NCBI GenBank assembly: GCA_030280995.1
Contig: JASXTE010000011.1
Location: forward strand, 25,466,817 to 25,530,816
Length of the DNA stretch: 64,000 bases
DNA from: Hemileia vastatrix
Taxonomy: Eukaryota > Basidiomycota > Pucciniomycetes > Pucciniales > Zaghouaniaceae
Reading direction: 5' to 3'
The notes beneath the pieces were generated by a model, which saw only the letters and a program-made list of their open reading frames with translations, was not told the origin of the DNA and did not search any database. The translations under genes were made by a program, and so were the position numbers. Each line of letters starts with the position of its first letter. The first letter of the stretch is position 1. Below, in pieces: positions 1-64,000 of the stretch.

Positions 1-1
1 G

Positions 2-782
2 AAATGCGAGTTTTGCCATTGGCGACGAGTGGCGTGCGATGCATTGACAAAGAACCCAGAGATTGAACAACGATTCACCAAGACCAAGTTTTGGGTAATC
101 CCTAAAACAAAAGAGGTGGTTGAAGACATTTGGGATGTCTCGATTGAAGATGAACAATTGGTGGGGGAAAATGATAAGGAATTAAATAACGAGATCTCAA
201 CCTGGGTAACCCAGGCCATGAGTTCAAAGCAAGGTGTTGAGGAAGAGGTCAACGAGTTGGTGGAGGAAGATGAAGATGAAGTCCCTGTTCCAGGGCGGGC
301 ACCCAAGAAACGACGGGTGGTCATCAAAGACAACGAGGAGAAAAGAGAGGCAGAGGTTGAGGTGGCGCCAAGGTTATTCTTAGAGCCTGACCCCATCTTC
401 GAGGTAAGTTTTCAATTGTTACTTTTTAAGGATGAAGTTACTGATGAGTTTTGTTTAGACATCGAATACCCTTGAAGACCTGATTGGGGAGCCTGCGCCG
501 GTTTTACCAACTGAGGCAAACCCTCCAGGCACGGATGTAGTTGAAGAACCTGAAGACACACTGGACCAGGTGTGGTCAAAGAAACCTTGTCAAGGTTGAC
601 AAGTAAGGTTCGCGGAAGAGTAATGTGGGGAGGTTGACACAATTATCGACGCTGCTTCCTTTGACGTGGCAGAGGAGCTCTTGGAGATTGGAGAGGTGGT
701 TCCGGTAGGAGAGGAGGAGGTATTTGAGAAATGCAGGAAGGAGATAAGGGTAGTTTTGGAGAAAATGAAAAGATTGGTTTGA
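2..782 (+). pseudogene. Antisense accessory ORF of the chromovirus, zinc-cluster-like, partial
   Basis: The reading frame is open from the window edge. It begins with a cysteine pattern C-X2-C-X6-C (codons at 5-37) of the kind found in half of a GAL4-type zinc cluster, followed by an acidic, lysine-rich region with a possible nuclear signal near 305-330 (PKKRR). A likely intron runs 404-458 (55 nt; GTAAGT donor, CTGAT branch site, TTTAG acceptor) and is phase 0. After it the same frame continues to 782, broken by TGA at 597-599 and TAA at 621-623. The two halves share the frame and an acidic character, so I read this as one gene with two later nonsense changes. It lies downstream of the chromovirus pol and runs opposite to it. 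The binuclear cluster cannot be confirmed because the N-terminus is outside the window. Confidence 0.55.
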
Positions 783-1027
783 GAAAAATTAAAAGAAAAA
801 ACTTGAAATGAAAAGGAGATGTAAAGAAGTAGAAAAATTTGTATTTTAGTTTTATTTTATTTTATTTTATTTATTTTATTTTTTTATTTTAGGTGAATAT
901 TATTAATTTTATAAGATTTGGGAGAGAGAGAAAAAGGAAAAGAAAAAAGAAGTTTTAAATAAAAATTTTAGAATTTGAAAGAAGAATTTTAAAGAAAGAA
1001 AAAAGTTGTTTAATTGAAGGAAGTTTT

Positions 1028-1064
<37 letters not shown>

Positions 1065-1776
1065 GAAAATTTTATGTAAGAAAAGAGAGAGAAAAAGAAA
1101 CGGTTTGTGATTGAGATGAGTTTGTTAAATTGAGAATTTAATGAAAGAAATTTGTTTTTTTTTTTTTTTTTTTTTTTTTTTAGGAAATTTTAGTTGAAAA
1201 GAGAGGAAGAAGAAAGAAAAAAAAACAGAATTTAGAATTTAAAGAGAATTTGAAAAGAAGAATTATTTGTTCGAAGAATTATTATAGGGAGATTTAGAAG
1301 TTGACGTTAAGTTTGAGGAAATGGTCGTGCCGTACAAGATTTGATGGTTCGAAGAAAAGAAAATTTTAAAGAGAGAATAAATTTTTAGAGAAGAAAAAAT
1401 TTTTAAAGAGAATTTTAAATTTAAGAAAGAATGTATTTTTAGAGAATTGAAAAGAGAAAAGAAAGAAAATATTTAGAGAGATTTAAGAGTTTTTTTTTAT
1501 TTTTATTTTATTTTATTTTATTATTTATGTTTATTTTATTTTATTTTATTTATTTTTTATTTTATTTTATTGTTTATGTTTATTCTATTTATTTTATTTT
1601 ATTTTTATTTAATTTTACTTTTGATTTTACTTTTAGTTGGTTTTTAGAGAAAATTTATATAGAAGTAGAAGAAAGAAAAGAAGAGAGAGAAAAGAAAAAA
1701 AAACAAGGCTACGAAATTTAAGAGGTGTTTAGATTTTAAAGAAAGAAAGAAAAAGAAAATTTAAATAAAAGAAATT
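783..1776. repeat. Low-complexity purine/T-rich stretch
   Basis: This is GA-rich plus-strand sequence with long T runs (about 1,031-1,059 and 1,153-1,181) and TTTTA-type microsatellite at about 1,487-1,615. It separates the antisense ORF from the chromovirus pol. The short ORFs here are repeats of Phe/Tyr/Ile or Lys/Glu and are not credible genes. Confidence 0.8.
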
Positions 1777-2070
1777 TTAAGGTTTTGGTTTTAAAGGATA
1801 TTTCAAATGAAAAGATTTTAGGAGTTCAGGGGCGTTAGAAACATTGATGGCTGGTTCCCAGGATATTTTGTCTGAGTCATTGAGGAAGCCTTCCCATTCC
1901 ACGAGGTATTGAAGTTTCCCCTTGCGTATTCTTGAATCAAGGATACTACTTACTTCCCACTCTAGATGATCTTCTATTTCGACCGGTTCCGGAGGGGGTT
2001 GGTTCTTGCCCGGGTATATTTCTCGAGCCAGTTCCAGGAGAGATACATGGAAAACAGGGTGAATCGCCTG
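1777..2070 (-). other. Chromodomain at the end of chromovirus pol
   Basis: After the in-frame stop at 2,071 the pol frame continues to TAA at 1,777-1,779. It encodes an IHPVFHVSLL integrase-tail motif, a proline-rich linker and then a chromodomain recognisable by a WEV start, YLVEWEGF core and WEP motif. In chromoviruses this domain guides integration towards modified histones. Only one nonsense change separates it from the integrase, so the loss of linkage is recent compared with the other breaks. Confidence 0.85.
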
Positions 2071-5000
2071 CTATTTAGGAGGTAACTTGAGTCGAAATGC
2101 AGTTTTAGAGACTTCAGAGTCGATTTCGAATGGTCCCAAGCGCTTTTCAGCCAGTTTCTTTGATGGTCGTGTTGTTTGAATGTTTCGTGCGTTGAGCCAT
2201 ACTTTGTCGCCTGGTTTAAAGGAAGGAGCAGATTGTTGATGTTTGTCGGCCTCTTCCTTGTATCTTCGAATCGCTGATTCCAAATTTATTTTAAGTTCTT
2301 CTTGAAGTCGTGATATAGTTCGAAGATAATGTTCCGCAGGATGATTAGTTCCTACATGGATTGAGTTGAATCGAGGATGTCGTCCATAAATGGTTTCGAA
2401 GGGAGATTTTCGTGTCAAAGAATGAATCGAGTTATTATAAGCAAATTCGGCCAATGGTAACCATGTGGTCCAATTGTCTTGTTGGTAACTGACATACATT
2501 CAAAGATATTGTTCGAGGATTTGGTTAACTCTTTCTGTTTGACCATCGGTTTCAGGGTGATAAGCCGTGGAGAGGTTCCTCGTGATATTGAGTTGTCGAC
2601 ACAGTTGGGTCCAGAATGTGGATACAAACAGTGAGCCTCTATCTGAAATAATATCATTTGGTAAGCTGTGTTTAGAAAATACATATTCTAGAAACAATTT
2701 TGACAAATCTTCTGCTGTAGCAGTAGTAGTGGTTTTAATGAAAATAGACATTTTTGAAAATCTATCTACTATTACTAATATAGCATCAAAATTATTAGAA
2801 AGAGGAAGTTGAGAAATGAAATACATCAATAAAGATTCCCAAGGTTTAGAGGGAATAGGAAGTGGTTGAAGCAACCCATGCTTCCAGTGATGGGGAGCCT
2901 TATTCCTATTACATTCGTAACAAGCTCTTATATAGGCCTTGATTTCTCTGGTCATTCCTGGCCAGAAGAAATCCCTCGCTATTAACTGGTAGGTTTTATC
3001 AACCCCAAAATGACCAGCTGATGGAGAATCATGTTGACTGTTGAAAATCCATAATTTTATCTCATTGTTGTCGGGTATGACTACTCTACCTTCAAAGACT
3101 AATAGACCTGATTCAATACTAAATCTTTTGGCCCCTAGCTTTGAGAGTATTTTGTCTTTCAACCCTAAACAATATTTGTCCTTCGACTGAGCTTCGAGGA
3201 TGTTGGATAGTGGATTTCGAAAAGATTGAATTGTCATCGAATTAAGTTGATGAGTTGTTAACATTGATTCGCTGAAGATTGATTGCACATTTGCTGCGTT
3301 ATTGTCAGCAAATGCGTCCCCCCGCTGTGGGTAAACGTCGTCCCGACGTGGCAAGATATCTGGGACAATGCAGTTTTTTCCTGGACGATAGGAAATAGAG
3401 AAAGAAAATTCAGACAAAAATTCAGCCCACCTGGCTTGACGCCTGGTTAACACTTTAGAAGACATGAAGTATTTCAAAGCAATATGATCTGTTAAGATTT
3501 GAAAAGGACTATCTAGGCTGAGAAGAAAAAAACGCCATTTTTTAAGACAATGGATAATAGCTAAAAGCTCTTTGTCATGAATTTCATAATTTAATTCTGC
3601 GGCTATGAGTTTGCGTGACTCAAAAGCAAAAGGATGAAACAAATTTGTTTCAGGATTTAATTGGGAGATGACCCCTGCAATAGCATAATCGCTCGCATCT
3701 GTCTCAAATATTGTTGAGGCAGAAGGATCAAAATGTCAAAGAATTGGGGCTGTGGTGAACGCCGTTTTTAGTGCTTTGAATTCCTTTCGTGCTGTAGAAG
3801 TAAAAACAAAAGGAATGTCTTTTCTAAGAAGAGAAGTAAGATTGGAAATAGTTTTACAGTAATCTTTAATAAATCTTCTATAGAAGTTTGCAAAACCCAA
3901 AAATCCTTGGAGCGATTTAATGTTTTTGGGCTCAGGCCATTCCAGGATTTTCTGGACTTTTTTGTCATCCATGACTAAACCGTCAGTGGAAAACGTAAAA
4001 CCCAAAAAATCAATTGATTTGAGGTGGAATTCAAATTTATTATGCTTGGCGTAGAGACCATGATCTCAAAGACAATTTAGGACCTGTCGAACATGATGAA
4101 TATGTTCATCTAGTGTTTTCAAGAATATTAAAATATCATCTAAATAGATGACTACAAATTGTTCAACAACATCTTGAAAGATATCATTAACAAAAGTTTG
4201 AAAAGTTGAAGGTGCATTACATAATCCAAAAGGCATAACTAAATATTCAAAACTACCAAATCTAGTGCGCATTGCAGTCAGTGGTTCATGACCTTCTGCA
4301 ATGTGAATCAGATTGTAAGCGCCTCTAAGATCAATTTTAGAAAAGAAATTAGCACCATTGAAAAGGGTAAGAAGTAATGACATAGGAGGAACAGGATATG
4401 CATTCTTCTTCGTGACTGTGTTGAGCTTTCTATAGTCAACACACAACCTAAGACTACCGTCCTTCTTTTTTACAAAGAGGACAGGGGAGCCGGTTGGAGA
4501 TTTACTGGCTCTGATGAAACCTTTGGCTACATTCTCTGCAATGTAGTCTCGAAGAACTTGAGATTCGTCCTTCGATAAAGAATAGACAGGACCTGCCGGA
4601 GGTACTGGGCCTATTAACTCTATTTGATGGTCGTAGGGTCGATGAGGTGGTAACTTATTGGCCTTGCGGATTGAGAAAACATCGAGGAAATCGTGGTAGA
4701 TTTCCGGTAGAGTTGATTTAATGGCTTCAACGTTGATTTGGTCGTCCTCCTCATCTTCGAGAGAATCTGTCGAGGGGATACCTGTATTGAGAGAGCAGAA
4801 TTCGATTACTTCGAGGCAATTTAAATCCTCTTCGAGTGAAGTCATTGAGCTAGAAGGGTTAGCCATTTGCTCATTTAGAGAAGGATCAGATGCTTGCAAG
4901 TCATCTGGCAGAGACTTGTCCTCTAGCAGGACGTTGTCATGTGGGTTGTTTAACTCCCTATTGACCTGCATTGAAGAATCAGAAATATACTTAGAGCGTG

Positions 5001-5409
5001 GGGTGATCAATCCCTTAGTCCAATCAATTTCGGGATTCCAATGCGTTAAAAAGTCATGGCCAAGAATGGTATCATCCATCCTTGGGGCGTCCAAGACTGA
5101 TAATTCCCACTCGAAGGGGGGAAAGTTCGGAAAGTTGAAAACCCATAAAACTTTCTTACTTACCCAATATTTGGGTTCCTCTGATTCGACCAAATAGATT
5201 GGAGTTTGATCGATATCTGTAAATGTTAGTTGAAGTTTCTCGGCAAAAGATAAACTAACAAAAGAAATTGAAGCTCCAGAGTCTACAAGACAACTGAAGG
5301 GAATATCCTCCTTAAAAAGAATGAATCTCAAGCGGTTTAAGGCAACTCCAGTCCTTAAGACATGGAGGTTCTGTGCACTGGGAGAGATAAGATAGTTTGC
5401 TTTGCACAC
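1777..5409 (-). pseudogene. pol: Chromovirus pol (protease-RT-RNase H-integrase-chromodomain), broken
   Basis: Segments in order on the minus strand: retropepsin with active-site motif DSGA and RT with the YLDD catalytic box (5,409-4,066); the RT connection region (4,005-3,736); RNase H and integrase (3,642-2,500); integrase C-terminal part (2,499-2,071); chromodomain (to 1,777). RNase H contains the typical LNYEIHDKELLAI block. Integrase has the zinc-binding H/C region (C-X2-C near 2,930), then DDE-type motifs: the second Asp (SDRG) and the Glu (QTERVN) are present, but the first Asp, expected in a MDFI-like motif, is Tyr (MYFI, near 2,817). Breaks lie at about 4,066, 3,736-3,642, 2,500 and an in-frame TAG at 2,071-2,073. 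The enzyme cannot be made in full from this copy. Confidence 0.92.
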
Positions 5410-5423
5410 AAGTAAACTATCTA

Positions 5424-6611
5424 CTAGTTTTTTGACTTCGAACTAGTAACTTCTCTTTCCTTCAACTTTACACAGTCTTCCAACTTGTGCTTACCCCCAC
5501 AATACATACATAACCCATTATCTGCTCGTCTCTTCCTCTCAGCTTCTTTAAGTTCCCCTTTAGGATCCAGTACTTTGCTGATATCGCCTGGGGTTGAGCC
5601 TTTTGGTCGAGGTTTATCCTTTCCCTTATTGGGTTTGGATTGAGTCGAGGAGGATTGATTTGGTCGTGGGTGTGAAGAAGGTCCCGATTTAAAATTTAGG
5701 CCTTGAGATTTGTTGGCATATCGACGATGTTGAAGTCGTCCTTGATAAACGCCGTCAAGTTCGAGGTTTTGATCCATTAAATCCGTTAAAGTAGTCATCT
5801 TCTGACCGTGAAGATTTAATTGATCCAGAATCCTCGAAGGGAGTCCTTTCTTGAAATGATACTTAAGGGCAGCATCATTCCAACCTACTTGAGTTTGAAG
5901 TGCTCTGAAGTTCGAGATATATTCAGAGGCTTTACCATTATCACTCATGCAAAGAAAATCAAGTTCAATTTTTGCGTTGTCCATTTCATTAGGGTCCCCA
6001 AACAACGTAAAAAGTTGGTCTTCGAACTTTTCCCAATTATTGATAAGTAAGTGGGTTTCTGTCAAAGAAAGCATGAGCAGATAAGGTTCGAACCATCTTG
6101 CTGCTTTCCCCGCTAGGAATGAAGAAGCGTAAACAACCTTTGATTGGTTGCTGTTAAAGGTTCGAGGGTCATTATGGAACAGTAGCTTGCAGGTTTGCAA
6201 GAAGGGTCGCAATCTGTCGGGGTGATCTCCCTCGAATTTGTCAGGAGATTTCATAGAAGGAGTTTTGAACTTAGATCCCTCTGAAGACGTTGGATTTGAA
6301 AGGGTTTTCATGAAAAGTCTCATGAAATCTTCCAGAGAGTTAGATGGTCCAGGTTCTGAGGATTGACCAGAAGGGTGATTGGCTGGGGCAGATGGTGCCT
6401 CGTGCATTGTATCCTCTCCTTCTTCTTCATCGCTAGAATCCTCAAAATCTTGTGGGATGTCTTCTACAGATTGAAATGAATGTTGCCGTTCCCTAAGGTC
6501 GAGTGGTTCCAAAGAGTGAGTGCGGGAAACAGACCTTGTGGCTGTTGGCCTGCCCCTAGCGCGAGCTCTAGTAGTAGCGCCCGGAGGAGGAGTGCGTTGA
6601 ACAGGTGCCAT
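5424..6611 (-). CDS. gag: Chromovirus Gag
   Basis: An uninterrupted 395-residue ORF with the ATG at 6,611, 73 nt inside the LTR edge. The N-terminal third is rich in Arg, Pro and acidic residues. The middle is a Retrotrans_gag-like capsid region (motifs KSPDKFEGD, RPFLQTCKLLFHNDP, KAARWFEPYL, LFTLFGDPNE). The C-terminus holds one zinc knuckle, C-X2-C-X3-H-X4-C, for RNA binding. The Gag stop is followed at once by the protease frame, so a separate translation step is needed for pol. It resembles Gag of rust-fungus Ty3 elements as I remember them; identity not checked. Confidence 0.9.
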   Translation of the reverse strand: MAPVQRTPPPGATTRARARGRPTATRSVSRTHSLEPLDLRERQHSFQSVEDIPQDFEDSSDEEEGEDTMHEAPSAPANHPSGQSSEPGPSNSLEDFMRLFMKTLSNPTSSEGSKFKTPSMKSPDKFEGDHPDRLRPFLQTCKLLFHNDPRTFNSNQSKVVYASSFLAGKAARWFEPYLLMLSLTETHLLINNWEKFEDQLFTLFGDPNEMDNAKIELDFLCMSDNGKASEYISNFRALQTQVGWNDAALKYHFKKGLPSRILDQLNLHGQKMTTLTDLMDQNLELDGVYQGRLQHRRYANKSQGLNFKSGPSSHPRPNQSSSTQSKPNKGKDKPRPKGSTPGDISKVLDPKGELKEAERKRRADNGLCMYCGGKHKLEDCVKLKEREVTSSKSKN

Positions 6612-6684
6612 TTTAAAACTTTAAAAAACACCTAAAAGGACGTAGTAGTGCAAAGAATGAGAACTACGGAGAATTAAATTATAC

Positions 6685-7455
6685 TGTCACCGGACGACCT
6701 ACGCACAAGGTCAAGGGTGTTCCTGAAAGTGAGATGAGAGATTTAGAAACTTCTTCGAAGCACAGAGGAATGATTCGAGGAAGTGGTTCGAAGGTTACTC
6801 AAAGTAAGAGCTACAGGTTCGAGGTTTGTTCGAGAAGAATTATAAAATAGTTTCAAAGGTAATAGGAATTCTTAAGATCTCACGAAGGGTTGGAAACTCA
6901 ATAATCAAAGATTTAGGATTTAGAAATGAATATTGAGAAAATAAAGAAAGATACAATAACAATGATTTAACTTTAAAGATTTACCACTATTAATGTAAAT
7001 ACGACTTTATAATTTAATTCTAAGGAATATCGAACCAAATACCCAACCCCTTTTATATCCTTTGTTCCTCCTCGCATTGACCTCCCTTCCATCGCACCAT
7101 TCCCATTCCATTGACCATTACTAACATAAACTTAGACCCTCTTTGCTAAATAACCATCCATGCTCAATTTACCCCTTTTTAATTAATTAACAAAACTTTA
7201 ATGAAAAACTACTACTGTACTATTTTGTTGAACCTAGCGCTGTGCGTCGCTTATTGAAAAGGACTAAGACACCCTATTGGGAGATTGACTAATTTAGATT
7301 TAGAGTTTAGGCTAGCGCAGTTAAATAGTAAGTACACAAAGGAAAATTGCAGTTGCTATGGAGAATTGCTTTCTGCGCTTTGAGTATAGATTTAGGACTT
7401 GATATTATTGATTTAATGAGCTGCTTTTGCCTCGAGTGTCACGTGGCGCATGACA
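6685..7455 (-). repeat. Chromovirus 5' LTR (771 bp)
   Basis: Boundaries TGTCA...TGACA in either orientation, between the gag leader and unrelated copia sequence. The length equals that of the solo LTR at 34,713-36,637 once its nested insertion is subtracted. The flanking 5 bp on the right is GTTCT; the matching left copy would be outside the window. The stretch 6,612-6,684 is the untranslated leader; I could not match its start to a tRNA with confidence. Confidence 0.9.
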
Positions 7456-8243
7456 GTTCTTCAAAATTCAATTATCAATTCATCCCAATCTTCTTCTTCC
7501 AATGCTCCTACCCTTTCCACAGCTTTTGAATTGGCAACTGAACCTGATTCTGTTTCATCTTTGGCTTTCAATAAGGCCAAATGGACAGTTACTGCCTTAG
7601 AAATAAGAAACCTGACTACTCCTTTTTTTACTGCAAGTCCTCTGAACACTTCCAAAACACTTGTCTGTATGATCCCAACAGTAAAAGTTTTAATGTAGCA
7701 GTCTGGGGAAAACATGAAGCTTTTTCTCATGACAATAAGGACACTATGAATCTCATCCAAAAATCACTGAGAAATAGGAAGGGAAAACAGCCAGCTCAAA
7801 GCTCCTCAAAACCCCGTTTAAACAAAATTAGCTGTAAAGCACTAGATGTTCTCACTACTGCTTTAAAAGAGATGGATTTTGGTACTGATATCTGGACTGA
7901 AGAGCAAGATGGTAGAGATTGTCAAGGTGTTTTTGATTCTGGTGCTACACATCATGTCACTGGTGATGTATGTCTTCTCTCTGACTTCAAAAGTTTGGAT
8001 ACTCTTATTCCAGTCAAAAATACAACTGACTCTGGTGCTTCTTTCATTACTGGTCATGGAAACATTTTAATTAAAGTATGTGATGGAGAATTAGTTACAA
8101 TCAAAGGTGTTTTCTATTGTGATAGGGCAAAATCCACTCTTATTTCTCCTTTTGATCTTTTAGATAATAGCATTTCTCTTTCTTTTAATCAAAATCATGA
8201 TTATGTTATTTCAAAAAACAAAAAAAATATTTCTAGCTCTTAA
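7456..8243 (+). pseudogene. Copia-1 Gag C-terminus and protease
   Basis: The first part (7,456-7,580) is the end of Gag, homologous to the Gag tail of the second relic near 59,830-59,950 (shared SLAFNK/SMAFKK type motif). Then comes a degenerate zinc knuckle (YCKSSEHFQNTC) and a lysine-rich linker. The copia protease follows with its active site DSGATHH (about 7,937). A run of adenines near 8,214-8,230 marks the frameshift that ends this segment. Product would be a fragment. Confidence 0.8.
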
Positions 8244-9462
8244 ATCTTCTTCTGGTCGAAAATGGACTGTTGATCTAGTTTATCCTTGTGCACTAGAGAC
8301 CAATGTTTTTGAAATGAATTGTTTTAAATATTTATCATCTGCTACCCTTCCTGATCCTTTTGTTCCCTCACCCCCTTCAAAAATTCCTTATCCAACTGTG
8401 GTTCCTGACTCAATCATGGATTGGCATTGCTGTCTTGAACACACAAGCACCAGGGTTTTGAGAAGTCTTGCCAAAAAAGGTCTTTGCAAAAATGCACCAT
8501 CTTATGTTCCTTCATGAAGGTTACACTGTGATATTTGTGCTGTGTCAAAAAGCAAAAGTAGGAACACATGCAAGACATACAAGCGCACCCATGAGCTCAT
8601 GGATCTGATGGTTTCTGATTTAGTAGGGCTCATGGTTGATCTCACTGATAAGGGTGAAGTTTATGTGGCTACTTTCAGAGAATACTTCTCAACTTACGGG
8701 GAGGTTTTTTTTCTAAAAAAGAAGTCAGATGTTTTTGATGCTTATTTTAACTTCAAAAATTGTTTAGAAAACATCACTAGTCAACTTCTCAAAATCGTAA
8801 GAACTGACAATGGCAAAGAGTACATGAACAAGAAATTCTCTGAATACCTTTCCCAACACAGTATCCTTCATGAACACTCTATGCCTTATCACCATGAACA
8901 GAATGGAATTGCCAAAAGATTCAATGAAAATATTGGTGAAATTTCTAGAACAATCCTTCTTGCTTCAAATTTTCCTTCCACTTTCTGGACTTTTGCTTAT
9001 TGTTGGGATTCTTTTATTCACAATAAATTACCAAATGTTAGAGTTACTGACAGTACCCCATACCAAATCATTTTCAACAAAAAAGTGGACTTATCACCTG
9101 TCAAAATTTTTGGTCAGTGGTCATATGTGCACATTCCCACTGAAAAAAGAACAAGAATGGAGGTCCAAGCTATGCATTGCAGGTTTGTCAGTTGTATTGA
9201 TGGTGGTAAAGGCTGTATTTTTTGGCATCCAGAGTCTAATTCTTTTATTCAGTCAGAAATAGCATATTTCATCCCTGATGGAGAAGAGAAAAATTCCAAG
9301 AAACTCACCATTTCACATCCAACCACATCTCAATCTAAAGGTGATCTAGCATTTATTTTGATTCAACTGAAATTTGGTGATTTTACAGAGGAAGAAACTA
9401 TTTCTGCACAAGATGTTATGGTTGATTTCATAAAAAATAATGCTTATGAACTTTCTGATTGA
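8244..9462 (+). pseudogene. Copia-1 integrase
   Basis: Contains the pre-integrase H-H-C-C zinc region (DWHCCLEH, then CDIC near 8,526-8,540), split by a TGA at about 8,515, and the rve core. Catalytic Asp residues are recognisable in VSDLVG and RTDNGKEY. The third catalytic residue, normally Glu in a NGVAER-type motif, is replaced by Lys (NGIAKRF, about 8,903-8,923). The tail shows the copia-typical TPYQIIFNKKVDLSPVKIFG stretch. Inactive by substitution as well as by truncation. Confidence 0.85.
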
Positions 9463-10977
9463 CTACCTAGAACTTTCAAACAGGAAATGAGGTGTCCAGA
9501 TGCAGTTGAATGGAAGTCAGCTTGTCTTCAGGAATTGGACAACATGTCAAACATGAAAGTTTGGGATATAGTTCCTCTTCCTCCTGGAAAAACTGTAACA
9601 GGTGCTTGATGGGTTTTTGCTTTAAAAAGGGATAAATTTGGAAAGATCATCAAACACAAGGTGTGAAATGTAGCTCAGGATTTCAAACAAATTGAAGGTA
9701 TTGATTTTAATTACACTTTTGCTCCCATGGCTACTTTTGCCTCTATGTGTCTGATATCCACTCTAGCTGCTACATACAACTGGCTGGTCAAAACTCTTGA
9801 TGTCACCAAATCCTATCTCCATAGTGATCTTGAGGAGGAGATTTATGTCAAGCAACCCAAAGGTCTTGAGTCTGTTAATCCAACTCATTTCTGAAAACTT
9901 AAGAAAGCTCTTTATGGGACTAAGCAAGAAGCCAGGAGTTGGTAGAAACATCTCAGCCAAATTATGGAAAATTTGGGTTACAGATCAAGCAATCAGGATG
10001 AAAGTGTATATGTTCTAGCAAAAGAGGGTTCAAAGGGAATGTGGTGGATTCATATAGATAATTGTGTGGTGGTAGGGAGTAGTGATGTGGTTTTGAGGGA
10101 GTTGGAAATGGATATGGGGAGTTGCTTAAAGGTAAAATGGTCTGATGGTATCTCTTCTATTGTTGGTCTAGCAGTTTCACAATGTTCCAAAGGTTTTACT
10201 ATTCACCAACCAGATCTTTTCAACAAAATTCTAAATGAACACAATCCAACTGGTCTTAATTCCCACTCACCTTTACCAATGGGTCTTTCTTTGGTATCTT
10301 TAAAAGAAAAATCTCACCCTCCAATTGAACCTCTCAAATCTCTGTCTGTTATTGGTTATTTATTGTATCTTGTAGCTGGATCAAGGCATGATTTGGTGTA
10401 TCCTGTCAACTTCCTGGCACATTATGCATCAAGACCAGGTAAAGCTGAATGTGATGCGCTTAATCATTTGCTGAGATATCTAAAATTTACCAAATACATG
10501 AAATTTCATCTTTTTCCTACAATCAATGACAATCCATCAACAGATTTTTATTGTTATGCTACTTGGGGTGGTGAATTTACTAAGGCTACAAGTGGTCATG
10601 TTCTTCAGCTCAACAACTGAATTATCTTATGGAAATCAAAGCATCAATCAAGAATGGCTACAGCTTCACTTCACTCCAAGTTAATAGCAATGTCAAATGC
10701 AACTTTTCAGGATCTGTGGATGCGTAACCTTCTACGTGAAGTGGATTTGTGCCATGGTCCAACAACTCTTTATTGCAACAACAAAGGTGCAATTGTAGTG
10801 GCTACTTATAACCCTTCTGAAAAGAGTTGTTGTCATGCTGACAGAGATTTCTACTTTGTGAATGAGCAAGTTCATTGATGTGAAATTTACATTAAATGGG
10901 TTTCAACTAAAGATCAGGTGGCAGATTTGTTGACAAAGAATTTGGGACCAAATTTTTGGAAGGAGAAGAGATATTAA
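9463..10977 (+). pseudogene. Copia-1 reverse transcriptase and RNase H
   Basis: RVT_2-type reverse transcriptase: WKSACLQELDNM, WVFALKRDKFG, LDVTKSYLHSDLEEEIYVKQP and KALYGTKQEAR blocks are all visible. The YVDD box is HIDN (about 10,048-10,060), so the catalytic Asp pair is lost. RNase H follows with ATWGGEFTKATSGH and KSKHQSRMATAS motifs and the terminal ADLLTKNLG. In-frame stops occur near 9,606, 9,664, 9,892, 9,944, 10,618 and 10,876; several look like TGG-to-TGA or TAG or CGA-to-TGA changes. Ends at TAA 10,975-10,977. Confidence 0.88.
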
Positions 10978-11091
10978 TTAGGGACTATCTAGGTTCTATG
11001 TTTTCTTTATTTTATTTTATTTTATTTCTTTTTTGTTTTATCTACTTGTTTTAGCTGGGGATGGTTATAGGGAAATCACTAAGAGGGGGGG

Positions 11092-11330
11092 TGTTATATG
11101 TAGTATTATGGCTTAGTGATTATTAAGTACATAAGTTGTATATAGTCTGTGGTGCATCTGATGCACCTAACTCCGGTTCACTCCAGAAAAAGCGCTGACA
11201 ATGCTACCATAGGTGAGTAATGAAAACCTTTGGTTCACTCCGGATGAGGGGCTGAAATTGCTACCATAAGTCAGACACCACATACACATCAGCTATAAAC
11301 TATTTTTGGAAAATACAAGGTATATTTCAT
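11092..11330 (+). repeat. Start of copia-1 3' LTR
   Basis: A G7 polypurine tract precedes TGTTATATG at 11,092, the expected 3' LTR start. Shortly after, two related units of about 60 bp each contain a GTTCACTCC box and a TGCTACCATA box. A similar pair occurs at about 58,437-58,530 in front of the second copia Gag, which supports an LTR identity. I could not find the right end with confidence. Confidence 0.6.
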
Positions 11331-13585
11331 TTTTCTCAGTCAAACTATGCTTTTATTTCTTTATTTCTGCTTTAAAACCTCACCTAAATATTTAGGGGTA
11401 TCAAAGTATTCACTTTCACCATTAATTTAATGGCAGATTAAAATCAAAATGCCCCACTTTTCTTTTGTAATTTTTTTAAAAATAAACGGGTTCTTTGGTG
11501 TTTAAAATATCAAAGTTCTAACCTAATTCCCCTTTTATTCTTGGTTTTTCATAACCCCAACTTAGCCATTTATTGCAACCATGTATGCCTAGTCTGTTTA
11601 ATCATCTTATAAACTTATCACCCCCTTTCTTGCTTATTCTGTATGCTCATCCTATACCCACCACCACAGCTTTTCACTCTAAACTTCTTACCTCATTGCC
11701 TTTTCATTTATAGTTCTCAAAATGTATCTCATAAACACCCAACATCCAGGATTCCTTCAAATCTAAATGCCTTTTCATCTTTCAGATCTACTTCTACTGA
11801 AGAGTTGTTAAGACCTAAGAAGGAAGAATACTACTAGAGCTAACACTAGCCTAAGATGGGACTGACTATGCTGATACAGCAGTGAGACTAACTAGACTGA
11901 TTATGTTGGGGCTGCCAACAGTGAGGGTTACAATTATGGGAAACTACCAATGCCAGCATTTTGCTGATTCTCTGAGTGGGAGTGTCACCATGGTGTTTGT
12001 ACTTTTCTGCATAAATACTTGGGAATTTCCTAGTAAACACAACTTGCGATTTCAAATTCCACCAGTTTGGTGAACATCAGCATGAACACCACACATCAGT
12101 TTAGATTTGGGTCATTTTCAGCCCATCAATCTAATTCTCCATCCTCCTTCAATCCTTCAATCCTTGAGTACTTTCTTTTTTCTTATAATTTAGCTTTTTA
12201 CTCTGCCTCTTTATTTTACTAGCCCTGATTTATTCCACATAATATTTTATTTATTTAGTCATTATCTCATGAATTCTTCTCAATTGCTTCCCATAAGCAC
12301 CATATCATCTCAAGAGGACTATTCATTAGCTGGGGATATTGGATATTTTCCAGAGACTTTTATAATCAACCAAGAAAATTTGCTCATTTATTGATAGATT
12401 CAACAAATATTTTGAAATTTTGAAGGCTGCTAAGATTAATATCCTCAAAAAAATAATCAAAATCTAACTTATCCTGCACTCTTGAGTAGTTATTTATATA
12501 CATATTTGTTGGGATCACTTGCCATTAGGGTATGAAAATACCCATGAAAAAAAAGATCAAGTGGAATATGTACATGTTTGAGAGGGGGCATAGGCAGTCT
12601 GAAAACTTGGGACTTTGAGCATATCAGTATTTGAGGCTCTTTTTTAAAAATTAAATTGTTGGATGGAATTCTTGGGTGCAGCCTGAAAATTATGAAAGAT
12701 ATTGAAAATGTACTTCTACACCAGAAAACCTAGCAATTTCCCTACTACTTATTTCCTGAAAAAAGAAAAATAAACTTGTAGTTTTGGTGGGGGATTGGAT
12801 ATGGGAAGTTTGCAAGATTTTTTTTGGTTTAGCAGTAATCATGCATAACACAATTTTTTTAATTAGCTGATTGCACCAAATAGGAGGAGCCATTAAATAA
12901 AAGATGAAATTATTACTATATAATTATAAAATAAAATCAGCATATCATGGTAAATCTCTCATAAGGTCATCAACACATACCCATGAAGCTATTTTCTACA
13001 TGAGGTGGAAATTTTATCTTGCTATTACTCATTTCTGAAACACTTAGGGAATCCAATTATGAGACTTCAGAAAATTTTCTCAAGTTACTGATAGTCTCTT
13101 AAGCAGAAGTTTCCATACTTAAACTTGAGCTGATCCAGTCACTTTCCTGCTTTGAATTTATGTATACCTGCCATGTTGGGTTATTCCATCCTTATCAGTA
13201 CAAAAGTTTGTGCAACACTTAGAACAAAGACACAAGTGAATTTTTGTTTTATTTTAAGTTTTAATGAGGAGAACCAAGTACAATCAGATATAAAAAATTA
13301 TTAAAATCAAAATCAATTTTAATCTTCCTCTTTCTCAAAAATACTATTTAATTTCCTTTATATTACCTGTTTCATCTCCCCGCTATGTTTCTAAATATAG
13401 TTTGTATTTAGTCTATTAATGCATCTTCTTCCTTCATGCTTGGATTTGAGTGAGATTTTACATGAAATAAATAATATAAAGATCAATTATGAGAAGAATT
13501 GATTGGCTGTGAGTGACTCAAGTTAAAACTGATGCATGGTGTTCTCTCTGATGTTTTTAATTGCTGTTAAGTTAGAAAAGAATAC
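11331..13585. other. AT-rich sequence without recognisable gene
   Basis: May include the rest of the copia LTR. The short ORFs (11,643-11,837; 11,882-12,073; 12,690-12,893; 13,536-13,733) have no domain and no compositional support. I see no repeat or RNA gene here. Confidence 0.6.
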
Positions 13586-13589
13586 TGTC

Positions 13590-13660
13590 CAATTTAGGGG
13601 TCAAACCCATGACCACCTAATACATGCTGGCTTCTCCACCACAGAGCTAATCAGATTGAT
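13590..13660 (-). repeat. tRNA-like repeat 1 (SINE or tRNA pseudogene)
   Basis: On the minus strand there is a box-A-like stretch (TTAGCTCTGTGGTGGAG) followed about 30 nt later by a box-B-like GGGTTTGACCCC. It is a diverged version of the copy at 13,774-13,845, 185 bp away. The acceptor ends do not pair, so this is not a functional tRNA. The two copies share flanking sequence beyond the tRNA-like head, which favours a tRNA-derived short repeat. Confidence 0.5.
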
Positions 13661-13773
13661 ACATGCAAGGTGCATCCATCACACCCCCCATTCACCAAGC
13701 ATCCCATTCCAGTACCCTCACTCCAGGCTCTAATAGCACTGAGCCCATAATCTGTTAAGGTGGAAAGGAATAC

Positions 13774-13845
13774 TTTCTAATATGGGGGTTGAACCCATGA
13801 ACACCTAATACATGCTAGCTTCTCTACCACTGAGCTAATTGGACC
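13774..13845 (-). repeat. tRNA-like repeat 2 (SINE or tRNA pseudogene)
   Basis: On the minus strand it starts GGTCCAATTAGCTCAGTGG (box A with a D-arm) and contains GGGTTCAACCCCC, a good T-arm and box B. The 3' side does not pair with the 5' GGTCCAA, so an acceptor stem cannot form, and the anticodon arm is weak. It reads as the head of a tRNA-derived SINE or as a degenerate tRNA. Confidence 0.6.
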
Positions 13846-14100
13846 AGTAAATGCATAGTTAATCAAGTGCAATTGCATTTTGCGTTCACTGGGGCATTCA
13901 TAAAGTTTGAAACAAATGAAAAGCAAATGCCATGATGACATTTCCACTAAGAACGTCAACAAGTTGTTGGTAGTGTAAGAAGTAAATGGATTTCAAGATA
14001 AATTTTCTGATGAGGAACCTCACACAGTGCTTACCCCATAAGGCCCTAATGTGAAATTAACCTCTCTCCTGCCTATTACAATGCATAGTGTCCATGGCAC

Positions 14101-15248
14101 TGTGGCAATCCACATCTGAGTATGCCACTTAGGTTTATTTTTGAAGATCAGTAGAAATTTTCTGGATTATAAGGCTAGATATTTGGAATTTTGGAAGTGT
14201 TTTACTTGATTTAAGGACTTATAGTAGTATTGGTGGATATGGTGTGCTGATGGAATGGCCACTGAGATCCAATGCTCTGGTGCGCTCTGGTGCGCTCTGG
14301 TACGCTCCGGTTTGCTCCAGTGGTTTTCCGGTGAAAAAGCAAAGTGTACTGAAAAAATTCTGTCATTGTGGCAAAGTTTGGTCATGGTGGCAAAATTATC
14401 TCACTGTGGCAAATTTAGCTAACTCTGGAAAAATTAGCTCATTATGGCAAAAAGAGCTCATTGTGGCAAAATTTTCTCACAATGGGAAATTCTGGTCACT
14501 GGGTTAAAGTTTGGTCACTGTGACAAAGTTTGGTCACTGTACCAAAGTTTGGACACTGTATTAAAGTTTGATGACTGTGGAAAAATTTGGCTATTGTGGC
14601 AAAATTTGGTTAGAATTTATTATGCTTATTAGATCAATAGTTTATTGTAGATCCTATGCATGTAGGGTATTGTTGGAAAGGTCTGGAGTAGGAGAATCAG
14701 ATAGAAAGGGGGGAATCTTAGTCTTCTACATGTTTTTGTCTCTTTATTTTTGATTAGAAGGGTCTTTTTGAAAAATTAACAACCACATTCATATTTTTCA
14801 TTTCTCAACAAAATTAAATAAAATTATAATACCCTTATAACATTTATATTTTTCATAACACTTTTGAAATACAACACAACAATTATATTTTCATCACATA
14901 TAGGGTATCATTGGAAAGGTCTCCATCTCATGGACTTTTTTTTATTGTTAACTCATTTAAAATAAAATCTTTATAAAAAAATATACGTCTATCTTTTCAG
15001 ATCTTTCACTGGTACACCTTAATTGTTGTCATCAGTATTTCTTTTTCAACAGCTGCTATTTTCTAAATCTCAATAAGAATTTATATAAATCAGAGTTTCA
15101 TATATATATTTCAATCAATTCAAGTAGACTAGAGAGCTTAGTTATTTTGAACAACCCATATTTTACTTAGAAGGACAGGATTTTCTTTGGTTTATCCAAC
15201 TCCTTTGGATTCTGCTTATGGCAAGGCGACTGTAAGAGTCTACGTACA
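14101..15248 (+). repeat. Element A 5' LTR
   Basis: Starts TGTGGCAATCC and ends TCTACGTACA. It matches 53,104-54,227 along its length with small indels. It includes a tandem array (14,340-14,610) and a short repeat of about 11 bp (TGGTGCGCTC units at 14,278-14,315). A related but more distant LTR stands alone at 34,845-35,994. Confidence 0.92.
14340..14610 (+). repeat. Minisatellite inside the element A LTR
   Basis: About 13 imperfect units of 19-20 bp with core TCACTGTGGCAAAGTTTGG. The same array is at 53,350-53,600 in the 3' LTR, with one stretch missing near 53,560. It is not present in the LTRs of B and C. Confidence 0.85.
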
Positions 15249-15252
15249 TATT

Positions 15253-15270
15253 TGGCGCCCAATTTGGGGC
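15253..15270 (+). promoter_or_regulatory. Element A primer-binding site
   Basis: TGGCGCCCAATTTGGGGC lies 4 nt after the LTR end. The intact form in B and C is TGGCGCCCAACGTGGGG, which is the pattern used with tRNA-Lys primers in several retroelements. The A copy has two changes in the middle, both CpG-type transitions (CG to TT across ACG). Confidence 0.8.
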
Positions 15271-15359
15271 TTGAAATCTCTAGCTTTTTCTAGGACTTTC
15301 TTAGCCTGCAAGAGGCTTGCTTATTTTTAACGGTTTAAACACTTTCTTTATGTATTGGG

Positions 15360-17873
15360 ATGTCTTCTGCAACTGCTTCTGGATCTTATCTTCCTCTCAC
15401 TCCTTCAGTTAGGATTGTTTCTTGGGATGGCCCAAAGTTTAATGGGGAGGAGGTTAAATGGTTTATTAGCAAGTATGAAGCTGCTTCTGCTGTTGATGGT
15501 GCTTCTCATGTGGACATGGTAAAGCAGATTAGGCTTTTTATTGCTGATAGGGAGGTGGAAAAAGAAGTCATTTCTATGCAGGCTTTCAAGGATAAGGATT
15601 GGGTAAAGCTGTCTAAGGCTATGGTTGATAGAAGGGGTGTTAGGTTTACTATTCTGGACCTGAATAAAATTGTTGGTGATTTTCAGGTAAAGGCTGGTGT
15701 TTCCTCCATGGCTGATTTCAAGAAGCTATGTGTTCAATTTGATGAAGTGGTTGAATATCTTACTCTGGTGGACAAATTGGTGCATGAGAATCAAGCTAAG
15801 GATCTGTTCTGGTCAGCTTGTAGTAGGGATATTTGAATAGACATCTTGAAGGATCTCTCAAGAAAGGATTTGATGAAGGAACTACTCAATGGCAAACAAA
15901 AACTTCCGGCTTTAGTGGTCATCAAAGAAAATATTAAAGCCCATCTTAAATTAATGGCATTGGACAAGTATCAGAAGTCTTGCGCTCAGTATGTCAGCAA
16001 CGTTAGTGAAGTTTTGGCTGAAAATAACAATATCATGGTCAAATCTCAAGAAGCCAAGAAGGCTCAAATGGGACTACTGGTGGCAAAAGTTAAGGGCAAG
16101 GTGGACAACAAGATGGTCAATCATTTGGCCAATTTAACAAAGCAATTAAAAATTTTTGTCCAAGAGAGTCAGAAGGCCAATAAGGCCCCAATCTCTTCTT
16201 TGTCAATGTCTACTTCTTATCAATCAAGGGGATATGAACGTCAAAATTTTAATGGCAATGGAAATGGTAACGGCTTCTTTGGAAATGGAAGGAATGGGAA
16301 TGGTAATGGTGGGAATGGTTTTAGAGGTGGCTATGATGAGCCAAAGGTGTGCTCCTATTGTAATAGGAGGGGGCAAAGAGCTGGAGTATGTTTTACTCTA
16401 GATAAAGATTTGAATGCTGGGAGAGTGTTATTTAATGGAAAGGTTTATAAATTTTCTGATGGATCGTTCATCAAGCCCAGAAATAGACAAGCACCTTCTG
16501 ATTTGGTTAGAAGGAATATGGCGGCCGAAAGAAGAGCCTGTTTTGAAGAATTGAAGGATAATGATGATAATGCCAAGGGTGGCAAAAATGGTGATGGTAA
16601 AAGCGGTGGTAAAGCTGATAAAGGTAAAGAGAAAGAGGTCAGTAAGGCCACATTTTCAACTTCTTTTAGTGTTTTGGAGCTGGCAACTGTTGCTAGAGTG
16701 GAGGGTAACTGTATGGCTGGCAAATATGATGTTGATGCTGCTAGAAGAGCAGCTGCTACTAAAGCTAAAAGTAGCATTCAGAGCCAACTAAAGGCTAAAC
16801 CTGGCAAGGCAATTAAAAAGCTGAGACCTTACTCTGAGGACAAAATTTATAGAATGCAGAAGGGGATGGCTGATATGAGGCCTCCTAGTTATGGCAAGTT
16901 TGATTTAAATGGTGAGCCTATTCCAGAAGATGATTTGGATTCTGAGGAGGACATACCTTTGGCGTCACTACTCAGACCAAGTTTTAGCAGTCCCATCCCA
17001 ATGGAGGGAGTAGGAAGGACTAGCAATGGATCAGGATTAGAGAAAGAAGCTGGAGATAGAGCTAGGGTTATCAGTGGTGAAGATGTTATTATGGGGGGTG
17101 AAGATGGCAATGTGGGTCCTCAAGAGGTTCCCAGGGCCAAGGCTGTTAAATAAAAATTCCAGTACAAGCGGCCAGTAGTATCCAGTCAAGAGAATGCGAT
17201 GGACAATTTTTTAAATAGGATGAATCAACTTCAGATTCCCTTATCTTTGGGGGAGCTTTTCACTATTAGTCCGGCACTTTCAGAGAAGAAGAAGAAGCAT
17301 CTGATGAGGTGACAGGTTTCTGCTGGAGAGGTGGAATATATTTGTGAAAATTCTGAGAAGTTCAGGGAGGATGTTGAAACACATTTTTCTGCTCCCCTGG
17401 GTTACCTGGTGGTAACTATTAATGGTAAAGAGGTAAAGGCCTTGGTCAATTTAGGTTCTCAAATTAATTTGATTTCTTTAGCAAAAGCAACAATTATATG
17501 ATTTCCAATTAAAACTAGTACTGGGGGAAACCTCAGAGGTATTGGAGGGCATGAAACAGAGCTGATGGGTACAGCTGAGCATGTCAAATTAGGTATTGGT
17601 GGATCTATTGGTAAGGTTCACTTTTATGTAGCCAGAGGGGCAGTTAAAACTGTTCTTGGTGGTCCTTTTTTAATGGATTTTGAGACCATGATCGGTTATC
17701 AAGCTGGCATGGGTATTAGTTTGGAGATTACTGGAGAGGATATGAGGAGGCTACATATGGGGTTGGAACCTCCTGGAGATGAAGGTTGGGAGACACGGCC
17801 AGGGATCACTACTCTGTCTCAGTTTTTTACTTGCATCAAGGAGCCGCATATTAAACTGACAGCTTCTGGTTAA
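15360..17873 (+). pseudogene. gag-pro: Element A Gag-protease
   Basis: Starts at ATG 15,360. Homologous along its length to Gag of B and C (TWDG/SWDG..FNGE, VKWF, YEAASAVDGASHVDMVKQI motifs). The zinc knuckle at about 16,350-16,390 is C-X2-C-X4-Q-X4-C: the zinc-binding His is Gln. The retropepsin site, DSGS in B and C, is NLGS (about 17,446-17,457). Stops interrupt the frame at about 15,834, 17,151, 17,310 and 17,499. The end (TAA 17,871-17,873) is followed after 2 nt by the pol ATG. Confidence 0.9.
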
Positions 17874-17875
17874 TT

Positions 17876-20176
17876 ATGTTTAGAGGGGAATTTTGGAAAC
17901 CCTCATTTTTTGGGGTAGCAGGGGCTGTTCACTCTAATGTTTCAATCTCTTCCCAGGATGAGATCCTGGATTGCAATAGGTCAGCTCACTTGGAGATAAT
18001 TCAAGTGGATTCTCAAATATTTTCTGTTAATAATAAGTTAAATTTTTATTATGTCTTCAAATTTTTGGTTTGTCTCACTTCTATGTCAAGTTTTTCAATC
18101 ACGTTCAAGAATGGATCAAGAGGGAAGATGGGAAATATTATGTTGAGTAAAAATTGGAATGGTTTATTTTCTGACCTCCAGAAAGAGGGTAAACTGCAAT
18201 TATTTCATCAAAGTTCTAAAAAAAATCTTAGTATAATTAAAACCCAAAATTTTTTTTTTGATAATTTGATTTCGGTCCTCCAGCAAGAGAATAAACTGCC
18301 AACTTTTTTTACTGGTGATTTTATGATGGATAAGGGAAGTAAAGGTGTTGGAAATTTTTTTGATAAACTAGACAAGGGAAAAGAGAAAAGGGTTAAATTT
18401 AAAAATGAAATAAAATATTTTTCTACTTATATTAATTCTAATTCTGACAATGAAGTGAATTCCTTTGATGAAATTTTAAATGGAAATACAAAAAAAATTA
18501 TTTTACCTCAATTTTATGTAGATGTGGAGGCAGCAAAATATAAGAAGGTAGCAAATAAAATCTGACCAATTAATGAAATGCTTCCTGCTGAATTAAATCC
18601 ACCTTTGAGAAGACCAAAGCTATCAAGAGATCCTTATGAATGTCCCTTGGTGAAGAATCTGCCCAAATTTTCTGAAAGGTCAAGAATCACTTTTGATAGA
18701 TTAGGTGTATTAAAATTATGACCTGATGGTTGGTTGTCTGAAGAAGAGAAGAAGTTGTTGTTGGATGTGATGGTCAAGCGAGAGAAGGCCATTGCCTTTG
18801 TAGAAGAGGAGAGGGGTGTGTTGAAGCATTCCTATGGGGAGCCTTACAAAATTCCTGTAGTATGTCTTGAACCATGGCAGCAAAAACCAATCCCAATTCT
18901 GGCTACATTAAAAGAAGCTTATATCGAAGTTGTCAGAGAAAAGATTTGCACTGGACTGTATGAGCAATCATCATCAAGTCATTCTAGTCCAGTATTTTGT
19001 ATCAAGAAACTGAATGGAAAACTTAGAGTAGTTCATGATCTCAGGGAATTAAATAGGGTTACAATAAAGGATGCTGGAATACCACCTAGTGCTGAGGAGT
19101 TTGTGGAAGCGTTTTCTGGGATAGTGTGTTATGGTTTAGGTGATATAATGGGGGGATATGATGAGAGAGAGTTGCATCCAGACTCTAGGCCTCTCACTAC
19201 TTTTGATACACCGCTAGGATGATTACAATTGACAAGATTACCTGAAGGAGCAACAAATTCAGTTGCCTTTTATCAAGCTCAGATGGCTTGTATTCTTCAA
19301 GATGAAATTCCTTAATATGCTGGAATCTTTATTGACAATGGAGGAATTAAAGGACCTTCAACAGATAACAATAATGAAGTGTTGGAGGAGAACCCAGGAA
19401 TACAAAAATTCATGTGGGAGTACGCAATAACTTAAGAGAGAATCTTTTTTAGAATTGAAGAAGCTGGTTTAACTATTTCGGGTTAAAAATTTTCATGTTG
19501 TGCTCCAGCTTTAGAGATTTTAGGTCATGTGGTATGTAGAGAAGGTAGGATTATGTTTAAGAAGAAAGTGAATGAAATTCAGTCCTGGCCAAGACCCAAG
19601 AATACAACCAAAGTTAGGGGGTTTTTAGGCATATGTGTTTATGTTCAAATGTTTATCAAGGACTTTTCTTCTTTTGCAGCTCTGTTGAGAAGGTTGATGA
19701 GAAAGGATGCAGACTGGGAGTGGGATGAAGAGTGTGAAAGGGCGTTTGAGAGATTGAAGAAGGTTGTGGGGAAGGATTTAGTCATGCACAAGTCAGATTA
19801 TGGAATAGATGCTGGTAGGATTTATTTAGCAGTTGACTCAAGTAAGGTTGCTGATGGGGCAGTTTTGTCTCAGATGGATAAAGCTGGTTACATTAGGCCA
19901 GTTAGGTATGAATCTGTGGTATTCACCAAAGTTGAATCAAGATATTCTCAGCCAAAATTAGAACTGTGTGGAGTGGAAATTTTTTTAAAGAAATTTCAAA
20001 ATGTTTTATGGGGCCAACACTTTGAATTGCAAGTGGATGCAAAATCTTTAATTCAAATTATTAATTCCCCAAGTTTACCAAATGCACCTATGACTAGATG
20101 GGTAGCATTCATTCAACATTTTTCTTTTGACTCAGTTTATAAGCCTGGAAAAACTTTTACTATTCCAGATGTTTAG
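17876..20176 (+). pseudogene. pol: Element A pol: spacer, reverse transcriptase, RNase H
   Basis: The pol frame starts at ATG 17,876, directly after the Gag-Pro stop. A 230-residue spacer without known domain comes first and contains two LxxExKL repeats (18,175 and about 18,277) that coincide with copies of hairpin module 1. RT follows from about 18,734 with SSPVFCIKKLNGKLRVVHDLR and LPEGATNS blocks; the catalytic box is FIDN instead of FIDD (about 19,330-19,341). RNase H starts near 19,815 (AVDSS). Stops lie at about 18,563, 18,719, 19,220, 19,313, 19,433, 19,484 and 20,174. Confidence 0.88.
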
Positions 20177-21962
20177 TCAAGAAGACCACCCAATGAAGAT
20201 GATTCAGACTCAGAAGATTTCAATGAAGATATACCTATGATTAAAGCCAGCACTAATGGAGCTGAAGACTTTTCATACCTCCCCCATGAGGTTAAACTGG
20301 CAGTACTATTGTGTATAGATGGTTGTGATGATGACCTCCACCAATAGGATAAACTGGAAAATTATTTTTATGAGAATAAAATTGATGAAATTGGTGTAGA
20401 TAAAATTGGTAAAAAAGAGGTAGAAGAAGATATTATGTATATAGATGAAGATGGAGTGGTAGTTTGGGAAATTAGTAGGTTAAGGAAGGGTGTATATGTT
20501 GGGGAATTAGAGACTTCAGTTAAAAAGAGGATGGACAAATCTATGTGAATAAAGGGTGAAGAATAGAAAGAGGTATTTTTGAATTTGGTTTCTAAGAGGT
20601 TCAAAGGTTTAGAAGAAGAATACTGACATAGTTCAATCAAGAATCAAATTTGTGGTCAATGTCTATTGGATCATTCATGTGCAGGTGATATTGGTGGTAG
20701 AGAAGTGCCCATTGATATTATATTAATCGATTTTCAAGATGAAGTCTGGGGTCAGACTGGTTTTTATTTTTTGTTGGTCAAATATTTATTGACTTTAGAA
20801 AGGCCAGAATATTGTGAAGATGATGAATGGGTGGCTATAAAAAGGAAGTCATATACATTTTACTTATCTGGTCAAAAATTAATTAAAAGGAGGTATCCAT
20901 ATCCTCAAGTAGTTTTAACTCAAAAGAAAGGGCAAGAATTAGTTTTAAAGTCACTGCATGAAGATCTTGGGCATAGAGGCGTTGGAGAATCATTCAGAAG
21001 AATTTCTGATTGATTTTGGTGGCCAGGCATAAAGATGGCTGTTCAACAGTTGGTCCAGTCATGCAAAGAATGTGAAAGAAGAAGTTATTTAAGGCCGAAA
21101 GAACCTGGACACACTACTGGAAAAAATACTCTCTTTGGAAGGGTTAGCTTGGATGCCATTCATATTAAGGAGGGACGGTATAAATATTTAATTGTAGCTA
21201 GAGATAATTTATCTGGTTAAGTAGAGGCAGCGCCTCTCAATAATTTGACTGCCAAAAATGTGGCTGAATTTATTTTGAAAAACTGGGTGTATCGATATGG
21301 AGTTATAAAATTGGTAACGGTAGATGGAGGTCCTGAGTTTGGGACAGAGTTTAGAAAAGCTATATCAAAAGTTGGGTCAAATATTAGGGTAGCAACCCCT
21401 TATTATCTTGAAGCTGAAGGTATGGTTGAAAGAGGGCATCAAGTAATTAAGGATGCTTTAGTCAAAATGTGTGGGTCAAGTGCTGAAAAGTGGAGGCATT
21501 ATTTACCTTTAGTTTTATTTTCTGATCAAATTAGTGCCAAAAGGACAACCAGATTTTCACCCTATGAACTTTTTTTTGGACAGAATGCAGTTTTACCAGT
21601 TGATTTGGAAGCTGAATCATATCTTGGAGTTGACTAGGACATGGTCAAGACTACTGAAAAGCTATTATGTGCAAAAATGTTGCAGCTAGAAAAGAAAGAA
21701 GAGTACTTAGAAAAGGCATATTTGCAGATGATGAAGATCCAAAATCAGTCAGTAAGATATTAGGATGAGAGGTTGGCACATTGACTTAGAAAACATTTGA
21801 AAACTGGAGATATGGTTTTGGCATATAATAGGAGTTTGGAGAGCCAATGGGGCAAGATGTTTGAAGATAGGTGGAATGGACCGTATAAAGTCAAGGAACA
21901 AGTATCTGGCAGTTCATATGTTTTAGAAGAGTTGGATAGAGTGGTACTAAAAAAGAGGGTAG
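20177..21962 (+). pseudogene. pol: Element A pol: linker and integrase
   Basis: A highly acidic linker (20,177-20,660) carries two further module-1 copies (20,278 and 20,334). Integrase follows: the zinc-binding region GHRGVGESFRR and C-X2-C (SCKECERR, 21,060-21,085), and the DDE residues in LDAIHI, VDGGPEFG and EGMVERGHQ, all still present. Stops at about 21,011, 21,218, 21,635, 21,761 and 21,782; several replace Trp or Arg codons of element B. The frame is interrupted at 21,966 by element B and resumes at 40,871. Confidence 0.88.
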
Positions 21963-21966
21963 CCGC
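21963..21966. other. Target duplication CCGC of element B (left copy)
   Basis: CCGC is repeated at 40,867-40,870, directly outside the right LTR. Removing B and one copy restores the A pol reading frame through KKRVA and QVKRFYPRG, as in element B's own pol end (KKRVASDQVKRFYPRG). This proves the insertion boundaries. Confidence 0.95.
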
Positions 21967-23058
21967 TGTAGAAAATCCTATAGTACTAGCTATAGGCCTT
22001 GACCAAGGGAGTTGGAGAAAAACCAGAGAGAAAATCCCCTGTCCCTTTAGAAAAATAGAGTGAGATTTACTTGCTAAAGTAAGTTGGTTCCTGTTTTGCT
22101 AAAGCCCCTTTTAAACACACTTGACTGCTTGATGAGCCAAGAAAGTAGTCACCAGATAGACTACCAGACCAAAGAACTGAAATGTAGAACAAAGTCCACA
22201 CCAGAGACAGCAAAGATACTTGATGTAGGCTGCAAATCCACACCAGAGACAGCAATAATACTTGCTATAGCTTGCAAGACTATAACAGAGAAAACAGTTA
22301 CCAAAGTTAAGTTAAATGAAGAACTCACTTGCAACAAACACAGCCAATTGTGGCCAGAAAACAGTGAAAACTGAGTGAGGAACAATGAGATCACCTCCGG
22401 ATTGTTGTATGATGATTAAGGTTGCCCCAAACTGTCTTATTCACTATGTACACACAGACCATTAACTAAGAGCCCATGCGCACCCACCAATCTGGCGCCT
22501 GTACCTGCCAAATTGCATAAAAAACCCTCCTGGAGTGCTCCCCAACCTCCTAAAACAGAGGCGGGCGGGCCGCCCGACGTCGGAGATGCCGCCTGAAGCA
22601 GCCCGGCCTCCCTGAAGCCAGAAAACCAATAAAAACCACTAATCTACTTAGAAAAATTAGCTACAACTACTAAAACCTTTAAAACACAGAATTTCACTAT
22701 AACAACATTGGGACATGAAATATAGAGAAAAATTAGCTCTATCAAATGGTACTAAGAACTTAACCCTAAGACTTAAGGTTAGCCCATAAAACACGAAAAA
22801 CAAAATTAAACAGCAATCTTTTATAAATGAAAAAAGAGGAAATGACCCCTTAAAACTCAGAATATGAAATATTTCTACAAGACATAAAATATAGAGAAAG
22901 CCAGGGCTATCTAATGATAGCACCCACATACCTGCAGACCCAATATCCATGGAATAAAATCAGAAAAATACACCATTCTTTAACAAATGTCAATTAAGAC
23001 ATGCACAAACCGCGCCAAATCACACAACAAAGGCCCTTGCCAATGTTGGAAGACCACA
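21967..23058 (-). repeat. Element B 3' LTR (1,092 bp)
   Basis: On the plus strand it begins TGTAGAAAATCC and ends GGAAGACCACA; it equals 39,775-40,866 apart from scattered substitutions. The short ORFs in it recur in all four B/C LTRs and overlap on both strands; I do not regard them as genes. It contains a GC-rich 60-bp patch (about 22,555-22,620) in otherwise AT-rich sequence. Confidence 0.95.
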
Positions 23059-23076
23059 TCCTCCCTCCAATTGAGA

Positions 23077-23736
23077 ATGTCTGCATTCTTTCTTCATCCA
23101 ACCACCATGTTTAACCTTCTTCCCAAATCTGCCTCTGAAATGGGCCCCTGCCAATACTGCATCGACAATAATTTAATCTGCGCCATGACACCACCTGTTC
23201 ATCCATACAGAACGTCCTGTGATGTCTGCCAATCTAGAAAGAAGACCTGCCACAGACCTGGTCCACTTTCTTCCACAACAGATTCACCTCCACCTCAACC
23301 TGGTCCTTCTTCTGCTAGCACCAACATCCATCCTGATACCCAGATTAATCAAAAAGCTCCAACCTTCCCAGAAGGGTGCCACAACCCATAAAACATCTAG
23401 TTCCCCCATCCCTGGTCCATCCAATGGTAAAGAACATTCATTTCTTCCTTCAACTTTAAAACTGATAACTTCTCAGTTCCTCCCTCTTCTGATAGTGATG
23501 ATAACAATGTAGGATCCATCACACCACCAACACCAACGCACTTGCCCACTATCAAGGCCAAGTTCCAACAACACACATCTCAACAGAAACAATTTCTGCT
23601 TCACTACTTCCAATCCACTCCTGCTAGAGATCCACAGGACATTGAGAACAGAAGACACCTCATTCACCAGTTCAAAGCTAATTCTGAACACTTCATTTCA
23701 TCTCTTGATTCCCTCTGTAATTCCACTAGTACTTGA
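23077..23736 (+). pseudogene. Antisense ORF1 of element B (zinc-cluster protein), frameshifted
   Basis: Likely start at ATG 23,077 or 23,107, just inside the LTR. The N-terminal half has C-X2-C-X6-C-X12-C-X2-C-X6-C, which fits the GAL4-type Zn2Cys6 pattern, with basic residues between the cysteines of the second half (CDVCQSRKKTC). A 50-nt intron is inferred at 23,427-23,476 (GTAAAG donor, CTGATAAC branch site, CTCAG acceptor). The second exon ends at TGA 23,734-23,736. Compared with the copy in element C, 11 nt are missing near 23,318, which shifts the frame after the cysteine cluster. Opposite in direction to element B. Confidence 0.7.
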
Positions 23737-23797
23737 GTTTGATTCAGAAAAGAAAAATTGACCACACTCTCTATAGGATATAACCACAAACAACCCT

Positions 23798-24458
23798 CAG
23801 TTTTAAGTCTTGGGGGACCATCCTCATTTTATAGTCTTTGGGGACTCAGAAACCCTCAGTTTAAAGTCTTGGGGGACTCAAAAACCTAAATCATAAACCC
23901 AGAAGCAGAGATCAACCACATTAAGACACAGAGAAAAAACTAACATTCTGGGGTAATTGTGAATAGAGCTACCAGCCCATCAATTACCCCCAAACTTGCC
24001 TTTGCTAAATTCGGAGGCTCCCCCAGTGGATACCCTCCACCAATCTTTCAAACCCAACTCCAACAACAAAAAACTCCTTTTTCCTCAGTTTATAGTCTTG
24101 GGGGACTTACAACCCTCAGTTTAAAGTCTTGGGGGACTAAACCAACAACAATCCTCAGTTTAAAGTCTTGGGGGACTAACACAGTGTTCAGTTTAAAGTC
24201 TTGACGGACTAGTCTTGATAAAATATTGAAACCAGCCAGTTTAAAGTCTTGGAGGGCTACTAGATCCACAGTAGTAAAATTAAATTCTTGAATAAATCTT
24301 TAAAAACCAGCCAGTTTTAAGTCTTGGAGGACTAACAAAAACCAGATTTCAGTTTAAAGTCTTGATGGACTGATCTTGATACCATAGATTTTTCAGTTTA
24401 GAGTCTTGATGGACTGCCTTTATAATATAGCTTTTTCAGTTTAGAGTCTTGATGGACT
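23798..24458 (-). repeat. Hairpin module 1 array, element B (12 copies)
   Basis: Sense (minus) strand copies: 23,798-23,819, 23,825-23,846, 23,857-23,878, 24,086-24,107, 24,117-24,138, 24,156-24,177, 24,189-24,210, 24,237-24,258, 24,312-24,333, 24,350-24,371, 24,394-24,415, 24,437-24,458. Each is a 4-nt stem (mostly AGTC/GACT), a 6-nt loop (CCCCAA, CTCCAA, CGTCAA, CATCAA) and a TTAAACTG-like tail. Spacing is irregular, so this is not a simple tandem repeat. Confidence 0.85.
23950..23990 (-). repeat. Hairpin module 2, element B copy 1
   Basis: A perfect 10-bp inverted repeat, GGGGTAATTG and CAATTACCCC, around a 21-nt loop that contains the conserved GGGCTGG(C/T)AGCTC-type core. Homologous hairpins in A, B and C have GGGGTAACTG with CAGTTACCCC, a compensatory exchange. 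Confidence 0.85.
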
Positions 24459-24609
24459 GACGGAATTTTGCATAAAATGGACGCAGCCAATTTCATGCAG
24501 CACACCTCTACAGCCAACCTGCTGAGCTTTCACCTTCACTTCATCATCTACCCATCACTGACAACAATCTCCTCCTATCCTTTTTCATCATTATTTCTCA
24601 CCACAGATC

Positions 24610-26158
24610 ATGGCTGGATCTCCTGATGTTAACCCTTCTACTCTCCCTTACTTCACTGCTCCCAAGGACTATGCCTGCAAACAGTGCATCCACATGTGCA
24701 GACCTTGCACATTCACTCTTCCAAATCCTGAATCCAAATTCTACAACAAGGCTTGTGACTCTTGCTATTCCAAAAAGAAAAGATGTGACAGAGACGCCAA
24801 CTACCCTATTCCTCTGCCTTCTCCTTCTCACAAATACATCTCCAGATCCCCTACCAGATCCCCAGAGCTTGGTCCTTCCTCTTCCTCTCTATCTTCTGCT
24901 CCTTCCAGAAGATCCAGAAGCTCAGCTTCCAGCACTCTTCCAAAAAGACCAGCCTTAGCCTCACAAGAAACTACTTTTATCTCCGCCAAATTAGCTCCAA
25001 AAGCTTCAAAATAAACTCCCAGGCTTCTAGACTGCATCCAGGCGGCCTGCCTGCCTCACCAAACAGTGAAAATCAGGCCCAAAACCTCCAAAAACGGCCA
25101 GAAAATAGCCAAATTCATCCAGACAACAACAACAACTCAACCCAACAACCTCCTACTGCTCCCAGAGCAATGCAACCCACCCTTCCAAAGTCCAAAAGCA
25201 CCAAAATTTACCAGATTTCTAAGAGAACTGCCAGAGAACCCTAAGAAGAAACCAGAATACCACACACTGCTCCATAACAACAACTTTGTCCCCAACTAAG
25301 ACAAAGAAACTACACCTCTCCTCTGTCAGCCAACTACTCTTCTGACAGTTCCATCTCTTCAAATTCTCCATCCAGAAGAGAGCAGTCTGCTTCCAAATCC
25401 CCCTCTCCTGCTCCATCCTTTAACAACCCTGGTACTCCATCACCAGCACCTCCTCCAGCTGAATCCAACAGAAATAACAACCACAACAACAAAAATCTCA
25501 CTGCTCCAACTAGGCCCCAGGAACATCAGCATCCCAGTTCACCTTCTCAGGATCCTTCAGAGGAAGACAATGAGAATCCATATCTTTCACTAGTTGATCC
25601 ACCCACTATGACCTTTACAAAATCGTCAGAGATCCAAATCCCAGCTGCTTACAGATTTGATGAGCTTCCAATCTGTAAGTACCAAATTAATTATTCCATT
25701 TCTTCAACAAAAATAATTACTGATCCAATTATTCTTGTCTAGTTGGCACCCCTCCTCCTGAATCTATTATTGGAGTTGGCCAAACTCTTGAAACTTCTTT
25801 GACCCTGGATTATGGAGACATGAAGAAACACCTAAGCACCATGTGTTCCAATATGCTAAAAGCCTTTGCCCTCCATGGACCTTTGAATGACTTTGAAAAA
25901 TCCCTGAGAAAGCGCCTACTGGACAACCACTAAAAAATGTCTAGGATCATTAAACACACCCTCCAGCACTCCATTCCTACCTCTTCTTCTTCCTACTCTG
26001 AATTTCCCTCTAATCCAATTCCTGACCATTACAATCCCTATAATCTCTCCAGCAGGATGCACTTCAAAGAACACAGTGCTTCCCACAATCCCAACAAAAA
26101 ACAAAAACATCATCAAAATCTGGACCAGCCTCCAGAAGCTTCATCATCCAGACAATGA
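24610..26158 (+). pseudogene. Antisense ORF2 of element B (zinc-cluster protein), broken
   Basis: Homologue of the intact 500-residue gene in element C. ATG at 24,610; N-terminal C-X2-C-X6-C-X15-C-X2-C-X6-C with a basic second half (CDSCYSKKKRC). A TAA at 25,012-25,014, a deletion of about 20 nt near 25,050 and a further TAA near 25,243 break exon 1. The intron is kept at 25,675-25,742 (68 nt, GTAAGT to CTAG), the same length as in C. Exon 2 (25,743-26,158) has TAA where C has Trp (about 25,931). The conserved exon structure supports a real spliced gene in the ancestor. Confidence 0.75.
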
Positions 26159-27373
26159 GCTCCTGCAAAAGATTAGAAACATAAAAATAGTATAAAACAA
26201 ATAATAAAAAATAATTTCAGAATTTTTTTTTTTTTTTTTACTGTCTACTGATATACTAAAATAAAAAATTAATAATTAAAATGAAATGAAATAACATAAA
26301 TGAAATAAAATAAAATATAAAAAATAATACAAATGGTATCCCCCAGCCAATTGATGAGCTGATCCCCTGATACCTTGCCCACATCCAAGTGCACCTTGAT
26401 GTGGATACACAATTAATTCTTTTAAATGGTTAACAGAAAACAAAATTCAAAAAATTTTAGAAATTCAGAAAATAATAAAAATAATGAAACACAGAAACAC
26501 ATGAAATAAATAATAAATAAAAATAAGAAAATAGCATTGCCCGGCCAATTGATGAGCCTTTCCCCACCAATGCTTGCCCACATCCAGGTGACCCTGATGT
26601 GGTAACACCCTATATTTTTGATTTTATAATTTTAAACAAACCCCATAAAAAAAGTAAAAGAAAAAAAGAGAAAAAAGAAAATAATCTAAAACTGCTTTCT
26701 AGCAAAAACATAACTGCAAAATCAAAGAAAGTCCAGCTCCATAGATGGCCCAAAAAGAGAAAGTCCGGTCCATAGAAATGATCACTGGGTGGGCTCCCTC
26801 CAATAAGTAAAAATGATGGGAGACCACCAGTGATCCACCACCAATCTGAAAGAACCAAAGATAAAGAAGCCAGTCCCAAACCAGTTTAAAGTCATAGCGG
26901 ACTTAAAACCTGAATAATAAACAACAGAACCAGAATTCAACTAGAAAAAACAAAAGACTTGAGACAGACATTCTGGGGTAACTGTTCTACAGAGCAGCCA
27001 GCTCATCAGTTACCCCCACACTTGCCAAAATAAAATCTAGAAGCCCCCCCTGGGTACCTTCTAACAAAAACACAACATCCAACACAAAAAACCAAAACCA
27101 ATAAGAGTGAAGAGTCCGGCACTTGAAAACCAAAGGAATTTCCAGTTTAAAGTCATAGAGGACTAAAACCTGTGAAAAGAAACCAATACTAGGGTTCAAC
27201 CAAATTAAGAAAAAGGGTTGGAAACAGACAATCTGGGGTAACTGTTGATAGAGCAGCCAGCCCATCAGTCACCCCTACACTTGCCAAGATCAAATCTAGA
27301 AGCCCCACCCATGGGTACCCTATAACAAAAGTTTCCAACAAACAGATGCATAGCATCACCACAAAAAACCAAA
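26159..27373 (-). repeat. Element B 3' region: hairpin modules 1 to 5
   Basis: No gene here. On the minus strand I find: module 3 (inverted repeat CCACATC/GATGTGG) at 26,379-26,404 and 26,578-26,602; module 4 (GGTATC/GATACC at 26,335-26,374; GCATTG/CAATGC at 26,534-26,573) around a conserved GCTCATCAATTGGC core; module 5 (17-bp stem) at 26,782-26,835; module 2 at 26,975-27,016 and 27,235-27,275; module 1 at 26,882-26,903 and 27,142-27,163. The order mirrors 45,560-46,830 in element C, confirming homology. A poly-T/A tract is at 26,222-26,239. Confidence 0.8.
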
Positions 27374-27479
27374 ATTAGGGGGTGTCAGTTCTGGCAAATC
27401 CGCACTTAACTTAAGTGCGGATTTCAAACCAAATCAGCACTTACAAATCAGCACTTAATTTTGCAAAAAAGTCACTTAT

Positions 27480-29107
27480 TTAAAAAAAGGGTGTCAGTTA
27501 TGACCTCAAATCAGCACTTTTTTCCCGTTTTTTTTCACAACCACATTTTGGCCACAAAACATCCCTTCCTTTCTTACCCCATCCCTGTCACATGTGACAC
27601 ACTGACCTTCCTCGCTACCTACCCATCAATCCTTGGCACACACCCCTTCCTGACATTTTCAATATTTTGACCAGGCATGTTTACATTCTTTTTTACTTAT
27701 TTCTTCTACTTCTTAATCTTTTTTCTATGGGTGTCAGTTCTGACCTCAAATCAGCACTTTTTTGTGATTTTTTTTTCAAAACCACATGTTTGCCACATCA
27801 TCCCTTTCTTTCCCATACCATTTTGTACTCTCCAAATGTCCTCTTTGTGTACCTCATTCACTTGGGTTGGTATTTTGGTTTGTTGTATATTCATTTTTTT
27901 TTGGAATTTACGGTGAAATTTTTTTTTTTTGGATGGCTCATTGGTTTTCTTTCACCAGCTCAACATGAAATCACATATTTTCTGAAATCGCATATTTTGT
28001 AAGTGATTTTTTTTTTCATTCATCCCTCATATCCTTTTCCTATTCTCCTCCAACATCCTTCAAACAATTTGGTTTCATTCATTTTGTCATCTCATCTCTC
28101 CAGGTAAGTCACTCTATTCTTTTTTTTGATTTTTTGATTACTAATTTTAATTTTTTTGTTTTTTTATGTTTATTTTATTTTTTTTATCTAAATTTTTTTT
28201 GTAAGTGGTTATTTTGGATTTCAATGGTATAATTAACCTTTTTTTTCTCTCCCTCTTTACTTTCTTTTTTAGCTCCATCACCCTACTCTTCATCCCTCCT
28301 TGGCATGGTCATTATCCCCCCTTTCCCTTATTTCACTTTTTTTTTGGCTCCATTTCATTGAAACACATACATTGCACATTCTTTATGCATTTCACTTACT
28401 CCATATTCAATTTCCCCACAATTCCAACATCAATCTTTCTCACTCTATTTTTCCTACTTTTCAATCAAGTTAAGTTTTATCTCCTTTTTTTCATGCCTAT
28501 ATGATATCTCATTCCTTTTATGAAAAGTTCATACTTAAATATATGTATGACTCTTATCTGGATAACAGTGAACTTATAAAACTCCTTTTGATCAAATCTT
28601 CATTACCACTTTTCAAGTTTTTGTAAAATTTTGAAAATCAGACTCGGAATTAGGGTTAGGTTTATTCAAAACGAATATTCTTTTTACTGAAGATTCTCCT
28701 GCAGGCTACCTTTCATTTCGCACAAACAGATTTGAATTTGATTCAGTGGTTGCTGAGATATTGACCGTTAAAGTTGAGCCTTTTTTTTCCCAATTTAAAT
28801 TTTTATTTCATTTTTTTATGTAAAAAATTAGGGTTAGGTTTATTTAAATCACATGTCCTTTAACTGAAGATTCTACTAAAGCATATCTTTCATTTCCCTC
28901 AAACAGGTTTGAATTAGGGTCAGTGGTTGCTGAGATTTTGACCTTTGAAGTTGAGCCTTTTTTCCAAATTTCACTTGTCTTACTTCACATTTTTATATTG
29001 CATATTTAGAGGATAAGGATTCTGAAACTCTTATATGATTATTATCTAGGCATTTCAATTATATAGGCATATATTCGTTGCTCAAGAATATCACTAAAGC
29101 TCAAAAA
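27480..29107 (+). other. T-rich internal part of the Harbinger-like element
   Basis: Pyrimidine-rich with long T runs. A 60-bp stretch with GTGTCAGTT(A/C)TGACCTCAAATCAGCAC is repeated at 27,490 and 27,730, echoing the terminal repeat. Around 28,640-28,960 two diverged copies of an about 200-bp segment occur (each with TTAGGGTTAGGTTTATT and AAGTTGAGCC boxes). It might contain 5' exons of the dioxygenase gene, but I cannot define them. Confidence 0.5.
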
Positions 29108-29695
29108 GATGAAGATTTTTGCTTATGGGACACTCTACCTTCCTTTAACTCTTTTCTTGCTCTTTGACTCAAAAAGCACTGTAATAAAGCATTTGAAAAA
29201 AATCATGAACTTGCAACCAAAGTTGGAATACCGAAGTGGTGTGACTCCAAATGGGAAGATATCAGCCACGAATATCTTTTATTTTCTAATGTTATTATCA
29301 CTCATTCTGGATTTCACAATAAAATTCACACCAATACCAAGGACACCAATTTTCTTACTTTTGGTATATTCTCATATATTGATCCGATATCTGGCCAACC
29401 AATACCATCTCCAGCTAAAATAAAAGGACATGGCTTATATTTTCCAGACCACCGGTGCATCATTGATTTTGGTTTGGGAAATGGTATCATCAAAACTATT
29501 TGGAATTCTTCTAAGGATAATCATCAAACGACCAAAGCTCCTCCTGGTTTGGAATCCTGTCAAGATTTAACACATTTTGGTTGCTCATTTCAAATCAGTC
29601 ATAAGTTGATTCAAAGAATCAATAAGATAATGAAAGAAGGTAAAGTTAATCGATTTAAAAAAACTTTATTTAGATCCAAAAAGTATGGGGATTAG
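29108..29695 (+). pseudogene. TET/JBP-like 2OG-Fe(II) dioxygenase fragment
   Basis: Frame open from about 29,108 to TAG 29,693-29,695 apart from TGA at 29,165-29,167, so 175 codons are uninterrupted. No ATG opens this stretch, so upstream exons are expected. Recognisable blocks in order: ITHSGFHNKIHTN (about 29,299), TFGIFSYIDPISGQPIP, GHGLYFPD, a DFG..NGIIKTIWN strand, and THFGCSFQIS near the end (about 29,571). This matches the 2OG-FeII_Oxy_6/TET-JBP family common in basidiomycete transposons. The HxD iron motif reads His-Thr-Asn, so one metal ligand seems lost; the distal His (THFG) is kept. Family members act on 5-methylcytosine or thymine; here activity is doubtful. Confidence 0.72.
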
Positions 29696-30006
29696 AGTTG
29701 TCATCGAAAATTTTATATTTTTTTGTAAATTTTTAATAAATATTTTTTATGTATCAATTTCCTCAACTAAAGTAATGGGCCCACGACCTTGTGTTGTATA
29801 AATGGTAATCATGATAACATTTATTTGTTTCATGGGGTTCCTCTAGCCTATACCTGTGGATAGTCCCAAACTTTTGTTTCTAGACTTGCTCTGCATTTTG
29901 GCTTGAGGGATTTTCATTACTTTAAACTAGGGAAAGTGATATATATTAGATATTTATTTAATAATTTATGTAACTATATTAAATATAGATGACTTCCACC
30001 ACTTAC

Positions 30007-30831
30007 TTCAATAAAATGCAGGGGGGGGGTATTGCCAAATTTTCAAATCTGACATGTGAAATTGATGACTTAGAAAAATTTTGGTGATACCCACCCCTTG
30101 CTTCAATAAAATGCTGGGGAGAGTTTTGCCAATTTTCTAAAACAGATATAGAATTTTTTTGACTTGTAAATATTTTGGTGAAAATTTTTGACGAGAATGT
30201 GAAAGTAATTGTTTCCACCTTGAGCAGGTTTCTGGCTCAAAGGAATAGCAGTACCATCAACAAAACCAATACATCCTGGGAACCCCTCTGCTTGCATAAC
30301 CTGAGATGATTCAAGTCGCTCTTCTTTTGTTGGCCAGGTGAGAAGTTGAGATTACAAGGAGTTGATGGCAGTGATACATTGTTTGGTATAAGTGTTAACT
30401 GAACCATACCCTAAATCAAAGACATTTTCTAAATGTTTCAAAGCGGCTCCATTACCATTTGAACCCAAATGACATAGTGTGATGGCCAATTGAATTGAGG
30501 GATGTTGTTGTTCTTTTTGAGAATTATTGTGAAATATGGGATGATCCTGAATAAGCTCAAGCAATTTAAGGAAACATTTCTGAGAAGTCCTGAACAGCTG
30601 TCTAAAACTGGGTGTAGATAGTTTAAGAAGTGTTTGAATGGTGTACTTGGGGGTATGAAGTACTTGAGGCTTTCTGGGAAGAAGGTAACGTTTCATGGCC
30701 ATTTTTGATAAAAAGAAAAAATCTTCTTCTAGATCAGAATCAGAAACGCAATCAGAGTCCAAGAGCAGTTCAAGAGCCATGAAAGTCATTGCTTTATGTA
30801 ATTTATCATGATTTGAAAGTGAGGAAGGCAT
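30007..30831 (-). pseudogene. PIF/Harbinger-like transposase, truncated
   Basis: The N-terminal part (30,831-30,352, 159 residues) has the helical region of HARBI1-like proteins (LSTPSFRQLFRTSQKCFLKLLELI, then LAITLCHLGSNGNGAALKHLENVFDLGYGSVNTYTK). A frame break follows near 30,350. Next comes the start of the DDE nuclease: FPGCIGFVDGTAIPL (about 30,282-30,238), which contains the first catalytic Asp. The rest of the DDE domain is missing. About 30,007-30,195 is an imperfect tandem duplication (unit about 95 bp, each with TTCAATAAAATGC). Not active by itself. Confidence 0.8.
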
Positions 30832-31135
30832 AACTCTTATATGATATGATATGAAGATGTAAGTGATGTACGATGTTTTGAGTTATGAAGTGCTATGCTG
30901 CGGAGTGCTGCGTATGAATGGGATGATGCTGACAAATCAGTGAAATGGGACTTGATGGTGAAATCAGCACTTTTGGTTTAGAAAGTGCGGATTTGAGTGA
31001 AATAAGTGACTTATTTCATTTTGAAATCCACCAGTATTAGGGCTAGTGTGTTTTGGAAATCCGCACTTATTTAAGTGCGGATTTGTAAGTGCGGATTTGC
31101 CAGAACTGAAACCCCCTATTAAAGAATGGTCCGTA

Positions 31136-31156
31136 GTTTATCCTCATTGCGGAGTC
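31136..31156 (-). repeat. Hairpin module 1 at the end of B pol
   Basis: CTC/GAG stem, loop CGCAAT and GATAAAC tail, abutting the pol stop codon (31,155-31,157). Element A has the same copy at 40,922, where the tail itself supplies the pol stop. A second A copy follows at 40,974. Confidence 0.75.
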
Positions 31157-32934
31157 AATCTTCTTCATGCCTAGTGCCTCTGGGATAAAACCTCTTCACT
31201 TGGTCTGAAGCCACCCTCTTTTTCAAGACTGCACCATCCAACTCTTCCAAAACATAAGAACCTCCAGACGCCTGAGATCTGACTCTGTAAGGTCCATCCA
31301 TCTGTCAGCAAACATTTTACCCCACTGACTCTCCAAACTTCTATTATACACCAAAACCAAACAACCAGGTTTCAAGGGATTCCTGAGTCTATGAGCCAAC
31401 TTCTTGTCCCAGTACCTGACTGATTGATTCCTAATCTTCATCATTCTAGAGTATGCCTTCTCTTGACATTCCTCTCTACATTCCAACTGTTGCATCCTGG
31501 CACAGAGCAAATCTTCTGTTGAGTGCACTTCATCCCAATCAATTCCAAGATAAGAGACAGCTTCCAAGTCCACTGGTAAAACGGCTTTCTGACCAAACAT
31601 TAACTCATAAGGAGAATAGCCAGTTGTCCTCTTCACAGTGACCCTATCAGCAAATAAAACCAAGGGTAAATACTGCCTCCACTTTTTGGCACTATCTCCG
31701 CACATCTTCACCAAAGCATTCTTGATAACTTGATGGCCTCTTTCAACCATGCCTTCAGCTTCAGGATAATACGGTGTAGCCACTCTAACCCTAGAACCAA
31801 CACTAGCCACAGCTTCTTTAAATTTGGCACCAAACTCCGGCCCACCATCAACAGTCACCAACTTCATCAACCCATACCTATAAATCCACTCCTTCTTCAA
31901 AAACTCTGCCACATTCTTGGCAGTCAAATTAACCAGAGGCACTGCCTCAACCCAACCAGACAAATCATCCCTAGCAACAATCAAGTATTTATACCTGCCC
32001 TCTTTAATATGGACAGCATCCATACTGACTCTTCCAAAGACAGTTGATTCACCAGTAGCAGGGCCCACCTCTTTAGGTTTCAAGTGACTTCTTCTTTGAG
32101 ATTCTTCACAAGATTGAACCCAACCCTGCACAGCAAACTTCATACCCGGCCACCAAAATCTGTCTGCTACTCTTCTATAAGTCTCCCCAAAGCCTCTATG
32201 ACCAAGGTCTTCATGCAAAGACTTCAAAATCAATTCTTGACCCTTCTTCTGAGTCACCACCACTTGAGGATTAGGATGTCTCCTCCTCATCAACCGCCTT
32301 CCTGACACATAAAATCCAGGACTCTTCTTCTTGATTGCCAACCAAGTATCATCATCACAACTATCTGGCCTCTCCAAGGTCAACAGATATTCCACCAAAA
32401 TAAAATAAAACCCAGACTGACCCCAGGTCCCTCTTCAAAATCCAGCAAAACAACATATAAGGGTAAAACTCTGTCATCAAAATCACCAGTGTGAACATGA
32501 TCCAATTGAGCAGCCCAACCAGGACACCAATCCTTAAAATCTGGCACGTCGTTCTCTTTCCATTGAGCCTTGTGAGAATCCAGTTCACTAACAAAAACAC
32601 CCTTTTCCAATTTTGAGCTGTCCCAAACAAAAACTCCATCTTCATCAACAAAAACATCCTGATCACCAGAATCAAGATCAGATTCTGCCAGTTTAGCCTC
32701 TTGAGGGAGGTCAGAACAATCATCCAGTTTAGCCTCATGGGGGAGGAGAGAAAAATCCTCAGCACCCTTTGTGCTGGCCCTAACCACTGGAACATCTTCG
32801 TCAAACTCTTCAGAATCAGAATCCTCATCTATAGGTAGCCTCCTTGATAATCCATCAGGCATAGTAAAAGTTTTACCTGGTTTGTGTACTAGGTCAAAAG
32901 AAAAATGTTGAATAAATGCCACCCACCTAGTCAT
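31155..32934 (-). pseudogene. pol: Element B pol: acidic linker and integrase
   Basis: The linker (32,934-32,380) is acidic and includes LLPHEAKL and DLPQEAKL repeats, which coincide with module-1 copies at 32,724-32,746 and 32,688-32,710. A frame change near 32,390 leads into the integrase ORF (32,398-31,223). The zinc region has GHRGFGETY but the C-X2-C pair reads CEES, so one Cys is Ser. DDE residues are present in MDAVHI, VDGGPEFG and EGMVERGHQ. Near 31,300 another frameshift; the true end is KKRVASDQVKRFYPRG with stop at 31,155-31,157. Confidence 0.88.
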
Positions 32935-33110
32935 TGGAGCATTTGGAAGACTAGGTGTTTTATCATCTGAACCAAAGATTTTGCATCCACCTGCAGCTCA
33001 AAATGCTGCCCCCACAAAAACGTCTGTAGCTTCTTTAAAATTTTAGCTACGCCACACAATTCCAACTTAGGTTGAGAATACCTAGATTACACCTCATTAA
33101 ACACCACAGA

Positions 33111-34712
33111 CTAATACATTACTGGCCTGACCCTCCCAGTCTTATCTTCCTGAGACAAAACAGCACCAGCAGCAATATAACTTGAGTCCACTGCCAGATA
33201 AATCTTTCCAGCACCAACACCATAATCCAACTTGTGAAGAATTATATCTTCACCAACAACCTTTTTCAACTTCTGAAAAGCCTCTTCACACTCTTCAGTC
33301 CATTCCCAATCTGCATCTTTTCTGGTCAACCTCCTTAAAGGTGAAGCCAACAAAGAAAAATCCTTAATAAAAATCCTGACATATACACATACACCCGAAA
33401 ATCCCCTGACTTCAGTAGTATTTTTAGGCCTTGGCCATGACTGAATTTTATTAATCTTCTTCTTCACCATAATCCTTCCCTTTTTACATACCACATGACC
33501 CAGAATTTCCAAAGCAGGAACACAACAACAGAATTTCGACCCTGAAATGGTCAAACCAGCCTCTTCAATCCTGAACAACACTCTCTCTAGAGTTATTGCA
33601 TATTCCCACACAAACCTCCTTATGCCAGGGTTCTCTGCTAACACCTCATTACCATAATCAGTGGATGGTCCTTTAATTCCACCATCATCAATAAAAATAC
33701 CAGCATGAGTTGGAACCTCATCCTGCAAAATCCAAGCCATCTGTGCTTGATAAACTGCCACTGAATTAGTTGCTCCTTGAGGCAACCTAGTGAGCTGAAA
33801 TCTTCCCAAAGGAGTCTCAAAAGTTGTGAGAGGCCTTGAATCCGTAAGTAGTTCCCTCTCATCATAACCACCCATAATATCACCCAAACCATAACACACC
33901 CTTCCAGCAAAAGCTTCAACAAAATCCTCTGCACTTGGCAGCATACCAGCGTCCTTGATAGTGACTCTATTCAAGGCTCTAAGATCATGAACCACCCTCA
34001 ACTTTCCATTCTGCTTCTTTACACAGAACACCGGACTTGAGTAACTGGATGTTGATTGTTCATATAACCCAGTCCTGACTCTTTCCCTAACAATATCTAC
34101 AAAATCCTCTTGAATAGCGGCTGGAATCGGAATAGGTTTGATTTGCCAAGGTTCATGACAAAAAACAGGAATCAAGTAAGGTTCCCCATAAGAGTGCTTC
34201 AATACACCCCTTTCCTCCTCAACAGATGCCACCACTTTTTCCCTTAGCACAATAACGTGCAACAACAACTTCTTTTTTTCCTCAGACAGCCACCAATAAG
34301 GACCAAAATTAACAACTTTCAACCTTTCCACGGTCACCCTAGCTGTCTCTAAAAATTCTGGAGGATTCTTCACCAAAGGAGTAAAGTACGGATCTCTTGA
34401 CAAAGGAGGTCTCTTCAAAGGCGGATTCAAACCCACAGGCATAGGCTCATTGACAGGCTTAATCTTCTGCGCTACCTTCTTATACTTTGCCGCTCCACCT
34501 TCAACTTGAGGGATCTTCAGGAATTCTTCACCACCAGACCTGGAACAAAAACCAAGGGTTTCCCCATTGCTCACATGTGTGGCCAAAGTAATGTTTTTAA
34601 AAGGTGTAGAAGAAACCCTAGCGGTGCACAATTGGGAGGACTTACTTTCACACCCCAATCTCACCACTCCAAAACTTTTCCGCAATTCCACATCTTCATC
34701 CTCACTTCCAAC
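33111..34712 (-). pseudogene. pol: Element B pol: reverse transcriptase and RNase H
   Basis: Open for more than 530 codons up to TAA 33,111-33,113. RT blocks: SSPVFCVKKQNGKLRVVHDLR, GLGDIMGGYDERELL (first Asp), LPQGATNSVAVYQ and the catalytic box FIDD (about 33,691-33,680), an unusual variant of YxDD shared with element A. RNase H begins with AVDSSYIAAGAVLS (about 33,200). A stop and further breaks (33,111-32,940) separate it from the linker. Upstream, at 34,712, the frame is split by the chromovirus solo LTR. Confidence 0.9.
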
Positions 34713-36637
34713 TGTCACCCGACGGCCTACGCACAAGGTCGAGGATGTTCCTGAAAGTGAGATGAGGGATTTAGAAACTTCTTCGAAGCACAGAGGAATG
34801 ATTCGAGGAAGTGATTCGAAAGTCACTCAAAGTAAGAGCTACGGTATGGTAAGGTAAACTCTTACAGTCGCCTTGCTGAAAGCAGAATCCGGAGGAGATA
34901 TATGGATTTAGCTGAAAACCCCGTCCTTCCAATAAAAATAACAAAGTAGGTGTTCTAAATCACTAAGCTAACCAATCTACTTAGATCTGATTGATAAAAA
35001 TAATGAAACTCTAAAATAATTAACGCTTATTGAGATTTAATGAAAGTGGCTGTTGATAAAGAAATACTGATAACAACAATTAAGGTGTACCAGTGAAAGA
35101 TCTGAAAAGATTGACTTTTATGTTTTTATAATAATTTTAATTTTTATGAGACAGCAATAATCAAGTCCCAGCGATGAAGACCTTTCTAAAGATACCCTGT
35201 ATGAAGTGTTATTTAAACTGTTGAATTGTATTTCTAAGATGTTATGTAAAAAATAATAATGTTATAAGGGTATTACAAGTTATTTTAATTTGTTGAGTAA
35301 TAAAAAATGAGACTGTAGTGGTTAAAGATTAAGCTGTATGATGTGTTCCCCCTCTCAATTTCGAGTTTGAGAAGCGCTTAAGTATTCCTAGTCACGTGCC
35401 TAAGTTTTCCCCTCCAGAGCTCTTCCAGAGTCAATCCGGAGCCCGTCCGGAGTCCGTACGGAGCCGGAACGGAGTCCGTACGGAGTCAAAGCGGAGTCGA
35501 AACGGAGTCCGTCCGGACTTCCGGACTCAATTTAGAACCTTAAAACCATAATAAAAAATCTAGAAAAATTACACATAATAGAGCTACTTCCCCTTTACCT
35601 ACCAAACTAATTTTCGTAGTCTGCGCAGCTCTAATTACCCCGTGAAAATTCATCAAAGTTAAGTAATTTTTGAAAAACGTAAATATTTCTATAAAACTTT
35701 AAAATTCATTTAAAAATATAAGAAAAATAGTAAAAATTCTGGGAAAATTTCCCAAGGTTCTTGAGTGACTCGACTTGATACTTATAAATTTTTCAGAGCG
35801 TAAAAAATAAGTTTTCTCCGCAAAATAAATTGTTTTCGTGTAGGCATTTGCTCGTGACCAATTTCTTCATATTTAAAACTCCAATAAATTAAATAAAACC
35901 CTTTTATATATAAAATAATAATAACGCCAATCTTGTACGCCGTAATAACTCCATTTACATACTTAGGTGCCATACTAAACTTTAGGCTACCACAACGGGT
36001 TCAAGGTATGTTTGAGAAGAACTATAATATAGTTTCAAAGGTAATAAAAATTCTAAAGATCTCACGAAGGGTTGGAAACTCAACAATGAAAAGGTTTAGG
36101 ATTTAGAAATGATTATTGAGAAAATAAAGAAAGATACGATAATAATGATTTAACTTAAAAGATTTTACCACTATTAAATGTAAATACGTTTTATAATTTA
36201 ATTCTAACAAATATCGAGCCAGATACCCAACCCTTTTATATCCTTTATTCCTCCTCGCATTGACCTCCCTCTCATCGCACCATTCTTATACCACAGACCA
36301 TTACTAACATACACTTAGACCCTCTTTGCTAATATTCGTCCATGCTCAATTTACCCCTTTTAATTAATTAACAAACTTTTAATGAAAACTACTAATGTAC
36401 TATTACGTTGATCATAGCGCTGTGCGTCGCTTATTGAAATTGAGACTAAGGCACACTATTGAGAGATTGACTAATTTAGATTTAGAGTTTAGGCTAGCGC
36501 AGTTGAATAGTAAGTACACAAAGGGGAATCACAGTTGCTATGGAGAATTGCTTTCTGCGCTTCGAGTATAGATTTAGAACTCGATATTATTGATTTAATG
36601 AGCTGCTTTTGCCTTGAGTGTCACGTGGCGTGTGACA
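34713..36637 (-). repeat. Solo chromovirus LTR in element B, itself interrupted
   Basis: Begins TGTCACCCGACGG and ends GGCGTGTGACA, flanked by the 5-bp duplication CCAAC (34,708-34,712 and 36,638-36,642). Without the insertion at 34,845-35,998 it is 771 bp, the same length as 6,685-7,455, and similar throughout. Solo LTRs arise by recombination between the two LTRs of a full element. Confidence 0.95.
34845..35994 (-). repeat. Solo LTR of an element-A-like family
   Basis: Flanked by ACGG (34,841-34,844 and 35,995-35,998). Read on the minus strand it starts TGTGGTAGCC and its last 450 bp match the end of the element A LTR (CACTGGTACACCTTAATTG, GCAAGGCGACTGTAAGAG). The other part differs and holds a GC-rich array at about 35,415-35,525 with units near CGGAGTCCGTA. 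Fourth layer of the nest. Confidence 0.9.
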
Positions 36638-36642
36638 CCAAC

Positions 36643-37304
36643 TTCCAAATCTTCAAATCTTGATTCATCTTCTGAATCACATCTTCTAAAATTGTGCAGT
36701 TTATCCTCATGCTGGAGGTCCAAAAATAGATCTTTATGATCTTCTCTCTTCAAAATTTTCTGCAGTTTAACCTCATGCTGGAGGCCCAAAAATAGATCTT
36801 GACAATCTTCACAAAAATATTTTGCGTCTTCTTTATTCATTATCTTTAGATTTTTTTCTTGATATTCATGAATTATCTTGAAATTTTAATCTTCTTTTCT
36901 CGAGTTTTCTTCTGACCTACAAAAATAACCAGGGGTTTCCCCAATTCTCACAGGTGTAGCGCAGGTAATGTTTTTGAAAGGTGTAGAAGAAACCCTTGCA
37001 GTGCACAATTGGGAGGACTTACTTTTAGACCCCAATCTCACCGCCCCAAAACGTTTCCGCATATCTTTCAATAAAGATATATAACCAATCTTCTTCCCTG
37101 AGCTTCAATTAAAAATAATTGAGAATCTTGAGAGAGAACAGAGACTTGATAAAAAACTTGATGAATACTTGCAGAGAAGAGAAACATTAAAAAGAGAAAG
37201 TTGAAAATCCACTTGGTATATCTCCAAGGGAGCTGACCTACTACAACCTGGGATTTCCTCATCTCGGGGAGAGGTTGTAGCACTAGGGTGATCAGCCCTC
37301 ATTA
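36643..37304 (-). pseudogene. pol: Element B pol N-terminal spacer
   Basis: Starts at the ATG at 37,302-37,300 that overlaps the Gag-Pro stop (TAATG). It encodes no known domain. It has a block also found once more in B at about 34,540-34,700 (SKSSQLCTARVSSTPFKNIT), so about 150 bp are duplicated within B. Then come two LQHExKL repeats, which are module-1 copies at 36,763-36,784 and 36,697-36,718. Frameshifts occur near 37,105 and 36,890. Element C has the same spacer at 44,937-45,542. Confidence 0.75.
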
Positions 37305-37850
37305 CTCTAAAAAAGACATATTCTCAATAGAGCCTGAGCCGCACTCCAAAAAACCCGAGGCAGCACCCACTTCCTTCCTTCTCCTGCAGCAGTCCATGCA
37401 CTGACACATTGAAGATAAACCAGGCCTAGTCTCCCAACCATCCTCTCCAGGGGATGACAACCTCATGTGAAGCCTCCTTTTGTCTTCACCAGTCAACTCC
37501 AAACTGATTCCCAAATCAAATTGATAACTAATTCTTGCCTGAATATCCATCAAGAATGGCCCACCCAAATCTGCTTTTAAATTAACTTTAGCAATGTAAA
37601 AATGAACCTTCCCTGAGGCTCCTCCAACATCTAACTTCACAAACTCTGAAGTTCCAACCAATTCAGTGACATGGCCACCGATCCCTCTCGAATTCCCACC
37701 AATACCAGTTTTGATGGGGATGCCCATATGAGTTGCCTCAAACAAAGAAATCAGGTTTATCTGAGAACCTGAATCCACCAATGCCCTTGCCTCCCTGCCA
37801 TTCATAGTGACATTGACATATCCCAGAGGAGCAGAAAAATGAGTTTCCAA
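37302..37850 (-). CDS. Element B protease (retropepsin)
   Basis: 182 open residues containing the aspartic protease site ARALVDSGSQINLIS (about 37,800-37,756), then a flap region rich in Gly, and a Cys-rich tail (CQCMDCCRRRK). In element C this is fused in frame with Gag; here a single G-to-T change makes a TAG at about 37,857, so Gag and protease are separated. The end TAA overlaps the pol ATG (TAATG). Confidence 0.85.
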   Translation of the reverse strand: METHFSAPLGYVNVTMNGREARALVDSGSQINLISLFEATHMGIPIKTGIGGNSRGIGGHVTELVGTSEFVKLDVGGASGKVHFYIAKVNLKADLGGPFLMDIQARISYQFDLGISLELTGEDKRRLHMRLSSPGEDGWETRPGLSSMCQCMDCCRRRKEVGAASGFLECGSGSIENMSFLE

Positions 37851-37853
37851 CCC

Positions 37854-39683
37854 CTAACCAAACTTTTCAGCAGCATCACAAATGTATTCTACCTGACCAG
37901 AAGAAACCCTTCTCCTGGTCAATAACTTTTTATGCCTATCAGCCAAACGTGGACTGATAGCATACAATTCCCCATAAGATAGGGAAACCTGACCCTGGTT
38001 CATCCTTTCCAGGACAGAGTCCATAACATTAACTTGACCAGACACTACTGGCCTCTCAAAGTGAGCTCTTTGCTTCACAACCTTGGTCCTAGAAGATTCT
38101 TGAGGACCAGCACCACCAACAGATTTACCATTAACAGGAACCAAACTAGATCCCTCACCAGAACCTCTGATTCCAACAGGCTTTGGCAATGAAGCCAAAG
38201 GGACATCCTCCTCAGAGTCAGAATCCACCTCCATTGCCATTGGCTCACCATTCAGGTCCAATGCACCAAAACTAGGGGGGCCCATGTCAGCCATACCCTT
38301 CTGCATCTTGTACAGCTCCTCTTTGCTGTAACTCTTCCTAGCTGCACTCAGCTTAGGATCCCCCTTTGAAGCATTTGGCTTTGGTTGGGCCTGAGAACTG
38401 CTCTTAGGCCTTCCCACCTTTCCTGCTTCCACATCATAAACACCAGCCAAGCATTCACCACTTGACTGTCCACCACAAGAATACAACTCCAAACCACCAA
38501 AGGAAGTAGAAAAAGAGACCTTATTGACCTCCTTCCCCTTTCCCTTGACGTCCTCATCTACTTTAACAGAAGACTTCCCCTGATCAGGAATCTCCTCAAA
38601 CCTTGGCCTCCTTTGATTGAGACCAACCATTCTCCTAACCAAATAAACAGGAGCCTGCCCCTCACTGGGCTTCACAAAAGAACCGTCAGGGAACTTAAAA
38701 ACCCTGCCATCAAACTCCACTTTTCTTTCAGACACATCTCTGTTCAATGCCCAACAATCATTGGACCTGTGCCCCCTCCTACTGCAATAAGAGCAAACCC
38801 AAGGATCACTCCTACCAGCCCTCCTTTCAAAATCTCTAGGCTGAGAAGGTGCCTTATTAACCTTCTTGGCCTCCTGAACAAAAATGTGAAGCTGTTTTGT
38901 AAGATCAGCCAGCTTCTCCACCATTGGGTCCCTCTCCTGTTTGGGAACCTGCACCAAATTTTTCTCCTCCTTCTTCTCCCTTACTTCCTCTTCAGCCAAA
39001 GCCTCACTGACTTTGCTGACATACTTGGCACACCCCTCCTCATAGGTGTCCACAGCCAATAACTTCAAATGGGCCTCAACAGCCTCCTTCACCTTATCCA
39101 AGGCAAGCAACTTCTGGTCCCCATTAGAAAGAGTCTTCATCAACTCCTTTCTTGACAGCTCCTTCAACACATCCATCCTGACATCTCTAGCCAGGGCAGA
39201 CCAAAAAACATCCTTGGCAGCATTTTCATGTGCGAGCTCCTCCACTTCTACCAAATAATCCACCACAGGATCAAACTGTAGCAGAAACTTCCTGTAACTA
39301 TGCAAGTTACCAACACCACCATAAGATTTCCATTCACTGACAACCTTGTTCAGATCCACCATAGTGAACCTGACACCCCATCTATCCACCATTTCCCTAC
39401 ACAACAATTTCCCATCCCTCTTCTTGTAGCCAGACATGGCCACAATCTCCTTCTCCACTGACCTATCACCAATGAAGAAGATAATCTGCTTCACCATGTC
39501 CAGGTAGGAAGCACCATCCACTCCAGCAGCAGTTTCATACTTCTCTAGAAACCACTTGACATCCTCCCCATTAAACTTGGTACCATCCCAAGTTTTAATC
39601 CTCACACACTCCCTAACCATCACAGAAGGAGGACCATCCCCCCCACTGACAGTCACCACAGGAATAGCAGAACCAGAAGCCAT
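37854..39683 (-). CDS. gag: Element B Gag
   Basis: About 609 residues from ATG 39,683 (an upstream GTG extends the frame to 39,701 but is not a likely start). A capsid-like N-terminal half (KTWDGTKFNGEDVKWFLEKYE, MVKQIIFFIGD) is followed by a charged hinge and a zinc knuckle C-X2-C-X4-H-X4-C (VCSYCSRRGHRSNDC, near 38,795-38,751). The C-terminal part ends with LSYGELYAISPRL, resembling the DUF4100-type segment before retropepsins of basidiomycete elements. One stop from a Gag-Pro fusion. Confidence 0.88.
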   Translation of the reverse strand: MASGSAIPVVTVSGGDGPPSVMVRECVRIKTWDGTKFNGEDVKWFLEKYETAAGVDGASYLDMVKQIIFFIGDRSVEKEIVAMSGYKKRDGKLLCREMVDRWGVRFTMVDLNKVVSEWKSYGGVGNLHSYRKFLLQFDPVVDYLVEVEELAHENAAKDVFWSALARDVRMDVLKELSRKELMKTLSNGDQKLLALDKVKEAVEAHLKLLAVDTYEEGCAKYVSKVSEALAEEEVREKKEEKNLVQVPKQERDPMVEKLADLTKQLHIFVQEAKKVNKAPSQPRDFERRAGRSDPWVCSYCSRRGHRSNDCWALNRDVSERKVEFDGRVFKFPDGSFVKPSEGQAPVYLVRRMVGLNQRRPRFEEIPDQGKSSVKVDEDVKGKGKEVNKVSFSTSFGGLELYSCGGQSSGECLAGVYDVEAGKVGRPKSSSQAQPKPNASKGDPKLSAARKSYSKEELYKMQKGMADMGPPSFGALDLNGEPMAMEVDSDSEEDVPLASLPKPVGIRGSGEGSSLVPVNGKSVGGAGPQESSRTKVVKQRAHFERPVVSGQVNVMDSVLERMNQGQVSLSYGELYAISPRLADRHKKLLTRRRVSSGQVEYICDAAEKFG

Positions 39684-39753
39684 TCCTCCTGACCAAAACA
39701 CTAAAAAGAGTCAACCAAAGAAAACAGAGATTCCAAAGAACTAGCAAGTTCCA

Positions 39754-39770
39754 CCCCACGTTGGGCGCCA
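39754..39770 (-). promoter_or_regulatory. Element B primer-binding site
   Basis: On the minus strand TGGCGCCCAACGTGGGG, 4 nt inside the 5' LTR. This is the tRNA-Lys-type primer site pattern; the exact fungal tRNA should be checked. Confidence 0.85.
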
Positions 39771-39774
39771 GAAA

Positions 39775-40866
39775 TGTAGACAATCCTATAGTACTAGCTA
39801 TAGGCCTTGACCAAGGGAGTTGGAGAAAAACCAGAGAGAAAATCCCCTGTCCCTTTAGAAAACTAGAGTGAGATTTACTTGCGAAAGTAAGTTGGTTCCT
39901 GTTTTGCTAAAGCCCCTTTTAAGCACACTTGACTGCTTGATGAGCCAAGAAAGTAGTCATCAGATAGACTACCAGACCAAAGAACTGAAATGTAGAACAA
40001 AGTCCACACCAGAGACAGCAAAGATACTTGATGTAGGCTGCAAATCCACACCATAGACAGCAATAATACTTGCTATAGCTTGCAAGACTATAACAGAGAA
40101 ACAGTTGCCAAAGTTAAGTTAAATGAAGAACTCACTTGCAACAAACACAGCCAATTGTGGCCAGAAAACAGTGAAAACTGAGTGAGGAACAATGAGATCA
40201 CCTCCAGATGGTTGTATGATGATTAAGGCTGCCCCAAACTGTCTTATTCACTATGTACACACAGACCATTAACTAAGAGCCCATGCGCACCCACCAATCT
40301 GGCGCCTGTACCTGCCAAATTGCATAAAAAACCCTCCTGGAGCGCTCCGCAACCTCCTAAAACAGAGGCGGGCGGGCCGCCCGACGTCGGAGATGCCGCC
40401 TGAAGCAGCCCGGCCTCCCTGGAGCCAGAAAACCAATAAAAACCACTAATCTACTTAGAAAAATTAGCTACAACTACTAAAACCTTTAAAACACGGAATT
40501 TCACTATAACAACATTGGGACATGAAATATAGAGAAAAATTAGCTCAATCCAATGGTACTAAGCACTTAACCCTAAGACTTAAGGTTAGCCTGTAAAACA
40601 CGAAAAACAAAATTAAACAGCAATCTTTTATAAATGAAAAAAGAGGAAATGACCCCTTAATACTCAGAATATGAAAAATGTCTTCATGACATTAAATATA
40701 GAAAAAAACCAGGGCTATCCAATGATAGCACCCACATACCCGCAGACCCAATATCCACAGTATAAAACCAGAAAAATACCCAATTCTTTAACAAATGTCA
40801 ATTAAGACATGCACAAACCGCGCCAAATCACACAACAAAGGTCCCTGCCAATGTTGGAAGACCACA
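39775..40866 (-). repeat. Element B 5' LTR (1,092 bp)
   Basis: Plus-strand boundaries TGTAGACAATCC and GGAAGACCACA, followed by the right copy of CCGC at 40,867-40,870. Near identical to 21,967-23,058. The GC-rich patch (about 40,365-40,430) is kept. Confidence 0.95.
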
Positions 40867-40870
40867 CCGC

Positions 40871-40943
40871 CAATCAAGTTAAGAGGTTCTATCCTAGAGG
40901 TACTACAAGGACAGAAATATACTCCGCAATGAGGATAAACTAA
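40871..40943 (+). pseudogene. pol: Element A pol, last codons after insertion B
   Basis: Continues the frame broken at 21,966 and encodes QVKRFYPRGT and further residues up to TAA 40,941-40,943. The last codons overlap hairpin module 1 at 40,922-40,940. Confidence 0.85.
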
Positions 40944-41367
40944 ACAAAAAAAATCATTCATTATCAAGTTTAACTCCGGAATGAGGATAAATTACTTTCT
41001 TATTAGTAGTATTACTGTTGTTTTACTATGGTATGGGAGACAAAACTGTTAATGAAATTTTATGACATTTATGAAGACATTTGCTTGAAAATTCTTAAAA
41101 CTCTTAAAAGAGACAAAAATTATGAGGAAGATATATGTTGGGTTGATAAATTTTTTATTGGTAGAAGCGCTCACAGGGGAACCTTCCAATTAAATATTGA
41201 CAAGTTTGGGGGTAATTGATGGGCTGGCTGCTCTATACACAATTACCCCACAATGTCCGTTACCAATTTTTCCCTGTTTCTAGTTGAATCCTGGCTTTGT
41301 TTTTTGATCTATAGGAAGTCCACTAAGACTATAAACTGAAACAAATGAAAAGAAACTGCTCTTATTT
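40944..41367 (+). repeat. Element A 3' region, first part
   Basis: Contains module 1 at 40,974 (CTC/GAG stem, loop CGGAAT) and 41,317 (AGTC/GACT, loop CACTAA), and module 2 at 41,209-41,249 (GGGGTAATTG/CAATTACCCC). The short ORF 41,028-41,219 has no support as a gene. Cut by element C at 41,371. Confidence 0.75.
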
Positions 41368-41371
41368 CCGG

Positions 41372-42464
41372 TGTGGTCTTCCAACATTGGCAGGGGCCTT
41401 TGTTGTGTGATTTGGCGCTGTTTGTGCATGTCTTAATTGTCATCTGTTAAGGAATTTGGTATTTTTCTGGTTTTATTCCGTGGATATTGGGTCTGCAATT
41501 ATGTGGGTACTATCATTGGATAGCCCTGGTTTTTCTCTATATTTTATGTCTTGAGGCATTTTTCATATTCTGAGTTTTAAGGGGTCATTTCCTCATTTTT
41601 CATTTATAAAAGATTGCTGTTTAATTTTGTTTTTCGTGTTTTACGGGCTAACCTTAAGTCTTAGGGTTAAGTGCTTAGTACCATTTGATAGAGCTAATTT
41701 TTCTCTATATTTCATGTCTAAATGTTGTTATAGTGAAATTCCGTGTTTTAAAGGTTTTAGTAGTTGTAGCTAATTTTTCTAAGTAGATTAGTGGTTTTTT
41801 ATTGGTTTTCTGGCTTCAGGGAGGCCGGGCCGCTTCAGGCGGCATCTCCGACGTCGGGCGGCCCGCCCACCTCTGTTTTAGGAGGTTGGGGAGCACTCCA
41901 GGAGGGTTTTTTATGCAATTTGGCAGGTACAGGCGCCAGATTGGTGGGTGCGCATGGGCTCTTAGTTAGTGGTCTGTGTGTAATTAGTGAATAAGACAGT
42001 TTGCGGCAACCTTAATCATCATACAACCATCCGGAGGTGATCTCATTGTTCCTCACTCAGTTTTCACTGTTTTCTGGCCACAATAGGCTGTGTTTGTTGC
42101 AAGTGAGTTCTTCATTTAACTTAACTTTGGCAACTGTTTTCTCTGTTATAGTCTTGCAAGCTATAGCAAGTATTATTGCTGTCTCTGGTGTGGATTTGCA
42201 GCCTACATCAAGTATCTTTGCTGTCTCTGGTGTGGACTTTGTTCTACATTTCAGTTCTTTGGTCAGGTAGTCTATCTGGGGACTACTTTCTTGGCTCATC
42301 AAGCAGTCAAGTGTGTTAAATAGGAGCTTTAGCAAAACAGGAACCAACTTACTTTAGCAAGTAAATCTCACTCTATTTTTCTAAAGGGACAGGGGATTTT
42401 CTCTCTGGTTTTTCTCCAACTCCCTTGGTCAAGGCCTATAGCTAGTACTATAGGATTGTCTACA
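41372..42464 (+). repeat. Element C 5' LTR
   Basis: TGTGGTCTTCC...TTGTCTACA, 1,093 bp, same family as the B LTRs in reverse. A GC-rich patch lies at about 41,820-41,875; part of it is deleted in the 3' LTR. Confidence 0.95.
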
Positions 42465-42468
42465 TTTC

Positions 42469-42485
42469 TGGCGCCCAACGTGGGG
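42469..42485 (+). promoter_or_regulatory. Element C primer-binding site
   Basis: TGGCGCCCAACGTGGGG, 4 nt after the LTR, identical to that of element B. Confidence 0.88.
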
Positions 42486-42555
42486 TGGAACTTGCTAGTT
42501 CTTTGGAATCTCTGTTTTATTTGGTTGGCTCTTTTTGGTGTTTTGGTCAGGAGGA

Positions 42556-44937
42556 ATGGCTTCTGGTTCTGCTATTCCTGTGGTGACTGTCAGTGGGGGG
42601 GATGGTCCTCCTTCTGTGATGGTTAGGGAGTGTGTAAGGATTAAAACTTGGGATGGTACCAAGTTTAATGGGGAGGATGTCAAGTGGTTTCTAGAGAAGT
42701 ATGAAACTGCTGCTGGAGTGGATGGTGCTTCCTACCTGGACATGGTGAAGCAGATTATCTTCTTCATTGGTGATAGGTCAGTGGAGAAGGAGATTGTGGC
42801 CATGTCTGGCTACAAGAAGAGGGATTGGAAATTGTTGTGTAGTGAAATGGTGGATAGATGGGGTGTCAGGTTCACTATGGTGGACTTGAACAAGGTTGTC
42901 AGTGAATGGCAATCTTATGGTGGTGTTGGTAACTTGCATAGTTACAGGAAGTTTCTGCTACAGTTTGATCCTGTGGTGGAATACTTGGTGGAAGTGGAGG
43001 AGCTGGCACATGAAAATGCTGCCAAAGATGTTTTTTGGTCTGCCCTGGCTAGAGATGTCAGGATGGATGTGTTGAAGGAGTTGTCAAGAAAGGAATTGAA
43101 GAAAACTCTTTCTAATGGGGATCAGAAGTTGCCTGCCTTGGATAAGGTGAAGGAGGCTGTTGAGGCCCATTTGAAGTTATTGGCTGTGGAAACCTATCAG
43201 GAGGGGTGTGCCAAGTATGTCAGCAAAGTCAGTGAGGCTTTGGCTGAAGAGGAAGTTAGGGAGAAGAAGGAGGAGAAAAATTTGGTGCAGGTTCCCAAAC
43301 AGGAGAGGGACCCAATGGTGGAGCAGCTGGCTGATCTGACAAAATAGCTGCACATTTTTGTTCAGGAGGCCAAGAAGGTTAATAAGGCACCTTCTCAGTC
43401 AAGAGAGTTTGAAAGAAGGGCTGGTAGGAATGATCCTTGGGTTTGCTCTTATTGTAGTAAGAGAGGACACAGGTCCAATGATTGTTGGGCACTGAACAGA
43501 GATGTGTCTGAAGGAAAAGTGGAGTTTGATGGCAGGGTTTTTAAGTTCCCTGATGGTTCTTTTGTGAAGCCCAGTGAGGGGCAGGCTCCTGTTGATTTGG
43601 TCAGGAGAAGGGGTGGTCTCAATCAAAGGAGGCCAAGGTTTGAGGAGATTCCTGATCAGGGGAAGTCTTCTGTTAAGGTAGATGAGGACGTCAAGGGAAA
43701 GGGGAAGGAGGTCAATAAGGTCTCTTTTTCTACTTCTTTTGGTGGTTTGGAGTTGTATTCTTGTGGTGGACAGTCAAGTGGTGAATGCTTGGCTGGTGTT
43801 TATGATGTGGAAGCAGGAAAGGTGGGTAGGCCTAAGAGCAGTTCTCAGGCCCAACCAAAGCCAAATGCTTCAAAGGGTGATCCTAAGCTGAGTGCAGCTA
43901 GGAAAAGGTACAGCAAAGAGGAGCTGTACAAGATGCAGAAGGGTATGGCTGACGTGGGCCCCCCTAGTTTTGGTGCATTGGACCTGAATGGTGAGCCAAT
44001 GCCAATGGAGGTGGATTCTGACTCCGAGGAGGATGTCCCTTTAGCTTCATTGCCAAAGCCTGTTGGAGTCAGAGGTTCTGGTGAGGGATCTGGTTTGGTT
44101 CCTGTTAATGGTAAATCTGTTGTTGGTGCTGGTCCTCAAGAATCTTCTAGGACCAAGGCGGTGAAGCAAAGAGCTCACTTTGAGAGGCCAGTAGTGTCTG
44201 GTCAAGTTAATGTTATGGACTCTGTCCTGGAAAGGATGAACCAGGGTCAGGTTTCCCTATCTTATGGGGAATTGTATGCTATCAGTCCAGGTTTGGCTGA
44301 TAGGCAGAAGAAGTTGTTGACCAGGAGAAGGGTTTCTTCTGGTGAGGTAGAATACATTTGTGATTCTGCTGAAAAGTTTGGTGAGGGGTTGGAAACTCAT
44401 TTTTCTGCTCCTCTGGGATATTTCAATGTCACTCTGAATGGCAGGGAGGCAAGGGCATTGGTGGATTCAGGTTCTCAGATAAACCTGATTTCTTTGTTTG
44501 AGGCAAGTCATATGGGCCTCCCCACAAAAACTGGTATTGGTGGGAATTTGAGAGGGATCGGTGGCCATGTCACTGAATTGGTCGGACCTTCAGAGTTTGT
44601 GAAGTTAGATGTTGGAGGAGCCTCAGGGAAGGTTCATTTTTACATTGCTTAAGGTAATGTAAAAGCAGTTTTGGGCGGGCCATTCTTGATGGATTTTCAG
44701 GCAAGAATTGGTTATCAATTTGATTTGGGAATCAGTTTGGAGTTGACTGGTGAAGACGAAAGGAGGCTTCACATGAGGTTATCATCCCCTGGAGAGGATG
44801 GTTGGGAGACTAGGCCTGGTTTATCTTCAATGTGCCAGTGCATGGACTGCTGCAGGAGAAGGAAGGAAGTGGGTGCTGCCTCTGGTTTTTTGGAGTGCGG
44901 CTCAGGCTCTATTGAGAGTCTGTCTTTTTTAGAGTAA
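42556..44937 (+). pseudogene. gag-pro: Element C Gag-protease, nearly intact
   Basis: ATG 42,556. Gag and protease are one frame. Only two nonsense positions are seen: TAG at 43,345-43,347 (CAG in B) and TAA at 44,650-44,652. The zinc knuckle C-X2-C-X4-H-X4-C (43,445-43,485) and the retropepsin site DSGS (about 44,464-44,475) are intact. The terminal TAA 44,935-44,937 overlaps ATG 44,937-44,939. Very similar to element B over the full length. Confidence 0.9.
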
Positions 44938-44939
44938 TG
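44935..44939 (+). promoter_or_regulatory. Stop-start overlap TAATG between Gag-Pro and pol
   Basis: Gag-Pro TAA and pol ATG share one base. Element B has the same arrangement at 37,304-37,300 (minus), and element A has TAATTATG at 17,871-17,878. This suggests pol translation by termination-reinitiation, as described for some LINEs and fungal viruses, in place of frameshifting. Confidence 0.65.
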
Positions 44940-45542
44940 AGGGCTGATCACCCTAGTGCTACAACCTCTCCCCGAGATGAGGAAATCCCAGGTTGTAGTA
45001 GGTCAGCTCCCTTGGAGATATACCAAGTGGATTTTCAACTTTCTCTTTTTAATGTTTCTCTTCTCTGCAAGTATTCATCAAGTTTTTTATCAAGTCTCTG
45101 TTCTCTCTCAAGATTCTTAATTATTTTTAATTCAAGTTTAAAGAAGAAGATTGGTTATATATCTTTATTGAAAGATATACGGAAAAGTTTTGGGGCGGTG
45201 AGATTGGGGTCTAAAAGTAAGTCCTCCCAATTGTGCACCGCTAGGGTTTCTTCTACACCTTTCAAAAACATTACCTGGGCCACACCTGTGAGCATTTGGG
45301 AAACCCTTGGTTATTTTTGTAGGTCAGAAGAAAACTCAAGAAAAGAAGATAAAAATTTCAAGATAATTCAAGAAAATCAAGAAAAAAATCTGAAGATAAT
45401 GAAGAAAGAAGATGCAAAATATTTTTGTGAAGATTGTCAAGATCTATTTTTGGGCCTCCAGCATGAGGTTTAACTGCAGAAAATTTTGAAGCATGATGAT
45501 CGTCAAGATTTATTTTTGGACCTCCAGCATGAGGTTAAACTG
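44937..45542 (+). pseudogene. Element C pol spacer, RT and integrase deleted
   Basis: Starts at the overlapping ATG and runs open to TAA 45,471-45,473. It encodes the spacer seen in B, including SKSSQLCTARVSSTPFKNIT and the LQHEV repeats. The latter coincide with module-1 copies at 45,455 and 45,520 (CCTC/GAGG stem, loop CAGCAT). Homology with B pol ends right behind the second copy, where the sequence changes to 3'-region DNA. Confidence 0.75.
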
Positions 45543-46829
45543 TAAAGTTTTATTTCTAAATTGGATTTTTTTGGCTTTAAAGAATTTTAATGGTTTTTTA
45601 ATGGTTTTGGTTTTTTACGGGAGAAGATTTGTGTTGGAAAATTCTTTTTGTTATAAGGTACCCAGGGGTGGGGCTTCTAGATTTTATTTTAGCAAGTGTG
45701 GGGGTGACTGATGGGCTGGCTGCTCTATCAACAGTTACCCCAGATTGTCTGTTTCCAACCCCTTCTCTTAATTTTGTTGAATTCTAGTATTGGTTTTTTT
45801 TCTTTAACAGGTTTTTAGTCCTCTATGACTTTAAACTGGAAATTGCTTTGGTTTTCAAGTGCCGGAATCTTCACTCTTATTGGTTTGGATTTTTTTGAGT
45901 TGAATGTTGTTATTTGTTAGAAGGTACCCAGGGGGGGCTTCTAGATTTTATTTTGGCAAGTGTGGGGGTAACTGATGAGCTGGCTGCTCTGTAGAACAGT
46001 TACCCCAGAATGTCTGTTTCAAGTCTTTTGTTTTTCCTAGTTGAATTCTAGTTCTGTTGTTTATTATTCAGCTTTTGAGTCCGCTATGACTTTAAACTGG
46101 TTTGGGACTGGCTTCTTTATCTTTGGTTCTTTCATATTAGTGGTGGATCACTGGTGGTCTCCCATCATTTTTACTTATTGGAGGGAGCCCACCCAGTGAT
46201 CATTTCTATGGACCGGACTTTCCCTTATTGGAGCATCTATGGAGCTGGACCTTCTTTGATTTTGCAGTTATGTTTTTGCTAGATAGTAGTTTTAGATTAT
46301 TTTCTTTTTTCTCTTTTTTTCTTTTAATTTTTTTATGGGGGTTGTTTAAAATTATAAAATCAAAAAATATAGGGTGTTACCACATCAGGGTCACCTGGAT
46401 GTGGGCAAGCATTGGTGGGGAAAGGCTCATCAATTGGCCGGGCAATGCTATTTTATTTTTATTTATTATTTATTTCATGTGTTTCTGTGTTTCATTATTT
46501 TTTTATTATTTTCTGAATTTCCAAATTTTGAATTTTGTTTTCTGATTAATCATTTAAAAGATTTAATTGTGTATCCACATCAAGGTGCACTTGGATGTGG
46601 GTAAGGTATCAGGGGATCAGCTCATCAATTGGCTGGGGGATACCATTTGTATTATTTTTTATATTTTATTTTATTTTATCTCATTTATGTTATTTCATTT
46701 CATTTTAATTATTAATTTTTTATTTTAGTATATCAGTAGACTGTTAAAAAAAAAAAAAAAAAAAAATCCTGAAATTATTTTTATCATTTGTTTTATATTA
46801 TTTTTATGTTTCTAATCTTTTGCAGGAGC
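45543..46829 (+). repeat. Element C 3' region: hairpin modules 1 to 5
   Basis: Module 2 at 45,701-45,741 and 45,965-46,006, each followed about 80-110 nt later by module 1 (45,817 loop CTCTAT; 46,078 loop CGCTAT). Module 5, a 17-bp stem, at 46,147-46,200. Module 3 at 46,380-46,404 and 46,575-46,600. Module 4 at 46,409-46,448 (GCATTG/CAATGC) and 46,605-46,644 (GGTATC/GATACC). An A tract lies at 46,746-46,766. No gene on the plus strand. Confidence 0.85.
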
Positions 46830-48400
46830 TCATTGTCTGGATGATGAAGCTTCTGGAGGCTGGTCTGGATTGTGATGACGTTTTTGTTTTTTGTTGGGAT
46901 TGTGGGAAGCACTGTGTTCTTTGAAGTGCATCCTGCTGGAGAGATTATAGGGATTGTAATGATCAGGGATTGGATTAGAGGGAAGTTCAGAGGAGGAAGA
47001 AGAAGAGGCAGGAATGGAGTGCTGGAGGGTGTGTTTAATGATCCTAGACATTTTCCAGTGGTCGTCCAGTAGGCGCTTTCTCAAGGATTTTTCAAAGTCA
47101 TTCAAGGGTCCATGAAGGGCAAAGGCTTTTAGCATATTGGAACACATGGTGCTTAGGTGTTTCTTCATGTCTCCATAATCCAGGGTCAAAGAAGTTTCAA
47201 GAGTTTGGCCAACTCCAATAATAGATTCAGGAGGAGGGGTGCCAACTAGACAAGAAGAATTGGATCAGTAATTATTTTTGTTGAAGAAATGGAATAATTA
47301 ATTTGGTACTTACAGATTGGAAGCTCATCGAATCTGTAAGCAGCTGGGATTTGGATCTCTGACGATTTTGTTATGGTCATAGTGGGTGGATCAACTAGGG
47401 AAAGATATGGATTCTCATGGTTTTCCTCTGAAGGATCATGAGAAGGTGAACTGGGATGCTGATGTTCCTGGGGCCTAGTTGGAGCAGTGCGATTGTTGTT
47501 GTTGTTGTGCTTGTTATTTCTGTTGGATTCAGCTGGAGGAGGTGCTGGTGATGGAGTACCAGGGTTGTTAAAGGATGGAGCAGGAGAGGAGGATTTGGAA
47601 GCAGACTGCTCTCTTCTGGATGTAGAATTTGAAGAGATGGAACTGTCAGAAGAGTAGTTGGCTGACAGAGGAGAGGTATAGTTTCTTTGTCTTAGTTGGG
47701 GACGAAGTTGTTTTTGTGGAGCAGTGTGTGGTGTTCTGGTTTCTTCTTGGGGCTCTCTGGCAGATCTCTTAGAAATCTGGTAAATTTTGGTACTTTTGGA
47801 CTTTGTAAGGGTGGATTGCATTGCTCTGGGAGCTGTAGGAGGTCGTTGGTTTGAGCTGTTATTGTTATCTGGATGAATTTGGCTATTTTCTGGCCGTTTT
47901 TGGAGATTTTGGCCCTGATTTTCGCTGTTTGGTGAGGCGGGCGGGCCACCCGAGGTCGGCCGGGCCGCCTGGACGCGGTCTAGAAGCCTAGGGGTTGATT
48001 TTGAAGCTTTTGGAGCTAATTTAGCAGTGATAAAAGCAGTTTCTTGAGAAGCTAAGGCTGGTCTTTTTGGAAGAGTGCGGGAAGCTGAGCTTCTAGATCT
48101 TCTGGAAGGAGCTGAAGATAGAGAGGAAGAGGATGGGCCAAGTTCTGGGGACCTGGTAGGGAATCTGGAGATGTACTTGTGAGAAGGAGAAGGCGGAGGA
48201 ATAGGATAGTGGGCATCTCTGTCACATTTCTTTTTTTTGGAATAGCAGGAGTCACAAGCCCTGTTGTAGAATTTGGCTTCTGGATTTGGAAGAGTGAATG
48301 TGCAAGGTCTGCACATGTGTATGCACTGTTTGCAGGCATAGTCCCTTGGAGCAGTGAAGCAAGGAAGAGTAGAGGAGTCAACAGCAGGGGATCCAGACAT
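46830..48400 (-). CDS. Antisense ORF2 of element C: intact zinc-cluster protein, spliced
   Basis: Two exons, 48,400-47,314 and 47,245-46,830, joined over a 68-nt intron (GTAAGT to CTAG) give exactly 501 codons (500 residues and stop). The N-terminus has C-X2-C-X6-C-X15-C-X2-C-X6-C, similar to a GAL4-type cluster with a slightly long middle loop; the second half is basic (CDSCYSKKKRC). A Ser/Pro/Asn-rich, probably disordered middle and a C-terminal part with HLSTMCSNMLKAFALHG and LRKRLLDDHWKMSR follow, then KKQKRHH, a possible nuclear signal. It lies opposite to the element. Element B holds a broken homologue with the same intron. A DNA-binding role is inference. Confidence 0.78.
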
Positions 48401-48549
48401 GATTTGTGGAGTGAAAGGTGATGAAAAGGATAAGAGAAGATTTTGTCAGTGATGAATAGAAGATGAAGTGAAGGTGGACGCTCCGTGGGTCTGGCTGTGT
48501 GTGTGTAATGCATGAAATTAGCTGGGTCAGATTCATGCAAGATTCTGGC

Positions 48550-48999
48550 AGTCCTCTATGACTCTAAACTGGAAAATTTATAAGTCCTCCAAGACTTTAA
48601 ACTGGCTGGTTTCAAGATTTTATCAAGAAGTAGTCCGTCAAGACTTTAAACTGAACATTGTGTTAGTCCCCCAAGACTTTAAACTGAGGGTTGTAAGTCC
48701 CCCAAGACTATAAACTGAGGGAAAAGTTTTTGTTGTTGGAGTTGGTTTGAAATATCTGTGGAGGGTATCCACAGGGGGAGCCTCCGAATTTAGCAAAGGC
48801 AAGTTTGGCAGTAATTGATGGGCTGGCAGCTCTATTCACAATTACCCCAGAATGTTAGTTTTTTCTCTGTGTCTTAATGTGGTTGATCTCTGGTTCTGGG
48901 TTTATGATTTAGGTTTTTGAGTCCCCCAAGACTTTAAACTGAGGGTTTTTGAGTCCACCAAGACTATAAAATGAGGATGGTCCCCCAAGACTTAAAACT
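48550..48999 (+). repeat. Hairpin module 1 array, element C (8 copies) with module 2
   Basis: Module-1 starts: 48,550, 48,583, 48,632, 48,665, 48,696, 48,920, 48,952, 48,978. Loops CTCTAT, CTCCAA, CGTCAA, CCCCAA, CCCCAA, CCCCAA, CACCAA, CCCCAA; stems AGTC/GACT, the last GGTC/GACT with a sense-strand G-U pair. A weakened module 2 is at about 48,811-48,850. The array lies 150 bp upstream of antisense ORF2. Confidence 0.85.
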
Positions 49000-49061
49000 G
49001 AGGGTTGTTTGTGGTTACATCCTATAGAGGGTGTGGTCAATTTTTCTTTTCTGAATCAAAC

Positions 49062-49732
49062 TCAAGTACTAGTGGAATTACAGAGTGAATCAAGAGATGA
49101 AATGAAATGTTCAGAATTAGCCTTGAACTGGTGAATGAGGTGTCTTCTGTTCTCAATGTCCTGTGGATCTCTAGCAGGAGTGGATTGGAAATTGTGAAGA
49201 AGAAGTTTTTTCTGTTGAGATGTGTGTTGTTGGAACTTGGCCTTGATAGTGGGCAAGTGCCTTGGTGTTGGTGGTGCAATGGATCCTACATTGTTATCAT
49301 CACTATCAGAAGAGGGATGAACTGAGAAGTTATCAGTTTTAAAGTTGAAGGAAGAAATGGATGTTCTTTACCATCAGATGGACCAGGGATGGGGGAACTA
49401 GTTGCTTTATGGGTTGTGGCACTCTTCTGGAAAGGGTGGAGCTTTTTGATTAATCTGGGTATCAGGATGGATGGCCTAGATCTTTTGGTGCTGGCAGAAG
49501 AGGGACCAGGTTGAGGCGGAGGTGAATCTGTTGTAGAAGAAAGTGGACCAGGTCTGTGGCAGGTCTTCTTTCTGGAGTGGCAGACATCGCAGGAAGTTCT
49601 GTATGGATGAACAGGTGGTGTTATGGCGCAGATTAAATTATTGTTGATGCAGTATTGGCAGGGGCCCATTTCAGAGGCAGATTTGGAAAGGAGGTTAAAC
49701 ATGGTGGTTGGATGAAGAAAGAATGCGGACAT
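49062..49732 (-). CDS. Antisense ORF1 of element C: intact zinc-cluster protein, spliced
   Basis: Exons 49,732-49,372 and 49,321-49,062, joined over a 50-nt intron (GTAAAG, CTGATAAC branch site, CTCAG). From ATG 49,732 this gives 206 residues; ATG 49,702 gives 196. An in-frame ATG at 49,822 lies in the LTR. The cysteine pattern is C-X2-C-X6-C-X12-C-X2-C-X6-C, within the accepted spacing of Zn2Cys6 clusters, with CDVCHSRKKTC as the basic half. The C-terminal exon (KAKFQQHTSQQKK and on) is nearly identical to that of element B. No known domain besides the cluster. Start is a choice: transcription could begin in the 3' LTR on the antisense strand. Confidence 0.75.
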
Positions 49733-49750
49733 TCTCAATTGGAGGGAGGA

Positions 49751-50824
49751 TGTGGTCTTCCAACATTGGCAGGGGCCTTTGTTGTGTGATTTGGCGCTGT
49801 TTGTGCATGTCTTAATTGACATCTGTTAAGGAATTTGGTAATTTTCTGGTTTTATTCCGTGGATATTGGGTCTGCGGGTATGTGGGTACTATCATTGGAT
49901 AGCCCTGGTTTTTCTCTATATTTTATGTCTTGAAGACATTTTTCATATTCTGAGTTTTAAGGGGTCATTTCCTCATTTTTCATTTATAAAAGATTGCTGT
50001 TTAATTTTGTTTTTCGTGTTTTACGGGCTAACCTTAAGTCTTAGGGTTAAGTGCTTAGTACCATTTGATAGAGCTAAATTTTCTCTATATTTCATGTCTC
50101 AATGTTGTTATAGTGAAATTCCGTGTTTTAAAGGTTTTAGTAGTTGTAGCTAATTTTTCTAAGTAGATTAGTGGTTTTTATTGGTTTTCTGGCTTCAGGG
50201 AGGCCGGGCCGCTTCAGGCGGCCCGGCCGCCTCTGTTTTAGGAGGTTGGGGAGCGCTCCAGGAGGGTTTTTTATGCAATTTGGCAGGTACAGGCACCAGA
50301 TTGGTGGGTGCGCATGGGCTCTTAGTTAGTGGTCTGTGTGTAAATAGTGAATAAGACAGTTTGGGGCAACCTTAATCATCATACAACCATCCGGAGGTGA
50401 TCTCATTGTTCCTCACTCAGTTTTCACTGTTTTCTGGCCACAATTGGCTGTGTTTGTTGCAAGTGAGTTCTTCATTTAACTTAACTTTGGCAACTGTTTT
50501 CTCTGTTATAGTCTTGCAAGCTATAGCAAGTATTATTGCTGTCTCTGGTGTGGATTTGCAGCCTAAATCAAGTATCTTTGCTGTCTCTGGTGTGGACTTT
50601 GTTCTACATTTCAGTTCTTTGGTCAGGTAGTCTATCTGGGGACTACTTTCTTGGCTCATCAATCAGTCAAGTGTGTTAAATAGGAGCTTTAGCAAAACAG
50701 GAACAAACTTACTTTAGCAAGTAAATCTCACTCTATTTTTCTAAAGGGACAGGGGATTTTCTCTCTGGTTTTTCTCCAACTCCCTTGGTCAAGGCCTATA
50801 GCTAGTACTATAGGATTGTCTACA
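49751..50824 (+). repeat. Element C 3' LTR (1,074 bp)
   Basis: Starts TGTGGTCTTCC and ends TTGTCTACA, followed by CCGG. It differs from the 5' LTR by a deletion of about 20 bp in the GC-rich patch (near 50,220) and few substitutions. Confidence 0.95.
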
Positions 50825-50828
50825 CCGG

Positions 50829-53103
50829 ATTCAAGATTCTTTTTATTTTTATTTTTGTTATTTCTTTTATGTTAGATTTTTTATATAATGATATATGTGT
50901 TTTGTTCATTTTAATTTTTGAAATACTATAAAATATTGTTAAGGGAAATGATCATTGGTGGTCTCTAATCATTTTTACATATTTGGAGGGAGCCCACCCA
51001 GTGATCATTATCATAAATTTTATTTTTCTAAACTTTCATTTTTTTTTGGATTTTCAATTTCTCAAAATTGTGTAACCACATCAAGTTGCACTTGGATGTG
51101 GGTATGATGTTGAGGGTATGGCTCATCAATTGGCTGGGGGGCATCTTTTAAATTTTAAATTTTATTTTATTTTAATTTTTTTTTTTTCAAATTTCTCAAA
51201 TCTACTTTTAAACATTTACTTTCTTAAACTTTCATCACATATAAAAAATAATAATAAAATAATAAAATAAAAATAAAGAATAAAAATGAAAATAAAAATA
51301 AAAATATAAATATAAATATAAATAAATAAAAAAATAAAAATAAATAAATAAAAATAAAAATAAAAAAAAATAAATAAAAAATAAAAATAAAATAAATATA
51401 TAAACATACAATTATTTTTCAAATTTTTTTAAAAATTAATTTTCAATTTTTCTTTTTGTTTATTTCTTTTATAGTATATTTTATATAGGAAAAAGGGTCA
51501 AGTGGAGCTCGAGCAAAATTGGATCCTACTTCAAGATCTGTTAGTCCTCCAAGACTTTAAACTGGCTAACTTTCAATACTTTCTTTAAGGTTTTATTTGA
51601 ATTTTGGGATCTGTTAGTCCTCCAAGACTTTAAACTGGCTAACATTCAAGACTTTCTTTAAAGGGTTATATTCGTTATTTTAGGATCTTTTAGTCCTCCA
51701 AGACTTTAAACTGGCTAATGTTCAAGACTTTCCTTAAGGTTTTAGTTGAATTTTGGGATCTGTTAGTCCTCCAAGACTTTAAACTGGCTATTATTCAACA
51801 CTTTCTTTAAAGGGTTATATTCTTTATTTTAGGATCTGTTTGTCCTCCAAGACTTTAAACTGGCTAACTTTAAAGACTTTCTTTAAGGTTTTATTTGAAT
51901 TTTGAGATCTGTTAGTCCTTCAAGACTTTAAACTGAATTTAAACAACATTCAAGATTTCATGGATATTTTTTATCGGGGAAAGGATTTTTTTATATAAAT
52001 TGGTATCAATAAAATCATTGGTCCACCATGACCTTAAACTGGTAGTTCATTAAATGATTGGTCCACCATGACCTTAAACTGGTATTTCATCAAAATTTTG
52101 GTCCACTATGACCTTAAACTGGATTTTCACTTGATCAGAAGTTTGGTCCACCAAGACTTTAAACTGGATTACCAAAATTACTCAATCTTTCGTCAGGCTT
52201 AGGCCTTAATTAGGAAGAATTTATGCACATAAACAATCTTTAGTCAACTAAGACTATAAACTTGCAATTGATTAAATGTATGGTCCACCAAGACTTTAAA
52301 CTGGAATGACAATCTATTTGGTCAAACTCAGTTCAATCATCTTAAATTATGACTATCCACCAAGACTTTAAACTGGACATTCAATTATTGTTGGATTTAG
52401 GTGTTGTAAGATTTAGGAGGATAAAATTTAGGTGGTAATGATGCTAAGAAGGCATAATGGTTATATTAGGTAAAATTTGTGGCACTTTAACATGGTCTAA
52501 AAGATTAAAGTTAAATATTGGAAGCCTGGCTAAAATACTTGTTAAAGGCTGCTAAATAGCAAATGGATAAAAATAGTGATGAAGGAATTAGAAGTCAGGA
52601 TGGTACTTGGATTTATTATTGATTTTTTTTAGAGCCTCAGTGTTAGGTTTTTTTTTGGTGTGAAGCTTGGAGGACCTCATGGAAAGATTGGAATCATAGA
52701 ATTCAGCTCAGTGGGGGGGACCTATGAGAATGGAATCAAGAGTATTTGCCTCATTAGGCAGATCCACTCTCTCATGCTGTGATATAGATGGAAGACTGAT
52801 ATATGGGAGTCTGAAGAGATTCAAACCTTGCTCTCAGTAGTGGAATCATAACAAAATTATTTTTATTTTCATTATTTTTTTTATGATTTATATCAAGAGC
52901 CAGAGAAGAAGACAAAAAGTTAAATTTATAGAAGACCAGCAAAAGGACATTGATTGAAAATCACCAATAGTTAAATTTCAGAAAAGATGTTTCATGTATC
53001 TCTTTCCACATCATTATCAAAGACTATCAAAAAATATGTGAAAACAAATTTATATTGATTAAAAATTGAATAAGAATGAGGACATTCCATATTGGAGGGA
53101 GGA
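50829..53103 (+). repeat. Element A 3' region, second part, with module 1 array
   Basis: Module 5 at 50,952-51,008, module 3 at 51,076-51,101, module 4 at 51,106-51,145 (GATG/CATC). An (A/T)n low-complexity tract covers 51,146-51,480. Module-1 copies start at 51,543, 51,616, 51,692, 51,765, 51,841, 51,914, 52,020, 52,060, 52,100, 52,145, 52,242, 52,282 and 52,354; the first six are spaced about 73-76 bp in a higher-order repeat, the next use the GGTC/GACC stem. 52,390-53,103 has no recognisable feature; a purine-rich tract (GGAGGGAGGA) at 53,094-53,103 is the likely polypurine tract. Confidence 0.85.
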
Positions 53104-54227
53104 TGTGGCATTCCACGTCTGGGTATGCCACTTAGATTTATTTTTGAAGATTAGTAGCAATTTTCTTGATTATAAGGCTGGATATTTGGACTTTTGGATG
53201 TGATTTACTTGATTTAAGGACTTATAGTATTATTTGTGGATATGGTGTGCTGATGGAATGGCCACTGAGATCCAGTGCTCCTGTGCGCTCTGGTGCACTC
53301 CAGTTTGCTCCAGTGATTTTCAGGTGCAAAAGCAAAGTGTACTGGAAAAATTCTGTCATTGTGGCAAATTTTGGTCATGGTGGCAAAATTATCTCACTGT
53401 GGAAAATTTAGCTCACTCTGGAAAAATTAGCTCATTATGGCAAAAAGAGCTCATTGTGGCAAAATTTGCTCACAATGGGAAAGTCTGGTCACTGGGTTAA
53501 AGTTTGGTAACTGTGCCAAAGATTGGTCACTGTACCAAAGTTTGGACACTGTATTAAAGGAAAAATTTGGCTATTGTGGCAAAATTTGGTTAGAATTTAT
53601 TATGCTTATTAGATCAATAGTTTATTGTAGATCCTATGCATGTAGGGTATTGTTGGAAAGGTCTGGATTAGGAGAATCAGATAGAAAGGGGGGAATCTTA
53701 GTCTTCTACATTTTTTGTCTCTTTAGTTTCAATTAGAAGGGTCTTTTTGAAAAATTAACAACCACATTCATATTTTTCATTTCTCAACAAAATTAAATAA
53801 AATTATAATACCCTTATAACATTAATATTTTTCATAACACTTTTGAAATACAACACAACAATTATATTTTCATCACATATAGGGTATCATTGGAAAGTTC
53901 TCCATCTCATGGACTTGTTTTTATTGTTAACTCATTTAAAATAAAATCTTTATAAAAAAATATATGTCTATCTTTTCAGATCTTTCACTGGTACACCTTA
54001 ATTGTTGTCATCAGTATTTCTTTTTCAACAGCTTCTATTTTCTAAATCTCAATAAGCATTTATATAAATAAGAGTTTCATATATATATTTCAATCAATTC
54101 AAGTAGACTAGAGAGCTTAGTTATTTTGAACAACCCATATTTTACTTAAAAGGACAGGATTTTCTTTGGTTTATCCAACTCCTTTGGATTCTGCTTACAG
54201 CAAGGTGACTGTAAGAGTCTACCTACA
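53104..54227 (+). repeat. Element A 3' LTR
   Basis: TGTGGCATTCC...TCTACCTACA, homologous to 14,101-15,248, 24 bp shorter, with the same minisatellite at 53,350-53,600. Followed by GCGC, against GCAC before the 5' LTR. Confidence 0.92.
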
Positions 54228-57200
54228 GCGCTCCTCCTCTTCCTCTTTCAACTCAAATCCTAAAAGGTGTCAAAGACTTCTTTACTGAAGAAGGATGGTC
54301 AACTCATCCCTACACTATTCAGACAAAAGGCTTGAAAACAATCCTGAAACAGCTAGACTAAGGCACATTGGAAAAAGCAACTTACAACTATAAGGACTCT
54401 GTACAGCCAGAGACAGAAAATTATTTCACTGCATACATCTTTTCCTATGAATTTTTTTATTCTTCACTTTTTTTATTTCTTGTTTCTTTTTTATTTTTCC
54501 AATTTTATTAAAGATATTTGGAATTAAAAAATATCATTTATAAGGCTCAGACTAAACATGATTTACTAGATGAGAACTAGAAAAAATTCCTGAGGAAAAA
54601 ACCTGTGTCTATTGGTCCAAAGTTAGTTGAAGATATAGACAGATCAGAACAATGGAACAAAATGACACCTGACTATGACAACCAATTATGTTCCCAAAAG
54701 GATTAAAAAAATTAATAAAGATTCTGAAAATAAAATTTCCACTTTTACTTGTAAAACAGTTTTCTATGAAAAAATTGAAATCCTTCCGTAATTAAGCATC
54801 CCAAAAGTCACACATTTTTCCTTGAGTATGTTGTGTTCTTCTAAGTGAAGCATCTAGATCATCCTCAATGTGGGGGAGAAGTAGGAGACAAGCAAGCCAA
54901 GATATTAGACACTGGGTGGTAATTGTCTGGACTGAGACTGAGGATATAGCATGAAAACTTTCTCCTTAAACAAGAGGTGGCCACATCTTACCAAATCTTT
55001 ATCCTTGGGGGGTATGGCATTGAGTAGAATTTTACCACATTGGGTTTGATTGTAGTTTTAATCTTTAACAGATTTACAAGGCTGATGAAAGAAATTGGGA
55101 CAAAATAGTAATGTGCTTAGAGGTGCAAGAAGATTTAGCTGCTTGAGTAAAGTAGATATGCTGTTAGTGAAATTTTTTACATCTTTTTTAAACTGTCCAA
55201 TTTTTGAAAAAAGAATAGAGATTAGATCAATCTTACAAAATTACACAAAAGTATGTGTCTTATTATGCTTTTGAGATAGGTTTTTACACCAGAAAGATGC
55301 GTGAAATTTTAATAAGGATCACCACACAATATTTGGGGAGGACTTGCTAGTAAGTCCTCAACTTGAAGTCAGATGGAACTCAGACTGAAATTTGATGGAA
55401 CTAATAATGAAATGTGCTTAAAAACCAACTTGAACTATCATACAAAACCAGCCAAATCTTTTGTGGTATCATGATGAAAGTGAAATGAACTTATATTTAA
55501 TTTTGTATGAAAAAAGTTTCAAAAATCATTTCAAACACTGTACACCTTAAGCACATAATTTTGACTCAGTATTTTAAATTATAGTTCAAGATGGAAGTGA
55601 AAACTCATTTAAAACTTTCAATTTTTCAAGTGATATTTTTACACTAATTTATCACATATTTAAAGTAGATTGAAACACATTAAAAATCATATTTAAATAT
55701 TTTATATTGTTTGAAAAAAAAACCAGAATTTTCAAAACTAGGCATTACAGAAAACTATTATAAATTGAATTTTTTTTGATTCACTTTTTGATATTTTTTG
55801 GTCATGAAACAACATTTTGAGTCACAAAAAGTGAAATTGAATATTCACTTGCTGAGTGGTATTCAGTAAGTAAATGTGAAATGATAATTCATATATATAT
55901 TGAAAATAATTTTAAATATTCATCCAAAAAAATATGCATAAAAATTTATATTGAATATGCATATGTAAAATCATATTTCATATTGAATATTCATATAAAA
56001 ATTTCATATTGAATATATATATGCAATCATCACACAATATTTGGGGGGGAGGACTTGCTAGCAAGTCCTTAATTTGAACTTAGATGGAGCTTAGATGAAA
56101 CTCAGATAGAACTTATAATGAGCTGATACTGAACTCTACTTTGAGCTCATAATGAGCCATTAACCAAGGATGGATGATGATGCACTGAAATAATAGTGAG
56201 AGTTTAATGAAAAATTAATAGAAATACAAACAAAAGGTAGCTTAAGAATCTGATTAGTTCACAGTACTTTTTCATAAAACACAATTCAATTTTCATTTTG
56301 AATGCAATTGATCATTAAAAAGACTAAAAAATATACTATTTTTTCAAAAATATTTCTTTTGACCTGTCTAATGAGTTTATTAATTTTTTTAAAAAAGATT
56401 ATATATAAAAATTAATGGCTCTTTAAAACGAAAACTCCTTCTAACATAAAATTTCAGGCTTTAATTCTTAAATCTAAACCATATCACCTAATTTTTATGA
56501 TCTTTGTTTAAAATATTTAACCATTAAAGATAATTAGCTTTAATTGAATTGATTTATTAAAAAAAATGTTGAAGAATTAAAATTCTTTATTTTTATATCC
56601 TAGAATACAGTAAAAAAATTCGTAACTAAAAAAATAAAAGAAGCCAATGTGTTTTCCAAATTTATTAATCAATTAATTACTCTCTCGGCTTCTTTATTCT
56701 AAGCACTAATATTTGTAAAATTATTTGATTATGTGTCTTAAAGAAGTATAATTTGTATAATATTATATATTAATCCAGTTTTGAAGATTTCTAAATTTGA
56801 GAAGATGATAGAAATTAAAAGGAAATCAATTTTGGTTCTTCTTTTAGTTCTACTTATTCTTCAACTAAACAGTTTTTTATTATAAATTTAGTAAAAGTAA
56901 TAAATATATGAGATTTTGAATCTTTTCATGATGTAGTTCATCAGAATTACATGAAAATATTATGATTTGGTAGGGTAATCTCATTAATTGAAAAATTAAT
57001 CACTACTCAGTGAGTTTTATATATGAAACACCAAAATTTATGCTAGATGATAAATATTAAAAATAGAACAAAGAATAAAAGTTTAAATTTCTTAAAAATG
57101 TAATTTTAACACTAAATTGTGCTTCAATGCTATATTGTGGTATAATCACAGTGTCCACCTTGTAATAAGAACCATTTCTTTTAAAAATTTCTTTCATGTG

Positions 57201-58349
57201 AACTTTTTTTTCAGGTTGAATTTTAGAATTTAAAATTGTGCAAGAGCTGAATTTAATACATAGACACTGGAAAAAAAACATGGGCACCTGAAAGCAGGTG
57301 CCAATCAGGATCTCTGATTTTACTCAATTTCAGCTCAAATGTAATTCTTCTGGAAAGACTGTGCACTGAAAAATGAGCACAACAGCTTGTGAAACATCAA
57401 ATAAAATTTACTCTTAAATCAAAACTGAATATAGGGATAGGCATCTGCTAGCAGGTGCCACTTGAATTTTTGTGGTGAGAAGTGGTATTTTTTCATCTTT
57501 ATATTAATTTCTCACTGAAATAATACTATATGATACCTATTAAGTAAAAAACACACAATCAATATTTTTATTTAAACCCATATAGAAAAAAAAGTGTAAA
57601 AGGTTTTATATTATGATTAAAAAAAACTATAATACAAATTTTAAATGAATATATAAAGTATTTCAATCTAATGATTTTGAGGAAAAAATTAAGCAAAACA
57701 GTTCAGGATCACTTATTTATTTTTAGAACAAAAGTTTTGACAGGAGTGATTCATGTCTATAATTTTGCACATAATTCTTAAATAATATATATGGAAAAAG
57801 GACTTATCAATGATTTACTGGAGGTATGATAATCAAACTGATAGGTAATATTAATATTACTTTGCTAAGAAGTTTCTAAGTTTATGATATAAAGTCCATT
57901 TAACATTTCATTTATACACAAGACTTTATAAATCTTCTTGTAATTAGTCTGATCAAAGAGAAATACTAGATTAAGTATATTTTAAAAAAAATAATTTCAA
58001 TAGAGAATATTTCAACACTTCAGTAAAGATTCAAACAAGAAAATTAAGCTTAAAATTTGAATTTAAGTTAATATATATATTGATGAAAAAGATATTTTTT
58101 CAATTTTTTAAGAAACTACCAAGTTTATCCTATAAGGCTTCACTTTAATTTACACATATGCATCCAAAAAATCATAGTGATTTCCTGAGGGATCTATATA
58201 ATTTGTACTTAAAACAATTTGTTTTTCTTTTCAATTATTTTGAATTTAAAAAGAAAATCTGAAACCTTTTCTATATATTATAGTTATATAAAATAAATTT
58301 TTAGTAGGTTTCTTAATCTATCATATAGAAAATTAATCACATCATTATA
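54228..58349. other. AT-rich flank with MITE-like fragments
   Basis: 54,231-54,450 reads open with one TAG-like break (KGVKDFFTEEGWSTHPYTIQTKG), possibly a scrap of the gene or element into which A jumped; I do not recognise it. At 55,320 and 56,028 the sequence repeats the left terminal repeat of the MITE at 60,987, including the palindrome GGACTTGCTAG(C/T)AAGTCC (55,340-55,357; 56,051-56,068). At 57,283-57,302 and 57,440-57,459 two palindromes of type GGCAYCTG/CAGGTGCC stand 157 bp apart. The rest holds nothing I can support. Confidence 0.6.
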
Positions 58350-60075
58350 ATTTTTATGCATCAAAGGTATTATGCTTAGTGATTTATTCATTTTGTATGT
58401 AGTATTTACTGTGAGGCAGCAGAAGTGTCATAGCTCCCGCTCACTCCAGAGCAAACACTAAAGCTGCTATCACAGGTATGCAATTTATTTTTCTGGCTCA
58501 CTCCGAGGCAAATACTAAAGCTTCTATCACATTTTATGGGCCGTTATTATTACCATTTTTACTTAGCAGCAATAAAATAATTTTATTTTCCGAGATTTTG
58601 TTACCATGTGCCAAATCGCAAATTAAAATTTCCACTGGTCTGGTGTTAATTTATCCACCATTGACCTTATGTCTCTGTTTATCTCACTTGGCTATTTTTA
58701 TGCCTATTGATCCTTTTCAATCTTGGCCTAGCAATTCATGAGAAAAAACTTCCGCTCTTAGCCAAGAACTAAAAAATCAAAACATCCCTTTCACAATAGA
58801 TACACAATTGAGATGACAATTGTGCTCTTTTTCAGGCACCCCTTAAAACCCCACCTCATTTTCTGGTAGTGCCTGAATGGCTCTCCAGTCTCCTCCCCCG
58901 TCAATTTCTAATGCCTTGGTATCCTCAGAAAATCTCCCTTCCCCTAAATGCAACCATCCTCCCTATTTTTTTGACCACTCCCCTCTAAATCTTTTGCTTC
59001 CCCCTTAGGCAAGACAACGTAGTGGCTGTTGTCAAATGCCACACTCAACCTCTCGCCATTCACAATCAAAGAGATTGACTGATTGTACTTTGACACATCC
59101 AGCACCTGGCATGCCTTCATCTAAAGCATCTAAAGAGAAATATAAGTGTCAAACTAAAGATGTAGATAGCAATAATAACACATCTGAGTCTGGGCTTTCC
59201 TATGTCTCTGGCTCAAGCTCAGATTTAATTGAGCATAAAGGAAAATATTGTGGTCAAGTGTTAGATGAAACTATTGGGAAATTAAAACATATTGAAAAAT
59301 TGAATCCTGATGGCACCAACTGGTTAGTGTTGCTCAAAAAGATCAACTTGCTCATGCATTGCCTTGTTAGGACTACTAAGTATGCCACCAAATAAAAAAA
59401 TGATAAATGATCCCACTTCACATTTTGAAGATGAAATTTCTGGCATATTATTTCTTTACTCTTGATGAAAATCTTCAGCAACTGATTGATTAGAACATGA
59501 CAAGTCATGAAGCATTCAAAATTTTATCACAAAAATTTGAAAGAGGTACTCACACCTCTTGAATGAATCTTTTTAACAATCTTTTGAAAATAAAGTCTTC
59601 ACCATTCTCTGACTCCACTACTCATTCCAACTCTGTGAAACATATCTTTGACACTTTAAAACAAACTGGTTTCAAAATTGGATATGAAGAGATGGCTTCT
59701 GTTTGCACTCAACTACTACTACCTTCATCTGAAACTCACATGTTTGCTAAAATAAATTGTCATTTTGAGCTACAAAAAGATTTGCCTCAACCTTCTTTTG
59801 ATGATATGTGCAAGGCTCTAGACAACACTTGTAGTAATCCTTCTTCCACCTCTGGTAAAACTTCAACTGCTTTAGAGACTTCTCTTGAACCTGATCAAAT
59901 CTTATCAATGGCTTTCAAGAAAAGTAGAATGGATAATTATTGCCCTTGAAACAAGAAAGTTTAATACTCATTTTATCACTGTAAATCAACTGAGAATTTC
60001 TTATCAAATTGTCCTTACAACCCAGATGGTAATTGTAAGCCAGGCTATACCAGGAGCCCAGAAAGTTATATGTTA
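58350..60075 (+). mobile_element. Ty1/copia relic 2 (LTR-like part and Gag)
   Basis: 58,350-59,030 resembles the start of the copia-1 LTR (TTATGCTTAGTGATT and two CTCACTCC units with GCTRCTATCACA). Gag follows from 59,036. The relic ends near 60,075 within the zinc-knuckle region, so protease and pol are absent. It differs from copia-1 in the overlapping part, so it is a separate insertion. Confidence 0.65.
59036..60072 (+). pseudogene. Copia-2 Gag
   Basis: ATG 59,036, Ser/Thr/Lys-rich N-terminus, then the LNPDGTNW motif near 59,300 typical of copia Gag start regions. Several stops between 59,393 and 59,560, then 59,563-59,949 is open again (Leu-rich capsid part and SMAFKK motif). A degenerate zinc knuckle (YHCKSTENFLSNC) follows after the TGA at 59,947-59,949. 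Homologous with 7,456-7,700. Confidence 0.7.
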
Positions 60076-60983
60076 ATTTATTGGACCTGAAAGAGGGCGT
60101 AAGAATTGTATTTTATGTATATAAATTAATATTTTATTGCATAATAAATTGTATAAGTATCTTATTAATAATAAGTGTTATATTAATTTTATTGTTATAT
60201 AAATTTTTATACATTTAAATTAAGCATAATATATTTTATATTCTACAAATAATGGCACATTTTTATAATTATAAAATTAATTAAAAAACATATATTATAA
60301 TTATATATGTAAAATTGACTTATAATGTAATTAAGTTAATTAATTAATTTTATATATTAAATAAAACTTCATATATTATTAAACAACAATATTGGGCGCT
60401 TCTTTTTACCCTTAATTGTGTCAGAAAAAAATTATTAAATAAATTATAATACTTATTTAATAACATAGTATTAAAATCCCCACTTTAAATTACAAATATC
60501 ACTAAATTAATTATATGTTTCATTTAAACTAATTATTGAATTAATTACATTTTTAAAACCATTAATTAAAATTGCTTTAAACTGGATTTAATTTATTATA
60601 TGAATTTTTGGTGTGAAAATAATTTTATTTGTTTTACTTAAAACCTTTACATGTCGCTATAATGTCTGTTTTTGATTATTTTACTCATTGTTCTCATGTT
60701 TCAGACTTACTTGGTTAATAATTATTTTAATTAAGTGTTTTGGGAAGTTATGGTGGGAAAAGGATTAATTACTCACGGGTTTTAGTTAATTGTTTCATAT
60801 TTTTCTCTTGATAATCACGTTTCATTTCTACTCTGTTATCATTTGTTTTAGCTATTTCTATTTTGTAATTATTGGTTGGTGGCCCTTCAGGGGTCCCTTG
60901 GTCTATAAAAGGGCCTTGGATAATCCCCTTTAACCCATCACTTACTATACAATCAAACTTGAACATATTTTTTTTAAATATAG
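60076..60983. other. AT-rich sequence, no feature
   Basis: Mostly A/T words with TTAATTAA-like repeats. I see no gene, RNA or repeat structure. Confidence 0.6.
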
Positions 60984-60986
60984 TAT

Positions 60987-61247
60987 CACTACGCAATATA
61001 GGGGGTGGACTTGCTAGCAAGTCCTCAACCTGAACTCAGATGGAACTCAGATGGAACTCAGACTGAACTCATACTGAACCCATACTGAACTCTACTTGAA
61101 CACCCACCTAAAACTGTTCTTCTGAGTGGTGTTCATTCCTGATTGTATGGCTCCTTTATCAATAGCTCAATGTGTGTTCAATCTATGGTGAGTTTGGGTC
61201 CAAGGTTGCGGACTTGCTAGCAAGTCCGCCCCCCATATTGTGTGGTG
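60987..61247. mobile_element. 261-bp MITE with palindrome-bearing terminal repeats
   Basis: Ends CACTACGCAATAT... and ...ATATTGTGTGGTG form inverted repeats of about 38 bp, and each includes the 18-bp palindrome GGACTTGCTAGCAAGTCC. Flanks are TAT on both sides (60,984-60,986; 61,248-61,250), a 3-bp duplication. Interior has short GAACTCAGATG-type direct repeats. No coding capacity. Left-end fragments of the same family are at 55,320 and 56,028. Confidence 0.82.
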
Positions 61248-61250
61248 TAT

Positions 61251-62228
61251 GTTTAATATTATTTTTATTAGTAGTACAATTCTAATTTAAATTTTATATA
61301 AATAACTACAGGTTGCATTAAGTCTAATAGTAATAAAATTGTTTTCTGTGCAGAGAAAATAATACTTACTTAAAAATAAATATATTATAATTTAAAAGAC
61401 CTTACTACTGTGTCAACTCTCAAGTAATTTGTCGTTGCCCCCCTTTAGATAACTGAAATCATTTTATCATTTTATTTCTTTTATTCTCTATAATCTTCTT
61501 TTTTCCTATTCCCCTTTCATTCCTTCTTCTAGACAACCGGCCAACAAGTGGGAGCCTTTCCAAATGACGACGACAATACTGATACTTGCGACAAACGACA
61601 TAACGCACGGACCACCCAGCCAAAAAGAAATTTTTGCCACGACCGTGTTTCAAACTTGGGTTCGATCTATTAGGTTTATATTAAATTAATTCATATATTA
61701 TTTTGAAGTGATTTTGCGATCACTATAGTAAGCTGACCTTTGCATCTCTCACTCATATTATTATATTTTTACTGCAATAACAGTGTTTGTGGCTTAATTG
61801 CTGATTCACTGAGTGTAAGTGTTTATTATTTTTAATTTTTTTTTTCCTAGTTGACCATAATAGAGTAAAACTCTTAGTCCTAGAAGACAATTAATATTTA
61901 ATAAATTATTAAATTAATTTTATTATTATTTTTTGTATATTGGTTGACCATAATAGTACTCAGTACTTAGTCCCAATTTTACCATTATACTAATTTTGGT
62001 ATTAATTATTTTGGTTGACTTATTAAACCTTTATTGGTTGGTCCCATTTTAATTACTGTTAATTCTTAATAAATAATTGTAATTACATTTATTTGTATTA
62101 CATTTTTGTTAATTAATTGATTTTTTGATAATAATTAAAAAAATTTTATTGTTAAAATTCAATAAATTTTATTTTCAATTAACAATTTGGATCATTAATT
62201 TTTTTTTGATTCTATTATAACAGTTTAA
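61251..62228. other. AT-rich sequence before the last element
   Basis: No gene recognised. A minus-strand ORF at 61,459-61,653 has no support. Two similar segments (TTGACCATAATAG with CTTAGTCC) occur at about 61,852 and 61,944. It might include an LTR or leader of the element that starts at 62,229, but no boundary is visible. Confidence 0.5.
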
Positions 62229-62872
62229 ATGTCCAATAGTTTGGCTAGCAGCATAGATAACTTACATGTGGATGAGATTGAAGTGGATAATGACACTGAA
62301 TCTGTAGGTTCTTCTAAATTAACTTACAGAAAGTATTCACCTGACAAAAAACCTTCAGGATGTGGAAATGGCAAGAGATGTGGAAAACCCCCCTCACCAA
62401 ACACCTCTGAAAGAATTAAAACCTCTAACAAATCAGGACAATCAACTCAAAGGTATAAAAATAAAAAAGATACCTCTAACCCAACAAGTAAACAATCTGT
62501 CCAGTCACATCAAAGAACTGAAGGAAGAAAGCATTAAGTACAAGGCAAGGGTAGACACACTCTGGAATCAGATGCAAAAATTTTTAAATCCCAAACAGGC
62601 TCAAACTCCTCATTTCCCAGCCTCTCAGCCTCAGCCTCAACCTCAGCCCAATCAGGTACCCAGCTCCTTCATGAAAAATCAAAGCACTCTGCAAGTGGAA
62701 CAGTGGAAATGGGATTACTTGATGAGCCATTAACAGAAGAATGTTCAGCAACCAGCTAAACACCCTGGCCCATCCAGGACACCAGCCTACCATCCACCTC
62801 CTCAGCCCCATCCTTATCAGGGAGGCAGAAGAAATAAGGTACAGGGGAAGTTTCCTCCCTTACCGTGGTGAG
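62229..62872 (+). pseudogene. N-terminal Gag-like segment of the last element
   Basis: ATG 62,229 opens a hydrophilic ORF; a frameshift near 62,350-62,370 moves the coding into the frame that ends at 62,731. The second part has a heptad-rich stretch (VNNLSSHIKELKEESIKYKARVD) that predicts a coiled coil, and a Gln/Pro-rich tail. A TAA near 62,731 and the TGA 62,870-62,872 follow. This resembles N-terminal regions of fungal Ty3 Gag proteins, but no domain proves it. Confidence 0.5.
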
Positions 62873-63731
62873 TAATTTGTTTGATAAACATGTTGGTATG
62901 TATAATAACAAAGCTTCTTCAGGTAATATTGTGGATTATGGTGAAAGAACAGTTAAACCCTTAAAAAGAAAACTTCCTTTAATGAGTAGCCCCAATGATG
63001 TAATTAGCAAATTATCATTTGATGAACCTTTAAATTTGACTTCTACTTCTTTAATTAATCCTTCTCTTTCAATTAAGAATGATTCTGTTTCCCCTGAAGT
63101 CTATACCTTAATTGAGAAAACTTCTGAAGGAATATTGAAAGATACCCTTGATTTTAATGTTGTAAAAGACAAAAATTTGAGATATGTGTTAATACATAAG
63201 AGTGATAGATTAAATAATTTTCACTTGCATTGTAAAGTAAGCTCTTCTGTACAAGATACAGCTTATTTTAAAATCAAAGAAACCTTGAATATTGTTCTTA
63301 GCCAACAAAAACAAATAAGGAGTGACCATAGAGCTATCTCAGATAAAAATATCAATCTACATAAAACCTTGAGTGAATTGAAACCCCTTATTGAGGAAAA
63401 TTATTCATTGAAAAGTGAAATAAAATCTCTACAAAATGAGTTTAAAAAGCTAAAAAATGATTTCAATGCACTGAGTGCCAAACACACAGTTTCTGAGGAC
63501 AGAAATATTTTATCTCTTGCAAAAGTAAATGACCAGTTGTCTGAAATTTCAAGGATCAGAATCTATGTGTCTGACCTGCAGGAAAAATTTTCAACCTTAA
63601 CCATCAATAATTATGGTATAAATGAGAATGCTTCCCATAAACTGCATAAAAAAAAGAAAAAGAACCTAAACAGAGTTCCTCCTTTCTTCCTCATATTTCA
63701 GCCATTAAACAAACTGACAATGAGTCTGTAA
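62865..63731 (+). pseudogene. Coiled-coil segment of the last element
   Basis: 288 open residues. Residues about 175-240 have regular Leu/Ile spacing with charged partners (LKSEIKSLQNEFKKLKNDFNAL), a likely coiled coil. The frame ends at 63,729-63,731, but the neighbouring frame continues with a Gag motif, so a single-base indel near 63,690 probably split one Gag ORF. Confidence 0.5.
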
Positions 63732-64000
63732 AATCTTTTGCTACTAGCAAAAAATCTTGTGATGGTCATGTACCAGCTGTTTCTGTAAATAATGACATTT
63801 CTGAACACCTGGTTAAACTTCAGGAATTATTAATGATGAATAGTTCAAACCAAAAAATGGACCATCCCTGTAGTCAGAAAAATTGGCCTAAATTGGATCA
63901 ATATCCTACCTTTGATGGTGATTCTTCTTCTGATTGGCAACACTTTATCCAAATAATTGATAATTTAAAGAGATCTTATAAACAACCTGATGAGGAAATT
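63690..64000 (+). pseudogene. Gag capsid start of the last element, cut by window end
   Basis: Open to the window edge. It contains NWPKLDQYPTFDGDSSSDWQHF and FIQIIDNLKR-type motifs, the usual start of a Retrotrans_gag capsid domain in rust-fungus Ty3-like elements as I remember them. The pol of this element must lie to the right. Confidence 0.65.

What the first reader, a model, noticed from the sequence alone, without database searches (positions are those of the whole stretch)
17876..52375. About 50 copies of a covarying micro-hairpin (module 1) in elements A, B and C
Each copy is a 4-nt stem, a 6-nt loop and a tail close to TTAAACTGG. Stems are AGTC/GACT (most), GGTC/GACC (52,020, 52,060, 52,100), GGTC/GACT with G-U on the sense strand (48,978, 52,145, 52,282), CCTC/GAGG (18,175, 20,278, 32,688, 32,724, 36,697, 36,763, 45,455, 45,520) and CTC/GAG (31,136, 40,922, 40,974). 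The loop keeps length six with consensus CNNNA(A/T); the tail is nearly constant. Copies are always on the sense strand of their element: 20 in A, 19 in B, 12 in C. Compensatory stem changes plus sense-strand G-U pairs argue for a folded RNA. The repeat occurs in untranslated arrays and also inside pol codons, where it appears as an LxxExKL peptide. It could serve packaging, RNA stability or protein binding. A DNA alternative is an inverted-repeat site with fixed 6-bp gap for the antisense zinc-cluster proteins. I know of no described family of this form.
Basis: partly seen in the sequence, partly recalled or inferred. Interest (0 to 1): 0.92.

Follow-up and report, generated by a model that had tools for sequence, protein, structure and literature searches.

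The report
Repeated RNA pseudoknot in rust retrotransposons
A 23-letter RNA knot is stamped many times into one family of jumping genes in a rust-like fungus, and its two small stems change in matched pairs across copies, which suggests that the fold itself is preserved and serves as a handle on the element's RNA.

Summary
In detail: 51 copies (20 in A, 19 in B, 12 in C), all 51 on the sense strand of their element; the reversed control has none at two or fewer mismatches. Strict patterns find at least 101,235 copies in the 747.6 Mb genome.

Loop letters 3-5 pair with the last three tail letters, so the unit fits a compact H-type pseudoknot: stem 1 of 4 bp, loop 1 of 2 nt (C first), stem 2 of 3 bp, one A/U between stems, and an A-rich third loop (NUAAAC). 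The variable stem-2 pair occurs as C-G, U-A, G-C and wobble. In 34 flank-defined clusters it matches in 28 (19.2 expected; p 5e-5, the floor of the shuffles); shifted pairings do not. Genome-wide, loop U3 goes with tail A9 in 11,016 copies and with other letters in 974, of which 76 of the 100 listed are the U-G wobble. In-frame copies use rare codons, so nucleotides, not the peptide, are kept.

This favours RNA over a DNA inverted-repeat site. Function is inferred: most likely a multivalent cis-acting site on the genomic RNA, perhaps for Gag and packaging. One subclass lacks stem 2, R-scape was not run, and only one genome was tested.

The parts
14101..54227 (+). Element A (Gypsy/Ty3-type LTR element, host of both nested insertions); LTRs 14101-15248 and 53104-54227
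   Evidence: LTR alignment 94.0% over 1148 nt; gag 15339-17153, RT 18722-19222, RNase H 19487-20176, integrase match 20744-21874
21967..40866 (-). Element B, inserted in A; LTRs 39775-40866 and 21967-23058
   Evidence: LTR alignment 96.4% over 1093 nt; RT 33111-34826 and integrase 31223-32434 by Pfam
41372..50824 (+). Element C, inserted in A; keeps gag-protease and 3' region, lacks RT, RNase H and integrase apart from a short RT-ORF N-terminal match; LTRs 41372-42464 and 49751-50824
   Evidence: LTR alignment 96.6% over 1094 nt; protein map
18175..18299 (+). 2 pseudoknot copies in A, protease-RT linker ORF (18175, 18277), CCTC stem class
20278..20357 (+). 2 copies in A, RNase H-integrase linker (20278, 20335), CCTC class
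40921..40995 (+). 2 copies in A after integrase, ACTC/GAGG subclass without the stem-2 centre pair
41317..41339 (+). 1 copy in A 3' region, AGTC/GACT
51543..51936 (+). 6 copies in A 3' region, 73-nt array; the last (51914) has the double change to T3 and A9 (stem 2)
52020..52376 (+). 7 copies in A 3' region: GGTC/GACC (52020, 52060, 52100), GGTC/GACT (52145, 52282), AGTC (52242), TATC (52354)
36696..36784 (-). 2 copies in B, protease-RT linker, CCTC, stem 2 outer pair G-C
32688..32746 (-). 2 copies in B, RNase H-integrase linker, CCTC
31133..31155 (-). 1 copy in B just after the integrase stop, ACTC/GAGG without stem 2
26881..27164 (-). 2 copies in B 3' region (27164, 26903)
23797..24458 (-). 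12 copies in B 3' region array, between the antisense ORFs
45455..45543 (+). 2 copies in C at and just after the end of the protease linker ORF, CCTC
45817..46100 (+). 2 copies in C 3' region
48550..49001 (+). 8 copies in C 3' region array

Best explanation
Each unit is a compact H-type RNA pseudoknot of 23 nt on the element's genomic RNA. Stem 1: letters 1-4 with 11-14. Loop 1: C5 and N6. Stem 2: loop letters N7, Y8, A9 with tail letters N23, G22, U21. One A/U (10) joins the stems. Loop 3, NUAAAC (15-20), spans stem 1. The three window elements carry 12-20 units each, always sense, in the pol linkers (protease-RT, RNase H-integrase, after integrase) and the 3' region, including in a pol-less element. 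Supported by sequence: orientation, rigid geometry, matched changes in both stems, nucleotide-level rather than peptide-level constraint. Inferred (about 0.35): many units together form a multivalent docking surface on the full-length RNA, most likely for the element's own Gag (zinc-knuckle-like sequence) and so for packaging or RNA localisation; other RNA roles (stability, translation) share the rest.
For: 51 of 51 window copies are sense; in the 6 of 20 evenly spaced stretches that carry units, all units of a stretch lie on one strand, the sense strand as fixed by gag, pol or the antisense ORF. Stem 1 pair 2 genome-wide: G-C 66,492, C-G 34,274, C.C 269, G.G 200. Stem 1 pair 1: A-U 46,752, G-C 10,629, G.U 5,330, A.C 263. 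Stem 2 variable pair: 122 of 165 copies pair, 77.5 expected from the margins (57% excess); five shifted pairings exceed theirs by at most 13% (84 against 74.3) or fall short; 28 of 34 flank clusters, 19.2 expected, p 5e-5, the floor of 20,000 shuffles; U3-A9 11,016 versus 974 others. 84 distinct 23-mers: 86.4% of cells pair, 71.6% shuffled (0 of 500 reach it), at most 41.2% when slid. Of 19 C3.A9 copies 14 have C2 and a following GG, so that C3 and C2 can pair with GG by bulging A9; GG follows 15 of 22 CC-loop copies and 2 of 117 others. Leu is CTC in 32 of 33 unit rows read in that frame, though CTC is 6% of Leu codons. The pol-less element C keeps 12 units, and in L042 gag and 12 units lie close together without a pol match. 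[quoted passage not shown] Ty3 packaging and localisation need both UTRs and POL (PMC11381356, passages), the kinds of region where these units sit.
Against: Stem-2 covariation rests on one pair: the centre varies on one side only (C or U opposite G; 32 of 34 clusters paired, 32.0 expected) and the inner A-U hardly varies. Two of five measures do not exceed shuffles (pairs with a double change 4 against 4.0; further pair types 13 against 12.4), and sliding by +1 keeps a covariation score of 0.218 against 0.325. The post-integrase subclass (CGNAAU loop, UAAACUA tail) has A.A at the centre: 21 of 165 copies have A.A there; in the window 34 of 51 have all three stem-2 pairs, 11 miss only the outer pair, 6 miss the centre. 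The outer stem-1 pair is U.U in 3,518 genome copies; in the listed rows both this and the G.U set come mostly from one or two unit forms, so the G.U excess counts few events. Copies are related; independent double changes are few, especially stem 1 pair 2. Patterns fix TC/GA and TAAAC, so their invariance there is by construction. The isolated hairpin is weak, -1.9 to -4.7 kcal/mol for five units; stem-2 energy was not computed. No probing, RNA or Gag-binding data. No window unit lies in an LTR, leader or gag, unlike retroviral packaging signals, and point mutations in the Ty1 pseudoknot stems do not affect packaging (PMC8396678, passage). L055 holds a gag fragment of this type but no unit in its 10 kb.
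Confidence: 0.65

Rival explanations
1. The same pseudoknots act on RNA stability or translation instead of packaging: arrays in the 3' region protect the RNA or recruit translation factors, as the pseudoknot domain of the tobacco mosaic virus 3' UTR does.
For: The largest arrays lie in the 3' region. TMV has three consecutive pseudoknots upstream of its tRNA-like end that can bind eEF1A and act in replication and translation (PMC4683447, passages).
Against: Units also lie inside pol coding linkers, where a 3' UTR role would not place them.
Confidence: 0.25
2. A plain 4-bp RNA hairpin with a conserved loop and tail bound by a protein; loop-tail complementarity is a by-product of few ancestral unit types.
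For: Stem 1 alone is the RNAalifold structure, a program that cannot show pseudoknots; a subclass lacks stem 2; only one stem-2 pair covaries.
Against: Stem-2 covariation survives collapsing to flank clusters, shifted controls do not show it; bulged-A alternative in the CC-loop class.
Confidence: 0.12
3. A DNA inverted-repeat site with fixed 6-bp gap, bound by the elements' antisense cysteine-rich proteins, for example to control their own promoter.
For: In B and C an array lies about 100 bp upstream of the larger antisense ORF; that ORF begins with closely spaced cysteines.
Against: Loop-tail covariation is not part of an inverted repeat; G.U exceeds A.C twentyfold, though from few unit forms; all copies sense; copies also lie in pol linkers; Pfam gives no zinc-cluster match for the larger ORF and only E 0.25 for the smaller.
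Confidence: 0.08
4. No selection: tandem amplification in fast-copying elements, with matched stem changes made by template-switch correction of imperfect palindromes during reverse transcription.
For: Arrays are tandem and copies are related.
Against: Such correction would not couple loop letter 3 to tail letter 9; the motif is shared by 47 flank clusters; motif identity is 183 of 184 between eight B/C unit pairs while ungapped flanks match 194 of 240 (the flank figure is lowered by any indels); rare codons kept.
Confidence: 0.06
5. The conserved thing is the peptide LxxExKL in pol; untranslated copies are remnants.
For: 33 unit copies in seven sources read as L, E, K, L in one frame, by definition of that search.
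Against: Most of the 51 window copies lie in the 3' regions, outside pol; the first Leu is CTC in 32 of 33 and the second CTG in 27, CTA in 5, TTA in 1, against usage of 6%, 14%, 6% and 15%; 6 of 120 listed relatives of the RT ORF have the peptide, each once.
Confidence: 0.03

Closest known systems
Polerovirus (beet western yellows virus type) compact frameshift pseudoknot
   Same: H-type; 2-nt loop 1 beginning with C, 3-bp stem 2, single letter between stems, A-rich loop 3 over stem 1 (sizes and letters recalled; compactness, and for sugarcane yellow leaf virus the loop 3-stem 1 triplex, read in passages of PMC5009743)
   Different: Stem 1 is 4 bp, not 5 (recalled); 12-20 units per window element; 0 of 51 units has a slippery heptamer upstream; most lie outside pol
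Upstream pseudoknot domain of tobamovirus 3' UTRs
   Same: Several consecutive pseudoknots in the 3' UTR of a genomic RNA (PMC4683447, passages)
   Different: Three units in TMV; no sequence relation shown; units here also in coding linkers; a tRNA-like end was not properly tested (ARAGORN finds no tRNA or tmRNA gene)
Ty1 5' long-range pseudoknot and Ty3 gag/pol predicted pseudoknots
   Same: Pseudoknots in LTR-retrotransposon genomic RNA; Ty1 Gag prefers the folded form (passages)
   Different: One long-range fold in Ty1 and two predicted folds in Ty3, not a short repeated unit
Tandem repeats in 3' UTRs of plant Ogre-type LTR elements; Su(Hw) site array of Drosophila gypsy
   Same: Repeat arrays carried by Gypsy-group LTR elements (recalled)
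   Different: No RNA fold with covariation described for them that I recall; gypsy's array is a DNA-binding site (recalled)

Membership tests
Gypsy/Ty3 LTR retrotransposon (host element) | Paired LTRs flanking gag and pol with protease, RT, RNase H, integrase in that order | tested here: met
   LTR pairs for A, B, C; RVT_1, RNase H-like, integrase zinc and rve in B; aspartic protease before RT; C lacks RT and integrase
H-type pseudoknot | Loop letters pair with a downstream single strand, supported by covariation | tested here: met
   one pair carries the covariation and a subclass fails; R-scape not run
H-type pseudoknot | Fold shown by probing or structure determination | not testable with these tools
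   no bench data
Polerovirus-type -1 frameshift pseudoknot | Loop and stem sizes near 5/2/3/1/6-7 with A-rich loop 3 | tested here: inconclusive
   sizes here 4/2/3/1/6; reference sizes recalled
Polerovirus-type -1 frameshift pseudoknot | Slippery heptamer 4-10 nt upstream | tested here: not met
   0 of 51, background 4.4%
Tobamovirus upstream pseudoknot domain | Consecutive pseudoknots just upstream of a tRNA-like 3' end | tested here: inconclusive
   ARAGORN finds no tRNA or tmRNA gene in the window but does not look for viral tRNA-like ends; units also in coding linkers
Any Rfam family | Score at or above a gathering threshold | tested here: not met
   0 matches in the window
Fungal Zn2Cys6 operator (inverted repeat DNA site) | CGG-type triplet half-sites (recalled) | tested here: not met
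   half-sites here are NNTC

The most novel reading that the evidence does not exclude
A distributed packaging code: an LTR-retrotransposon lineage has scattered 12-20 copies of one mini-pseudoknot through pol linkers and the 3' region of its genomic RNA, and Gag reads them together to select full-length RNA (including pol-less parasites that keep the units), which then filled a 748 Mb genome with at least 100,000 pseudoknots.
Probability: 0.3. Interest if true: 0.92.

Novelty: new variant of a known kind. Interest (0 to 1): 0.82.

Why it matters
How Gypsy-group elements pick their own RNA for packaging is poorly defined; even in Ty3 the cis sequences are 'not precisely defined' (PMC11381356, passage). 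A short, many-copy pseudoknot with natural variants in both stems would give a direct test: the genome itself supplies a library of compensated variants. If the fold is real, a tertiary RNA motif occurs about once per 7.4 kb of this genome (101,235 strict copies in 747.6 Mb), and pol linkers serve as carriers of RNA signals, with rare codons kept for the fold.

Tried and rejected
Searched viral contigs with the motif: 9 stretches, one hit each, no arrays: taken as chance. Peptide explanation rejected. Frameshift role rejected for the set. Rfam RNA rejected. Sister family L056 (RT about 60% identical): no array of this unit; one stray pattern match on the minus strand. Relatives of the B RT ORF: 147 proteins, 120 listed; the named ones are mostly rusts (Austropuccinia psidii, Puccinia striiformis, P. 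coronata, Cronartium), with other fungi and two labelled as a Sphingobacteriaceae MAG; many have no name. LxxExKL occurs in 6 of the 120, four in a similar LL.EE.KL stretch and two as LRNExKL (P0071, P0117); by a rough estimate that no call computed this is near chance. An energy model for the pseudoknot was not available in the script box. Papers: listings only; abstract and section list of PMC12210899; passages of PMC5009743, PMC4683447, PMC11381356, PMC8396678. Among the titles and abstract starts listed I saw none on a repeated pseudoknot in LTR elements; the lists are capped and the library is open-access only.
Full report
What is there. The window lies in a 747.6 Mb genome of 791 contigs. 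Three LTR elements are nested: A (+, 14101-54227) contains B (-, 21967-40866) and C (+, 41372-50824); LTR pairs are 94.0, 96.4 and 96.6% identical. B has RT, RNase H and integrase by Pfam; C keeps gag and protease but lacks them save a short match.

The repeat. A motif with the outer stem pairs free gives 38, 8, 4 and 2 hits at 0, 1, 2 and 3 mismatches, reversed control 0, 0, 0 and 2. Fifty-one copies fall in the elements, 20, 19 and 12, all sense. They sit in the protease-RT linker, the RNase H-integrase linker, just after integrase, and in the 3' region; in the window none lies in an LTR, leader, gag, RT or integrase domain. Of 20 evenly spaced 10-kb stretches of the same contig, 6 carry arrays, in elements with this gag, pol or antisense ORF; 14 do not, among them L055 with a gag fragment of this type and L056 with a sister pol. 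Strict genome counts sum to 101,235: AGTC/GACT 46,752, GGTC/GACC 10,629, GGTC/GACT 5,330, AGTC/GACC 263, TGTC/GACT 3,518, CTC/GAG 34,274, of which CCTC/GAGG 31,478, CTC/GAC 269, GTC/GAG 200. Reversed-pattern controls were 0, but 1 and 3. The tool calls such counts lower bounds.

Stem 1. In the window plus the 20 stretches, 85 copies defined by loop and tail with all stem letters free: the inner pairs are U-A in 84 and C-G in 82; pair 2 is G-C in 56, C-G in 28, other in 1; pair 1 is A-U in 46, C-G in 23, G-C in 3, G.U in 2, U.U in 5, other in 6. Pair 2 is rarely mismatched genome-wide (469 G.G or C.C against 100,766). Pair 1 shows G.U over A.C by 20 to 1, which RNA predicts and a DNA half-site does not, but in the listed rows the G.U set is mostly two unit forms and the U.U set mostly one, so few events are counted. 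CTC/GAG occurs also in units after integrase that lie behind stops, so the stem type is not simply a coding matter.

The part that was missed. Loop letters 3, 4, 5 are complementary to tail letters 9, 8, 7. Letter 5 is nearly always A and tail 7 nearly always U; letter 4 is mostly C or U opposite G; letter 3 and tail 9 vary together: C-G 71, U-A 30, G-C 17, U.G 2, G.U 1 and A-U 1, 122 of 165, with C.A 21, C.U 11 and 11 others unpaired; margins predict 77.5. Five shifted pairings gave 56 (50.0), 121 (122.0), 84 (74.3), 58 (55.7) and 78 (75.1). Collapsed to clusters by flanking sequence, 31 of 47 pair (21.0 expected), and of the 34 with C first and CUG tail 28 pair (19.2 expected), both at the floor p of 5e-5; shifted pairings have p 0.18 or more. 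The centre pair adds no covariation in those 34 (32, 32.0 expected). Genome-wide, loop U3 goes with A9 in 11,016 copies and with G, C or U in 974; of the 100 of these listed, 76 are G, 18 C and 6 U. On 84 distinct 23-mers the pseudoknot pairs 86.4% of cells against 71.6% shuffled and at most 41.2% slid; double-change cells 81 against 36.5; number of pairs with a double change and of pair types no clearly higher than shuffled; covariation score 0.325, shuffled 0.126, slid by +1 0.218. Stem 2 alone pairs 79.8% against 68.1%. In one array, 51914 differs from its 73-nt neighbours by U3 with A9 in place of C3 with G9: a matched double change.

Exceptions. Of the 51 window units, 34 have all three stem-2 pairs, 11 lack only the outer one, 6 lack the centre. 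Ten of the 11 are followed by GG, so that A9 can bulge and loop C letters can pair with GG; in the wider set of 139 copies with CUG tail, 15 of 22 CC-loop units have GG there and 2 of 117 others do, but these are mostly one array type. The post-integrase subclass has no stem 2 that I could find.

Geometry. Loop length six, one letter between stem and UAAAC, and three As hold in 83 units with at least 3 stem-1 pairs; hits at other loop lengths are other registers of such units; 3 hits have one A. The layout, stem 1 of 4 bp, loop 1 CN, stem 2 of 3 bp, one A/U, loop 3 NUAAAC, resembles the compact polerovirus pseudoknots; for one of them a triplex of loop 3 with the stem-1 minor groove is described (PMC5009743, passages; the sizes are recalled). 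The near-invariant inner stem-1 pairs next to the junction would fit such contacts; that is inference.

RNA, DNA or peptide. Peptide: of 41 six-frame LxxExKL matches in seven sources, 33 are this unit. They use CTC for the first Leu in 32, GAG in 33, AAA in 33, and CTG, CTA or TTA in 27, 5 and 1 for the second Leu; the elements' usage is CTC 6%, GAG 51%, AAA 35%, CTG 14%. The 8 other matches never use CTC, though 6 of 8 use AAA. CCC is 5 of 6 Pro codons at the loop, 8% in use. Six of the 33 are the post-integrase class, not in an ORF, and tandem copies are not independent. So letters are kept, not residues. DNA: an inverted-repeat site explains neither loop-tail coupling nor sense-only orientation. 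It stays possible as an added role because one array in B and C lies beside the antisense ORFs.

Function. The units look like cis elements of the genomic RNA: always sense where seen, kept by a pol-less element, and placed in linkers and the 3' region. The best-supported guess is a multivalent protein site, with Gag the first candidate: the B gag has a CCHC-like knuckle (CSYCSRRGHRSNDC; Pfam only E 0.13), folding of the Ty1 pseudoknot helps Gag recognition, although point mutations in its stems did not affect packaging, and Ty3 packaging needs UTRs and POL. I give the fold about 0.8 and the Gag role about 0.35. Stability or translation, as for the tobamovirus domain, is the main rival.

Limits. 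One genome; no relatives' DNA; no RNA data; no R-scape; copies related; independent double changes few. A sister family (L056) lacks the unit but has its own array of long hairpins, hinting that repeated RNA folds may be a wider habit of these elements.

Noticed in passing
window 41208, 45700, 45964, 48807 (+) and 23991, 27017, 27275 (-): A second repeated hairpin, GGGGTAATTG...CAATTACCCC with a conserved inner segment, sense in A, B and C; the stem changes TAATTG/CAATTA to TAACTG/CAGTTA in matched fashion.
   Followed up: partly
L056:2244-2746: A sister Gypsy family without the pseudoknot array carries six spaced units of 49 nt, three of them with perfect 15-17 bp hairpin arms (GTGTACCCTGATCTT...AAGATCAGGGTACAC), another with GTGGAC/GTCCAC ends.
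   Followed up: no
window 47246-48445 (-), 49286-49825 (-); 22984-25733 (+): Antisense ORFs with cysteine-rich starts in the 3' regions of B and C; Pfam zinc-cluster match only E 0.25 for the smaller one.
   Followed up: partly
window 14354-14610 and 53343-53553: Element A LTRs hold internal 19-nt tandem arrays (about 13 units in the 5' copy, AAAATTTGGTCACTGTGGC).
   Followed up: no
window 34711-36637: A stretch in B with matches to 6683-7455 of the window, flanked by a 148-nt repeat (34537-34684, 36914-37061, 86%): probably an insertion.
   Followed up: no
window 29168-29695 (+): ORF with a Tet-like 2OG-Fe(II) oxygenase domain, E 1.6e-22, inside the span of element B.
   Followed up: no
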